Positions 1 to 64,000 of a DNA stretch of 64,000 nucleotides are shown one piece after another. Each line of letters starts with the position of its first letter. Within the stretch, counting starts at the first letter, position 1. This DNA comes from Tribonema minus. Lineage: Eukaryota; Sar; Xanthophyceae; Tribonematales; Tribonemataceae. The notes below the pieces were generated by a model. That model did no database searches, had not been told where the DNA came from, and was given only the letters and a program-made list of their open reading frames with translations. A program made the position numbers and the translations under genes. Location: positions 992,001 to 1,056,000 of the forward strand of contig JAFCMP010000013.1 of the NCBI GenBank assembly GCA_017506865.1, read 5' to 3'.

Positions 1-535
1 GTCAACCTAGCACTAGGGTTAGTGTTAGGGTTAAGCCAGAAAAGCATAGGGTTAAAGGGGCGGCGTGGTCGCCCTGCAGCGCCGCGACCGCCACGCCGTG
101 GGCCGGTCAGTTGCTCCGCTTACAATACGATGACCTCAGGCACCCGTGCGCAATTGCGAGCGTGCTCTGCGGCGCGCTGAGCAATGCTGGGACTGGCACA
201 TACCTACATGTCCCGCTGCGCGAGGCCTGCGCCGTCTGGTGACTCTCCTTTGGCTACTGATAGTGTTTTGCGACCGCGCGCTGCTGCGTTGCGTGTGTGC
301 GTGTCCGGCTTTATTACCACACCGCCGGGGCACCCTAAGGAGCGCCGCTCGTGGCTTTTGCGACTGCGTGCTAGTGCGCGTGCGCGTAAGTTTCATGGTC
401 TGGCGCTGGCGCTTGCCGCCGGCGGTGTTGACGACTGTGCACTTGAGTAATTCTGCGTAATTGCCATGCTTTTTCAACGACTGAGCACTGACGTAGGTGT
501 GTGTGCATGACTGCCGTTGTCTTCGCGCTGCGCAG

Positions 536-600
536 CGCGAGTACGAGGCACGCACGCGCGGCGACGCGACCGCCGGCGTCGTCAACAGCCCGCGCTCCAG
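536..600 (+). CDS. Possible upstream ATG9 exon
   Basis: An acceptor-like GCGCAG precedes 65 bases that read REYEARTRGDATAGVVNSPRS plus two bases and end at CCAG/GCAAGT, a GC-type donor. The phase matches the ATG9 exon at 1597. Degraded CCAG-GCAAGTACAC copies follow near 661-680, 737-756 and 765-785, which is how true exon ends in this window usually look. No ATG is present in this frame, so another exon would still be needed. This is inference from phase and copy pattern only. Confidence 0.25.
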
Positions 601-1389
601 GCAAGTACACGACTGTACCATATCGCATATGCTGTACAGTCCTGTACTGTCTTGTACTGTACTGGTCCAGGCAGGCACACTGTATTGCACTGTCTCGATT
701 TCGGATACACTGCTGTACTGCACTTTCAGCACAACAGCCCGCGTTCCAGGCAAGTACACTTCTCTACTGGTCCAGTCAAGTACACTGCCGTACAGCACTT
801 TCCCAAAGTCGGAGTCAGTGTGCCTCCGGAGCTGCGCGCCTTGTACGCAAAGCGGTCCCCGTGGAGCGCTGCCATGTGCGGTTTTCACGCAGCCGGCGCT
901 GCATACTCACTCACTCGCGCTCGCTTTTCCAGCGAGCTGCGCGCACAGCCGGCACGCCGCGCGCTTACGCGCCGCGCACATTCGGCTGCGCTTGCCAACT
1001 CAAAGGGTAGAGACGACGGCATGGGACTCAGCTGTCGTATCATATGAAGCGAAGAAGGAAGATAAGTGGCTCGCTTTCTTGAGACCATGTGGGACGTTGT
1101 CGGAGTTCAGCACGCGACGCTGCATTGCTCAGCAGGCCGCGTGGCCTCGGCGGCCTGCTGCGCTGAGAGTTGCTTCAGTTCCTCGCAGTGGGATCACCGA
1201 AACATCGTTGAAGCCCAACACGCGGCATTGAAGTTCAACACGCGCCGCTGCTGCACCGCTCAGCAGGCCGTGCGGCGTTGTCTTGAAGTTGAATGAAACG
1301 TCATTGAGGTTCAATGCGCGCGCGCCGCTGCACTTTTCAGCAGGCTGCGCCGCCTTGTCGTGAGGTCGGATGAATGAATTGTTATTGAA

Positions 1390-1515
1390 GTTCAACACTG
1401 AAGTTCAACACGCGCCGCCGCTGCATCATTGCTCCGCAGGCTGCGCGGCCCCGTTCACCTGCCAGTCGGGGGCCTTGGGCGCGATCTCGGCGACGTCTCC
1501 GCAGGCCTTCGCAAC
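1390..1515 (+). repeat. Decayed copy of ATG9 exon start (upstream of 1597)
   Basis: It carries CTCCGCAG followed by GCTGCGCGGCCCCGTTCACC and a diverged version of the GGCCTCGGACGCGGTCTGGG stretch. This matches the acceptor and first 100 or so bases of the exon at 1597. It lies in the same strand and order, directly upstream of the real exon. Confidence 0.8.
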
Positions 1516-1596
1516 CTCATTGTCATTGTCATTGTCAAAGTTCAACATGCATCATCAAAGTTTAACACGCGTCGTCGCTGCGCCGTCGCTCCGCAG

Positions 1597-4500
1597 GCTG
1601 CGCGGCCTCGTCAACCTGCCGGGCGGGGGCCTCGGACGCGGTCTGGGCGATGTATCCGCAGGACTGCGCAACCTCATCGGGCGCATAGACCAGCGCGGGC
1701 CGGGGCAGGGGTATCAGCCGCTCAGCGGTGGCGGCGGCAGCGGCGGCAGCGGCGGCGGCGGCGCCGGCGGCGCGCTGGGGGGGGGTCAGGGGTTCCCGCT
1801 GTTCACGGGGGAGGAGGAGGGGGAGGGGGGGGGAAGCGAGGTGCGGAGTGAAGATGCGGGGGGGTCACGCTACCACCTCATGCAGGACCAGCCCGCCGAT
1901 AACTGGGTGAGCGCTGCGCGCTTGGTGCAGAGTGTTGATCATTATTGGGTCAAAAGGTCTTGTAGGCTTTTAGTGTGGAGGGTTTGGTTAAGGCAAGCGC
2001 TGACAGCAATTTGCAGAGTGTCAATCATCATAGCGCTGTGGTTTGGGCAAGCGCGCTGCCACCTCTTGCAGGACCGGCCCCGCCGACAACTGCGTGAGAA
2101 TGCGCGCGTGGTGCAGAGTGTTGATTGGCATAGACACAGTGGTGCTTGTCACGGAGTTAAAGTTGATAGGTGAGCTCTCAGTGTTGAGGTCAGCGCGGGC
2201 GTGCTGCCGCCTGGTGCAGGACCCGTGCGCGGACGACTGCGTGAGCGCACAGGCTGGGGGACGATGACCATGTGCGCCAGGCCTCAATACTTCCTCAACG
2301 TAGTTTCTGATACCCTATGGTGAATAGCGCGTTGCCATAGACTACACTGCCGTCGAGAAACGAAGCAAGAGTACAAAACCTCGCGGCTGTAGATCTATGG
2401 GCACATGCTGACATGCTTCAGTTTCTGTTTGAGAGCACCGCACCTGAGCCATGCAGGAGCACACTGCCGGCGACCGCGCGGATGGTATTCTTGCACGAAA
2501 GGCGTCGGCTGTACAAGACAACTATTCAAGAGGCTAGGGGGTCAGCGTTGGGGTTAGGGTAAATATTAGGTTTGAGTTAGGTTAGGCTCACGTAGCACAG
2601 GACCGCCACACAGCCGGGGACAATCACCGCAGACGCTCCATTGGCTCTGGCGATGAAGATGGCGGCGGCAGTAAAACATCAGCAGTTTCATGTCGCGGAA
2701 CGATCGTGTTGCGATGCATACGGCCGCGTGCTCAGGGTTAGGGTTAGGGTAAGTAGTCAATGGCGTTCCTGGCGTTGCCACGCTGCATTTCGCGTATGAT
2801 CGTCGCAAAAGTTGAAGTTTCGCTTCAGCGTGCGCCGGGAGTCGCGCGTGCATCCAGTAGGGTTTGTAGTTCAAAGGCTTTCCTAGCGCTGCCGTGCTGC
2901 ATGTCGCGAATGATTGTCGCAAAGGTTGAAGTGTCGTTTCAGCGTGCGCTGGAGGTCGCGCCCCGTCACTGCACTTGCTCTGCCCACGCCTCGTTGTCTG
3001 CACGCACGCATGTATGCATGTCATGTTTAGGCAGTGTTTGTCTTTTCATGCACATGTGTACAATATACTTTGAATATATATATGTGTGCGAGGAATACGA
3101 GGCACACGTGGCTTGTCCTTCGTACTTGTTCAAAATTTGAACCCGTGCCTTCCTCTTCACAGCACCCAATGAAGCTTCTCGCTTGCTCACTGTGGAGTCG
3201 TACAAGCGCTCAGCCTCCGCCCTTTCTCAACATGTGTATGTATGTATGATGTGTGCGCGCAGGGGGCCTGACGTCTGGGCATCAGGTCACCTGCCGTTTG
3301 CTCCAGTGCGAGTCTCCGCTTCCCCAGCAGTATCAAAGACAGCACGTATGCGCGTGGGCGCTGCGCACTTTGGGTTAGGGCTAGGATTAGGTCTCGTCTC
3401 TCTCTCGGTGCATGCCTCACTGTCAGCATGTATGTGTGTATAATGTGTGCGCGCAGGGGGCCGTGCCGGACCTGGACGTGTTCTTCAGCGCCATGTACGC
3501 CTTCTACCAAGGGTGAGTGAGCGCTGCCGCAGTGATGAGCCGTGCTGCTTCTGCAGTGCTCGCCGATTTACGCGCTGTGCGCCTCAAAGATACAAACGCG
3601 TTCGGCGGTGGCCTCCGGAGAAGCTACCGATGACAGTTGGTGCTTCAATGTGTCTGCGAGCGTGTGTTTCTTCCCAAAGTGCTACCAACTTTAAGAGCCC
3701 GACACAGTTCTTCGGCGCCGTGTACGCCTCCCGCCAAGGGTGAGCGAGCGCTGTCGCTGTGATGTGTCACGAGTTAGCAGCAGTGCTCGCCGATGTACGC
3801 ACTGTGCGCCTCAAAGATGTAGTCGCGCTCGGCGGTGGCCCTGGAAAAGCTACCAGTGACAGTTGGTGCTCAAACATTACCTGCATAGTGTTTGTCTGTT
3901 TCCCGTTTGCTGCCAACTTCAAGTGCCTGACAGTTCAGACACCTTATTGTTTAGCAAAACCTCAGCTCACGCTGGCAGTGCTGTTGAACCCCCCCCACCT
4001 GGCCATGCCGTTGACTTACTATTACCGTGCTGTATCTCGCATGCACACGCCGCGTGCACGTCTCAGCAAGGGCTTTGAGACCATCGCCGCGCACGGCGTC
4101 GCCAACCTCGTCATCCTGGGCTTCACCGTCTTCTTCAGCACATTCCTCTTTGCGTTCGTCGATTGGGGCGCGGTCATGAAGTGCCGCGACGAGGCGACGT
4201 GCCTGCCCTTCAACCAGTACCTCAGCAGGTCAGCACTGGCTTCAACATCCTGAGCAGTAAATTGGAACTTTTTTCTTCAGTGGCGCCTGCGCTTTTTTGA
4301 CAAGCGTGCCTGCGCTTCAACCACTGCCTCAGCAATTAGTGGTGGTGTAAATCCTGATGAAATAGTTAGAATTGTCAAGAGTGCCGCGACGAGGCGACGT
4401 GCCTGCCCTTCAGCCACTACCTCAAGAGGTCAGCGCTGGTTCGGAATCCTGATGAGTAGAAGTCATAACTTAAATATCTTTCTTTGTTTGGGACTACTCG

Positions 4501-7500
4501 TCAGCCTGCTCTTCAACCTGTACCTCAGCAGGTCAGCGCTGGTTCGAATCCTGAGCAGAAAATTATAATTCTTTTCTCACACTGGTGCCTGCGCTCTTTT
4601 GACGAGGATGCCTGCCCTTGGACCAGTACCTTCGCAGGTCAGCATTGGTTCAAATGCTGATGAGTGGAACTCTGAACCAGTGCTTTTTGTTCTCTGTGCC
4701 TGCTTGAACAGTAAATACCTGTCCTACCCTTCAACCAGTACTTCATCACGTCAGGCCTTATTTGAGGCAGATGATGCCAGCCCTTCATTTTTTTCCGCGA
4801 GACGTGCCTGCCCTCAAGGCAACCCTACCCCTAACCCTAACCCTAAGTAACTCAGCAGGCCAGGCTTCGGATCTGATGCCGTGATGCCATAAGGTTTGTT
4901 GTCTGGGCATTGGATTGCAGTGCATTGCAGAGTGGACATTGAGGCTAGAACTGAGTATAACCGACGACTTGATATTTTGAGGGGCGCTGTTCAATGAAAA
5001 AGGGTTGAGAGCCAGCAGGTCAGGATTGAGAGCGAGGGCCGGAATTTTTTTATTTTCACCGCGTTCAGTGCGGTCCGAATCAGTTGATGCTAGCGCTTGT
5101 CACTCGTCCTTGCCCCCAGTGTTTGTGGCACAACCTCGGCTCTGGTTGGTATTATACTTGAAGTAGCACATGGGCAGGCAGGCTAAACAACCTGGAGCCT
5201 CCATGTCGCCACATGTATTTGTTCAAAACCCGCTCATCACCTTCTGCACTACGCGCATTCAAGAGCGCTGTCGCTAGCTGCTAAACCTCTGTGTTGGGCT
5301 GCCGGCTGGAGCTGGCCTACCAAACACGTGAGACCTGTTCTTACTGAACACCCATGCCTCGAACGCTAAAAGCTTGCACACAGAAGTCTTTTCCCCTGTT
5401 GTGGTTATGGTGGCACTGTCTGACTCGTGGCCAATGACTGCAGCAGCGGCGACCACGGTTACTGGTGGAAGGCACTTGCGGCTAACCATCCCTTGTCACC
5501 TAGAGCTCAACGATCTTTTGATTCGTTTTTCATTAAGAAGAGCGAGCCCAGGACCGATGTGGTGACCCTCACCCTGACCCTGACCCGCTGCGCAACCTGG
5601 GCTTGAGAGCCAGCAGCAGGGGTCGAAAGACAGGGGCACAGCAGTTGAAGAATGCTGATTTTCGAGTGGATGACATGGCCTTCTGTGCTGACACTGCAAA
5701 GCACAAAGGAGAAGAAATAATGCGAGATGTTCAGATATATTCTGCCAGCGACAGAATGCCCACAAAAAGAAAACAAAAATGGAGTCGTGGTTCCGGACGC
5801 TGTGCGCGTTCTGTTGCGGCGCTCAGCAAGGGGGATGAGCATTTGCTTCCTGCTTTGACCCAAAGCGGTGTCAGCATACGCTTAAACTCTTTGACCCTGA
5901 CGTAACCTTAAGTCAGCGCTCAACGCGCTCCCAGCCCTACGCTCACTGTGTGACCACAGCGCTGACCGACGCGCTCCCAAGGTGCTGCAGCAAAGCGGTG
6001 TACCACCCACCTACACAGATTGCAGCGCTAGCCCTAACCCTAATACAGCGCCATGGGCGTTGCCGACCCTGAGCTCACTACGCGCCTGTGTAACTACAAT
6101 ATTGGTTGTGACCCTATGTAACCATAACACAGTCAGCGCCACAGGCGCCCCCAACCCTGAGCTCACTGCGCGCCTGTTCGCTGCTGCTGCCTGAGCGATG
6201 CTGCAGCAAAGCGGTGTACCACCCCGGGGCGTTCCACCTGCTCGTGTGGCTGTACTTCCTGCTGTTCCTGACGTACTGGCTTTGGAGCGCGCTGTCGCTC
6301 TGGGGCACGCTGCGCGACTCGCTCGAGATGCTCTACCTCTACAGGGACAGGCTCAACATCAGGTAATATGACTATTGAGTTATTCACTACAATAATCCGT
6401 CGACGCACAATAATATTGCAGATCTAGGCTAAGATTCAGGTTTTGAAAGTAGGGTAGGGTTATAGTTGACACGCTCGAGATGCTCTGCCTCTACCGGGAC
6501 AGGCTCAACATCAGGTATGTGTAGTGTAGACGTCAGGCATGTAAAGTGAAGACCTTAGGTATGCATAGTGTAAACGTAGCATCAGGGTTAGGCTATGTGG
6601 CACGCTGCGCGACTCGCTCGAGATGCTCTGCCTCTACAGGGACAGGCTCAACATCAGGTATGTATGGCGTAAACATCAGGTATGTACAGTGTAAACCCCC
6701 ATTAGGGTTAGGCTCTGGGGCACGCTGCGCGACTGACTCGCTTGAGATGCTCTACCTCTACAGGGACAGGCTCAATATCAGGTACTTCGAAGTCTTTCAA
6801 TTTTTCACTACCGTGACGAGTAATAACATGCCGTGTGAACTTTGGGGTTGGGTTGAGGGTAAGGGGTCGACTCGCTTGAAGCGCTGCACCTTTACAGGGA
6901 CAGGCTCAACATCAGGTATGTATGGTGTAAACATCAGGTTTGTACAGTGTAAACCCCCATTAGGGTTAGGCTCTGGGGCACGCTGCGCGACTGACTCGCT
7001 TGAGATGCTCTACCTCTACAGGGACAGGCTCAATATCAGGTACTTCGAAGTCTTTCAATTTTTCACTACCGTGACGAGTAATAACATGCCGTGTGAACTT
7101 TAGGGTTGGGTTGAGGGTAACGGGTCGACTCGCTCGAAGCGCTGCACCTCTCAGGGACAGGCTCATCATCAGGTATTCATAGTGTAAACCTAGCATGAAA
7201 GTCAGGCTGTGGGGCACGCTACACGGCTTGCTAACATGCTCTACTTCTACAGGACAGGCACACCATCAGGTACCACTATGCATGTTTTCCGTATGAAAGA
7301 GGTACCTTGAGGTACAGGTGTAAACCAAGCATGTCCGCTCGCTCCCTCCCCCCCCCCCTTCCGCTGAGCGTTGCAACACAACGCGATCTGCGCACGGTGG
7401 ATTGGATTGTCGACTGCGCGTTAAAACCGGCGTGTTGCCTCCTGTTCACGAACATGGCGCTTCAACCCGTGACTCTCCATACGCTGCGCCACACCTGACC

Positions 7501-10500
7501 CCATTCCACTGTATGCGCCGTGCAGCCAGCGTGACCTGCGCCCTGACCCTAAGCTAGAGTGGAGCGTCGTCGTGCTGCGCCGGGGGGCGTCAGTATATCA
7601 CTGGAGTATGGTTTGGAGCGGTGCACTTCACTTCGAATGCCTGTATCGAGGCTGCCACGGGCCGCGCTGAGATAGTTTTGCAGGCGACCGTGCCTTACGA
7701 GCCGGCACATCAACCCTCGTCACACCGCTCATCCCCCCTACCCCCAACCCCAACCCCACCCCTGAGCGTTGCGGTGCAGTCAGCGCGACCTGCGCACGAC
7801 GGAGCGGAGCTTACATACGGTTGCACTTCTGAATTTAGCGTAGCTCCGCTCACGCTGCAACGCTGAAGTTTTTGTCGTCATCCAGTGTCACACCACGCGC
7901 TTGGACCTCTTTGCCCCCCCCCCCCCCCATACACACACCTTTCCCGAGCAGCCAGCGTGACCTGCGCACGATGGAATGGAGCGTCGTCGTGCAGCGCTTC
8001 CTGGCGCTGCAGAACACGGGGCGGTACCGCGTTGCCATACACAGGCGCGACCTGACGGCGCACGACATTGCGAGGTGCGTAACAGCAATTCTCGCCTCCA
8101 AGTTAGCGTCGACTACGATTAGATTAGCACAACACTTAAAAGTAACAGCCTTTTCGGATTCCAAAAGCCCATTACTGGCGAACGCTCATTTTTGTACATG
8201 ACAGAGCCGATGTTGTCTTTCATGAAGGAACTTGTATCAATAGTTGTAGCTGCATTTATGACCCTGCCCCTTACCCAACCTTCAACACACGGCGGTACCG
8301 CGTCGCCATACACAGGCGCGACGTGACGGCGCACGACATTGCGAGGTGCGTGACGGCGACGCTTACCCCAAGTTGGCGTCTACTTCAGTTATATTTGGTT
8401 ACACAATGCTGATATCTGGCTACACAACACTAAACAGTAACATTATATTCCTATGCCAAAGCTGGCGCTGGCAAACATTGATGTATGTAATGGATGTAGT
8501 CCTCTTCTGAGACATGCTGTGTTTCCTCAACTTGTGTCAATAGTTGTAGCTGTATTGCTGACACTACCTTCTACTCAATCTTCAACGTGGGGCGGTACCG
8601 CGTCGCGATGCACAGGCACGACCTGACGGCGCACGGCATTGCAAGGTCTGTGACACGATGCTCGCCTCACCGTCTATCCGGACTCCACAAGGCCACCACC
8701 ACTAACAATCAAGGGTATTGTACAACCGCTCCTCTCCAGGATTGTCCTTGATGTTTGTCGTTCTTTGTTAAATCAATAGTTGTTGTACTTACCGTAGCCC
8801 TAACCCAACCTCTAACCGTTACAGGCGCGACCTGATGGCCCATGACATTGCGAGCTCAGACAGTGAGACGCACCCTAACCCTAATCCTATCCCGAGCTCC
8901 AGACCTACTTGACCTTAAGAGGCGGAACCCAGCCGCTGAGAGCATTGCGAGGGCAGACAATGTGATACGCGCGAAAGCATGGCAGCACCAATCGACAATT
9001 GCAGTTCGCGGAACGCGTCATTGTGCTGCAGTTTGAAGATGCGGTCTAAACTCTTAAGGTACACATCACAGCAGTCGAGCATCGGTGACAACGACACAGT
9101 CTGAATATGTGAACCACAGCGCAACAGGCACCAAGGTTACGAACTGAAACAGTGGCAGACGCACCAAAGTGATAGCCGACCAAACGCCATCATGCACTAG
9201 AAACTCAGGCGCAGCATGCTGCGGTCAGTTAGTAAGAGAAACATAGTTCTTGATGCCATGAAAAAAATGGTCGCTTATGAGCACACTCCGCCATTGAGCG
9301 ATGTTCGGCCCGGCGCAGAGTGCATCGCACCACTCTGTTCATCCACCGCAACAATCGCATCACACGCATGCATTTGCCCAACACCTAACCACCTGGTCCT
9401 CTTAAACTTTCCTGTCCTGTACGAACTATGTGCACTGCCGCCTTGCACCCCGGTCTTTGCTCCCCGCGCCAGCCGCATTCACTGCTGCTGAAGCACCCCC
9501 CCCCTACGCCCATCGCCCCCTTGCCCCCCTTTTTCCCCCCCTCGTGCCAGCTGCATCACCACTGCTCCCCCCCCCCCCCGGCTCCCTGCCCCGTTCCCCC
9601 CCCCCGTTCCCCCCTCACGCCAGCCGCATCATGCGTCGGGAGAACTACATCATCGCGCTCGTCAACAAACGCGTCCTGCAGCTGGGGGTGCCGATACCCA
9701 GCCTGGGTAGCATCCTGGGTGGCGGTCGCGCGCGCGCGCACACGCACGCGCACGCGCGCACGCCGCGCCTGACCAAGAGCCTCGAGTGGAGCCTGCGCTT
9801 CTGCGTGCTGAGCCACTTGTTCAACCACAAGGTGAGCGGGACATCAACATGTGACGTTGCATGTGTGCAGGGCAGCGCAGCATTCCAGCAACACTTCTCG
9901 AAGTACCAGGTACTGTAGTGCGGTTGTCAGTGCAGAGCGAGAGGGATGGAGAGCCTGTCGGACGAAGTCACGTGCTTGAGCTCGAGCTGGAATCCGAGAC
10001 AGTTCCGCGCTTTTGAAAGGATGCACACACAGGCCAGCGCAAGAGCGCTTCCGTGAGTCGACTGCAGCGCTCCTCGGCCGCACACAAGTTCAACCCGCGC
10101 AAGCAGCGCTTAGCGAGGTGCACAGCAGCCGCAGGAGGTGAACGCTTGCGGCAGAGGAGAGGGCCACAATCCGCGACACCCCATTATAACAGCAGCTCCG
10201 CTCATCGCGTAACACTGCCTCCACGCTCCCCTCCCGCAGTTTACGCTGCGGCGCGACTTCCTGGAGGACCGCGCCGCGCTCCAGAGACGGTTCCTGGCAG
10301 TGGGGCTCGCGCAGCTGGCGCTCATGCCGTTCCTTCTGCTCTTCATGGTCATGTACTTCTTCCTGCAGAATGCTCAGGTATGACGGACGCAACCGCACGT
10401 GCGCACTTCAACTCAGCGAGTTGAACTCATCCTCACTGCGAAACCAGCATGGCCACAGGTTTTTCAGGTGCTGTATCGCAATGACCTCGATGCGCGCGGC

Positions 10501-12424
10501 GGCGAGCTGCCTCGCTCTTCACGTCAGCAGTTCTGAGGGCAGTCGCGGGCAGCGAGGTTGTGCGCGCTTCGCTTCGATACGCGTTTGACCTTCCGCTTGA
10601 ACTCCTGCCAAAGTAGTCAATGAAGTACTCAGGTGGCAGAGGGCATATCGACAGCGTCAGTCTGCGAATGCCTGGCCGATGCGTGAGTCGGCGTTGCACG
10701 CATGCTTCACGCCTGTGTGACCACAGGCCTGGCAGGTTGGCAAGAGGGATGGGTCTAGGTTAGGTTTAGGGTTAGCCCTGAGCGGTCGCGTGCACGTGTC
10801 TGAGCGCACAGTTGCCCTGGCTGCCTTTGGAGACCGTGCTTTGCGTCACTGCTGTGCTCAGGCATCGGACCTTAGGTTCTACGGTGAGGGCCAGTGCAAG
10901 AGGTGAAGGTAGGGTTACGGTTGGGGTGTGGGTGGCGTTGTGTGAGCTCTACGCTGGTGCCTCTGGACCGTTGTTGTGCACCTTGCTGAGCGGTGCTGGC
11001 AGGCCAACCCTAACCCAGGGTCTGCTGATCACGCCAGGGCTGAGCTGGCATGCATGCATGCCCCACTAGCCGAACCCTAACCCCTGATCCTAACCGTCAC
11101 CCTGCTCCTGCCCACCCCCTCTGGATGCCGCCTGCGTTTAAGTTTCCCACGGGCTTCTGCTTGCTGCAACGCGCTGTGTGAATGCCTGCTGCTGCGCACT
11201 CAGCAGGATGGTACCTTGTCAGTAAGTTTCGAAGTGCAACTGCAATTGAACCTTGCGGAACGCGCTCCGCTGCAACGCGCAACGCTCAGCCCCACTCCTG
11301 CTCGCTGATTGGTAACCCCTTCGACACTGAACAGTGATTTGTGTTGCTACTTCAACTCCTGCTGCGCACCTGGCACTGAGCGTCAAAGTGCAACTGCAAC
11401 TGCAACTGCAACGGAACCTCTGGAACTTCTGCAGGAGTGGCACGCGAGCAAGGACTACCTGGGCCCACGCGAATGGAGCCCGCTGGCCAACTGGACGTTC
11501 CGCGAGTTCAACGAGCTGCAGCACATCTACGACAGGTGAACTGCATATGTACTCCTGTGTACTCGTGTGAACAGCGCATGACTCCTGTTGTCGCCTGGTC
11601 ACGCAATTTCCGCCGTGAATGGCACACAGTGGTATGGTTGTACTTTCGAAGCCATACTTTTGAAATAGTCTTTTGAAGTACTTACAACTATACTTGTGTA
11701 TATCTAGGCGCCTTGAATTGTATTGATGCTGCAGCACATCTACGACAGATGAACTATCCTCTCCGCCGCGTGATCACACACAGTCTCGTCGTGAATGGCA
11801 CACAGCCTTAGGTATTCTTTTGAAGTAATCTATCTGAAGTACTTCAACTGCACTTGTCTTTGAAGTATACTTTCAAGTGTGGTCCTCGTGTGGTCCCACG
11901 TGGTGCGCGCTGCTCGCCCTGCAAAGCGCGCAGGCACGCAACATTTGTTGTAAAGGTAGTATTCTTTCGCTGACCTTCTTGCACGCCTTTCTTTCTCCGC
12001 CGACGCTCATACTACACGGCGCTATTTACAGGAGGATGGCGGGCAGTTACCGCCACGCCAATGCGTACCTGAGCGCGTTCCCGGCGCCGATCTGGGGCAG
12101 CGCGATGCGCACGCTGCGCTTCATCAGCGGCGCCTTTGTGGCAGTGCTCCTCGTGGCCACCGCCATGGAGGACAGCGTGCTGCTGCACGTCAAGCTCTGG
12201 GACAGGAACCTGCTGTGGTGAGTGCTGCGCCGCCGCCGCCGCCGCGGCCGGTGTTCACGCTGACTGCGCTGTCTGTTTCAAGTCCTTCAAAGTGCCAGAG
12301 AACAGCGGGCGCGTGCATGTACGAGGGCGTCGCTGCGTGATGCATTGCGGCGTGTTGTCGGCGGCTGTGGGACAGGAACCTGCTGTGGTGAGTGCTGCGC
12401 CGCCGCCGCCGCCGCCGCTGCCGC

Positions 12425-12469
<45 letters not shown>

Positions 12470-15400
12470 CGCGCGGGGTGCGCGTGCTGACTGCTCTGTC
12501 GGTTGCAAATCCTTCAAAGTATCAGAGCTCAGCGGGCGCGTGCGCGCAAGGGCGCGTCGCTGCGTGATTCTGTGTGCCGCGTTGTCGGCGGCGATGATCA
12601 GTGGGCGTGCGCGGGAGAGAGGACCTTGGCTGCATGCTTTGGTGCGCCGTGCCGTGCGTACACTACAGAGTTTAGCGATCAGCCAAGTTCAGCAACCAGC
12701 GACTGCACAGATCAGTGCACGCCTGCTTGCTGAGCTGCTCTGCTCGGATCTGAGCACGGTTGAGCTGTGATGGGGCATGCGCATGAGCAATGCTGCACCA
12801 TGTTGAGTGCTGCCACGCTGCAGCTGCAGGCGCGCTCGCCACGCAGCGTCGTGCTGCACTTTTTGCCTAGCGGCGCTGCATTGAGTGAGCAGTGAAGCCT
12901 GCACTCAGCGCTGCCATGTGCTGCCAATGCGCACGTGCTTGCTGAGCAGCGCTGCTGACCGCCGCTGTCGCGCTGCGTGCGAGCACGCATTTACGTGGGG
13001 CTGTGCTCGGCGGTGTACGCCAAATGCATTGCATTTAGAGTTGAGCGCTGCCATGCTGCAGCTGCACGAGTTTTCTGAGAGCGCTGCCCCCCCGCTGCGA
13101 ATCGCGCAGGTACGTGGGGCTGTGCTCGGTTGTGTACGCCTTATCTGAATTTTCGTTTGGAGTTGAGCGCTGCCATGCTGAGCCGCGCTGCTGTCAACCG
13201 AGCGCTGCTGCCGTGCTGCGCTGCGTATCGCGCAGGTACGTGGGGCTGTGCTCTGCGGTGTACGCCGTGAGCCGCGCCGCCGCGCCGCGCACGGACGAGG
13301 TCGCCGAGCACTTCACCGGCGCAGACATGGAGGAGGCGCTGCTGCAGGTGAGCGCTGCTGTCGAGTGTACTTGATTTACATGTATAATAATGTACATATG
13401 ATAAGCGCGATGAGTATGAATAGCCAGTTGGCACTCCAGAAGGGACGTTCTTGGACCCCCGCCTAGAAACCACACAAAGAGAGCACTTCACCGACGCCAA
13501 CATGGAGGAAGCCCTGCTGCAGGTCAGTGCCCGTGGTCAATCACACATCTGAACCCGACAAACACCAGTTGGTGTTTGAAAAGCTGTTGTTTGGACGCCC
13601 GCCCGATTTGCACCGGACGCGAATGCTTCTTGAGGTCGTCGAGCACTGCACCGGCGCGGACATGGAGGAGGCGCTGCCGCAGGTGAGCGCTGCTGTCAAT
13701 TGTACTTGATTTACATGTATAGTGTACATATGATAAGTACGATATGTATGAATAGCCAGCTGGCACTCAAGAAGGACTTTTTTTGGGCGCCACCCTGATT
13801 GAAACCACTCGAAGAGAGCGCTTTCACCGGCGTGGACATGGGGGAAGCGCTACTGCAGGTCAGCGCTGCGGTAAACTGCACTGTTCAAAAGGCAATACTT
13901 GAAATAAACACCCAGCTGGTACTCAAGAAGTAGGCTTATTGGTTGCAGAGCACTGCACCGGCGCGGACATGGAGGAGGCGCTGTCGCAGGTCAGCGCTGC
14001 GGTGGACTGTACTTCTTGTTCGTTGTCGCTGAGGATGCGAAAAGCTCAGAAGGCTCTGTTAAGCTCATGTCAGACTCCGATGGTTCATGTCAAACCTCTT
14101 GCCAATGTACCAGAATCTACATGGTCCTTGCGACAACCTATCTCGATGCGCATCGATGAGCGCGTTTGGATCCCGTTGCTTAGGTCCACTGCCAGCACCG
14201 GGGTCAGCGCGAGAGCCTTACGCGCACATATTCGCCGCTGAGCAGTGCTGACTTGCTCTCTCAAGTGCGCTAACGCGCCGCCGCCGCTCCATCGCGGCAT
14301 GCTCCCGCTGACCTGCCCTTCGCCGCTACTCCATCGCACACAGCAGCGCTGCGCGCGCGCTCCCTCCTGCCATCGCACACACACTTTCTCGCTGCCGAGC
14401 AGCGCTGACTCGTGCTCGTGCTCTTCATGCCGGTGCTCACGCCCCCGTTTCTTTGCCGAGCGGTGCTGACGCCCGCTCGCTTGCGTGCTCTCCCACGCGG
14501 GCGCCTTCCGTTGCACTGCTCGCCACCGCCGATAGCGTCGCACACGCATGCTCTCCCTGCCGGCGCGCACACACTTTCTCGCTGCTGAGCAGCGCTGACT
14601 CGTGCTCTTTGCGCTCTGCTGCCGCGTCGCTGCAAATAGCGTCGCACACGCACTTCCTGCCGGCGCGCTGGCGCGGCTGCGCTGGCACGTGCTCATGCTC
14701 TGTCGCACTCTGTCGCCGCGTCGTTGCAGATAGCGTCGCACGGCCCCATTTTGTTGCCGAGCGGTGCTGACGCCGCGTGTTTGCATGCCCCCTTGCTGTC
14801 TGCCGCACCGCCACTGCAGATAGCGTCGCACACGCACTTCCTGCCGGCGCGCTGCCACATGCTCTCGCATGCTGTCGCGCGCCGACGCAGATGGTGTCGT
14901 GCACGCCCCTCCCTCGCACACACACTTGCTTGATGCTGAGCAGCGCTCACTCGTGCTCGTGCGCTGTTGCCGCATCGTCTCTGTCGCTGCAGATAGCGTC
15001 GCACACGCACTTCCTGCCGGCGCGCTGGCGCGGGCGCGCGCACCGCGAGGGCGTGCGGCGCGAACTCACGCGCCTCTTCCCCTACCGCGCGCAGCTCTTC
15101 TGCCACGAGCTGCTGGGCGTGCTGCTCGGGTACGTACGCACGAATGTTAGATAGACGTACATGTACTGAAAGGCCTAGTGGCGCTACTGTAAGTTGAAGT
15201 TTGTAAGGCGCGAGCTCACGTGCCTGTTTCCCTACCGCGCGCAGCTCTTCTGCCACGAGCTGCTGGGCGTGCTGCTCGGGTACGTACGCATGTATGTATT
15301 GACATCTGAAGTTTGTTTGGCGTGAGGTGACGCGCTGCTTCCTGTACCTCGCGCAGCTCTTCTGCCGCGGGCTGCTCGGCGTGCTGCTCGGGTACGCATG

Positions 15401-18173
15401 GGTGGATGTGTTGAAAGGTATACTTGTAAGAAGTGTTACCAATGCATTATTTTTCTGTGCTCGCTGTGACCATCTACGATGGTGCATTTTACGTCAGGCC
15501 ACTGGTGCTGTGCATCAGCCTGTGGTGTATATGCCAGCGCTGTGGAACCATTAGCCATGCTCAGCATCACCGTGTCTTCAGTGCCCGACATGTCCTTGGT
15601 CTGTGCTCGCGGTGACCATCTACGTTATGCATGTTACATCCTGACTGCGTTGGCTGTGCTCACTGTGAGTGTTCACGTTACATCCTGACTGTGCCGGCCA
15701 CTGGTGCTGTGCGTCAGCTGCATGTGCTCCACTCTCAAGTCCTCAACGACCTTCGAATTCTCGTACAGTGCTCACGTTTCTTCTCTGTGCTCGCTGTGAC
15801 CGCCTACATGGCGCATATTATGTCAGGCCACTGGTGCTGTGCATCAGCCTGCGGCTGACACACGAGCGTCATGGGATCATCAACCATGCTCAGCGTCACC
15901 AGCCTTCAGTGACCGGCATGTTTTTTTTCTGTTAACACCTACAATGGTGCATAGTACATCCTGACTGCTTTTGCTGTCCTCACTGTGAACATCTACATTG
16001 CATCCTGACTGTGCAGACCACTGGCGCTGTGCGTCAGCCTGCGGCCGCCGTGAAGCCATCAATCATCGTCCATGCTCAGCATCGCAGCGTCGTCGCTGAC
16101 CAAACAACGCATTTTTCTTCTGAGCTCGCTGTGACCATCTGCAATGGTGCATGTGACCTCAGGCCGCTGGTGCTGTGCATCAGCCTGCGATCGTCGGCGG
16201 GCGCCATCTGCGACTTTGTGGCGGAGCACACAGTGGAGGTGGACGGCATTGGCGCCGTGTGCAGCTACAGCCTCTTTGACTTTGCCAGGTGAGCTTCGAT
16301 GGGCGTCTGATCTGTCATAAAACTGAAGTGAACTGTCGTAAAAGTGCAGTACAGAATACTGTTGTTATTTTTTTTGCACTTTCAAGGGACATTTGCATGT
16401 TCGTCCGTCCCACGATGTGAGGTCGAATGGCATCGGCGCCGTTTGCAGCTACAGCCTCTTTGACTTCGCCAGGCAAGCTTCGCTTCTCAGGACTTCATCA
16501 TCGTACTGAATCTTTGAACAGGTGTATTTTTTCGGAGGAGAGCAGTATACTGCAGCAGTATGCACGAAGCTGTCCGTTGTAGTTGTTCCTTGCGGGTGCG
16601 CACAGAAGTTGAACGTCGGTATGGGCACCATCTGCAGCTGCACCCTCTTTGAGTTCGCCAGGCGAGGTGCACCTCGAGCGTCTCATTACTTAACCATCTC
16701 GCCTTTATTCAAACATTAAAATCAATATGCTGCTGCAGCGGTATGAACCAGGTCATTTATTGTGCGGGTGCTCACAGGAGTTGCAGCTCGGAGCTGCAGC
16801 CTGGCGAGCCTCACTTCGCATCATTTGATCATTGAATTATTCTTGAACAACCTACTGCATCATACATAGGCAGACGTCGAAAGCAGGGGTATATTTCATA
16901 CAGTATCTAGCACAGGTTGTACTGCTGTATTTTCCGTACAGCAGTCAACACACTCCGTCCGCTGCATCTGGCGCGGTGCTCCTGAAGCAGCATGCACTAC
17001 AGTACATTGCAAGCGCACACAAAGCCCGTGTCCCGCCGAGTGCCAGGTTGAAGTTGGTAGTGACTACTCATACGGCGCGCCTGTTGACATACCCTGTGCG
17101 CACATGTTGTGCCGCTTCGCAGCGCAGCACGCCTGCACACGCGCATTTTTTTCTCGGTTTCTGGGCGCGATCGCCTAACCCTAACCCTAACCTTTTTTTT
17201 TTTTTCTGCTCGTGCAGGCACGGCGACGAAGACTACGGCGCCCCTTCGGCGGTGAACCCCTCAGCGGCAGCTGCGGGGGGGGATGCGGGCGGCGGCAGCG
17301 CGTTCGCGGGTGTCTCCGCCTCTCGAGGTGCGTAACCGCTGTCGCCACTACATCATTGTTATCAACATTGTTGTTCATTATCATTGTTGCTATCATTATC
17401 ATACTATTAGTGCATCCGGTGCGAGTATCATCATCGCGCTCGCGGGCGTCTCCGCCTCTCGAGGTGCGCTGCCGCTGCCGAAGGGCCTGCGACATTATGT
17501 ATTTTTAAGCCCCCCTGAATTCTTTATTTCCCACGCGCGACGCTGCGAGGTCGCCACCACATCATTGTTACTTGTGCTTCGGGTGCGGGTACATCATTGA
17601 TCATTCTTGGTTGCGGCAATCAGCACTCCTTTACGGGGGAGGGGGAGGGGATCAGTGTGTGCGGATGGAGGCCATGTAAATCAGTAGTTCTCGTAAGCAG
17701 CAACGCAGTACTCGTTTGTGTTATTGAAGTAATATTAGTGGATGTGTTGTAGTAAGCTTTAGGTTTTGTGTCTACGCATTGGCGGGAGCACGGATAAGCC
17801 GTCACGTAGACATCGGCGATGGTGTGACAAAATTCCAATCTCGCAGCAGGCACGGTCTTCTGTTGTGTACCTGCACGAAGTACTTGCTCACTCACTCGCG
17901 TACTCACCTCTGTCGGAGATGGCGTAGGCAAGGGTAAAGGGTGGAATCAGGGCAAACTTCAACCTGGAGCACGGCTAGGGTTCAAGCCTCAGCCCTGCCC
18001 AAGCTCTCAGGCAGGGCGTATTCGCCCTTTCAGTGCACGACTGCATACCTATCGCAATAGCGTGCGCTTTGCGGAGAGCCTTCAAGCAGTGTGCACGCAT
18101 GCGCGCGCTCCCGTCATGGTGTATCATGCACTCTGTAACGACATCTCAACCCCAGCCTTGGCCTCAACCCTGG

Positions 18174-18209
<36 letters not shown>

Positions 18210-21200
18210 GCGTGTGCGTGTATGTGTGTGTGTGTGTGTGTGTCTGTGCTTGTGTGGGTTTGTGTGCTGAATGCGCGTCCGTCCTCGTGCACACGCTGCA
18301 GCAAGCGGCTGGGGCGCGCATGGCCTGGGCAAGGACGTCACCGAGCAGGGCAAGATGGAGAAGTCGTTCCTCAACTTCACGGTGAGGGAGCACCACACTT
18401 GAACTTGACACTTGCACTTACTCATCATGTGGCGCAGCGGTAGCGGCATGCCTGTATCTCAGAGCAAGAAGCAGAAGTGTTTCGTCATCTACACGATGTT
18501 CCAGTATCGGCAGACCAGCGCACTGCTGTGCCCCAGGTACAAATTGTCCGGGATATGGCGCATGTACATGGGCGGTGTATGTACTTGTGCTGATGCGAAT
18601 GATGTGAATCAAGAGTACTGGATCACGTTCAAGTGCTACGTACTCCACTTGAGTACACGTGTTGTCGCACCATTCACGGTGCATGCACTGGTCAAAACCA
18701 GGCGATCATGTCCGCGCCTGATGAGTCGTTTGCGCTGCGTGCTGTTCTTTTCGCGCGGACCGCAGGCCAACTACCCGGAATGGGAGCCGGACGCGGCGGG
18801 CAAGGCGAGTTCCTCAACATGTACTTTCCCCAGCATGTTCTGTGTTCAACTTCCATATTGCTCTGTGGCGGACACGTGCATCATGGCCCAAACTTTGGTG
18901 CACTTGCACTTCTGGGTGAACAAAGCTTTGTGTCTGTTATGCAACAACATGTGTACACATGCATGGTTTACGTTAACCCTAACCCTAAACCTAGCAAGCG
19001 TGCCGCATCGAGGCCGCTACGCATGCCGCATCGAGGCCGCTATGCATGCCAGGCAGCACGCCGGTGACGGTGTTGAACATTTGGAATTAGAGTTAGGGTT
19101 AGGGTTAGGGGTCAAGAAAATTGCTGTTCTGCCAGAACATTGTCTGATCATGGCAGGCTGCACAGTTCTACGTCGACTCAAGTATGGTCCAGTAATGAGT
19201 CAGCAATTTGGTCATCGTGGCAATGCTCCATGCGCTAGAGCAAATTTCGTTTAAAGGCGGCTAAACCCATCCGTGTGTTTAAGCAGGCCTGAGGAGCGGC
19301 CACCGGCGAGCCATTGTGTTTCCAACAAGCCCTGCAAGTCCAGTGAGAGATTGAAGGTCCCAGTTCAATATTTTTACCTCTCCATTGGCTGCTTATCTCA
19401 GAAGATGACCAGGTAGTTGCACTCTGATCCGCTCGAAGCGCCTCGTTCGCTGACGCGTCTCGCTTTCCGTGTGCCCCAAAACAGGAGATGCTCAACGCGC
19501 TGGAACACTTCCAGACCGAGCAAGCTGAGGAGCACCTGGCGGCGAGCCAGCAGCAACTTCAAGCCGCGCTCCAGCAGGCCCAGCTGCAGCACTCCCAACT
19601 TCAATACTCTCGCGCCAGCGCGCTGCTGCACCGCTCGCAACTTCAGCAGCAGCAGCAGCAGCAGCAGCAGCGCTCGCCCCTTCAGCAGCAGGGAGAAGGG
19701 GGCAGTTCGCCTCTGCAGCAACAGCAGCAGCAGCAGCACCAGCAGCAGCACCAGCACCAGCAGCAGCAGCACCAGCACCAGCAGCAGTATTCAATGCAGC
19801 CGCCGCTGCCGCGGCCGCCAATGACGGCGCCACCAGCAACGGCGCAGTCGCTGCTGGTCAGCGAAGCCTCCGCCGAACGGCCGCCAGGTATGTCATATGC
19901 CGCTGCTGGGCGAACTGCTGGTGAACTGATAGCGCACCGCAAGCACGCGCGTGAACTGCTGGCGAGTTGTCAGCGCGCCTACGCCGCCGCGAGGACTGGC
20001 AGGCGCTCTGCGCAATGGTCGAAGCAGAGTACTGCAGGGAGAGAGACATTCAGGATGGTGCGCCTGCAGCAATGGCGCATGAAGCCACGTGCCGGCTAAT
20101 ATAATCAACTGGCGGATCGTCATTGTTAATGATTTTCGGCGCTCCGCGGAGCGTCTTTGATGGAGCGCAGCTGCAGCAGGCAGCAAGTCAGTGCACGCGC
20201 CGCCCAGCAAAGGCGCCAGCGCACGGTATCCACGGCACACTCGGTGTCAGGCGCGCGCCGCAGGAATGGCTTACGAAAGAGACGCATTGAGAGACAGCAG
20301 GCAGCAAGCCGGTGCACTCGCCGCTCACGACAGGCCAGCCCAGCGCACGATGTACATGCCGCACTTGGTGTCGAGGGTCGCGTGCCGCAGCAATGATTGC
20401 GCACAAAGAGACGCGTACAGAAACAGTAATGTGCATGCATCATGTTTCACTGTGCTGTCTGCGCATAAGCACTATTGCGCTCGCAAAGCTGAGCCCGTCC
20501 TGTCTGCTTTCTTTGTTTTGCCTATCAGCTAGGGCTCTGCTGCAGCTGTGTGCCTCGTGTCGTTGGCCAGGACCAGTCAACAAGTGACGGCGCTCTGGGC
20601 TGCTGCTTCCCCGAGTCCCCCCGCAAAACTTTACGTTCTATTCCAAACGCCTGCTCCCCTTTGCGCGCCTGCACTCTCCGCAGCACTGTCAGAACGGAGC
20701 ACCATATCCAGGGCAAGCCCGTCCCCCCTGACCAGCGGTACCCTCCAGCGGGGGTCATCGGGGGGCCTGAACAGCACCCACATGAGCCCCCCGGCTCTGC
20801 AGATGCCCCCCTCGCAGCACCCCTCGGCGCTGTTTGGGGGGTCAGCTGCCCAGCTGGGGGTCTCGCTCACCCCCTCCATGGTGCCGTCGATGCAGTTCTC
20901 GCAGGTGAGCGCCCTTGCTGACCCTAGCCTTAGGGTTGCCCACACAGTTCTGGCGGCGACTGCCAGGCCTTCAATTGTATTGTGTTGTGCAATTTATTTC
21001 TTTTTGTCGTGGTAAACAGAGGAATTCGCATCAGGCAACGGACAGCCTGTTGAAGGAGATGGCACAGGCAGTGGAGGTGTCTCTTCTCAAAGACGGCGTT
21101 TTGATGGGGCAGCTGAGCACTGATTCAACAAGACAGGCCCCATGCAATGATGCAGTGAACGCTCACTTTGCTTTGAAGTATGGTGGTGTACAGACTCCAC

Positions 21201-24200
21201 ACTGTGAGTAGTGCTCAAGCTGATGCCACACTGTGAGTAGTGCTCAAGCTGATGCCACAAAATGGCCCCCAACAGCAGCGCGGTACGCTGACCACGCGCG
21301 CTTGTTGGCCTGCACGGCAGCCTAACCCTACCCCTAACCCTAACCCTAAACCTAAACCTAAACCTGACCCTACAGATAGCACGCATCCAATCCCGTTGCG
21401 TGTTCGCACAAGCGCATGCGAGCGTCGCTCAGGTGACGAGCGCACGGACCATCGCTGCCATAAATTTAAATTGCGCATCGTCGAACCGTTGCATGCATTC
21501 TGCAGAGATGGCGCGTAGTGCCATTGTTGAACAGGTCGCGCGTAGCGCGAGAAAATTTTTGACAAGTACGCGTACGAGTATTAATATACTGGTGAGAGCG
21601 GCTACGGGTACGAGTTAAACCTGTGCTCTGAGACAACGGGTACGCGTATACCTGTGGAACAGGTTATTGCTGGTCGAACAGGTGTTTTTGCCTGTTTCAA
21701 TGGGTTTTTGATGGCTTTCACCAGATTCTCCGCAGCAATGTCCTATTTCATGCATTACACTACAAGACGCTTGAATCTGCTTTGGGGAAATCGTCTGAGG
21801 CTCCTTAAGGCTCGAAAGCCGTGCGTACTTCTTGGGCACGAAACACGGGTGCCATGTACTAATTTAGATATGAAAGCATTGAGTAGCTGGCATGCACAAT
21901 GTAAATGCAGCTTACTGACATGCACATCTCTTTGGCAGTAGCTCTCGGCCAGCGCAGCGTGGGGTTGAGCTTTGAGTCGGTGAAACGAAGCTCGCTACAG
22001 CTCGCTATGAGAAGCCACTGCGTCCAAGCTGAGCCGCTTCGGGGTCAGCTATATAGGAGATACGTTCTCTCGTCTGTGCTTGCTCGCAATCGCAGTTGCA
22101 ACGCACGCTCACGCTCCTTCTCCTTCCACTTTTGTTGAAAACTTCGGCCCCACCCAACTTCAATGGATTTATTCTCGAGAAGCTCGCGAAAACAAGCACG
22201 CAGTGTGTACGAGATTTTCACTCGTACCGCGCGTTATCAGCTGTGGACCAGTGCAGCTTTTACTCGTTGCCTCACACGACAGGTTACGCGTACGAGTTAT
22301 TCCGTGGCCACGGGTACGAGTTAAAACGCGCGTCAAAAACTTGTACCTGTACGCGTGCCACAGGTGTACGCTCTACCTCTGGCATTCTGCCTCAACGCCG
22401 CACTGTGGTCGCAATTGCCGGTCCGTTCGTGACTGCCGTTCGTTGACACAACATCTCTGAGGCACACTTGCCGTCCCTGTGCATTCACACCGTTTTTGTC
22501 TGCGTTGCCAGTACCGGCTGCCTCTGTGTTGAGGCACGAGTATATGAATACGCTCTTGCGTTGCTGCCGCGCGCCGCTGCTGCCGCTCGCAGATGCCCAG
22601 CCAGCTGCTGGCGAGCCGCATGGTCATCGGCGGCGCGCAGCCCAACGCCATGTGAGCCATGATGTATGCATGATGTACGCAGGTTCTCTCGCGCTAGTGG
22701 CAGTTGAAGTCCATGCTGGCCGATGTCGGTGGAGAGCGTCTGCGCACGCATTTGTGATTGGCAGCATCTGCATCAGAGTAGACGGACGGATGGTGGAGTG
22801 GTTGGTGGCAGCGCTGAGCATCAGCAGCTTGCCCCAAACCCAACCCATATCCTAAATCAAGCAGCAGCAATGATACTTGGCACATCAGTTCAGGCGACAG
22901 ACACGTTCATCACACCATCAGCGCGTGCGTTGCGCCGTGCGCGGTGCCATCTTGTCTGTCGCGCAGATGCTCCTTGCAAGAAGTGCTGATACAGAGCGGT
23001 GCATCCTTTTTTGCAGCAGCAGCATCCAGCGACCGTATGCATGCACAAAGCAGGCGGGTGGCCTGCGCAGCCTTGTGGCGGTTCAGTGTGCTTTGAAATA
23101 GCTCAACAATGGCAACAGATGCTAGATTGGTTCAGGAGATGCGTGGAATTCACAGGTTCAAGCTTAAACCTGGCGTGTTGCAAATCCTCTTTTGAATTTT
23201 TAAAATTATTTTCAAACCCTACTTGATCCATTACACTCTCTGATGACGCAGCACGTAGAGAGCGGCACGGAGATGGACTACCACTGGGGGGCGCTGCGAA
23301 TCTCGCACCCTGCGCTCAGCATGCCGATGCAGCTCACCGAAGAGAGCGCTGCCGTCCGTGGCCGACCTGCGGCGCCTTGAGTTTTACTTGTCTGAGTTTC
23401 AATGAAGTCTCATTTGGTATCAACATTTTGTTGAAAAAGAGCGGGAATAAACTTCTTATCATTTTCATGTATAAATATGTTGCGTACTTCTGAAGCAATG
23501 AGCGTTTGGGTGAATTTTGTTGGCTGTTGAACTGCTGCTCGCTGACTACTGCTGCATCCGTATGTGCCCTGCGCGCGCTCGCAGGTTGGAGAACGCCCCT
23601 GGCACAGCGAGCTTCTACTGGCTCGAAAAGGTGAAATTGCGTATTGCAGCTCAGTGATGGTTGCCGCAAGCGGCGTTTGCAAGTGCGTCTGCGACGCCCT
23701 GCGCTTGCCATGCTGATCCCGCCTGGATAAGGGTCATTGTCATCGCACACGGCAGTTATTCTTGCGCCGGCGATGGTTGTTGTGCCTGTCATTTTAGCAC
23801 CCATCATGTCTTCGGGCGACGGCATTTGTTCACAAGCGAATCACGCGTGCAGGCTAGCATGACACACCGTACCGCTGCATAGTGCTGAGGCAAACAGAGG
23901 CAGCCGCGAGCGATGCACACAGTTCATGCGGGAACCAAACAGGAAGAAGTATTGTTATCTGGCCACAGCAAACCTGCGCGCGCCGGCGTAGGATCACTGA
24001 GTAATCTAAGCCACACATCTTAAGCTGGTCTAGAATGAGTTTGGATTAACTGCAGTTTTAATTGTCAACCTCAACTGCACTGTGACATGCACCACCTGTC
24101 GCGTGTGCAACCCCAACTGCGGGGGTCACCATATTCCTACTCCATGCACAGACAATCCATTACCGACAGTTACAGCAGCATGTCAGGGCAGCGCGCTGCG

Positions 24201-24648
24201 GCGGCGGCGGCGAGGTGAAGCCCGCCGGCCTGGCACGCTCTGCAGACGCGTTCAAATCATTGATGTCGCATCGCGTTTGCGCGCTTTGTTGCAGCGCAGC
24301 CATGCGCTGGTGACTTGCAACCACTGGCATCCACATTCTCACGCACGTGACGCTGAGCGCCCCCGCTCTCCCACATGTACGCATCGCGTTCAGTTTTACG
24401 CCACTCGCCGCGGCGGCGGCGGCGGCGCGGAGAGCGCCACCTACCAGGCCCCACGGCCGCCGGTGCCGCCATTCGCCGCCACCGACTCTTCGCAGCACCT
24501 CCTGCGCAACAGCTCAGCAGGTGGTGCGCTGCCGCCGTTTCAGCGCACTGCGCCCGCGACCGGGACCCTCGGCTCGCCGTCCGGCGATCTGATTGGCCCG
24601 GGGCACGCAGACGGCGGCGACCCGGGGCCAACGATGGCTGTGCTATAG
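1597..24648 (+). CDS. ATG9: Autophagy-related protein 9 (ATG9), 20 exons, 5' end unresolved
   Basis: ATG9 is the multispanning lipid scramblase of autophagy vesicles. Exons: 1597-1906, 3457-3512, 4067-4228, 6207-6362, 7952-8074, 9624-9831, 10240-10377, 11435-11535, 12032-12217, 13236-13347, 14993-15129, 16163-16288, 17218-17327, 18302-18381, 18766-18804, 19485-19887, 20684-20904, 22593-22651, 23585-23630, 24394-24648. All junction phases agree, giving about 1008 residues, near the upper end of the family. Family landmarks appear in order: PDLDVFFSAMYAFYQG (about 107-123), membrane segments near 133-155, 188-205, 360-381 and 449-464, IMRRENYIIALVNK, LTKSLEWSLRFC, GPREWSPLANWTFREFNEL, HVKLWDRNLLWYVG, HTHFLPARWRGRAHREGVR, VDGIGAVCSYSLFDF, GKMEKSFLNFTANYPEWEP and SFYWLEKFYATRR. 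A glutamine-rich stretch (about 683-816) follows the core. The 18804 exon uses a GC donor. The first listed exon begins in phase 2, so a start-codon exon lies upstream; the N-terminal Gly-rich exon is assigned by phase and position only. Confidence 0.93.
2043..2262 (+). repeat. Two decayed copies of the 1597-1906 exon end
   Basis: Near 2048-2125 and 2203-2262 the pattern CACCTC-TTGCAGGACC, CGCCGACAACTG, GTGAG recurs with substitutions. Each copy keeps a donor-like GTGAG and part of the following intron (GTGCAGAGTGTTGAT). They lie directly downstream of the real exon end at 1906. Confidence 0.8.
3689..3760 (+). repeat. Copy of the 3457-3512 ATG9 exon end
   Basis: TTCTTCGGCGCCGTGTACGC, then CTCCCGCCAAGG and GTGAGCGAGCGCTG, parallels the real exon TTCTTCAGCGCCATGTACGC ending CAAGG/GTGAGTGAGCGCTG. 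The flanking intron sequence (GCTCGCCGAT-TACGCGCTGTGCGCCTC) is also repeated at 3555 and 3786, so the duplicated unit is about 230 bp. Confidence 0.8.
4380..4640 (+). repeat. Three copies of the 4067-4228 ATG9 exon end
   Basis: Copies near 4380-4435, 4500-4545 and 4605-4645 repeat CTGCCCTTCAACCAGTACCT, CAGCAGGTCAGCGCTGGTTC with increasing decay. The first also includes GTGCCGCGACGAGGCGACGT. Each keeps the AG/GTCAG junction. Confidence 0.85.
5374..5530 (+). repeat. Dispersed repeat of about 150 bp, copy 1
   Basis: It shares ACAGAAGTCTTTTCCCCTGT, CCAATGACTGCAGCAGCGGC, TTGTCACCTAGAGCTC and GATCTTTTGATTCGTTT with 36238-36395 (minus), 56868-57018 and, more decayed, 44975-45062. It lies in an ATG9 intron. 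No terminal repeats were seen. A SINE-like origin is possible but unproven. Confidence 0.85.
6470..7272 (+). repeat. Seven copies of the 6207-6362 ATG9 exon end
   Basis: Copies near 6470-6515, 6598-6660, 6718-6782, 6870-6916, 6975-7041, 7122-7175 and 7210-7272 repeat GAGATGCTCTACCTCTACAG, GGACAGGCTCAACATCAG and a donor-like GT. Some keep the longer CTCTGGGGCACGCTGCGCGA. Within the array, 6661-6918 and 6919-7176 form an almost identical 258-bp tandem pair, so the array is still growing or grew recently. Confidence 0.92.
8288..8865 (+). repeat. Three copies of the 7952-8074 ATG9 exon end
   Basis: Near 8290-8348, 8591-8650 and 8820-8860 the sequence CGGTACCGCGTCGCCATACA, CAGGCGCGACCTGACGGCGC, ACGACATTGCGAG recurs, followed by GTGCG or GTCTG. 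Decay increases with distance from the real exon. Confidence 0.88.
9465..9560 (+). repeat. Copies of the 9624 ATG9 acceptor and exon start
   Basis: CGCGCCAGCCGCATTCACTG (about 9466) and CTCGTGCCAGCTGCATCACC (about 9541) resemble the real CTCACGCCAG/CCGCATCATG at 9616-9633. Both sit in a C-rich tract upstream of the true acceptor. Confidence 0.65.
11725..11752 (+). repeat. Copy of the 11435-11535 ATG9 exon end
   Basis: GATGCTGCAGCACATCTACG, ACAG, ATGAAC matches the real exon end GAGCTGCAGCACATCTACGA, CAG/GTGAAC. The donor GT is changed to AT, so this copy cannot be a normal donor. Confidence 0.75.
12364..12400 (+). repeat. Copy of the 12032-12217 ATG9 exon end
   Basis: TGTGGGACAGGAACCTGCTG, TG/GTGAGTGCTGCGCCGC repeats the true exon end at 12197-12217 together with the first bases of its intron. 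A long CCG-rich simple repeat (about 12398-12470) follows, and a shorter one follows the real junction. Confidence 0.88.
12990..13140 (+). repeat. Two copies of the 13236 ATG9 acceptor and exon start
   Basis: TACGTGGGGCTGTGCTCGGC, GGTGTACGCC occurs at about 12993-13020, and CGCAGGTACGTGGGGCTGTG, CTCGGTTGTGTACGCC at about 13107-13140. They parallel the real exon CGCAG/GTACGTGGGGCTGTG, CTCTGCGGTGTACGCC at 13231-13265. Confidence 0.88.
13485..14003 (+). repeat. Four copies of the 13236-13347 ATG9 exon end
   Basis: Copies near 13485-13528, 13640-13700, 13818-13870 and 13950-14005 repeat GAGCACTTCACCGGCGCGGA, CATGGAGGAGGCGCTGCTGC, AG/GTGAGCGCTGC. Several keep the frame and a usable donor, so use as alternative exon ends is not excluded. 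Confidence 0.9.
14518..14880 (+). repeat. Four copies of the 14993 ATG9 acceptor and exon start
   Basis: GATAGCGTCGCACACGCACT, TCCTGCCGGCGCGCTGGCGC recurs near 14528, 14636, 14728 and 14819, upstream of the real acceptor CTGCAG/ATAGCGTCGCAC at 14987. The spacer sequence (GCTGCTGAGCAGCGCTGACT, CGTGCTC) is repeated with it from 14245 onward, so whole blocks of about 90-110 bp were duplicated. This array produces the long minus-strand open frame seen here. Confidence 0.9.
15200..15395 (+). repeat. Two copies of the 14993-15129 ATG9 exon end
   Basis: CGCGCGCAGCTCTTCTGCCA, CGAGCTGCTGGGCGTGCTGC, TCGG/GTACGTACGC recurs at 15235-15290 and, more decayed, at 15345-15396. Confidence 0.9.
15490..16035 (+). 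repeat. Four copies of the 16163 ATG9 acceptor and exon start
   Basis: TCAGGCCACTGGTGCTGTGC, ATCAGCCTG recurs near 15494, 15695, 15824 and 16014, upstream of the real CTCAG/GCCGCTGGTGCTGTGC at 16158. The intervening text (TCTGTGCTCGCTGTGACCAT, CTAC) is duplicated along with it. Confidence 0.88.
16425..16800 (+). repeat. Copies of the 16163-16288 ATG9 exon end
   Basis: GGCATCGGCGCCGTTTGCAG, CTACAGCCTCTTTGACTTCG, CCAG recurs at 16428-16473 and, more decayed, at about 16618-16663. A weaker trace lies near 16775-16800. In the first copy the donor GT has become GC. Confidence 0.85.
17175..17193. repeat. Interstitial telomere-like repeat
   Basis: About three CCCTAA units lie directly before a T-rich tract and the acceptor of the 17218 ATG9 exon. 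Confidence 0.9.
17440..17470 (+). repeat. Copy of the 17218-17327 ATG9 exon end
   Basis: CGCGGGCGTCTCCGCCTCTC, GAG/GTGCG repeats the true exon end at 17306-17332 with one or two changes. An ATC/TATCATT-rich simple repeat separates the two. Confidence 0.8.
18173..18262. repeat. (TG)n microsatellite in an ATG9 intron
   Basis: About 90 bp of TG dinucleotides with scattered CG and TA interruptions. It lies just upstream of the acceptor of the 18302 exon. Confidence 0.95.
19088..19110. repeat. Interstitial telomere-like repeat
   Basis: Nearly four TTAGGG units in an ATG9 intron. CCCTAA units in the opposite orientation lie 100 bp upstream (18974-18993). Confidence 0.9.
19641..19796 (+). repeat. 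CAG-type repeats encoding ATG9 polyglutamine
   Basis: Two runs of CAG/CAGCAC triplets inside the exon 19485-19887 encode Gln and Gln-His tracts. The reading frame is kept across both, so they are translated. Length variation between alleles would be expected. Confidence 0.9.
20160..20411 (+). repeat. Two-copy tandem repeat of about 125 bp in an ATG9 intron
   Basis: The blocks starting near 20160 and 20285 share GCAGGCAGCAAG-CGGTGCAC, CCAGCGCACG, CACTCGGTGTC-AGG and CACAAAGAGACGCG-like stretches at matching spacing. No reading frame can be assigned to them. Confidence 0.7.
21321..21373. repeat. Interstitial telomere-like repeat
   Basis: About eight CCCTAA-type units, several with an extra A (CCTAAA). 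This is the longest such tract in the window. Confidence 0.92.
21503..22381 (+). mobile_element. Non-autonomous hAT-type DNA transposon, copy 1
   Basis: The element starts CAGAGATGGCGCGTAGTGCC and ends with the inverted counterpart GTGTACGCTCTACCTCTG. It is flanked by a perfect 8-bp direct repeat GCATTCTG (21495-21502 and 22382-22389). CAGAG termini plus 8-bp target duplications are the signature of the hAT superfamily. Subterminal zones are packed with GTACGAG/ACGCGTA motifs, as hAT transposases bind. At 879 bp it has no transposase frame. It sits in the ATG9 intron 20905-22592 and is clearly related to the element at 33385-34458. Confidence 0.9.
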
Positions 24649-26989
24649 TGCGTCACAGCTCTCTCGGTGCGCGGCCGTCCTTGCGGCCGCTCCGTGGCCG
24701 CAGGCAGCGCCTTGCGCCGCGGCTGCCTTGATGTGCGGTTATCCTGTGGCGGGGGACAGCGCCTCGCTGCCCAGCGATAGAGGTGGCGGGGGGGCACGTG
24801 GCGATGGCAATTCCTCCCGGGGGACCCCGGTGCGGTTGTGCCGTAGTGCGTTGTGTGACTGTGGCGGATGCCCGTCTCGAGGCCAGTGCTGAGCAGCTGC
24901 GCTGGCCAATGAGCACTGTGGCATAATTAGCAACGCTGCCGGTACGGTGGCACAGCGGCGCTCGCGCGCGGTGCGCCAGGCGCAGCTCTGCGTCTGCTGC
25001 TCGTCTACCTACCTACCTTAGGCGGGCAGCTCTGCCCCGAGGCGGCACATGCGCGCTCTCTCGCACTGGCAGCGCTCTACGCAGGCGCGCCATCGCGTCA
25101 TGTCGACGCATGCGAGGGACCCGCCAACGACGCGCGTGTGCAGCAGTGCAAGATCCCACGAAGCCACTGCTCAACGCTCACAAGCTGCCCGCCGGTGGAT
25201 TACAATTTCTTGGCGGTGCGCAGCGGCGTAGTCAGCTGATGCAAAGCTTGCGGGACCGGGTGGGGCAGAAGGGTTCAGCACTGCTTTGAGGACCAATTTG
25301 GCCCATCTTGACACGGCTGACATGTGCCATTTCAGGGGTTGAGTGCTGCTGCTTGCACTGCCAATGTGTATCTGTCACTTCCGCAAGCCAACTAGGGGTC
25401 AGCGGGGGGAGGCAGGGAAGGGGGGCACGGGGAGCACGGGGGGGCATTTTTGTACATGATTATGCTGGTCGTGGGCTCTCTATGTGTGCACGCGGCGACT
25501 TGTAGCGCAGTGGACAAATGTGGCAGTGTCGGCTCTTGCGGGCAGCGAGCGTGCCTTGTAAACACATGTACAATGAACCTCGTTTCCTCATGCTTCGTGT
25601 ACCGGCATCCCGTCTCTCCGATTTGTGCTGCTGCTGTGGACCAGGCCATTCATATGTGCTGAAGGGTGCCAGCGTTGCATGACCGAAGTGCCTGACAGTT
25701 GCGTTGGTGTTGCCTCTGTGCGACTGATCTTGAACAATCAGTTGCAGTTGTCATTCATCATGGATTGATCTCAAAGGTGCAGTGCATGATGCTCGTGCAC
25801 TTTGTCTTGAGCTGTGCAAGCATGACGGTTCTGGAGCCCAGCTGCTCATGGAAGACTCTTCCAATGAGCTGCATGCACATGTATACTCGATGTGTTGCGC
25901 GTCTGAGCACGTAGGGACACGCGACTCCTTTCTGCTTGTGCAGTACTGGTGCTGTAAACAATATTTATGGCGCTGTTGCATAGCTGGGGCCTAAATCGGG
26001 GCAAGCACTTGACGTTGAAGTGCAGGTCTGTTCGCAAGCTGTTCAAGATCAGCTCCAGTGATAAAAGATGACTCAGCAATCCTGTGCTGATGTATCATTT
26101 TGGCTTGCCACTGCCCGCAGCTGCCCATCGCTGCAGCACATGAGCGCTGCGGACACGTCTGGCGCGGTCACGTGTGCTTACATAACATGCACCCCTCGCT
26201 GGCTGGCAAAGTGAGAGCAGTGAGTGGACTATGCATATTCCAAACAAGTACGCATGCGCAGACCAAGCTCTTGCAGCTGCGCAAATGCAGCACCTGCCTA
26301 TGCCTCAGCAGGGCCAAATGCCGGTGCACTGCATAAAGCAGCCGGCGTCCACCACAGCATCGACAAGTCCATGGACCGGGACCGGCCAGTCATTGCACAC
26401 ACATACACACACTACCAAGTACTTGTGAAGACGTATTCATACATGCACATCCACACAATGATTGGGTTCGTGTCGCCGGCCGAGCAGCAGGACACGGCGC
26501 GCCTGCCACGCTGTCAGTCGTCGCATGAGCTTTCGCAGGCCGCCGCATGGCAACGTGTACGCGTACTGTGCACGCAACTCTCTGGCGGTGAAACCTGTGC
26601 CGCAGGGCTGCAGAAGGCCGTTGCATTCACATCGCCGGCCATGCAGCAGCACACATTGCGCCAGCAACACTGCAGTTGCCGACCTATGGGGGACCCTCAT
26701 GTGGACATATATGCACACGTCGTGCGCTGAACCCTGTAACTGTGAACTGTGTACTGCGGAGCTACTGTAACAGCAAACTGGGCAGGCTAGCACGCCCACG
26801 CGCGCCACTGCTGCCGTGTGTGACCAACCTCGATCCTGAACTGCGCACTCTCAACGTGAACGTCTCTGGGCCTCCCTCAGACGCATGAACACCCTCAATG
26901 ATGAAATGCGCACTTGCAGTGCGAGCGTTTCCGCGCGACGCTTGCTTTAACCCTAACCCTAACCCTACCCTAACCCAGGATGCGTCTCG
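24649..26989. other. Intergenic, between convergent ATG9 and RPB9
   Basis: No exon chain or domain could be supported on either strand. A weak duplicated block (TCGCCGGCC-AGCAGCA-GACACGGCGC near 26474, again near 26633) and telomere-like CCCTAA units at 26947-26977 are the only structured parts. Polyadenylation sites for both genes must lie here but are not recognisable. Confidence 0.6.
26947..26977. repeat. Interstitial telomere-like repeat
   Basis: About five CCCTAA units, one imperfect, lie 13 bp downstream of the RPB9 stop codon. Confidence 0.95.
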
Positions 26990-29259
26990 CTAGCCGAGCC
27001 ACTCGTGGCCGCAGTGCGTGCAGACGAACACGAGGCTGAGCGATGCCGCCTCGCGCGCCTTGTCTGCCTGGAAGAAGACAGCCTCGCGGTTGTGGCAGCG
27101 CTCGCACGCGCGCCTGTCGGAGCGCTGCAGCGTGGGGTCGTGCTTGAAGTCGAGTGCCGCGACCGTGTCCAGCTGGATGCTGTGCGGTTCGGCGATGCGG
27201 CAGTGGGGCAGTGCTTAGCATACTTGCTCTGTCGACTGATGTCATTATTTGAAGGGGGTGTGTGCGACAGTAATCATGGGCATCGCAAGATCAGATGCTG
27301 ATTGATCACTTCAAGAGAATGTTCCATGTTTCATATTTTTAGGGTAACTATAAGCCATTACCGTGGCGATGCAGTGCTCAGCATACTTCTGTCAACGTCG
27401 CATGTCAATGGCTTGGCGACAGTCGCCTGACATGGCAAGGGCGCATGCGCAGATCTTTGTACTTTGCTGTGGAGTATTCTTAGACCTGTTTGTGGGCGCA
27501 TCACATTTCAAGGGGGCAGGCGCGCCTGTCGGAGCGCTGCAGCGTGGGGTCGTGTGCGAAATTGAGCGCCGGCACCCGCTCCAGCTGGGTGCTGCAGGGC
27601 GCAGCCATGACTGGGGCAGTGCTCAGCATGGTCTGTTAATTGATGTCATAGGTTCCGGAGGGGTGTGTGGGTGACAGCATTATGGCATCACAAAGTCAAG
27701 TGCCGATCACTTCAAGAGAATGTTCAATGTTTCATATTTCCAGGGTAAATGTGAGCCACCACCGCGTCGGCGCGGTGCTCATCATGAGTACTTTGTCAAT
27801 GTCATGTGTCATTGGCTTGGCGACAGTGGCGTGGCATCGCAAGGGCGCCCGTGCCGATCGTTTGACTTCGTCCTTTAGAGACCAACTTCTAGTAGGCCGT
27901 TCGGTTGTTGGTGGGCTCATCACGTTTCAAGGGGGCAGGCACGCCTGTCGGAGCGCTGCAGCGTGAGGTCGTGCGCAAAGTCGAGCGCCGCGACCGTGTC
28001 CAGCCGGATGCTGCGCGGCGCGGCAACGCAACGGGGCAGCGCTTCCCGCAGGCCCTGCGCAGAAACGCGCGTCAGCTACTGCCGTGTCCTGCTGAGTGGG
28101 CGTCAGGCACTACCTTTCAGCATGGTCGTGTTGTGACTGGAAGTAGCCCCGTGGCCCGTATTGCAAGTCTTCTACAGTACCAGTGAGGCCTTTCACTCAA
28201 GCACCCCCTCGTTACTCGGCACGTGGGAACAGCGCTCAGGCACCGCCTCTGAGCGCTGCGGCGGCGGGCCGCAGCCGCATCCCGTTGGCCGCTGCGCTGA
28301 CATTGACAGGCTTCAGGCACGCATGTTGCACTTGAACACCTCGCCCTTCAACATGCAGTGGCTTCGCCTGCACGTGCATTGCTATATATTACTTCCCTCT
28401 GCGCAGTTCGCACATGCTCAAGGTGCTGAGCGCATTGTCGCCTGATTGCGATTGCCAAGTGTTGTCGTGGCAGCGCTCGTCGAGAGCGGCGTCAAGATAG
28501 CAACCCAGCCACTATGCAACATCACGTACTCTGAAGTTGATTCCTGAGGCACTGTCGGAATAGCTGACCTTCAGTGAGCCATCATACACATAGGTCCATG
28601 TTGGTGCAAAACACCGACCAGTGTCGTGACAACAGCATTGTTAGTCACAGCTTCTGATGAGATTCATTGTGCAGCATTGCGTGATCACTTAGAAGTTCTA
28701 TTGCATCACACGTTCTTATTGCCTGCACCGATGGTAAATGGACCTATGAAAGAACCGAATGCTGTTTGCTCACAACACATGCGTCACAGATTCCAACACA
28801 GGTGCACATCTGCGTCTGGTGGCAGCAATGTTTTCTTCAATCACTTACGTGCGGTCCTCTTGTACGCGATGCTCGTAGACGCAGGCCTCCCCTGGCTGGG
28901 CGTCCTCTCTGTAGGCGCACTTGGGACACACCATGTATAGCTGCATCAGGAAACAAGGCACCTGTCAGCGAGGAGTGTGTCAGAATTCATAATGTACAGT
29001 CAAAGTGCGCGTCATTGCACTTAGACGGCCACTGCGTCCAAGCGTAACCCGTAACCTCAGCTAAACACTGCTTTGCCGCTCAAGCTCGCGGACAACGCCA
29101 GGTTGAACTTGAATGTCGTGCCCCTACCTTCCTCAGCTTACGGTCGTCTGCCGGCTGCAGTATGTTGTTGCACTCAGGACAGGACTTGATCCTGCTGCCG
29201 GTTATGTGCTCAGGGGTGCCATCCTCCCCGCCACGTGCACCAGTCGCTCCACTTTGCAT
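26990..29259 (-). CDS. RPB9: RNA polymerase II subunit RPB9
   Basis: RPB9 is the small zinc-ribbon subunit at the Pol II jaw/lobe that supports start-site choice and fidelity. Three exons on the minus strand, 29259-29128, 28940-28849 and 27179-26990, join in phase to 137 residues; the family usually has 110-125. Domain order is right: an N-terminal zinc ribbon with SCPECNNILQP (about 27-37) and LYMVCPKCAYRED with ACVYEHRV (45-70), then HDPTLQRSDRRACERCHNRE and the TFIIS-like ribbon AVFFQ...LVFVCTHCGHEWLG at the end. All four CxxC pairs are present. The presence of the N-terminal ribbon and the DPTLxR linker separates it from RPA12 and RPC11. The ATG is the first in frame and gives a 26-residue N-terminal extension. 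It is head-to-head with the gene at 29528. Confidence 0.95.
27518..27605 (-). repeat. Decayed copy of RPB9 last exon (distal)
   Basis: On the minus strand it reads CAGCTGGAGCGGGTGCCGGC, GCTCAATTTCGCACACGACC and CCACGCTGCAGCGCTCCGAC, then AGGCGCG. This matches the beginning of the real exon at 27179. The acceptor is degraded. Confidence 0.8.
27940..28030 (-). repeat. Copy of RPB9 last-exon start (proximal)
   Basis: On the minus strand it reads GCGCAGCATCCGGCTGGACA, CGGTCGCGGCGCTCGACTTT, then GCGCACGACCTCACGCTGCA and GCGCTCCGACAGGCG. The similarity ends abruptly where the real exon continues GCGTGCGAG. Together with the 27518 copy it makes a three-member array inside the intron. Confidence 0.88.
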
Positions 29260-29527
29260 GCTTCAACAACACAGCAACCAAGGCCCCGCCCTCCTGCTTG
29301 AGTTGCAGCTCACCGCCCTCCTGCTTGAGTTGCAGCTCACCGCCCTCCTGCTTGAGTTGCAGCTCTCCCTGCCCGCCGAGATGACTGTGTCGTTGTCGTT
29401 GTCGTTGTTGTTGTCGTTGTCGATGTCGATATCCTCTTCAGATCCGCAAATGTAGCTCGCAACTCCCCGAAGGAGAGAGGAGAGTCACCGACTTTTGCAA
29501 GAGGCGAGGAGAGGAAGCTGCGGCACG
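29260..29527. promoter_or_regulatory. Divergent promoter region, RPB9 / mitochondrial gene
   Basis: 268 bp separate the two start codons, so both promoters and both 5' UTRs must fit here. It contains three tandem 27-bp units (CGCCCTCCTGCTTGAGTTGC, AGCTCAC; 29287-29366) and a GTT/GTC-rich microsatellite (about 29388-29435). No TATA-like motif was noticed. Confidence 0.6.
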
Positions 29528-30543
29528 ATGATGCGACCCCTAGTGCCAGCAGTGCGATCGCTTCGCGCGCTTGCGACCCAGACTGTACCTCCTTTCGTGA
29601 CACCGGAGGCAGCGAAAGAGGCGGTGTCCCAGAAGGCGGTGGCGAAAGGTGTTGTGGTAAGATTTGCGTGCTCTTGCATGCATATCTTGGGCGCTGTTGC
29701 TGCCGCGCACCGAAGGCCGCTTTGATGATCTCGAAGTTGCCATTGCAAAGCTTCAAACACGACGGCAATGCTGTTTAGCCGCTTGCTAGCAATAAGATCA
29801 CGGGTGTGAATAGGAAACTAGCAACAAATGCTCTCCAGCGTCAGCCACATCCTCTCTTTCCTAACCTATTGCTGAAGTCACACTGAGGCTGATGGCTATG
29901 AGTGGTCTTTTCTTGCTTCCGTGAAAGTTCTGCATCTGTCACGTATTAACGTTGGTCCGCACCGTGGCAAATGGCGATAGTCTGGTGCCAGCTACAGTAG
30001 TTTACATCTGGGCATGCACCCTCACGGAAGCGCATGGCACGCTGCGCGCGTTTCTGCAGACGGATGTGGGCACCACCACGGCGCTATCAATATGTGTGTG
30101 CGCTCATGGTCATCGTACTAGAACGCACCACATTGTGCGCGTGGCTCGGTTCTGCATGAATACCGGAGTTGGGAATCAGCACAGCACTGTACCTACGCTT
30201 TGTGCGCTTTCAGAAGACACCTGCTCAAGCGCATCGCATACTGCACATGGACTCTGCAGACTGGCATAGGCTTGAGTGCCACCAGGACACCCGGCTCCCT
30301 TGGGGCCTTGACTTGATAAACACAAGTCCACAAGTACCCCTATGCATACATGTATGTGCTCGGCAATCTCGTACTGGTAGGCACCGCACCGCGCGCCGCG
30401 TGAGTCTGCAGACCGCGACAGGCATCAGCACGGCGCTGTTCCTGTTCCTGCGCGTGATGGCGCACGCGCCGCCGACCACGAAACGCGAGTGGCGCGAGGC
30501 GACTAAGCAGTACCGACACTTTCAGGGCATGTCACCGCAGTGA
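29528..30543 (+). CDS. Small mitochondrial inner-membrane protein, COX subunit IV-like tail
   Basis: Two exons, 29528-29656 and 30412-30543, join in phase 0 to an 86-residue protein. Residues 1-18 (MMRPLVPAVRSLRALATQ) look like a mitochondrial presequence: Arg-rich and lacking acids. A short soluble stretch follows, then one membrane segment (about 47-60, GISTALFLFLRVMAHA) and the tail KREWREATKQYRHFQ. A membrane helix followed by a T-x-EW-x-A-x-x-Y tail resembles the C-terminus of cytochrome c oxidase subunit IV, but the protein is far shorter than that family, so it may be another respiratory-chain accessory subunit. ATGATG at the start leaves the choice open by one codon. The intron holds two copies of the second exon's start. 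Confidence 0.7.
30028..30205 (+). repeat. Two copies of the 30412 acceptor and exon start
   Basis: TTTCTGCAGACGGATGTGGG, CACCACCACGGCGCTATC (about 30051-30088) and GAGTTGGGAATCAGCACAGC, ACTGTACC (about 30165-30195) parallel the real CTGCAG/ACCGCGACAGGCATCA, GCACGGCGCTGTTCC. Confidence 0.8.
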
Positions 30544-31908
30544 AGGAGTGCGCAGCGCACGTCGCAGCTTCCGCGCCGGCGGCGCAATACACGAGGGGGC
30601 GGCTGCGGCGGACGCGGCATTAGGTGGAGCGCTGCCGCATTGAGATGACGTGCCTCTGGGTGCAGTGCTCAACGGCAGGGAATGATGATGAGCAGGCGCG
30701 TGCTGCCATCCATGAAAAAGAAGTGTATGCACGTATGGAAATGCATTTGTGCACAGCGCGGCGCACAGGCCGCGAAGCGTATAGAGGTGAGGGGTACAGT
30801 AGAGACAAGTCGAACATGCACTGAACATGCAGTGCCAGTGGATCAGCCACATGCACTCACCTGCACGTTACAAGGACGACCGCAGTCAGCGCAGACTACA
30901 CTGCACATCGCAGCCCCAAATACACTAGCATGGAGATCTGCACTGGTGAGCCACTGGGGCGCACATGATATGTACTTCCTGTTGTATGTGTGCTTGATTT
31001 GTCTGCACATGCGCCCACAGCGCGGCGTTCCAAACGCGCGATTGCATGGATGCGGCAAGCTGATGAAGGCTGACGCCTGTGCTGCTGAGTGTGTTGCCAT
31101 CCGGACACTGCTCTTGTCTGGACTCGCTCAGTAGCACCTTTTGCACACTCCACAGGCTGAACTCGTGCAGGACGACCGTGACAGCCAAATGTGTGAAAAA
31201 TTCAGTTGTGTGCAGTGCATGTCGCCCACGTGGCTGACTGCACTGTCTGTGAATTGTGCTCAGAACACACGACAGAGTCCCCGTGGCCGACGAGGCCTTG
31301 GCACTTAGGAAAGTGGCATGGCTCAATACTTTGGCAAAACACTGCAGTATCTGTGGCTGTGGCCCGCGCTGAGCCCTCATGAATGCAGCATTGGGTGTGT
31401 ACTCGTGTGGACGTGCACTCAACTATAGCTGGCAGCAGCAGCATGTACACTGCAGCACGTTCGCTTCACGTACTTGCATATGTGGCGCATTCAGACACTG
31501 CAGCAAGGAAGCGAGGAAGCGGTCAAGAAGAGACATTTGTATTTGCCTTGCAGGTTGTCTCGTTGCAGAGGCGGTACGTGCGCTTGGCAGCGATTGAGAA
31601 GTCTGCTATGCAAGACCAGGAGTCAGCATCTTTCACAAGAGACTGCCAGCTTTATTAGCGATAGCCATGACCAGCGCAGCAGCAGCTTCATGCGAAAGCA
31701 AGGCGACGTCATGGCACATGGTCTGCCAATCGTATACTTTATTTACTTCCGCTTGAAGGGCGGAAATCCAATGAAAAGTGCGAGATATGCAACTGTTGCG
31801 CTCACATCATCAAGCGTGTGCTCATACACATGTGTGACCGCAATGGAACACAAGCGCTATCTACACATTAAACGGTCACTGACCGCCAGGCCAAGTGCAT
31901 ATGGGCTT
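30544..31908. other. Intergenic between convergent genes
   Basis: Only short unsupported open frames are present. No splice-consistent exons, domains or dispersed repeats were recognised. Confidence 0.55.
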
Positions 31909-32641
31909 CTATGAGGACTTTGTCCGCCTCAGACCCCCCGTATTGCCCCTCTCGCTGAGACAACCCCCCGTTTGCAGCGCAGTGGAAAGCGCAGCCCTAA
32001 TCCTAGCAACTGCTATTCCCTGAAGCGCCGCCTCCGCCGGGCGGAACTCGCTCCGCTTGCGCACTGCATACTCCTCAGCCATGGCGGTAATGAGGGCGCT
32101 AGCTTAGCCGGTTGTGTACAAAGATGCAGAGCTTCGACGAGAAGGTGACTCGCGCGATCGCTCTGCGAGACGATACAAATGAAACAGACTGCCATCCTCT
32201 GTGTTGGTTGACTCTTATGGGCAATGTTCGTTGAGTACAAATGCCATATGGTTGCTGCTTGGTGTGCCACCGCCTTTGTGTGTTTGCCCGTGCAGATCTG
32301 TCACCTCAGTAGGTGGTCGACGTGCCCTCGACGTCGTACCACCCTTGTTCAGCGATACCTTCGCTCCCCCCGCATTCGCCGACAGCCTTGTCTGCGGCGG
32401 CCTGCTCTGATGCCGTCAGCTCCAGGGTGTCGCTCAGCAATGGCCTTACGATCCAGTCGGGCTTTCTGTACACGTCCCTAAGCCAAGCGTCCTTCCTCTC
32501 ATTGTAATACGCGCTGGTCTCTAGGCGGGCGTCGGTGTCCCGCTCCGCAGCAATGACGATGCGCGTGCCATCTTTCTTGACGATGTGGTACTCCACGCCT
32601 CGCGACCCGTAAATCCCCATGTGTCTGCCAAGTAAGGCCAA
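31909..32641 (-). CDS. Unrecognised protein, head-to-head with the 32848 gene
   Basis: I do not recognise this gene. The first exon (32641-32359) opens with an ATG, and its product contains GIYGSRGVEYHIVKKDGTRI, then ERDTDARLETSAYYNERKDA and RKPDWIVRPLLSDTLELTAS. It is a charged, soluble-looking sequence without signal peptide or membrane segment. A GT donor after 32359 in phase 1 could join an acceptor before 32102, adding ALITAMAEEYAVRKRSEFRP and ending at 31909, for 158 residues in all. Without splicing the frame stops at 32306, giving 111 residues. The exon content is believable because the ATG lies 206 bp from the start of a divergently transcribed gene, like the RPB9 pair. The splice is less certain. 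Confidence 0.5.
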
Positions 32642-32847
32642 GTAAGAACATCATCTTGCGCGCACTTCTTTATTCTGCAGTTCTAGAACAGTTGAAGTCG
32701 GTTACATTTATGTACGACACAAAAATCTAATTAACAAGATCAACTGCCAGCTGTGTGCACAAAGCACAGCGGCCGGCAGCGGCGCATGGACAGGGCTTTC
32801 GATCACCGATCCCCCCAGCAGATTGCACCTACGCTCAGTAGTGCAGC
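32642..32847. promoter_or_regulatory. Divergent promoter region
   Basis: 206 bp lie between two opposing start codons. It is AT-richer than its surroundings. No specific element was identified. Confidence 0.45.
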
Positions 32848-35800
32848 ATGGCGCCGCGAACGATCGTGAATGGCGAGATTGTTGACCCAGAGAGCGGGCT
32901 CACAGCAGGGCAGGAGCAGGGATCTGTCAGCGCGTTAGCTAGGGCCAGACATGCTGTGACGAGGTGAGACCATCGCTCAGATCACAGCACATCATTTCAC
33001 AAGTCACTTTCTAAAATGTTACACTAAACAAACATCGTCACAGCGACTCATGAAGTAGTGCATTTTACGAGTGAGATCGAAATGGCTCCGCTTTTCATGA
33101 CGATCAGTGAACCCCATTGGGAAGGCATTGGTATTTTTTCACGCCAGGTGTAATTTAAGTCTGCACGATGGCAGGCCAGGTGGAGGCGAATCTCACAGGC
33201 ATCACCTTTTTTTGTCCTGATTTTGATTGTCGTTGCGTGCCATCTATGCGTTCAAGGTGCCTGTCTGAATGGTCTACGGACGGTGGCACGCCACTCACCT
33301 TGTTTGCGTTGCACTAAGCTCATACGCACTCATCAATATCTGAAATTAGCCACTGATTGAGCAAGTCGCAACAGTCGTTTGCAGCAGATAGCGCGCACAC
33401 CTGTGGCACGCGTACAGGTACGAGTTTTTGTTTGCACTATGCTGCACTACGAGTACAAACACCCGGACCATGCCTGACTGTCTCACCTGCTCTGCCCCTG
33501 AGAGTGGACGCTCACACTCGCTCGCATGTATGTGCAACCTCAACTTCAAACCAACCTCCCAGGCTGCTGTACGACAAGGACAAACACCCGGACCAGAGAT
33601 AGCGCGTACACCGTGGCACGCGTACGAGTACGAGTTATTGACGCGCGTTTTAACTCGCACCCGTGGCCACGGAATAACTCGTACGCGTAACCTGTCGTGC
33701 GAGGCAACGAGTAAAACCTGCTCTGGTCCACAGCTGATAATGCGCGGTGCGAGTGAAAATCTCGCATACTGCGTGCTTGTTTTTCGCGAGCTTCTCGAGA
33801 ATAAATCCGTTGAAGTTGGGTTGGGTTTGTGTTGTCAAAAGTGCGAAGGAGCGTGAGCGTGCGTTGCAACTGCGATTGCGATCAAGCACCGACGAGAGAA
33901 CGTATCTTCTATATAGCTGACTCCGTAGCGGCTCGGCTCGGACGCAGTGGCTTCTCATGGCGAGCTTTAGCGACCTTTGTTTTCACCGACTCAAAGCTCA
34001 ACGCCACGCTGCGCTGGCCGAGAGCTACTGCCAATGAGATGTGCATGTCAGTAGGCTGCATTTACATTGTGCATGCCAGCTACTCAATGCTTTCATATCT
34101 GAATCAGTACATTGCACCCGTGTTTCGTGCCTTAAAAGTAAGGCACGCACGGCTTTCGAGCCTCAACGAGCCTCAGACGATTTCCCCAAAGCAGATTCAA
34201 GCGTCTTGTAGTGTGATACATGAAACAGGACATTGCTGTGAAGAAGCCATCAAAAACCCCATTGAAACAGGAAAAAAACCTGTTCGACCAGCAATAACCT
34301 GTTCTACAGGTATACGCGTACCCGTTGTCTCAGAGCACATGATAAACTTGTACCCGTAGCCGCTCTCACCAGTATTTTGATACTGGTACGCGTACTTGTC
34401 CAAAATTTTCTCGCGCTACGCGCGACCTGCTCGACAATGGCACTTCGCGCCATCTCTGGTTTGCAGGTCTCCTGGTGTCTGCCAGCATTTACCAGAAACA
34501 ACTTCCGATGCAACTGCTATCACGCCACGCTGATCAGGATGACTCGTGAGCTTTCTGACAATCCTCTCAGCGGCTAATGAACTGTTTTGGCTCCTCGAAT
34601 GCTGTCGTCATGACTCATTCAGTCACTCTGTCACTTGTCGACCGCTGGTGAACCAGCCCGGCCCTGTACCCGCACCACCCTCTGACGATTTAACTGACGT
34701 TGCATCAAGTTGGGTTTAAGCGGGTGCAGTGCATGCACTTTGGTTGTCAAAGCCCTCAACACCACATTCTTTATGCTTGCACCCCTATGTAGGTGCAGTT
34801 AGAGCCAGCGAGCCTATTATATTAGACTTCAAGCTCACGCTGCCGGCCGCAGCATTGTCCAAACACTCGCATTCACTCTTCATTCACCTGACTGTTGCCC
34901 TTCGTGCACTGGATCTGAGGCTGCGAATACCCTGAACGCCACACTCTCACCCCACACCTTGTGCACTCCTCTTTTTCGCAGATTCAGACGGCGGTCGGTG
35001 AACCTGTTGGGCTTCGCGGTGCCGCTGCCGGTGGCAGAGCTCTGCGCACTGCTGGCCGTGTTCTGGTTCGGCCCGGCGGGGCTGCTGCTGTTTGGCGCGG
35101 TGGCGGCGGTCAGCCACTTTGCCTTCCGCGACGGGTGCGCATCTGCTTGTGCCAGTGCTATGAGCAAAATGCTGATATATATGATGCTTGCCTTCCTGGT
35201 ACAGCATGGGTATGCGCATCTGCTTGTGTCAGTGCTACGAAAGGAAAGCAGATGTACTAGCCTCCCATGTATAGCGCTCCCCCTCCTAGTGCAGCCTAGG
35301 TATGCGTATCTGCGTGTGCCAGTGCTATGACAGAAGGGCCGATGCACTGACCTCCCGTGTATAACCCTCCCCTTCCTAGTTTAGCTTAGGTATGCCTATC
35401 TGCTTGTGGCAATGGTATCGAAGAAATGCCACCAATGTACCAAACTACTAGTATGGCCTAAGTGGCAGCGGTCAGCCCCTTTGGCTTTCGCGACTGGTTC
35501 ATGTCTGCTTGTGACTTTGTCATGTAAAGATGGCCAAGGCACCGACCTCCCTTGCTACTAGAGTCCTCACCAAAGCAATAACTCATGGAGTTTGTCTACA
35601 TCGGGCACAAAACCGAGAGCAACATTTCGAGCTGAGGAGGGCCTAGCCATACCAGGGAGCAGCATGACTTCAGCTATCGAGTGCTTGACATTTTAGTCTG
35701 CCCCCCAAACATTCCATGCGTGGAAGTCCTTCCGTGTCTGAAGACGCTGAAGCTGTGGGTGGCGCTTGCCAATGCTGAATGGACCATTGGTAGCAGGCGT

Positions 35801-36006
35801 TGAAGAACTCATGCCAAAACTCGCCGCCGGCCAACCTCAGTTGCATCAACTGGTCGCTCTCTCACCTATCGCCGCTGCACGCTTGCATTTTCAATGACAG
35901 CGGCGGCAGCGGCGGCGGAGGCGGCGGCGGTGGCGGCGGACGCCGCCGCGATAGGGCGGTTATGCGCGGCATGAAGGATCTGCCACAGCCGCCACCATCT
36001 AGCTGA
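32848..36006 (+). CDS. Small membrane protein with Gly-rich tail (SelK-like layout)
   Basis: Three exons, 32848-32963, 34982-35134 and 35901-36006, join in phase (2/1, 2/1) to 124 residues. The N-terminus MAPRTIVNGEIVDPESG is followed by a basic stretch (RARHAVTRFRRR) and a hydrophobic region (about 45-84, VNLLGFAVPLPVAELCALLA then VFWFGPAGLLLFGAVAAVSH). The Gly-rich run follows, then RRRDRAVMRGMKDLPQPPPS. A short lumenal end, one or two membrane segments, a poly-Gly stretch and an RR-x-x-R tail recall selenoprotein K, an ER membrane protein. The hydrophobic stretch is longer than in that family and sequence identity is low, so the family call is tentative. The gene model itself is firm. A hAT element sits in its first intron. 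Confidence 0.7.
33385..34458 (-). mobile_element. Non-autonomous hAT-type DNA transposon, copy 2
   Basis: Read on the minus strand it starts CAGAGATGGCGCGAAGTGCC and ends GTGTGCGCGCTATCTG. It is flanked by a perfect 8-bp repeat GTTTGCAG on the plus strand (33377-33384 and 34459-34466). Most of its length is very similar to the element at 21503-22381. It is longer because the 3' subterminal region is duplicated around an extra segment of about 170 bp bounded by CAAACACCCGGACC (33466 and 33584). No transposase frame is present. It lies in the first intron of the 32848 gene. Confidence 0.9.
35135..35510 (+). repeat. Array of copies of the 34982-35134 exon end and its donor region
   Basis: The intron start (GGGTGCGCATCTGCTTGTGC, CAGTGCTATGA) recurs near 35208, 35297 and 35386 at a spacing of about 85-90 bp. 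A fourth block near 35465-35505 includes the exon end itself (GTGGCAGCGGTCAGCCCCTT, TGGCTTTCGCGACTGG). Confidence 0.85.
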
Positions 36007-36237
36007 CACAGGCCCGGGTGCTAAGGCAAGTCGTGGAGTCTGGTGACAAGGAGGATTTACGGATTCACGGACCTACTGTAGGAAATTGCTGACGGGCCGG
36101 GATGCTAGTTGCGAGGCACAGTCCTTGCTCCTCGGTCTATACGTGCACCGCAGGTGTTCACCGCAGCAAACTCATAGAAGCATCAGGCCCAAGTATCAAG
36201 GACACACGGACGTCTGCGCTTGATAAAGCATGAATGT

Positions 36238-36395
36238 TTGAGAAACGAATCAAAAGATTGTAGAGCTCTAGGTGACAAGGGATGGTTAGCCGCAAGTGCC
36301 TCCCACCAGTAACCGTGGTCGCCGCTGCTGCAGTCATTGGCCACGAGTCAATCAGTGCCGCCGTAACCACAGTAGGCAAAAGACTTCTGTATACT
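36238..36395 (-). repeat. Dispersed repeat of about 150 bp, copy 2
   Basis: It is very close to the 5374 copy over its whole length but in the opposite orientation. It lies just downstream of the 32848 gene's stop codon. Confidence 0.85.
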
Positions 36396-37555
36396 TTTTG
36401 GGTATGATATGTGCGACACGCGGTGCGCCGCACGCGTGTGCCGCAAGTCTCGACGCGAGCGCCAGGGCTGGCGCCTAAACCTCCGCCCTTGCACCGAGGC
36501 GGTTGCGCCCCGCCAGTCGCGCCATATGCGCCCCGACTGAGCACTCCGGGTCAAGGCGCAAGAGGCGCAACTTGATCAACCCGCAGAGGTTGCACGCGTT
36601 GCGTCGCGGGCGAAACTGGGTTTAGCTGGACTGGGCCTCAGGACAGGGGGGCTAAACACCTTGTTCCCACAGCGAAAGCCCTTGTGTGACGTCGCAGCAT
36701 GCTGTTTCGGCTGCTGTTGGCTAGTTTCGGTGCAAGAAATCCACCGACTCGATAATGTCAGCACGCGTGCCTGTTCATTCGACGGTTCACCACGCGCTAC
36801 ACATTAAAAAAATCCCCCAAGGGATTGCGCACGTTGCGGCTCGGGTCTAAACCTGGTTTAGCCTTTGGGCAGGGGCTAAACGCCATGCGCCAATGCCCAA
36901 ATGGTTTAGCCACCAGCCCTGGCGAGCGCGCAGGCGCGAACAACGCGTATCACCGCAATAAAATTTCCGTCTCACAGCGAATCTGCGATGCGCGCGCCGC
37001 ACCTGAAATCTGATCACGCACGTAATCGCTCCCGCTTGTTTGCCGTCCGCAGGCTGCGCGAGCAGCCCTAGCACCCGGGCCCACGGGACGCGGCGCGGCG
37101 CGAGACGACGCGCAATGCGGAGGCACGAAATGACGCACGCGGCATCGAAATGAGCACCGCCGCAGCCGCACTGTCAGCGCCCTTTGCGCACACACACATA
37201 TGTACACAAACCCTGCCGCTACTTGCGGCGACGCACGCGCGTATCACACAGATACGGCATGTATCGCGCTAGCAGCCCCCCCGCTTGCGGCCGGACGCGC
37301 GTATCACGTAACGTAATGCGGCGTTTGCGCGCGCGAGCGGGTCCAGAGGGCGGGGGCGCAAGATGTGTGTGTGTGCGGGTGAGCGCTGATGTTGTGGCTG
37401 CGCGCGGCGATGCGCGCGCCGAGAGCTGCCTCCGTCTGGCACTTGTGACGCTCCCACGTGTGGTGAACTTCAACAGTAGCCCCGCAGCAGTTGCAGGCTG
37501 GGGGAGAGAGAAGGGGGGGGGCATGGCGCAGCTTGTGCACGTGCCCCCCCCCCCC

Positions 37556-37591
<36 letters not shown>

Positions 37592-38265
37592 AGCAGCAGC
37601 TCCCTCAATACCAGTTTCAACACCATAGGGATGGAAGCATGGGGGCTGTTAAAGCAGTGTTCACACGCGGGTGCACAGAAGTGTCAGTAGCGAACGTTTC
37701 GCGTTGGCTGCGAAGCCACCTTCAAGAGTTGGTGGTATTGTGTGTACTGTAGCCATATTTGTACATATTGTGCGTACAAGCAGAGGTATGAATGGCCCTG
37801 CCGCAACTATTCCTGGCATATAAATGCATCGGCAGCAGGAGTGTATCCTGCCTTTGTGAGGCTCTGTTTCTCAGCTTTTGCATCCCTCTGCCTGTGAGAT
37901 TGACCGCACATTGGTGTTTCCAGTTCTGCATGTGCAAATCCACGCGTGCTGGTATGCATGCATTTCAGTGGCGGCACTGATGACTGTCTATGCAGGCGTG
38001 AGTTTCTGACAGTGAGCAGATGTGGTTATATTGGATGCTCTGTGCCCATCAGCGCTGGAACGCGCGTGGACTCCTGACATTGCTGTGCGAAATGAGCAGT
38101 GTACACTCATCGGCACTGGCTAACTTTTAGCATTCTGCAAGGTTTGAAATCGTATGTGATGCAGTTGTAGGCACATGCGACGCAGTAACACCAGTTTGTG
38201 AGCACAGTGCGCCTTACACTATGAAGCAGCAGATTGCTCAGGTGTGTCGCCCGTTCGACGCCATT

Positions 38266-39568
38266 GCAGAGATGCCCCGTACTGCCATCATCGCACCAGT
38301 CGCGCGTAGCGCGAGAAAAATTTTAACCGGTACCGGTACCAGTACTCAATAACTGGTAACAGCAGCTACCCATACCAGTTTGACTGGTGCGCTGTGACAA
38401 CCGGTACCAGTATACTGGTGAAACCGGTAAAAACTGGTCTGACCGGTTTTCACCTGTGGTACCAGTTTTTTGCTAGTGATGCCAGGGTTTTTCTCATATG
38501 CATAGCATACGTAGTATATCGTGCGATCAGTACATACAACTACAAAGGCTTCAGGAATAATGCTTGTTAGGAGCTCGAGGATTCTAGGTTGTGCAGCCGA
38601 ATGAACCCAAGTGCATAGTGCGCACAGCTCAAAGCCTTACCCACAGCATACTAGCGCAGTATTTGATCCTGTAAGTGACACTCAAAGTGCACCCGTCACG
38701 ATGCAAAGGCAGTCAGCAACATGTGTGCAGCTGCAGCCAGCAAAAGGATGGATGGGGCAGTATGCTCACATATCATTCTGCCTGCTGCCACCTGTTTCGA
38801 CTTTCGCTCTGCAATTGGCACCTTTGCACTTGTGGACCAGCAAACAACCTCTGTCAATATGTGTAAACCAGGTTTTCATGTTTACGCAGCTGAAGCTTGA
38901 GCCTTTCGTTGGCTGCGACAGCAGAAAAATCCGATCCGGAGTGCGTTGTTCAAAATAATTGCATCGCGTCCCACGTCAGTTGATGGGTGCTTATGCTTTA
39001 CATCCAACCTGCTATCTCAGCCTGCAGAAGCTGCTTGTGCATTCAGCGACATCAAACAGCCGCGCATCCATCGGAGACTGCCACCTGTGTTCGATTTTTG
39101 CGCCACATGGACCGCTTGCATGCCATCACTAGCCAAACCCATATGTCAACAGCAGCATCAGTAGGTCGACTCATGACCATATCTGCAGTATACACCGTCC
39201 ATACACCTGTCGTGTCGTGTCGTGGGGGTCTGTGACCCTGAACTAACTTTAAGGCACGAAAAGAATAAAGTCGCTGAAAACGGTCTACTTCCATTTTAAC
39301 CGGTGGCGCCGGTCATCAGCTACGGCATCGGTACGTGTTTACGGATTGCCTCACGCGGCCAGTTACCCATACCGGTTAGCGAGCGGCAACCAGTTACCGG
39401 TTAAAAGTGGTACAAAAACTGGTACGGGTCGTTGCGACACTTTCAGACTGTCATACGACATGTAGATTCCTTACAGCTAGATGCCAATCATCTGGGCTTT
39501 TTCGCGCCCTGAGCGAGAATTCATAAAAAGTACGGGTACCGGTGCTACCAGTTAACGGGGCATCTATG
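38266..39568 (+). mobile_element. Non-autonomous hAT-type DNA transposon, copy 3 (diverged)
   Basis: The termini CAGAGATGCCCCGTACTGCC and CGGGGCATCTATG are inverted partners. The outer zones align in layout with the elements at 21503 and 33385 (CGCGCGTAGCGCGAGAAAA at one end, GCCTCACGCGGCCAGTTACC at the other). The subterminal motif, however, is AACCGGT/GGTACCGG instead of GTACGAG/ACGCGTA. The central part is unrelated. Flanking octamers CGCCATTG and CACCTTGG match at 5 of 8 positions, consistent with an old target duplication. No transposase was recognised. Confidence 0.7.
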
Positions 39569-40602
39569 CACCTTGGGGCCATGCCTCCTTTCCGGAGGCC
39601 AGTCATGTAATCGTCACATGAGATGGTAACTGCAGTTGGTCCCCTGTGACTCTCCGCGGCCCTCGGCTGGATGCCCTTGCTGTTGGCTTCACTACTTTTG
39701 TGCCACATTTGCCGAAAAAGACTTCTACTAATGCTTGCATGCATGCTGGCACCTGCGCAAATCTGTGTGATGCTCATGAGCACATTGTGCTCGTGCGAGG
39801 CAATTTGGTACATGTGGCAAACAATGCTCAGGCGGTGCAAGATTATGAGTCTGCCACAACATGGTCAATGCGCGGGTGTGAATACGCACTCACCATCACC
39901 AAGAGGGGGAAATGCGACTCTTGTTCAGTGACCAACAGCGCAAGCTTCTGAGTCTGCCATCACAACAGACATGTGAATACGTGCGGTTGCGGCAACACAA
40001 CGAGTGGGGATCAGCGACCCTTGTTCAGTGAGTGACCTGCATTGGTCGTCAGGCATCGTTCTATGGTCCAAAACATCCTCAATCGTCCTTGTGATGTGTG
40101 CACCGAGGGCGCAAACCTCTATGCCCTCAACAGGTGCAGTAGCGCCGACGCGTCAGCTGTGCTGTTGTTTTCGCATAAGCAACCTGTTTTTCGCCACGTT
40201 CCACTCTGTACACCAGCGACGCTGTAGAGTACACGTGCGCGCATTGCAAAAACCAACAACGGCTCAAAATTTGCGCACTGCGCCCTCCAGCTCGCTGACC
40301 ACACAGGCCCTCTCAGGCCACGGCGGTTCGCCTCGTAACAGCGAAGCAGAAATCCGCTTTTGCGCGGGCAACAGCAGAGCGTGCTGCAAAGCTCCTCCGC
40401 TGCACACATTCCCAAAGCGCGTGCATGGTTTTGTAGGAAGGGGCTGCCCCCCCCCCGCCTGCCCCCTTGCGGAGAGGGGGGGCACCCCCGACCCCTTGCA
40501 GGGTGGGGGGTGGGGAGTGGGGGGGGGGGGGGGGCAGGGGGGCACCCCCTCCCCTTGCTGGGGGGGCATCGCTCCAGAAAGGCTATGAGGAAGTTACATA
40601 CT

Positions 40603-43600
40603 TCAACGCGCGAAACCCCACTGCATGCGCGAGCCCGCCATCTTGAGGCCGCCGCTGAGGAAGGTGACGTCGGAGCAGCCCGCCGCGAGGCCGCCCGCGC
40701 GGTACTCGCCCGTCAGGGCGGCGCGCTTCTTCTGCGCGGTGAAGTACTGCGTCTCCATGTGCTGGATCCACGTGGGCTGCGCGCCGATCGGGTGAGCACA
40801 AACAACGTATAAACGCATGTTCTCGCTCGGGCGCAGTGTGACGGGGGGGGGGAAAGGGGGGGGGGGGGGGCGCAGCGCTGGCAGCACGCATATGCTATTA
40901 TTGGAGTGTCAGATCTGCCGTGGCTGCTTCTGCGCGGTGAAGTGCTGCGGCTCCATGTGCTGGATCCACGTGGGCTGCGCACCAATCGCCGACACACACA
41001 GTTACGGGAAGGACGCGCGCTGGAGTGAGGATCTCGGGTGCAGCATGAAGGGGGGTGCAGCATGAAGGGAGGTGCAACGGTCATGTGCGCGGCGCCTGGC
41101 CGTGTGTGACGCGTTCATCCTGACCCCAACCCTAACCCTAACTTTGCGGACCAGCGGTTTCTTGCCAAAGGCATCGCAATGTCGCCGCCACAGAGACACT
41201 TTTGCCATGTTTGCGTTGGAAGGAAGCAGGCGATCCTTTCAGATTGATGCAACCCATGTACACACGAAAACCAAGAATAAGGAAAAGAACGCTTGTTGAG
41301 TGCCAACGCTCGACGACAGCTGCTGGGAAGCTTTGCAATCGAGTACATCTACAGTGCGCATGCAAAACTAGCACTCATGCATACTGATGTGCAAGCCAAC
41401 TACAGCGTTCTGAAAGTTTTTAGTGTGCAGGGCACCATAGACATTTCTTGCTGTTGCACAATCAAAAGGCAGTGGCGTACGTACTATTTTGCACCGTACA
41501 CTATGTGATGCAGTGCCAATCGATTGACATCAGTTAGACTAGTTTCAGTACCATGGGGTTCTGTGTTGCGAGCTTTATATTGAGCTGATAACACCAATCT
41601 TCAACAATCAAGCAGAGGCACACTCGTCGTGAAAGCAGCATCAATGCATGTAGCGCACCTTGCCATCCACCTCTGCCGGTGCCGTCGCGGCGGCCATCTG
41701 CTCCGCTGCCGCGCTGTCGCCACCGCCACATGAGACGACCGCATCAAAGCACAAACAACGATGAGTAAGGAACGAGCACGAAATGCGACGGCGCGGCATG
41801 GTTCCGACGAAAAGAAAAGCACGGCAAGTGAAGCGCGTGATGACGCGCAGGAAGAGCAAGAGCTGAGACGTGACCACCAGCGCACCCTCAGTCTCATCGC
41901 GCCCGCATCGTGACGTGAGATGCGCCTCGAATAAGCGTTTTGTCACCGTAAAATATCAGGCACGAGGCCATGCTCTCTGCAGGAGGTAGTAGCTCAGACT
42001 CACTCACCAGATGGCCCCGCCGTGAAATGACCCCATGAAGTTGAACAGCTGAGGCGTGATGATGATTTCTGCTGAGCCGCGCTGCTGTGCGCTGCCGCTT
42101 GCCCCGTGCTCTCCCCCTGCTTCTAAGGTGGTGTCTAGCTGTAGGTTCAATGGCGCGACCTGCTGTACCAGGGTCTCCCCCTCCGGCACGCCCTGCGCAA
42201 AGCAGAAAGAGATGTCATCTCATGAGAATTGTAAACAAAAGTGCTTGTGAAATGCTCCTCCCAAGCATGTACGCATGGCGTGAATAGATTCATTGAAGTA
42301 CGCAAATGGACACCAGTGGTCACACCACAGTTATCTCGCATGCATTCGTTTGCTTGCAGGCCATGGGCGCGACTTCAGCGATGTGTTTTACAAAGCAAGG
42401 ATGATGTATGATGCACGTTGGAGTATACTTCAACTTGGTGATGAAGAGAAGGGACCGGGTTACTGGACCTGGCGCGACAGGTGCATTGCAGTCTCCATGG
42501 TACGCTGTGTGACTGCCTGACGTGACATGCGCACAGCAGGCTCCATGCTGGCGTCAGCGCTGCTAATGGTGCTGAAGGCGGGACAAATGCGGTATACATA
42601 CCAGCCCCAGCCTGCACCCAAGATGCTGCATCACACTACGTGCAGCTAAGCCTAACCCTAACGCTAACCCTAACCCTAGCTGCGTCAAACCACGTGCAGC
42701 CAAGCCTAACCCAAACGCTAACCCGGACCCTAACCCTACCCTCAAACTACGTGCAGCGCAGCCGAAACACTGCATCGAGGCCACCTTCTCACAGCGCTCA
42801 GCTATATGCCACATACATGTATGTGTAGAGTGCAACGTCCTTGGCCACAGCGGTGAGCATCGTATGAAGCGTGGACATTTCGCCTTCATCCACATGGCGC
42901 TCGTCATGCGCCGCGTCACGTGTCGCACTAGCGCATCAGATTGTGGATACGTGCGGCACTCTTTGACGTGATCCTTCGAAGCATACTTGCAAATACTGTG
43001 GAGCATGTAGTATGCACAAGTTGGGCCTTGCTGGTGTGCATTGTGCGGAGAGCTTAACTTACGGAGCTTCGTCCACATGGGGTTCGTCATGCGCCACGTC
43101 ATGTCGCACTGGCGCATGGGATTGTGGAGTACTTGCGGTACTCTTTTAACATGTTCTTATAGAGTGTATAATGTAGATATATAGACGAACATTCTGTACC
43201 TCAAGGGGCATGTGCGACCAATCGCGGCAGTACGCATGAGGGCATTGTACACAGAGTTGATGTTATAGTTGAAGTTACATACCTTCATCCACATGGTGTT
43301 TGCCAGGTGCAGCGTCATGTGCCGCGCTAGCGCACCGCATTTGTGGATGCTCGCGGTGCTCTTCTACATTGTGAATCAAAGCATACACGGACCTACATAC
43401 ATGCTTCTAAGCATGTAGCAAGTACATGTCTGTGGCCGTGCAATGAACACACGCCGTACGGAGAGTTGAACTTACGCACCTTCATCCGCATGGGGTTCGC
43501 CATGCGCCGCGTCATGTTGCGCTCGTGCATTGCGAGCGCGAGCGGCGCCAGCATGAACATATTTCAAGGCAAGATACGTGTACAATTTACCGTGGCCATA

Positions 43601-45943
43601 CGCGTGAGACCATCGTATTATGTTATTTGTGAGACCATCGTATTACGAGCAGTTGAACTTACTGATGAAGTTAATGGACCTTCATCCACATGGGGTTGGC
43701 CATGCGCCGCGTCATGTGCCGCGCTAGCGCACCGCATTTGTGGATGCTCGCGGTGCTCTTCTACATTGTGTTCTACATTGTGATGCAAAGCATGCACGGA
43801 CCTACATATGTGCCTCCAAGCATGTAGCGAGTACGTGGACGTGGCCGTGCGAGTGAATGTTGTAGGAAGAGGTCAAACTAACAGTTGAAGTGACACACCT
43901 TCATCCACATGGGATTTGCCATGCGCCGTGTCATGTCGCGCTCGTGCATCGCGAGCGCGAGCGGCGCCAGCAGCGGCGACCCCATCACCAGGTCCCACTG
44001 GCGCCCCATGGGTAGGTACTTGACGTGCCGCCCGCGCGCCACCAGCGACCCGCACGCCTCGTTGATCGCTACCATCTCCAGATAGCCCAGGGCCTGGTGC
44101 CCGGGGATGCAGGTTCAGGTGAAGATGCTTGTGTGTCAGCAATAGACGGGTACGGACGTGTGCTTGACCAGTCCCAATCCCGATCCTTTGATCTCACCCT
44201 AACCTAGGCACTGCCCGCGTGCCACCAGCGAGCCGCACTCCTCGTTGAGCGTCACCATCTCCTGATACCTAGCGTGGCGCCAGTCGATCATGCGAGGGGA
44301 GTGTACTACAAGTATAGTTCCAGGTGGTGCATGTGTGTTTCAGTATGTACGGGTACGTGCGTGCGTGCTTGACCAGTCCCAACCCCAACTGCTAAATGCA
44401 ACCCTCAACCTAAGGGTTGCACATGCCGTCCGAAGAGCCGCGTGCCTCAGTTCGTCGCTGCTGTATGCAGGTACTATAGCGCACGGCCTGGCGCTAGTGG
44501 GGTAACACTCAACTTGTACACTGAATCTTTGAGGCTTTGCCTTTGTTAAGTTGGGCTGTATACATGTGATCGTTGTCCATGTTCTTGGTATTTATATTGT
44601 ACCGCGTGCGCCTCACCTTCCCTCCTTTGGTCAGCTGCGACTCATGACGTTCACCCCGGTAATACCAACCACACTTCAAGATTTTCATCTTTTTGAATTG
44701 TCTACTGCAGTTTTCATTTGCGTGGATCATCGCCGCACGCGCATCACCTTCCCGCCTTTGGTCAGCCGCGACTCCAACCGCAGCTTGTCCCCGGGCCGCG
44801 CCCTCCTGAACATCTCCCTAAACCTAAAACTGAGACGCTGTGTCAATGTTCAATTAAAGTTCATTGTGTAAAGATGAAAAGGGCTGGATGTTGGTGTAGC
44901 TGATGGTCACGGGGGCCCCATGAGAAACACCAATTATTGGCGTACAACCAGCCAGCTAACACACTTGCCGCAGCAGCGACGACAACAGTTGTTGGCGGAA
45001 GGCACTCAATTTGACGGCTAACAACACTTTGTCACCTAGAGCTTTTTGATCTTTTGAGTTGTTCCACAAGATGACAACACGGTAGCCTCACCTTCCCTCC
45101 TTTGGTCAGCCGCGACTCCAACCGCAGCTTGTCCCCCGGCCGCGCCTTCCTGAACATCTCCGTTGTGAGCGTCACCGTCAGTCCCGGCCTATGAGTCCTG
45201 TGAAGAGCGCAAGCAGAACCAGCAACATCGTTTCTTACAGTCACACAGATCATCATTATGCCCGGCCGCTAAAGTTATTGTTGCAACAAAGCTACCCATG
45301 TCAGCGACGCTCTTCGAGATTTGTCAGATTGTCGTTGTGCCAAGAGTCACATGTACTTGTTGCAGCAGTTTTTTCAGTGAATGATGGCAGACATGTTTTC
45401 TTTCCCAAGTGGTGAACAATCATTGCGTGCTGCGGAGTACTTTTTTACTACATGAAGTAAGAAGGGCTGATTGTGTGCTGCTTGCTGTACCAAAAGTACC
45501 AGCTGAGCTGTGATATGAACAGTATTTCATTCTTAAATGCTTGGCTATAGTTCCAAGAACCTCGACTTGAGCAGAGAAGCGGTCTCCATACTGCATTCAT
45601 CGCATCGCAGCACCATCGAGCGACGGTGGAGAAATGCACGCACGTACCTGTCTGTGAGCAGCATTGCGGTGGAAGAGTGCTCATCGAAGATGCCAGCGGT
45701 GACGCCACAGGATAGAAAGGGATCGCCTGTTGCACTTGTGACACAAGCCCTTTCTGGCACTGTGTAGGTACCCACTAGCCCGTCCTCCTTGCTAAAGCTC
45801 GTGAGTTCAGTGTACGAGGCCATGCCCAGGGCCCTAGCATAGCCCACGGACCACACCTGCATGCACACGTTCAGCAGCTGGCGGTGCGATGATTCTAAGC
45901 TGGCGGGCAGCGCGCACGCCGCTACCGCCTTCTGAAAGTTCAT
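40603..45943 (-). CDS. Tandem-hotdog acyl-CoA thioesterase (PaaI/ACOT13-like)
   Basis: Likely hydrolyses acyl-CoA or a similar acyl thioester. Six minus-strand exons, 45943-45648, 45197-45092, 44093-43899, 42192-42008, 41713-41659 and 40776-40603, join in phase to 336 residues. Two hotdog folds lie in tandem. The first has the helix motif LSCGVTAGIFDEHSSTAML (about 78-96), strands TVTLTTEMFRKARPGDKLRL and ending ACGSLVARGRHVKYLPMG. The second has TPQLFNFMGSFHGGAICAAA (about 245-264), then QPTWIQHMETQYFTAQK-like strands and DVTFLSGGLKMAGSRMQW. The acidic residue expected in each helix is present (DE; E). HGGAI and the RGRHVKYL tail are typical of PaaI/ACOT13-type 4HBT domains. The start is the ATG at 45943, but the frame stays open to an ATG at 46147. 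It is head-to-head with the HECT gene. Confidence 0.88.
40905..41005 (-). repeat. Copy of thioesterase last-exon start
   Basis: On the minus strand it reads GCGCAGCCCACGTGGATCCA, GCACATGGAG-CGCAG-ACTTC, ACCGCGCAGAAG. This matches the real acceptor and first 50 bases at 40776, immediately upstream of it in transcription order. Confidence 0.88.
42293..42520 (+). other. Unrecognised open frame inside a thioesterase intron, antisense
   Basis: A plus-strand frame reads HGRDFSDVFYKARMMYDARW, SILQLGDEEKGPGYWTWRDR. The composition is protein-like: aromatic and charged, not the Ala/Arg/Ser mix of the spurious frames nearby. No family was recognised and no splice partners were found. It may be a fragment of an inserted gene. 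Confidence 0.2.
42632..42762. repeat. Tandem repeat containing telomere-like units
   Basis: Three copies of a unit of about 55 bp pair (A)CACGTGCAGC-AAGCC with CCCTAA runs. This shows a telomere-like tract being amplified as part of a larger tandem unit. Confidence 0.85.
42875..43770 (-). repeat. Five copies of the thioesterase 44093-43899 exon end
   Basis: On the plus strand CACCTTCATCCACATGGGGT, TCGCCATGCGCCGCGTCATG recurs near 43680, 43478, 43283, 43068 and 42880 at a spacing of about 200 bp. Some copies extend through CGCGAGCGGCGCCAGCA. Decay rises with distance from the exon. The block GCACCGCATTTGTGGATGCT, CGCGGTGCTCTTCTACATTG is itself shared by 43326 and 43728. Confidence 0.92.
44205..44285 (-). 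repeat. Copy of the thioesterase 44093 exon start
   Basis: GCCCGCGTGCCACCAGCGAG, CCGCACTCCTCGTTGAGCGT, CACCATCTCC mirrors the real exon at 44033-44093 (plus-strand text). It lies upstream of the real exon in transcription order. The neighbouring intron text (GACCAGTCCCAA-CCC) is also duplicated. Confidence 0.85.
44605..44835 (-). repeat. Two copies of the thioesterase 45197-45092 exon end
   Basis: GCCTCACCTTCCCTCCTTTG, GTCAGCTGCGACTC occurs at about 44608-44645. GCATCACCTTCCCGCCTTTG, GTCAGCCGCGACTCCAACCG, then CAGCTTGTCCCCGGGCCGCG occurs at 44738-44810. The second is a nearly complete copy of the real exon's 3' half. Confidence 0.9.
44975..45062 (+). repeat. Dispersed repeat, copy 4 (truncated)
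   Basis: It keeps CGCAGCAGCGACGACAACAG, GGCGGAAGGCACT, TTTGTCACCTAGAGCT and GATCTTTTGA. It is clearly older or more diverged than the other copies. It lies in the thioesterase gene's intron. Confidence 0.7.
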
Positions 45944-46539
45944 GGTGTGGACTTCTGCTGATCTCCTTATCTTTACAAATGACAGCGAGTGAGGTCCTTT
46001 GCTGATTGGCGTGCAGGCACGGTTTGAGGCACACCAAATTCGCTGCAGCCGCCAGCTATTAATAACTGGCCCCGCTCCTCCGCCTTCTTTCAAAGCGTTT
46101 TTCACAACTGCAACTGCAACTGTGAAGTGTGTGAGAGTCACCCCCAAACCTTTGCAGTTACCTTAACGCATGATACGACACTGTGTCTACACCTCGACGC
46201 ATTTGGTTGGCAGCGGCCAAGCGCGAGTGTGCACACCAAAGAAAAAAAAAAGAACCCCCTTTGGCATCGGGGCGCAGGGGCGGAAGCTGCTGGAGGCCAT
46301 CGCTATGAAGAATGCATGCAGTATGCCGTGGTTTGTATCAGGCAGCCCCAGCTTCCAAGGACATAGCACTGATGCGCATATGCTGTGATTTGGTGGTGTC
46401 GTTTAGCACTTTGCCACCACCACCGCAGCCGCGTGCCGCCGCCGCCGCCGCCGATACTGTAGTGCCCTTCAGCTCGCCAACTGCAAGGCAGGCGGGGCAA
46501 ATGCCACATTGCTAATTCCTCGGTAGAGCGCAGGCGATC

Positions 46540-46985
46540 ACGTCCATCTGCAATAACTGGCACACCTTCAGGAGCTTGCGGCCCTGCATAGACACTTTCA
46601 GCGCAGGCGCACTGCGTAAGCTCACAGATGGCGGCGACCTTCGAAAGCTCCTGCCAGGCGCCCGCGCAGGGGAGTATGCGGTTGCCACGCGCAGCGCTCT
46701 CCTCAGCGGCGGCACCTGCATGCAAAAGCGTATGCTGCACCTGCATCTGGAGCTGCGGCGGCGCGGCAGCAGCCGCCAGGACTTCATGTGCGCGTGGGCT
46801 CAGTTCTACCGCTAGGAGCAGCGGCAATGGACCACAGGACGAATGCGTCTTCGAACCCATCGAGGAGGTCCTCTGCCGTCCACCCGGCGACACGGTGCCG
46901 CTGCACCGCATCCGCGACGGCCTGGAGACCAGGGGATCGGGCGCTGTCGTGCACCGGCTACAAAGCCGTTGAGGCCAAGCGGCGC
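46540..46985 (-). repeat. Diverged inverted repeat, left arm
   Basis: Read on the minus strand it aligns with 47160-47490 (plus) through CGATCCCCTGGTCTCCAGGC, GCATTCGTCCTGTGG, CCATTGCCGCTGC, GAACTGAGCCCAC, GCCGCCGCAGCTCC and CAGGAGCT, with small gaps. In one frame the arms differ mostly by conservative changes (QAVADAVQ against KAIVDALQ), hinting at a protein-coding ancestor. Confidence 0.75.
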
Positions 46986-47159
46986 AACCGAGTCACACCC
47001 GCCCTGCGCTACACGGAGCTCAACAACGACTAGTAGTGCATGGAGGAAGCAGCGAAGCAACCGCCAGACTCGTGCGTGTGGGAGGAATTGAGCTCTGTGT
47101 ATGGCTGAACGAGTGTGGCGCTGTCCGGTCGCTCGGCCTGCAAGTTACTGTAGCCAGCG

Positions 47160-47490
47160 GTGCGGCCAAAAAAGCGCTCGATCCCCTGGTTTCAAGGCCA
47201 TCGTGGATGCGCTGCAACAGCTCCGTGACCGATGGGCTGGCGGCTAAGGACCTGCTCGATCGGCCTGAAAACACATTCGTCCTGGAGCCCATTGCCGCAG
47301 CACTCGAAGATGTGGAACTGAGCCCACAAGCAACGAAGTCACATGGTCGCTGCTGCCACGCCGCCGCAGCTCCGCAGCACAGGTTCAGCACCTGCTTCGC
47401 ATCTCACTGTGATCACCTAGCAGAACGCTGCGGGTCACTACCGCGAACTGCCCCACATAGGCTTCTTGCAGGAGCTGCAGAGGTTCAACA
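47160..47490 (+). repeat. Diverged inverted repeat, right arm
   Basis: Partner of 46540-46985. The spacer is about 175 bp. The two arms could form a long imperfect hairpin in RNA transcribed across them. Confidence 0.75.
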
Positions 47491-47792
47491 ATAGATGGAG
47501 AGACCATCTGACGCAACCTCCGTGCAAAGCCGATCCGGTCGTCTTGCGAGCTCAAAGGCTGCAAACACATCGCGGAGCAACTGGAGCACTCACTAACAGA
47601 AGTTAGCCCCAACATCCGAGCCTCGGTGGCACGGTGTCGCTCGGTGGCACGGTGCCAAGTTGATGATTTTCTTTTTCCCAACTGCAACTACAACTTGAAG
47701 TTTAAGTCTAGAGTTGCTGGACCTGCGCAGCTGCAGGAGGACAGGGTCGGGGCTGCAGCAGAGCTGCAAGCTTCTGACTTTCATTGCTGCAG

Positions 47793-50700
47793 CACCAACA
47801 GCACCGTTCGGCTTATCTTCCGGCATTCCATAGTAGAGTTCGGCATGTGCGATTACGCAGGATCTGCGACTGACCGATTGCCAGCAGAGGCGGTGGACGA
47901 TGGCGTTGAACTGGATCGTTTGCTGATTCAGGGCCAAAATCGGACGTGTGCCTCGTACACCACGTGCTCGCGGTGCGTGGGCATCTGGAATACGAAGACT
48001 GTGCCCGGCTGCATGTGGTGAGTCTGCAAATGCTGAGAACATTATAACTCGCGTTATGCAGCAATGCAACAGTCAGGTTTGTGGTGCAATGTACCCCTGT
48101 CCCACTCCAGCCCGTGTATTTCTGTCAGCAGCCAATAGGGTCATGAATTTCAGCATATAGTGGTCCTGAACCAATTTTTTTACGTACGAAGTGTCTTTGT
48201 CTGATGAGGTGAGGGAAGGCGCCGCTTACATTGCTAAGAAAGGGCCACTCGATCGCAGCCAAGCAATAGTGATGTCAGCTAACTTCCGTTTACAAACCGG
48301 CAGCGGGCGCTGTTGGTCCATCACTCATTGTGCTGTGTTTGAGTCCACATTGGCAACTGCTTTGCAACTGTGCAAGTTGAACACGCAACAATGTGGCAGC
48401 AACACAACAGACCTGCAGACAAGCGAAAGCCTTAGAGCCACTTTGTGCCAAATGCCCATGAAATGCTAAGCTTAACTTGGAGAGCCTGCCTTGGGCTGGG
48501 ATAGGGAGTGTTTGCAAACCATATTATTTACTTCACAGCATGATTGTTTCTTGTCAAGCCTTCATGACGCTATGATGTGAATTATAACTTTAGCACGCAA
48601 TGCTGAGTTGAAGATGCAAACCCGATGCACCTGCATCTGCTGGCATACACTCTGAAGACTCAGAACAGCGGCACTCCCATTGGCGTGCGCTACAGACCCA
48701 TGGTCAGGGATAGTGAGAGAAGTCGTTGACCGTGCACCCTCTGCAGCGCCTGTCGCCCTCTTGCAGGGTCTGCTGGCATATATTCATACACAGTGCACCA
48801 ATCAGTACCAAAGGTGCAAGCTAGTCACCAAAGCACCAGGCAAAATGCGTGACGGCATGAAGAAAATCATGCACTGTGGGCGTACGGTTTCACCACGAAT
48901 TCGAGAAGGTAAACCCTGCTTTTCTGCTGCCGAGCGCAGGTGCGCAGCGCAGATGGAGGATCACACGCGCGGCGGCCTGACGGTGGTGGGGTGCGTTGAC
49001 AGGGAGACCGCGGCAGAGATGTGCCCCTTTGGGCAGTTACAGGTGTGTAACCGCGAAGCGTATGTATGAGCGCTGTCGCTGTGCCGCCGTCAGCAGTCGC
49101 TGGCAGTCGCAGTCCTTCAGCAGTGCGCTCTTGAAACACGAATTGTGTTTTCGTGCACTTTAGCGGTGTGCCGTACTGCAGTGCTCAACCTCATAAACTT
49201 ATTGCTCGGCCACTTGCCACTGCTGGCTTGGCAAGCGTCAACGCGCAACGCGTCACGCCTCCTTCTTTCTCAGCCTCGCGTCCGTGCTGCTGCTGCTGCG
49301 ACCTCTGTGCGCTGCGGTGCGTGCTGACGCGTACGACGCCATCCGCATATATACCTACTGCTACTGCGCATCATGAAGCAACTCACTCCTGACATTGCGC
49401 CAACACCCTCTCCCCCGCAGAGCACCTGCGGCGCCATGGCTACCGCCTCGTACCTCTCACAACTACATTCACCCACCACTGCGACATACACGCATGCACC
49501 TGCTCCCTTCCATCCACCCCCCCCCCCCCCCCGCCCTCCGCGCGCGCAGAGCACTAGCGGCGCCAACGCCTATGCCTCCTACCTCCCAGAAATAACTTCA
49601 TGTACAAGCCCCACTGCTGACATACACCTGTGCACCTACCCCCCTTGCTCTCCCCCCCCCATCCCCCCCTCGCAGAGCACGTACGGCGCCAACGCGTACC
49701 TCCTTATACCTCCCATAAATGCCTTCATGTACAAGCCCCCACTGCTGGCATACACCGATGTACCTTCCCCCTCCCCCCCCCCCCCCGGCACGCGCAGAGC
49801 ACGTGCGGCGTCAACTCCTACCTCCCACAACTACATGATACCGCGTCCACTGCTGACATACACCTGTATACCCAACTCCCTTGCATCCATACCTACCCCC
49901 CCCCCCTACCCCCCCCCCCGCGCGCAGAGCACGTGTGGCGCCAACGCCAATGCCTCGTACCTGCTCGTCCTCGCCCTTGCGTCCGTGCTGTGCGTGCTGC
50001 TGACCTGAACCTGTAAACCTACCCCCTGGCATCCATACCTACCCCCCCCCCCCCCCCTGGCCGCATCCACACCTACCCCTCCCCCCCCACACGCAGAGCA
50101 CGTGCGGCGCCAACGCCTACGCCTCCTACCTCCTCGTCCTCGCCCTCGCGTCCGTGCTGTGCTGCTGCTGCGGTCTCTTCACGCTGCGGCGCGCGCTCGC
50201 GCAGTGGACGGCGCGGCGCCTGTGGGGCGCGCTCGGCAGGGGGGGGGGCGGCCAGACAAGCGAGGATGAATTGCTGCGGCCGCTGCTCGATGCGGAGGCG
50301 GGGGGGGGGGGGAGCGCGGAGGCAGTGTTCCAATCCGGTTTCAGGTGAGCGCTGCTGCGGAGCAATTAGGGGTAGGGGGGGGGGGTTCCAGCGCGCAGGA
50401 GGTGTTCAGGACTGGTTTCAGGCGAGCGCTGCTGCGGCACACGCTCGCACAGTGGACGGGCGCGGCGCCTGTGGGGCGCGCTCGGCAGGGGGGGGGGGGG
50501 GGGGCAGCCAGACCAGCGAAGATGAATTGCTGCGGCCGCTGCTCGATGCGGAGGCCGTGTTCCGAACCGGTTTCAGGTGAGCGTTGCTGCGGAACGATTA
50601 GGGGTGGGGTGTGTGGGGGGGGGGGGCAGCGTGGAGGCGGTGTTCAAGACCGGTTACAGGAGAGCGGTGGTGCGGAGCGATTAGCGGGGTAGGGGGGGAT

Positions 50701-53700
50701 GGGGGGGGGGGTCAGCGCGGAGGCGGTGTTCAAGGCCGGTTTCAGATGAGCGCTGCTGCGGAACGATTAGGGGTAGGGGTAGGGTAGGATGGAATTTGGG
50801 GGGGGTGGGGGCAGCGCGGAGGCGGACTTCAGCACCAGTTCTTACGTGAGCAGCGATCAGGGGTAGGGGTGGGGTTAGGGGCAGAGGCAGGAGTGGGGGG
50901 GCTGGGGGGGGGGGGGGGCGTGTAAAGGCGGGGCACCGGTTTTCAGGTGAGTGGTGCTGTTGAGTGCTGCTGCTACGCGGTCGATGGATCTGCGCTGGCG
51001 GCGTCAGCAGGGCGGTGCTGGTAGCAGGGCTCGGTTCAGAGTTGGGTACTGATGTCTTTGGGCGAGGAGGCGGCGGGGGAAGGGGGGGACAGCACGGCGT
51101 CAGTGCCCAGGACCACTTTACAGGCACGTGTTTTGAAATGGCGTCACGCGTGCTCGCTGCGACAGTCACCCGGAGCTGCCACCCGCCTGGCCATGCGCTG
51201 GTATCGCACCGCAGCGCGTTTCCCTGAGGGGTTGCCCTGAGCGCGTATGTTCCGTCAACAGCTCCCTGACCTGGAGCAGCAAGCTGCAATCACTGAAACC
51301 CCTGACGCCACTCTGCGTTTGGGCCACGCATTCAACCTGCGCGCCTGTGCAGGGAAGCCCAGGGTGCGGCGGCGGCGTGGCGCTGCGGCGTCTGCTACTT
51401 TGACAACCGGCCGCGGTCGGCGCAGTGCGACCTTTGCGGCACGTCCGAGAAGGCGAGTACACTGTACTGTTAGAGCGCTGTACTGTAAGGGGGTTGTACT
51501 ATTAGTGGTCCAGCAGTGGTGAGTGCAATCGATGTCATGTTGGAAGGCTGCGCTGCTCTTGGTACAGTGCGCGTGTGACTGCTGCATGCACTGTGCCGTG
51601 TTGTTGCAGCATTGCACCAAGAGCGTACCAGCAGTGGCAAGTGCTGACCACATTTGTTGTGGGACTGAGAGGCCCGTGCTCATTTGTCACAAAGCACGTG
51701 TACTGCTGCACTGTACTGCACTGTTGAAGTACTGTACAGTGGCTGAGACTGTGCTGAAGATGTCATGTAAACTGTTCACTCCAAGTACACTTGAGCTGGC
51801 AAAGAAAAAACTGTACCAGAAGTACACTGAACTGTCACATTCAGTACATGTACTCTCACTTCGTCCACGCCCGTGCGGCCGCAAGTGCGGCTTGCAGCCA
51901 ACAGCGCGCTGCACCGCCGCCCTCGTACATGAAGTACAACGGACTTGTAGCTGACCCTAACCCTAACCCTGAGCAGTGCGCACGCAACGACGCCGACACT
52001 CGCTTCAAATGACGCCGCCGACAGCGTTGCTATGCACGAGAGCTTGATAAGCCTTCGCCTTCTCCGAGCCGCCACCATTTGGGGGCAGTGTTCCTAAGCT
52101 TTTGAACCGTCGATTCGTCCTCACATGCTTGAATAACCTGCTGTCGATATATGCGCGCCGCTCGCCCCGCCGCCGCAGCACCAGATTGCGAAGCCGCTGC
52201 CGCGCAAGAAGGCGTCCAGCGGCGGCGGCGGCAGCGGCAGCGGCGACGACGAGAGCGGAGGCGCCAACGCTGCCGACCAATCGGACGCCGCGCCGCTGCT
52301 CATCGAGAGGCTGACAGTTGTTGACGCGGGTGTAACTGACGTAACTGACGGTGACAGCGTGGCGCGGCAGCACGGCGGCAGCAAGCTCGGGCGCTGGGTG
52401 TGGGCGCTGGAGGGCGGGCGGCTGGCGAGCCTGACGCAGGTGCGTCACATGTTGAAGCTGTTAATGTTGAAGTTTTTATTGGGTGAATGCTACAACGGGC
52501 TGCGCGGCTCAGGACGCTATGACGTGCTTGATGTATGGTTTACACGGTGCATCAGCGTACCCCTGGGTGTGGTGGCTGGCGAGCCTGATGCAGGTGTGGT
52601 GCGGCGCTGCCCGGACCAGCACGCATTGAAGTGTCACAAGGGCTGCACGGCTCAGGGCGCAATGATGTGCTTGATGTCAATTTTAGAAACATGTACTTGT
52701 GTAAAAGAGAAGGCTGCGGTGTTGTCACAACTCATCAGTCCGCATGACGAGAAACGGTCGTTGACGCTCCATTTGCGCTGCACCTTCAATCCGCGCTATC
52801 ATTCCGCCGGCGTGATGCGGCGGCTATGGTTATGGCTGGCTGACCCCATCACTCCGCGTTGAGACAAGCGCGCGTTGACGCTTGTTCCATGACGCCGCTC
52901 TCGCCAAACGCTCCGCAGCGGCAGAAGGCGGCGCGGCGCAGTAATTATAAGGCGGCGCGGTGATTATAGTTGCGGCTGTCTCGCTCTGTCAGCCCGCATG
53001 ACACGAAAGGGCTGCTGATGTAACCTATTTCCAACCTTAACCCTAACCTTAATCGTACCCCTATCCCCCTATTCACGTCGCGATCCTTGCCAAACGCTCC
53101 GCAGCGGCAGAAGGCGGCGCGGCGGCGGCGCCTGTGGCAGCGCTCAGCGGACCCCGACAACAGCGCCTCGCTGTGGGTGCGCGTCCCCCACTGGGGCACG
53201 CTGCTGCCTCCCTCCCTCTCCCCCCCGGAGCCGGTGCCCGTGCCCGCTGGCTCCCGACAGGGGGGCAGCAGCCGGGGGCCCCCTGAAGCGCACAGAGAGG
53301 GGGGGGAGGGGGGCGCGGCGGCGGGGGGGTCCGGCCCAGGGAGGGGTGGCCCTAACCAAGGGCTAGGTGCCCCACCTGGCCAGAACCAGGACAGCGACAG
53401 GAGACGGGAGAGCGACGCAAGCAATGAGGGGATCAGGCCTGTCGCAGCGGCCTCGGAAAGATCCGAGGGGCAAGGAGGACAGCAGGGGGACAGGGGGGAG
53501 GGCGCGCAGGCGACGGGGCCCGGTGCTGAGCGAGATGCGGGGGGGCCGGAGGGGGCGCCCGCGGACGGCGGGGACGGGGGCGGGGGCGACGATGAGGGGA
53601 AGGGGGAGGCGAAGGGAGAGGGGGAACGGGGGGGGTCGGACGAGGAGCTGGAGATGGGCAGCAGTGTCGGCAAGCGGCGCGGCGTCGGCAGCAGGTGCGT

Positions 53701-56700
53701 GACGGCAGTGCGCGCGCTGCGGCGTGCGCGCTCAGCGGCGTGTGAAAAAGTGGCTCTGTCGCGCTTTGAAGCGTCCGCGACTGTGTCGTCGATGCCTGTA
53801 CAGTCGGGGAGGGGCAGCGACGTCATAGGCACGCGCGCTGGCGGTCGGAAGGGGAGCAGCAGGTGTTGCCGCCGACGCCCCTGCAATCCCACTCCGCGCC
53901 GCAGCTCAGATGTGGACGCGCTTCAGCGCCGGCGCACCCGCTCTGCGCTCACCAGCGCTCAACACACTAACAGTGCTCAGCGCTGAACAGGCGCGCAACG
54001 CTCAACACGGTGCTGAACGGTGGACGCACTGACAGTGCTCAATGCTGGACAGCGCCAGCGCTACGATAAATTGGTTGGTTGATTGTTTCTCTGGCCCCCT
54101 TGACAGGCTGGCGGACGTGTTCGGCGACGACGCGATGCGGTCAGCAGCGCTCAGCACACCACCAGTGCTCAGCAATAAACAGGGCGCTCCACGTTTGACA
54201 GTGTTTGACACCTTGACAGCGCACTTGACGCACCGACAGTGCTCAATGCTGGACAGCGCCAACGCAATCATCGATTGGTTGTCTGACTATCTGCTGCCCC
54301 TCTTGACAGGCTGGCAGACGCGTTCGGCGACGACGCCATGCGGTCAGCAGCGCTCAACACACCGACAGCGCTCAGCGCTGACCAGGCGCGAAGCGCTCAC
54401 CACAGTGCTTGACGCTTAACGTCGCTTGACGCACTGACAGTGCTCAATGTTAGACACCGCCAGCACTTTGACAGATTGGTGGACTGTTTCTTGTCCCTGC
54501 GACAGGCTGGCGGACGCGTTTGGCGACGACGCCATGCGCTCGCTGTCGCCGGGGTACTTCAGCACGCTGCGGCCGGGGGGGCGCATCGGCTGGCAGGAGG
54601 CGACATCTGACACGGAGGTGTGCAGCGGCGGCCGCGTACCTGTTGACTTTGCGAAAGCGTAAGACCTGACCAACAGTGCAGCAGAAGCATGTAGCTACTT
54701 GAACGAAAGCACTTCGGCCTCTGTAGTTCGTTATACGCTCATAGCGCGGTTGCTGTCGCCGGGGTACTTCAGCACGCTGCGGCCGGGGAGGGCGCATCGG
54801 CTGGCAGGAGGCGACGTCCGACACGGAGGTATGCATCGGCGCCGCATACCTACCTGCGTTTTGGAAGCGTATGCCTTTTCCAACACTCTAGCAAAAGCAT
54901 GTAGCTACCTAGTGAAAGCACGTAGGCCTCCGTAGTTCGCTATTTACTCATAGCGCGGTCGCTGTCGCCCGGATACTTCCACACGGTCCGGCCGGGGGGG
55001 GCGCATCGGCTGGCAGGAGGCGACGTCCGACACGTAGGTGGGCAGCAGCGCTACTTACTTTGTGGAAGCATATCGCGGCTTTTATGAAGCACCTGTTGTC
55101 AAATGCACCCGCTGCTCCTTAGCCCTCGGTACACAAATGCGTGAGCAGCTCATAGAGCTCTGTATTTCGTTCATCAAAGTTCGGTGACTATCACCTTGGG
55201 TGCACGTCGCTGGAGCTGCTAGTGCTAAGCTCAATGTCAACTCTGAAATCGCATTCTTCAAGTGGTTGAAGTGAAATCTAATCCAGCCTTGTGCATTTCT
55301 ATCAAATTTTCTGATTCTTGTATCGTCCCGTGCGCTGCAGGCGTCGCTGGCGGTTGTCGTGGAGGACCGCGGAAGTTGCATACTTCAAGTAGTTGAAGTC
55401 AACTCCAACCCTGCCTTGTGCATGTGTATTAGATGTTTTGAATTTTCTATCGTCTGTGCGCCGCAGGCGTCGCTGGCGGTCGTCGTGGAGGACCTCGACA
55501 ATTGCGTACTTCAAGTGGTTGTAGTTGACGTGATCTCTGAATAGAAAATTTCCTATCACCCGCGTGCTGCAGGCGTCGCTGGCGGTGGTCGTGGAGGACC
55601 ACGGCGGTGCGGCGCAGCGGCGGCGGCGCAGCGGCCCGCAGCACGAGGTGAGTGTGACTCGCGCTGCCGTTTTACTCAGACTTTCAAGTATGTACTCTAG
55701 AGTCGTGACACGAGTCTAAGTCGTACTGCGGCGGCGGCGCAGCGGCCCGCAGCACGAGGTGAGTCCGACTCGCACTGTTGATATACTCAGGCTTTTCAAA
55801 CAGTATGTTGCTGATCTACTGAAGTGTGAAGACTATACTCATGGCGCGAGTCCGACTCGCCTTGCTGATGTTCTCAGGCTTTGGAGTAGTGCAGACTCGT
55901 GACCTGAGTCTGAATCGCACAGCTCTCTGGCTCAGACGCTCAAGGAGTTGAGCTGAGACTTGTGAGGTGAGTCCGACTCGCGCTATGCCCTTTGACTCAG
56001 AGACTCAGGCCAACTGAGTCTTGTGAATTGATGGTGGGCAGATCAGATCAGATGCTTCAGCTGATTCTCTCACGAACCTGTGGCATTTGGACCTCGCCAC
56101 ATACTGTTTTTGTGACGATCTGGAAGCCTACGTGGCTGACTATAACAAAGGATGCCTCCGATGACGTCACCCTCTCGGACTTGCTCAAAGCAGGGGCAAT
56201 GCCTAATCACGATGGCACAATCACTGTAATCGATGCGGTCCCGGTATTTCGGATCAATATTCAGTGAAAAATGAGCTTCGGCTGATTCTACAAATTTTGC
56301 AGTTGCCGTTTCTTTTAAAAGAGCTACAGCTTCTATCGGAGAATACATTTTTAAATCGATTTTTTTATTAGCTTGTTCGCGTCTTTTTGATATTTTTTTC
56401 ACATAAAATTCTAAATAAAATAATAAAAGAGAATTTAATCCACAATTGAAATTCCCATATTACGTGCAGTACCCTCGATGATTCTAATAGCGCCATGTAC
56501 TTCAAGAATAGTCAGCTATGTCAGCTTCCGGATTGTCACAAGAAAAGAACGTGGCGAGGTCTGAACGCCGCAGGTTCGTGAGAGGGAGGTGCACACGCGC
56601 GGACAGTACCTCCAAACCGTTGCCGCATCTCGAATGCAGGAGTATCTGGTGGTGCACCACTTGCCTGGCGCCTTCCGAGGCTGGGTTCTTGAAACAGGCG

Positions 56701-59700
56701 CCTCGCCCTGGGTTAGGGTTAGGGTTAGGGTTAGGGTCGCCGGCTTGCGCGCCCTGGAGTGAAAGGAGAGGAAGGGCCGCGTTATCGACGTCCATCTAGT
56801 CGGGGCGCGAGACCCCCAGACGACTGCTTTGGTTGCCATCTGAGCAAGTGAATGTTAAATGTTTGCACACATAAGTCTTTGAATCCTGTGGATACGATGG
56901 CACTGTTTGCCTCGTGACCAATGACTGCAGCAGCGGCGACAACGGCTGCTGGTGGAAGGGCTTGCAGCTAACCACTCCTTGTCACCTAGAGCTCTACGAT
57001 CTTTTGATGCGTTTCCATGACCCTGGGCATTATGGACACAAGGCAGGTGTGCAAGGGGCCAGGTGGTACAGGCCATAACGAGCTTGTGCGGCAGAGCAAC
57101 ATTCAGAAAGTTGCTTGGTGGTGGCCGAGTTGTGCCTTTGAACTTCTGCTGAGCGACGTGAAGTCCTGTTTGAAGCTCCGGTCTGCTTCGATTTGGCTGC
57201 CGTGCCGCAGCGCCTGTTGACCGAGCAGCAGCAACCGCACCTGCTGGGGGCGCCCGTCTGTGACCGCCAGGAGGAGTAGCTCTGGTCTGCTTTGGTTTGA
57301 CTGCCGTGCCGCGGTGCCTGCTGACCGCAGGGGGGATGGCCACGTGCGCCTACAAGCGACGGCTGAGCGACCTGCTCCCTTGCTTCACATTCACAGAAAC
57401 ACTCTGAAGTTTTGGAGCAGAAGCAAGTGCATCTGCTGAGGCCGCCCGCCAGGAGGAGTCGCTGCGCGCGCCGAGGCGTGACGTACCCTCATTTTACACC
57501 TACCCACTGCGCTGTAACCGAACTGCGCTCTCCCTAAAGCGGAAGCGACTCGCGTACTGCTGGTCACAGCAGCTCAGTTGCCCTCCATGCCCGGTTTCTC
57601 ACCACAGGAGGAGTGGCTGCGCGCGCTGAGGCGTGACCCCGCGGCACTGGCCAAGATCTCCGCGCAGCCCTTCTGGCAGAAGCACGTGTGGCTGCTCGAG
57701 CAGCTGCGCGTGCTGCAGCTGCCGCACGGCGCAGGGCTGGAGGTGAGCGCGCGTGAATTCACCTGTGACTGAAACATTCAGAAGTGAAAAGGTATAGTGA
57801 TGGCAGCTGCGTTTGAGAAGTGAAAAGGTATGGCGATGGCGTGCTGCAGCTGCTGCACGGCGCGGGGCTGGAAGTGAGTGTGCATGAATTCACCAGTGAT
57901 CAAAACAGTGATCAAAAATAGTGAAAAGGCAAAGTGATGGCAGCTGTGCGTGCTGCAGCTGCCGCACGGCGCGGGGGTAGAGGTGAGCGCGCGTGAATCT
58001 ACCAATGATCAGAATGTTAAAACACTGAAGAGTTATAGTCATGGCAGCTGCGCGTGCTGCGGCTGCCGCAAGGCTCGGGGGTGGATGTGTGAGCGCGTGA
58101 ATTCACCAGTGACTGAAATGTTAAAAAGGTGAAAAGTTGAATTGATGGCAGCTGCGCGTGCTGCAGCTGCTGCCCTGCGCGGGCTGGAGGTGAGCGCGCG
58201 TGAATTTACCAGTGACTGACACGTCAAGAAGTAGTGAAAAGTGACAATGATGGCAGCTGCGCGTGCTGCGGCTGCCGCACGCCGCAGGCTGGAGGTGGAT
58301 GCGCATGCATTCTCCAGTGATCAAAACGTGAAAAGGATTCACTCGTGATCAACCCTCGAACCAAGATATTTTCACAAGCAGCGTTTGGCAAGCAGGTCGC
58401 CAGCAATGTCATATCCTTGCTCATATGCTTCAGGGTGCCATTCCTTGGCGGAAAGTGCTTGGGTAGAAGTCATTAAGTCAGCTCTGCCTCCTCCGTCAAT
58501 GTGCAAGCTTGCATGTGCATCCCAGCGCAGCAGTGCAGCGAGAGTCGAGCAGTTGTCTCACTTCAATTGCACCTTCATGACGGAAACTTGCGCTAGAGTG
58601 ACAGGCGTGTGGCTGTTTCTTGCTGTTTGTCCTCTGCAGGCCATGCGCATAGAAGTGCGTCGGGAGCACCTCCTGGAGGACTCTTTCTCTCAGGTTCGCA
58701 AACACCTTCCGTCGTGCCGTCTCCCAGTGTTGTTGGGTCAAAAAAATTATCAGCAGTCAGCTGCTGTAACAAATATCTGCTCACTCCTTAACTCGGCAGT
58801 TGAGGACTGTGCAGTACTTCACTTACAGTCTGCATGCGCATCACAGTGCGTCGGGAGCACCTCCTGGAGGGAGTCCTTCTCTCAGGTGCGCCTGCCAGCT
58901 TCAAGTTTACTGAGCTGTGAAGCTCAAAGGAAGTCGCCCTCGGTGATGGTCGGCCGATAGCGCTAAACTTTGCGCAACTGGGTGCAAGTCGCACGAGCCG
59001 TGCTCGAAGTGCTGCGTAAAGTTCAATCTTGCAGCCAGCAGCGACAAAAGGCTGCGGGGTGGATTGCACGTCCATTGCTAACTTTCAACTTCTGTTTTGA
59101 AGTGTTGTGTAGATTCTCTTTGTGGTCGGTTACAGCGGCGATAGACCGCACATTGCTGAACTTTCCAGGTACTGCAGATATTTATACACTGGTCTGCGCA
59201 TCGACCGACTTGGCAGTGGGTCAACGGTATCATTTTGCGCGTTGGGAGCTCCACTGTCAGTGCTGTCTGCGTACAGTTGCACTGCTGATGGCCCACCCTG
59301 GTTGAGCAGGTTAGACATCATCAATGTCGAGGACTGATGGGCGCTCTCGAGCTTCAACCGCGTGGATGCAAGCTCCAACAACTGACGGAACTGAAACCCT
59401 GGTGGCTCCGTGCGCAGTCTGCCGGCAAGCTGGGCTGTCTGTCGAGCGTTTACTTAGGGTTAGGCTAACCCTAACCCAACATTAAACCTCGAGCGCGAGT
59501 GGTCCATGCACACCTACCACTTTGAACAGTATCCTTTGGAGCTCACATCTATATACTGCTGAAGTACACGGCCTGCGCGTCCCTGATTAGCTAACCCCCC
59601 CCGCCGCCGGCCCCCGGCTTTACGGCCCTCGCCTGACAGGTCATGTCCACGCGCACCGGGGAGCCGCGGCCTCGAGCGCGAGTGGTTCATGCACGCACAA

Positions 59701-62700
59701 TACGCTAAAAAACACACTGTGGTGTTCACATCCATCTATATACGCCAAGCAATAATTTGAAGTGCACGGACTGATGTACACGGCCCGCGTGCCCCCAGAC
59801 TGCGACAGGTCATGGCGATGCGCACCGGCGAGCTGCGGCGGTGGCTGCGCCATATTCTTCATGCCTTCTGCTTGAGCTCAGTGCTCACATCGCAACCCCG
59901 CAAGCGCTGCTCGAATACGCCCCTACCTCAGCAATCACGCCTCACGCCGCGGCAACGATCGCGGCGTCTCAACTCCCCCCCCCCCATCCCCCCCCAATAT
60001 GACCCTGGCCCGACAGGTCATGTCGATGCGCACTGGGGAGCTGCGGCGCGCTGGCTGCGCGTGCAGTTCGTCGGCGAGCCGGGCGTCGACGCCGGCGGCC
60101 TCGGGCGCGAGTGGTTCACGCAACACATACTTCTATGAATACTGCATTTTGAAGTTCACATTTACAGACTGCTGATGTACGCGGCTCGCGCGTCCCTTGA
60201 CTGCGGCAGGTCATGTCAATGCGCACCGGCGAGCTGCGGCGGTGGCTGCGCGTGCAGTTCGTCGGCGAACCGGGCGTCGACGCGGGCGGCCTCGAGCGCG
60301 AGTGGTTCATGCTGGTGGCGGAGGCGCTGTTCGACCCGCAGGCGGGGCTGTTCTGCGCGGCGCCGGCGACGGGGGCGTTTGATATCAACCCCGCGAGCGG
60401 CCTCGCGAACGACATGCACCTCGAGTACTTTCGCTTCACCGGCAGGTCAGCGGCACGCCTGTCGTTGGCTTGTTGAAGTTGTGTGTATGAAGCATATGTT
60501 GAAGTATTGATTGAACTTTCAAGAACGTTGATATTTTTTCTTATTGGAATAGGGCTGCTGAAACCTACAAACACGTGAATTCGTCAATCACGCATGCCCT
60601 GTTGACTGTTAAGGGGCAGGGGTGGGCAGGTATTGCTGCTGGCAACGCCAGAGATAGGGGACTGTGACAAATAGCACTCTCTAGGCAGCCTGGCCTGTGA
60701 GATGCACCACAAGTACTTCCTGATTTATTGGCAGGTCACTCGCTTGCGTGACTTGCTGCCAGTTTTGGGCTCAGTGTGAGATGTTTGTAGGCGGCATGCG
60801 TGCTCGCTACGGCGCGCTGCTGTTCAGCGCACCAGGCTCAGCAGAAGCCTGAGTCGGCAGTGCGCAAATCATGACTTTTGAGCGAAACAATAGCACAGCT
60901 GCCGCATCGCGCGCCCCCCTCCCCGTCCTCGCGTCTTCGTGCGCCTCTTGCTGGTTCTTGCTATGTGGCTCGCGTTACGATGTGCATTTCGCTGACATTC
61001 GCCGGCACAAAAAACATAGGGGTTGGCAAATTTGCAGGAGGCTGACAACGTCCTCTAGTTTCCCGCATAGATTTCCTGTATACTTCTGTGGTGTGTTTCT
61101 AGGGTCAAAGTTGAGGTCAGTGGCATCGCAGCTACATTAGCGCACCGCGAGCGGTATCGCAGCTGCATATGTGTGCGCGCCGCGATACACCTCATGGGCT
61201 ACCACGACCACAATGAGGCTGACAACTTCATGTTCTCGCCTTTGCTGCCGTGCTAACTGTGCGTGCAGGGTCCTGGGCAACCTCCTTCTGGAGCAGAGCG
61301 TCATACCCTACCGCCTCAGCCTGCCGCTGCTCAAGCACTTTGTCGGCGCGCGTAAGTCTCGCAGAAACTTCCGTGGCCGCGCTGTCATTGTCATTTACAT
61401 CACGGAATTCACTGCAATTACGCTGAATTCGAAACACGTTGACATATGTACATGCGCGCTACATACCCGCCCGCGTAAGTCCCGCCGGCAGACGCTGTCA
61501 TGACTGCGCATTTGCATTTGCAGAGAGCCTCCTTCAATGTGCTTCAAAGTATGTTATATGAAGTACATTATTTGCAACAGCGTATTCCGCAAAGCTTTCT
61601 TCAATATGCTTTGAGGTATGTACTTTGGTTACAACAGCGTACCCCCATCACCAGAAATCTTTCTTCAATATGCTTCCATGTAATTCAAGAAGTGCATGCC
61701 TAAAAAGCGTACTTCCACATAGTTTTCTACAATGTGCTTCGAGGTATGCACGTTGGTTTCAACAGCGTACCCCGCCTGAGCCTGCCGCTGGTAAAGCACG
61801 TCGTTGACGCTCATCAGTCGTGCGTCAGATTTTGTGGTGACTGCCTAGATGAAGATCTGAAGTCTTTCTGCACCTTTTTGCACCGACATACCTGGCTGCC
61901 CCAGTTTGCCGCTGAGCTAGCATCCTGATCTGGCATCTTGTTGGCCTTTGCCAGGGGTCAGTGAATGCTTTCTCTGTGGCTAAGAAGCATTGTTGGCTGA
62001 ACACTCGTTGCTCTGTGACCATTGAGGATTGAGGCAACTGACGTAGGCCTGTCACATTGATTGCAATCGCTCGTCAGTCAATCCTGCTGGGGCTTGATGC
62101 CTTGTGCTAGAGCTGAGTGTGGAATGCTACGCACACTTCAAAGACATCAACCACTCATTTTGAGCAGTGTCATAGCTCACTGCAGCAACGGTTTCATGGC
62201 TGCTGACCTCCAGTCGCTCTTGGTTTTTCCCAAGGTCATTGGGTTGGTGATTTACAAAACAAGGAGCGTTATTTCCGCCTCACAACACAATATTTCTTAC
62301 ATCTCGCTGAGCAACTGCAGTGACATATCCCATGGCCTAGGTTCTTGGTTCCCTAAGTCATTTGGTTGATTATGTGAAGAGCATTCCCCCGTCTCAGGGC
62401 TCAATCCATCCGCTGCGCAATGGCCTCGTTGTCGTCCATCGCGCCCCGTCGCAGCCATCACCTTCAGTGACCTAGAGCTGGTGGGACGCAAAAACATTAC
62501 CCACTCACTTTGAGCAGTGTCCTAGCTAACCGTGGTGACTTTTTTATGGCTGTTGACCTGGGCTCTTGGCTTTTTCGAAGTCATTTGGTTGGTCATTTTC
62601 AGAACGAGAGCGTTCTTTCCGTCGTACGGCGCAACTTCTCAGATTTTGCTGAGCAATGCCCAATGCCTCGTTGGCGTGTGCCGTGCGCCGTCGCAGCCAT

Positions 62701-64000
62701 CACCTTCAGCGATCTGGAGCTGGTGGACGCGGAGCTGTACCGCCACCTCAACTGGCTCAGGACGCACTCCGCGGACGGGTGAGCGCTGCCACGCAGTTAG
62801 CTGCTGAGCAATGCTGCACGCACATATAAACGCCCATCGCTGAGTTGAGAGCGCTGCCATGCTGTGCGTACATGATGCATGTTGGAAGGCTGGCGCTGTC
62901 GTGCAGACTAGATGCATGCATACCGTGCTGTGCGAGCACTGCCGCGCACACATGCCTACTTACATTCTCTGCAGACTTGAGCGCTGCCATGCATACATGC
63001 TGTGCATCTGTGGGACGCAAGCACTGTCGTGCAGAGATGCATGTAAATTCTGCGGACGGACGAGCGCTGCCGCACAGTCGCTAGAGCGCTGCCCTATGCG
63101 CATACGCACTGCGGCGGCGGGTGAGCACAGCGGCACAAATAATGACTCTCAAAGCCCTGAGCCATCGAGGGGGCGACGCTTCCACCGCGTAGCCCTGAGG
63201 AAGAGAGTTGACGTCGGGTACAGTAGTACCAGAGAGTCGACGAGAAGCAGTGGTAACACAGCATGTATCTGAATGCACACCCACTCTGCAATGGGTGAGT
63301 GCCGAGTGCTTTATGATCTCCAATTTAGACGCCAAAGGCAGCCCTGGTCAGTGCATGTGCGGTGTCGGCGGTGTCGCCTGAGCAGTACGCATGTATGTAT
63401 GTATGGATGGATGGATGGCGTTTGGCATGACTTCTCGCTGCGTGTCACCGCACGGCGCCGCTGGTCACCGCGTCCTGCCCTAACCCTAACCCTAACCCTA
63501 ACCCTAACCCAAGGCAGCGCAAGCAGGTCGAGAGGTGCAATTGCGCGGCGGGATTCTGTGGGTCGTGGCAAACGCGAGAGGATGATGCGACACCACTCAA
63601 ATGGTCACTGCGACCCGCCAAGTCAGCGCGAGCGGGTTGACTACATGGTGCCATCGCTCAGTGGGACTCTGGTCGCGGCAAACGCTATCCGAGGTCACAG
63701 CCGGCAGTTTCTTGGCTTGTTTCAGAAAATGCATGCTGAGCACTGCTATTTCTACGCGCGCGCCAGGCTGGGGCTGGACTTCACGGTCGTCTCGGAGCAC
63801 TTTGGCCTCAAGGAGGTGACGGAGCTGGCGCCGGACGGCGCACACGTTGCCGTAACCGACGCCAACAAGCACGAGTACCTGAAGCTGATGCTCAGGCACA
63901 GGTGAGCGCCGTGAAAACTTCAATACCAACCTCACCTCACAGGAGTTGAGGTTGCGTCACCGGCGCCAACAAGCACGAGTTCCTCAAGCTGATGCTCAGG
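47793..64000 (+). CDS. Transmembrane HECT E3 ubiquitin ligase with RanBP2 zinc finger (partial)
   Basis: Exons: about 47793 (or 47931)-48017, 48940-49042, 50097-50344, 51353-51452, 52185-52439, 53105-53694, 54506-54617, 55573-55647, 57608-57742, 58640-58693, 60210-60445, 61269-61351, 62697-62778, 63767-63901. All junction phases agree. Order: a Cys-rich PSI-like segment (TCASYTTCSRCVGIWNTKTV, PGCMWCAAQ) with NRT and NST glycosylation sites; a membrane helix YASYLLVLALASVLCCCCGL; a cytosolic tail with EDELLRPLLDAE; a RanBP2-type zinc finger WRCGVCYFDNRPRSAQCDLC; a long low-complexity linker; then the HECT N-lobe (IEVRREHLLEDSF, MRTGELRRWLRVQFVGEPGV, LVAEALFDPQ, LLLEQSVIPYRLSLPLLKHF, PITFSDLELVDAELYRHLNW, LGLDFTVVSEHFG). 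The catalytic C-lobe lies past the window end. The 5' end and any signal peptide are unresolved. The zinc-finger exon uses a GC donor. Confidence 0.88.
49425..49985 (+). repeat. Five copies of the 50097 HECT-gene acceptor and exon start
   Basis: GCAGAGCACCTGCGGCGCCA and variants occur near 49419, 49548, 49673, 49795 and 49923, each behind a C-rich tract. The true exon begins at 50097 (ACGCAG/AGCACGTGCGGCGCCA). The last copy continues through CGTACCTGCTCGTCCTCGCC, CTTGCGTCCGTGCTGTGCGT and could encode most of the membrane helix. Confidence 0.92.
50345..50950 (+). repeat. Copies of the 50097-50344 exon end in a G-rich intron
   Basis: GAGGCGGTGTTCAAGACCGG, TTTCAG/GTGAGCGCTGCTGC variants occur near 50397, 50555, 50635, 50720, 50815 and 50930. 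The first large unit (50430-50580) repeats about 150 bp of the exon, including CGAAGATGAATTGCTGCGGC. Runs of 8-18 G separate the copies. Confidence 0.9.
52555..52610 (+). repeat. Copy of the 52185-52439 exon end
   Basis: GGTGGCTGGCGAGCCTGATG, CAG/GTGTGGTGCGGC parallels the real GGCTGGCGAGCCTGACGCAG/GTGCG. The surrounding intron text (GGGCTGCGCGGCTCAGGACG, CTATGACGTGCTTGATGT and a version near 52643) is also duplicated. Confidence 0.8.
52893..52975 (+). repeat. Copies of the 53105 acceptor and exon start
   Basis: CTCGCCAAACGCTCCGCAGC, GGCAGAAGGCGGCGCGGCGC at 52901-52940 matches the real CTTGCCAAACGCTCCGCAG/C, GGCAGAAGGCGGCGCGGCGG. A shorter AAGGCGGCGCGGTG follows at about 52950. Confidence 0.9.
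54085..54360 (+). repeat. Two copies of the 54506 acceptor and exon start
   Basis: CTTGACAGGCTGGCGGACGT, GTTCGGCGACGACGCGATGC (about 54100) and CTTGACAGGCTGGCAGACGC, GTTCGGCGACGACGCCATGC (about 54303) precede the real GCGACAG/GCTGGCGGACGCG. The intervening CACTGACAGTGCTCAATGCT spacer is repeated four times. Confidence 0.92.
54745..55040 (+). repeat. Two copies of the 54506-54617 exon end
   Basis: GCTGTCGCCGGGGTACTTCA, GCACGCTGCGGCCGGGG, then GGCTGGCAGGAGGCGACGTC, CGACACGGAG/GTATGC lies at 54748-54832, and a more decayed version at 54960-55038. The downstream intron text is also repeated (CGTATGCC-TTTCCAACACTC against CGTAAGACCTGACCAACAGT). Confidence 0.92.
55335..55505 (+). repeat. Two copies of the 55573 acceptor and exon start
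   Basis: GCTGCAGGCGTCGCTGGCGG, TTGTCGTGGAGGACCGCGG (about 55336) and CCGCAGGCGTCGCTGGCGGT, CGTCGTGGAGGACCTCG (about 55463) precede the real CTGCAG/GCGTCGCTGGCGGTGG at 55567. Confidence 0.92.
55728..55765 (+). repeat. Copy of the 55573-55647 exon end
   Basis: GCGGCGGCGGCGCAGCGGCC, CGCAGCACGAG/GTGAGTCCGAC repeats the true end at 55620-55655. The motif GTGAGTCCGACTCGC then recurs several more times to about 55985. Confidence 0.88.
56067..56143 (+). repeat. Inverted repeat arm left of the plastid insertion
   Basis: TCTCACGAACCTGTGGCATT, ACCTCGCCACAT, TTGTGACGATCTGGAAGCC, GGCTGACTAT pairs with the reverse complement of 56508-56584 at roughly four of five positions. Confidence 0.88.
56259..56494 (-). 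other. Nuclear plastid DNA fragment (rpl11 end - rpl1 start)
   Basis: This AT-rich island in GC-rich DNA reads on the minus strand as the last 19 codons of plastid ribosomal protein L11 (GAIRIIEGTARNMGISIVD, stop at 56435). A 32-bp AT-rich spacer follows, then the first 48 codons of ribosomal protein L1 (MKKISKRREQANKK, SPIEAVALLKETATAKFVES, HFSLNIDPKYRD). The frames are still open and codon use is plastid-like, so the transfer is recent. rpl11 followed by rpl1 is the order on red-lineage plastid genomes. The L1 similarity stops abruptly at about 56259. The piece is not a working gene here. Confidence 0.92.
56508..56584 (-). repeat. Inverted repeat arm right of the plastid insertion
   Basis: Partner of 56067-56143. 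The arms enclose 364 bp, two thirds of it plastid DNA. Their peptides in corresponding frames are similar (SRTCGIWTSPH and SRTCGVQTSPR). Confidence 0.88.
56710..56736. repeat. Interstitial telomere-like repeat
   Basis: More than four exact TTAGGG units in a HECT-gene intron. Confidence 0.93.
56868..57018 (+). repeat. Dispersed repeat of about 150 bp, copy 3
   Basis: It has the same core as the 5374 copy (CCAATGACTGCAGCAGCGGC, CCTTGTCACCTAGAGCTCTA, CGATCTTTTGAT) with moderate divergence. It lies in the HECT gene intron downstream of the plastid insertion. Confidence 0.82.
57830..58300 (+). repeat. Five copies of the 57608-57742 exon end
   Basis: GTGCTGCAGCTGCCGCACGG, CGCGGGGCTGGAG/GTGAGCG recurs near 57841, 57950, 58051, 58158 and 58265, about 107 bp apart. 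Each is followed by a version of GCGTGAATTCACCAGTGA, so exon end plus about 90 bp of intron was copied as a unit. Confidence 0.92.
58822..58895 (+). repeat. Copy of the 58640-58693 exon
   Basis: CTGCATGCGCATCACAGTGC, GTCGGGAGCACCTCCTGGAG, then GGAGTCCTTCTCTCAG/GTGCG repeats nearly the whole real exon, with one 3-bp length change. It could encode a mutually exclusive alternative of the HECT entry segment. Confidence 0.85.
59490..60130 (+). repeat. Copies of the 60210 HECT exon start
   Basis: Blocks near 59485-59510, 59635-59690, 59800-59845 and 60005-60122 repeat CGACAGGTCATGTCGATGCG, CACCGGCGAGCTGCGGCG and CTCGAGCGCGAGTGGTTCAT. The last spans about 110 bp of exon homology but is out of frame with the real exon. 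Confidence 0.9.
61770..61820 (+). repeat. Copy of the 61269-61351 exon end
   Basis: CCGCCTGAGCCTGCCGCTGG, TAAAGCACGTCGTTGACGCT parallels the real CCGCCTCAGCCTGCCGCTGC, TCAAGCACTTTGTCGGCGCG. An intermediate shortened trace (TACCCGCCCGCGTAAGTCCC) lies at about 61464. Confidence 0.8.
62425..62500 (+). repeat. Copy of the 62697 acceptor and exon start
   Basis: CGCCCCGTCGCAGCCATCAC, CTTCAGTGACCTAGAGCTGG, TGGG matches the real CGCCGTCGCAG/CCATCACC, TTCAGCGATCTGGAGCTGGT. The upstream text (ACCTGGGCTCTTGGCTTTTT, CGAAGTCATTTGGTTGG) is also duplicated at 62210-62250, 62335-62370 and 62555-62595. Confidence 0.88.
63478..63510. repeat. Interstitial telomere-like repeat
   Basis: Five and a half exact CCCTAA units in the intron before the last visible HECT exon. 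Confidence 0.95.
63955..64000 (+). repeat. Copy of the 63767-63901 exon end, cut by the window
   Basis: CGTCACCGGCGCCAACAAGC, ACGAGTTCCTCAAGCTGATG, CTCAGG repeats the final third of the exon that ends at 63901. Confidence 0.88.

Follow-up and report, generated by a model that had tools for sequence, protein, structure and literature searches.

Intron lengthening is usually attributed to transposons. The window analysed here, a 64,000-nucleotide stretch of Tribonema minus DNA, raises the question of whether introns also grow from copies of their own exon borders, since a first-pass annotation had proposed that its introns were lengthened by repeated local tandem duplication across splice junctions. 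We found that direct copies of segments straddling the adjoining splice junction are present in many introns and add to their length, with nearest-neighbour spacing mostly 80–270 bp.

Exon-edge copies in the window

The ATG9 gene of the window provided reference exons, which were set by homology to PDB 7d0i (E 3.9e-64) and gave a spliced frame without stops. Matching these exons to their flanking introns located the following features:

4066–16288, plus strand: ATG9, ten reference exons
Plus strand, exons 1–5: 4066–4228 (start not fixed), 6207–6362, 7952–8074, 9624–9831, 10240–10377
Plus strand, exons 6–10: 11435–11535, 12032–12217, 13236–13347, 14993–15129, 16163–16288
4305–4748, plus strand: 3′ end of exon 4066–4228 copied on the donor side, at 4305–4334, 4380–4424, 4504–4531, 4609–4637 and 4723–4748
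5991–6008, plus strand: 5′ end of exon 6207–6362 copied once on the acceptor side
6468–7269, plus strand: 3′ end of exon 6207–6362 copied seven times on the donor side; a 258-bp repeat within holds two copies
7379–7810, plus strand: 5′ end of exon 7952–8074 copied three times on the acceptor side
8284–8854, plus strand: 3′ end of exon 7952–8074 copied three times on the donor side
11728–11748, plus strand: 3′ end of exon 11435–11535 copied once on the donor side
12364–12387, plus strand: 3′ end of exon 12032–12217 copied once on the donor side
12992–13140, plus strand: 5′ end of exon 13236–13347 copied twice on the acceptor side
13481–13989, plus strand: 3′ end of exon 13236–13347 copied four times on the donor side
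14532–14854, plus strand: 5′ end of exon 14993–15129 copied three times on the acceptor side
15207–15391, plus strand: 3′ end of exon 14993–15129 copied twice on the donor side
15498–16043, plus strand: 5′ end of exon 16163–16288 copied four times on the acceptor side
16419–16661, plus strand: 3′ end of exon 16163–16288 copied twice on the donor side

The ATG9 comparison gave 40 same-strand matches and 1 antisense match, and the copies sat on the intron side of the real exon. Across the introns studied in this genome, a copied segment comprised an exon end (median 43 bp), the splice site and some of the intron next to it. Ordinary whole-exon duplication, with later breakdown into fragments, would likewise put exon sequence in tandem within introns; however, 25 of 27 downstream matches came to 4 nt or less from the 3′ end of the exon, and all 13 upstream matches started at exon base 1 or 2. 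Furthermore, a search with the wrong exon end at 39 edges gave no match against 25 own-end matches, a control restricted to exons of 200 bp or longer, since a short exon would include both ends at once. We regard whole-exon duplication as highly improbable, in agreement with the first-pass annotation.

Other genes of the window carried similar arrays, some with exon edges placed by eye:

26993–28024, minus strand: TFIIS/RPB9-type zinc-ribbon gene (Pfam PF01096), last exon 26993–27211 (edge by eye) and upstream copies
27534–27593 and 27953–28024, minus strand: two acceptor-side copies of the zinc-ribbon gene
43051–43972, minus strand: donor-side array of coding segment 43935–44108 (exon by eye), with copies near 43051, 43267, 43464 and 43664 and the presumed real edge near 43898
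49519–50784, plus strand: presumed acceptor-side (49519–50162) and donor-side (50300–50784) arrays 5′ of the HECT domain, edges by eye
54091–55600, plus strand: presumed arrays, acceptor-side 54091–54540, donor-side 54536–55050 and acceptor-side 55246–55600, edges by eye
57675–58323, plus strand: presumed donor-side array, exon edge by eye
59644–60121, plus strand: acceptor-side copies of the HECT (PF00632) exon starting at about 60210
62455–62489, plus strand: acceptor-side copy of HECT exon 62697–62779
63951–64000, plus strand: donor-side copy of HECT exon 63750–63901, running into the window end

Coding segment 43935–44108 had no family match in a Pfam-type domain search. Across the whole window, self-BLAST matches less than 1 kb apart were direct in 113 cases and inverted in 1.

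Extent and direction of the copies

A main sample of 79 introns with exon borders set by homology was assembled from ATG9 (9) and kinesin genes (70). It comprised GT–AG or GC–AG introns of at least 100 bp flanked by predicted exons of at least 30 bp, in 27 loci that represent about 26 genes (L037 and L040 belong to the same gene); the overlapping loci L026, L027, L032, L034, L035, L036, L038 and L039 were left out, and the HECT gene, the light-harvesting (LHC) loci and the remaining window genes lay outside it. The LHC locus L010 was counted only in the edge-copy counts, the copy-divergence analyses and the telomere-hexamer test. Two light-harvesting proteins had as their best PDB matches mostly chains labelled ACPI, CAC, FCP or the like, names that belong to chlorophyll a/c types of the red lineage; 9vfj ranked first. 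A search for the phycoerythrin family PF02972 gave no match, but neither did its control, so the result does not establish that the family is missing.

Local repeat matches in the 79 introns were direct in 212 cases and inverted in 1, while 71 pseudo-introns of 780 bp gave 8 inverted matches. Outside the window, 40 kinesin and LHC loci, some of them overlapping, yielded 98 direct and 1 inverted, with direct local repeats present in 19 of the 40. Repeat families anchored on a true exon edge were found in 34 of the 79 introns and 14 of the 27 loci. The annotation's view that such copies occur throughout was thus borne out as to their reality, in and outside the window, but went too far in extent, as 45 of the 79 introns had no edge family and, at the search setting used, 3 of 4 arbitrarily placed 10-kb stretches had no direct local repeat. 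One to seven copies, the number given in the annotation, were counted at 26 donor and 23 acceptor edges, out of 80 of each kind. The spacing that it gave, 80–260 bp, contains the observed median of 186 bp and is narrower than the 5–95% range of 85–546 bp (n = 222).

The exon-edge searches, in which the alignment had to reach within 15 nt of the edge, returned 107 same-strand and 4 antisense copies; in an earlier edge-copy count, the sole antisense match came from a low-complexity exon of L030. Antisense copies are therefore rare, and similarity above controls was found in introns elsewhere, both points on which the annotation had staked its proposal. It had also reported that copies keep the orientation of their exon and that exon ends are copied downstream and exon starts upstream. 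Both patterns were seen, but they are not separate observations, because tandem duplication across a junction yields both automatically. A shared breakpoint register was seen at several junctions.

We then considered mobile elements with splice sites of their own, introners among them. The copies do bear AG/GT and the genome has some dispersed repeats, yet the copies match their own exon: exon edges compared with foreign introns gave 1 match in 153 pairs, and there were 18 matches between introns of different loci, of which the 15 listed span 23–119 bp. Such elements are scarcely credible as the source, as the annotation had concluded.

Decay, edge bias and intron length

Copies could be functional, as alternative or decoy splice sites under selection, and GT was indeed retained in 38 of 52 donor copies and AG in 32 of 42 acceptor copies. 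However, when the 94 of the 107 copies that reach to within about 4 nt of the edge were analysed, splice dinucleotides were kept no better than adjoining exon bases (GT in donor copies 0.846 versus exon bases 0.894, p = 0.14; AG in acceptor copies 0.881 versus 0.902, p = 0.57). Copy–exon divergence at codon positions 1, 2 and 3 was 0.060, 0.067 and 0.140, and divergence between neighbouring copies was 0.115, 0.134 and 0.185, about twice the copy–exon value at positions 1 and 2, as expected of independent copies of a constrained source; these two positions thus diverge in the manner of neutral sequence. Net length change was not divisible by 3 in 12 of 62 copies, a smaller set without the HECT gene, the L028 donor and one L030 exon, and a close paralogue of an array-bearing locus, L009, has no array. 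A functional role is very improbable; functional copies, introners and whole-exon duplication were all rejected on the divergence, foreign-intron and exon-end tests. The copies are unmaintained and decay as neutral sequence, the real exon being the sole constrained unit.

Identity fell with distance from the exon at 13 of 17 edges with at least three copies (mean rho −0.50), so that the decay noted in the annotation is a tendency and not universal. On the intron side, identity of the copies was 0.66–0.70, below the roughly 0.81 expected from twice the exon-side divergence, suggesting that some units hold little intron or that introns evolve faster.

The remaining rival is that tandem duplications strike at random and edges merely look special, through the selected exon half of a unit or because introns were once shorter than the unit. 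A background of random events exists, as interior families were equally dense in introns (20 in 61.4 kb) and in the 71 pseudo-introns (18). Nevertheless, 46 of the 66 families in the 79 introns were edge-anchored (70%), compared with 8 of 26 at pseudo-edges (Fisher P = 9e-4). Untargeted models started from observed copy-free lengths, with decay bias included, gave an edge share of only 0.26–0.45, and the observed 0.70 exceeded the model maximum (p = 4e-5); the start lengths were 34 values from the 79-intron data, one of them off by 4 bp. The kinesins alone showed 34 of 52 families anchored at edges (p = 0.0024). Exon constancy alone, acting through homology-driven re-duplication or a selection ratchet, was also simulated; the two simulations gave 0.26–0.45, and at the settings tried the idea was unsupported.

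Simulated start introns of 50–100 bp did reproduce the bias (edge share 0.93–1.0), but their final medians were 204–266 bp. The median intron was 941 bp with edge families and 544 bp without (p = 1e-5, 79 introns), and 459 bp remained once all intron bases in edge families were subtracted, a low estimate of the earlier length because each family's one original unit is subtracted too. Short ancestral introns as a full account were therefore rejected, with bias reproduced and lengths not, and were retained inside the random reading, which we consider unlikely but the most serious of the rivals. The edge excess means either that more breaks or duplications occur there or that introns were shorter at the time of the events. 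The edge families can account for the extra length of the affected introns.

Mechanism and known systems

Tandem direct copies, a shared register, neutral decay, a paralogue pair and the length excess all support repeated local tandem duplication across splice junctions, as first proposed. The paralogue pair consists of L010, which has acceptor- and donor-side arrays, and L009, whose exon is about 90% identical, which keeps an unduplicated acceptor region and had no local repeat in the direct and inverted repeat survey of kinesin and LHC loci. This acceptor side is the one case of a pre-duplication state in a relative and the sole polarised breakpoint; it bears a CCCC microhomology. Of the eight young pairs listed, four were simple two-copy pairs (L019, L031, L044 and L045) with overlaps of −14 to +2 bp, indicating little microhomology. 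A telomere hexamer lay at free breakpoints of 9 of 49 edges versus 4.4 expected (p = 0.017), a weak link to telomeres.

We think it probable that recurrent junction-straddling tandem duplications lengthen these introns, with the constrained exon as source and the outer decoys unspliced. Units of roughly 80–270 bp would span exon–intron junctions, copies would arise mostly and independently from the exon edge, and newer ones would tend to lie closer to it. Under exon definition, the innermost acceptor–donor pair around the ~130-bp exon would be recognized and the outer decoys ignored, so that decoys would be tolerated and such duplications near-neutral. More tentatively, staggered breaks repaired by fill-in and end joining may create the duplications, and telomere-like filler may be inserted at some junctions. 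The annotation left open whether the splice site moves or stays; for ATG9 and the kinesins, only use of the exon-proximal site agrees with the protein, so the site appears to stay put and not to move, and homology suggests that no new spliced intron was made there.

A further step is more doubtful, though it merits attention: junctions may be hotspots of small tandem duplication, through breakage or re-copying of the DNA in a process linked to transcription or splicing, with exons shedding edge copies outward and this process, not mobile elements, setting the intron length of affected genes. That junctions are mutational hotspots is a testable possibility. Because each added piece is a copy of the adjoining constrained exon, its source can be named, counted and roughly dated, and intron growth becomes directly measurable. 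The arrays also raise the question of how the spliceosome deals with junctions at which as many as seven similar decoys are present.

Among the titles listed in the open-licence literature we found no report that introns gain length through recurrent duplications straddling their junctions, which is weak evidence of absence; as far as this look extends, single cases are known and the recurrence and edge bias appear new. Introners, for example in Amoebophrya (PMC7789003), are also described as intronic repeats, but they are dispersed between genes, whereas the copies in the alga match their own exon. CST-guided Pol alpha-primase at breaks with 3′ overhangs is described as producing small tandem duplications (PMC8355091) that are direct, as here, and need no sequence repeats; CST is a telomere complex and would thus suit telomere-like filler at junctions. 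That work was done in cells of mouse and human, in which the overhangs measured about 50 nt, whereas the units in the alga are larger, and the word 'intron' is absent from its main text. In the horse, telomeric repeats are reported as inserted at break repair with direct target duplications at few loci (PMC7215372), while telomere hexamers mark only a minority of edges in the alga.

Rogers-type intron gain, in which an AGGT-bearing exon segment is duplicated (as told in PMC4974935; Drosophila cases in PMC2891723), shares local tandem duplication involving splice motifs. In that model, however, an exon-only duplicate creates an intron, whereas here existing introns grow by units spanning real junctions; we rejected it because the units span existing junctions and an intron remains once edge families are subtracted. 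Closest is the potato RdRp gene as described in PMC4974935, which has an 83-bp tandem duplication inside an intron and gained another intron by a tandem genomic duplication that crossed an intron–exon boundary and passed splice signals on to the copy. The potato and algal cases share direct, local copies that include both exon and intron sequence. In potato, one event gave a new spliced intron and the copied exon part stays exon; in the alga, by contrast, several events per junction, on donor and acceptor sides and in many genes, have been absorbed into the intron.

Exon-edge copies in the window and in a genome sample

The window (C13:992001–1056000; genome total 158 Mb) begins with ATG9 (E 3.9e-64 against 7d0i; five PDB sequences matched) and also carries a TFIIS/RPB9-type zinc-ribbon gene near 27 kb on the minus strand and a HECT ubiquitin ligase at 60–64 kb; its remaining coding segments were recognised from codon usage only. 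We found that repeats lying at most 1 kb apart were direct in 113 cases and inverted in 1. They cluster at about 1–17, 27–28, 43–45 and 49–64 kb, with few or no local repeats across much of 18–27, 29–43 and 46–49 kb. When ATG9 exons were compared with its introns, 40 matches were on the same strand and 1 was antisense; of 27 downstream matches, 25 came to 4 nt or less from the 3′ end of the exon, and each of the 13 upstream matches began at exon base 1 or 2. An initial count over the scanned stretch gave 16 families, 13 of them in contact with a listed exon edge. Of the remainder, one adjoins a presumed donor at 3512 that the exon list lacks, another neighbours the array belonging to the exon with its end at 12217, and the third falls past the final listed exon. 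The array of exon 6207–6362 also holds a copy of copies, in the form of a 258-bp repeat.

Other repeats and insertions were observed in the window. One repeat, dispersed at 5424–5468 (+), 36300–36347 (−) and 56911–56961 (+), shows a recurrent reading of about VxNDCSSGDxGxWW, and a 119-bp piece of ATG9 intron around 5415–5533 matches an intron of a different gene at 89%. At 54091–54540, acceptor-side copies end in a donor-like GTCAGC, so that each looks, by its sequence, like a mini-exon bordered by AG and GT. The HECT gene region contains one further feature:

56070–56515, minus strand: AT-rich insert between inverted-repeat arms 56067–56143 and 56508–56584

It can be read as the last part of rpl11 (TIGR01632, E 2.9e-5) and the first part of rpl1 (TIGR01169, E 1.6e-10), with each fragment scoring under the whole-protein cut-off of its family. 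This is apparently plastid-type DNA inserted in the nucleus and flanked by the two 77-nt arms of an inverted repeat.

The analysis was extended to 30 loci and 8 longer regions, where exon borders were set by protein homology with a purpose-written spliced aligner, using for kinesins a profile made from 12 kinesin pieces of the same genome. Once overlaps and doubtful exons were dropped, 79 introns from 27 loci remained, representing about 26 genes because L037 and L040 lie in a single gene. Local matches were direct in 212 cases and inverted in 1. Families anchored on an edge numbered 46 (25 at donors and 21 at acceptors), and a further 20 were interior. Edge families were present in 34 of 79 introns, or 27 of 70 with ATG9 excluded. 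The splice consensus of the 79 introns was CAG|GTRAG and GCAG|G; 70% of the introns had G at acceptor position −4, and the pyrimidine tract was weak and C-rich.

Tests of specificity for the exon edge

Among 160 edges (80 donors and 80 acceptors, L010 included), at least one copy was found at 26 donors and 23 acceptors. In total 107 copies extended to within 15 nt of the edge; 7 same-strand matches fell short and 4 matches were antisense. Foreign introns gave 1 match to exon edges among 153 pairs, and for 39 edges belonging to exons 200 bp or longer the wrong exon end gave no matches, compared to 25 for the right end. As a geometric control, 71 pseudo-introns with fake edges were taken from three stretches of the window plus four 10-kb stretches, the gene content of which is only partly known; they yielded 8 pseudo-edge families, 18 interior families and 8 inverted matches. 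The interior rate was about 0.33 families per kb in both real introns and pseudo-introns, and it was at true exon edges that families were in excess (Fisher 9e-4; 0.007 for kinesins alone).

We then compared the edge share with simulations of untargeted tandem duplication combining neutral decay, exon constraint and identical detection. Starting from copy-free intron lengths, the simulated share was 0.28–0.40; it was 0.37–0.45 with observed spacings and 0.26–0.45 once homology-driven gain and loss were added. The real share was 0.70, and 0.65 in kinesins (against 0.45, p 4e-5 and 0.0024). Shares of 0.93–1.0 were reached only by simulated introns starting at 50–100 bp, which remain short. From these comparisons we think that the edge bias is real, though not proven. 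It may reflect more events at edges or introns that were once shorter.

Intron length and the fate of copies

Introns with edge families had a median length of 941, versus 544 without (p 1e-5); in kinesins alone the medians were 828 and 544 (p 1.5e-4). Edge families made up 15.3 of 61.4 kb of intron sequence. Stripping every edge-family intron base, which also takes out one original unit per family, lowered the median to 459, so the added length can be explained by these families.

The copies show no sign of being functional. Their splice dinucleotides were retained about as often as the exon bases beside them: copied GT at 0.846 versus 0.894 (p 0.14), and copied AG at 0.881 versus 0.902 (p 0.57). 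Copies diverged from the exon by 0.060 at the first codon position, 0.067 at the second and 0.140 at the third; the higher third-position value is expected, given that synonymous sites drift in the real exon too. At positions 1 and 2, divergence between adjacent copies was about double that between copy and exon, as if every copy had been taken from the exon separately. At 13 of the 17 edges that have 3 or more copies, identity dropped with distance, a pattern to be expected if newer copies form beside the exon. The net length change was not a multiple of 3 in 12 of 62 copies.

The genome is algal, as 92 matches to PF00504, the light-harvesting family, show; the best PDB relatives of this family appear to be chlorophyll a/c types. 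The light-harvesting genes include a divergently arranged pair found at two loci, L003/L009 (C79) and L004/L010 (C1). The pairs are about 90% identical over one exon per gene, and their flanking introns are little alike. L010 carries two acceptor-side and three donor-side copies reaching the edge; a local repeat search of L009 found none. The presence of arrays in L010 and their absence from L009 mean that an array can be gained or lost over this much divergence. L009 shows an unduplicated acceptor region, and comparison of the two places the acceptor-side breakpoint where exon ATCCCC is joined to intron CCCCTTCT. The unduplicated order in L009 is more simply interpreted as the earlier one.

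Possible mechanism and known systems

Splicing would have to ignore up to seven outer decoys, and recognition of the exon through its innermost site pair would let it do so. Such exon definition is described in PMC3488318. Internal kinesin exons have a median of 132 bp. At the DNA level, breaks with overhangs could be filled in and joined to leave small direct duplications, a process described in PMC8355091; insertion of telomeric repeats, accompanied by direct duplications, sometimes occurs at breaks (PMC7215372). Telomere-like TTAGGG/CCCTAA runs of at least 9 bases number 32 in the window against 0.6 expected under a first-order Markov model. They are scattered over its whole length (for example 6584–6592, 26948–26976 and 63478–63510). 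Telomere hexamers occurred at free breakpoints of copies for 9 of 49 edges (4.4 expected, p 0.017), making a link to the duplications suggestive only.

Duplication spanning an intron–exon boundary is known as a single event in potato (PMC4974935), and PMC2891723 describes duplication-based intron gain in Drosophila. The present case differs from these in the recurrence of the events on both exon sides and in many genes, the absorption of copies by existing introns, and the edge bias.
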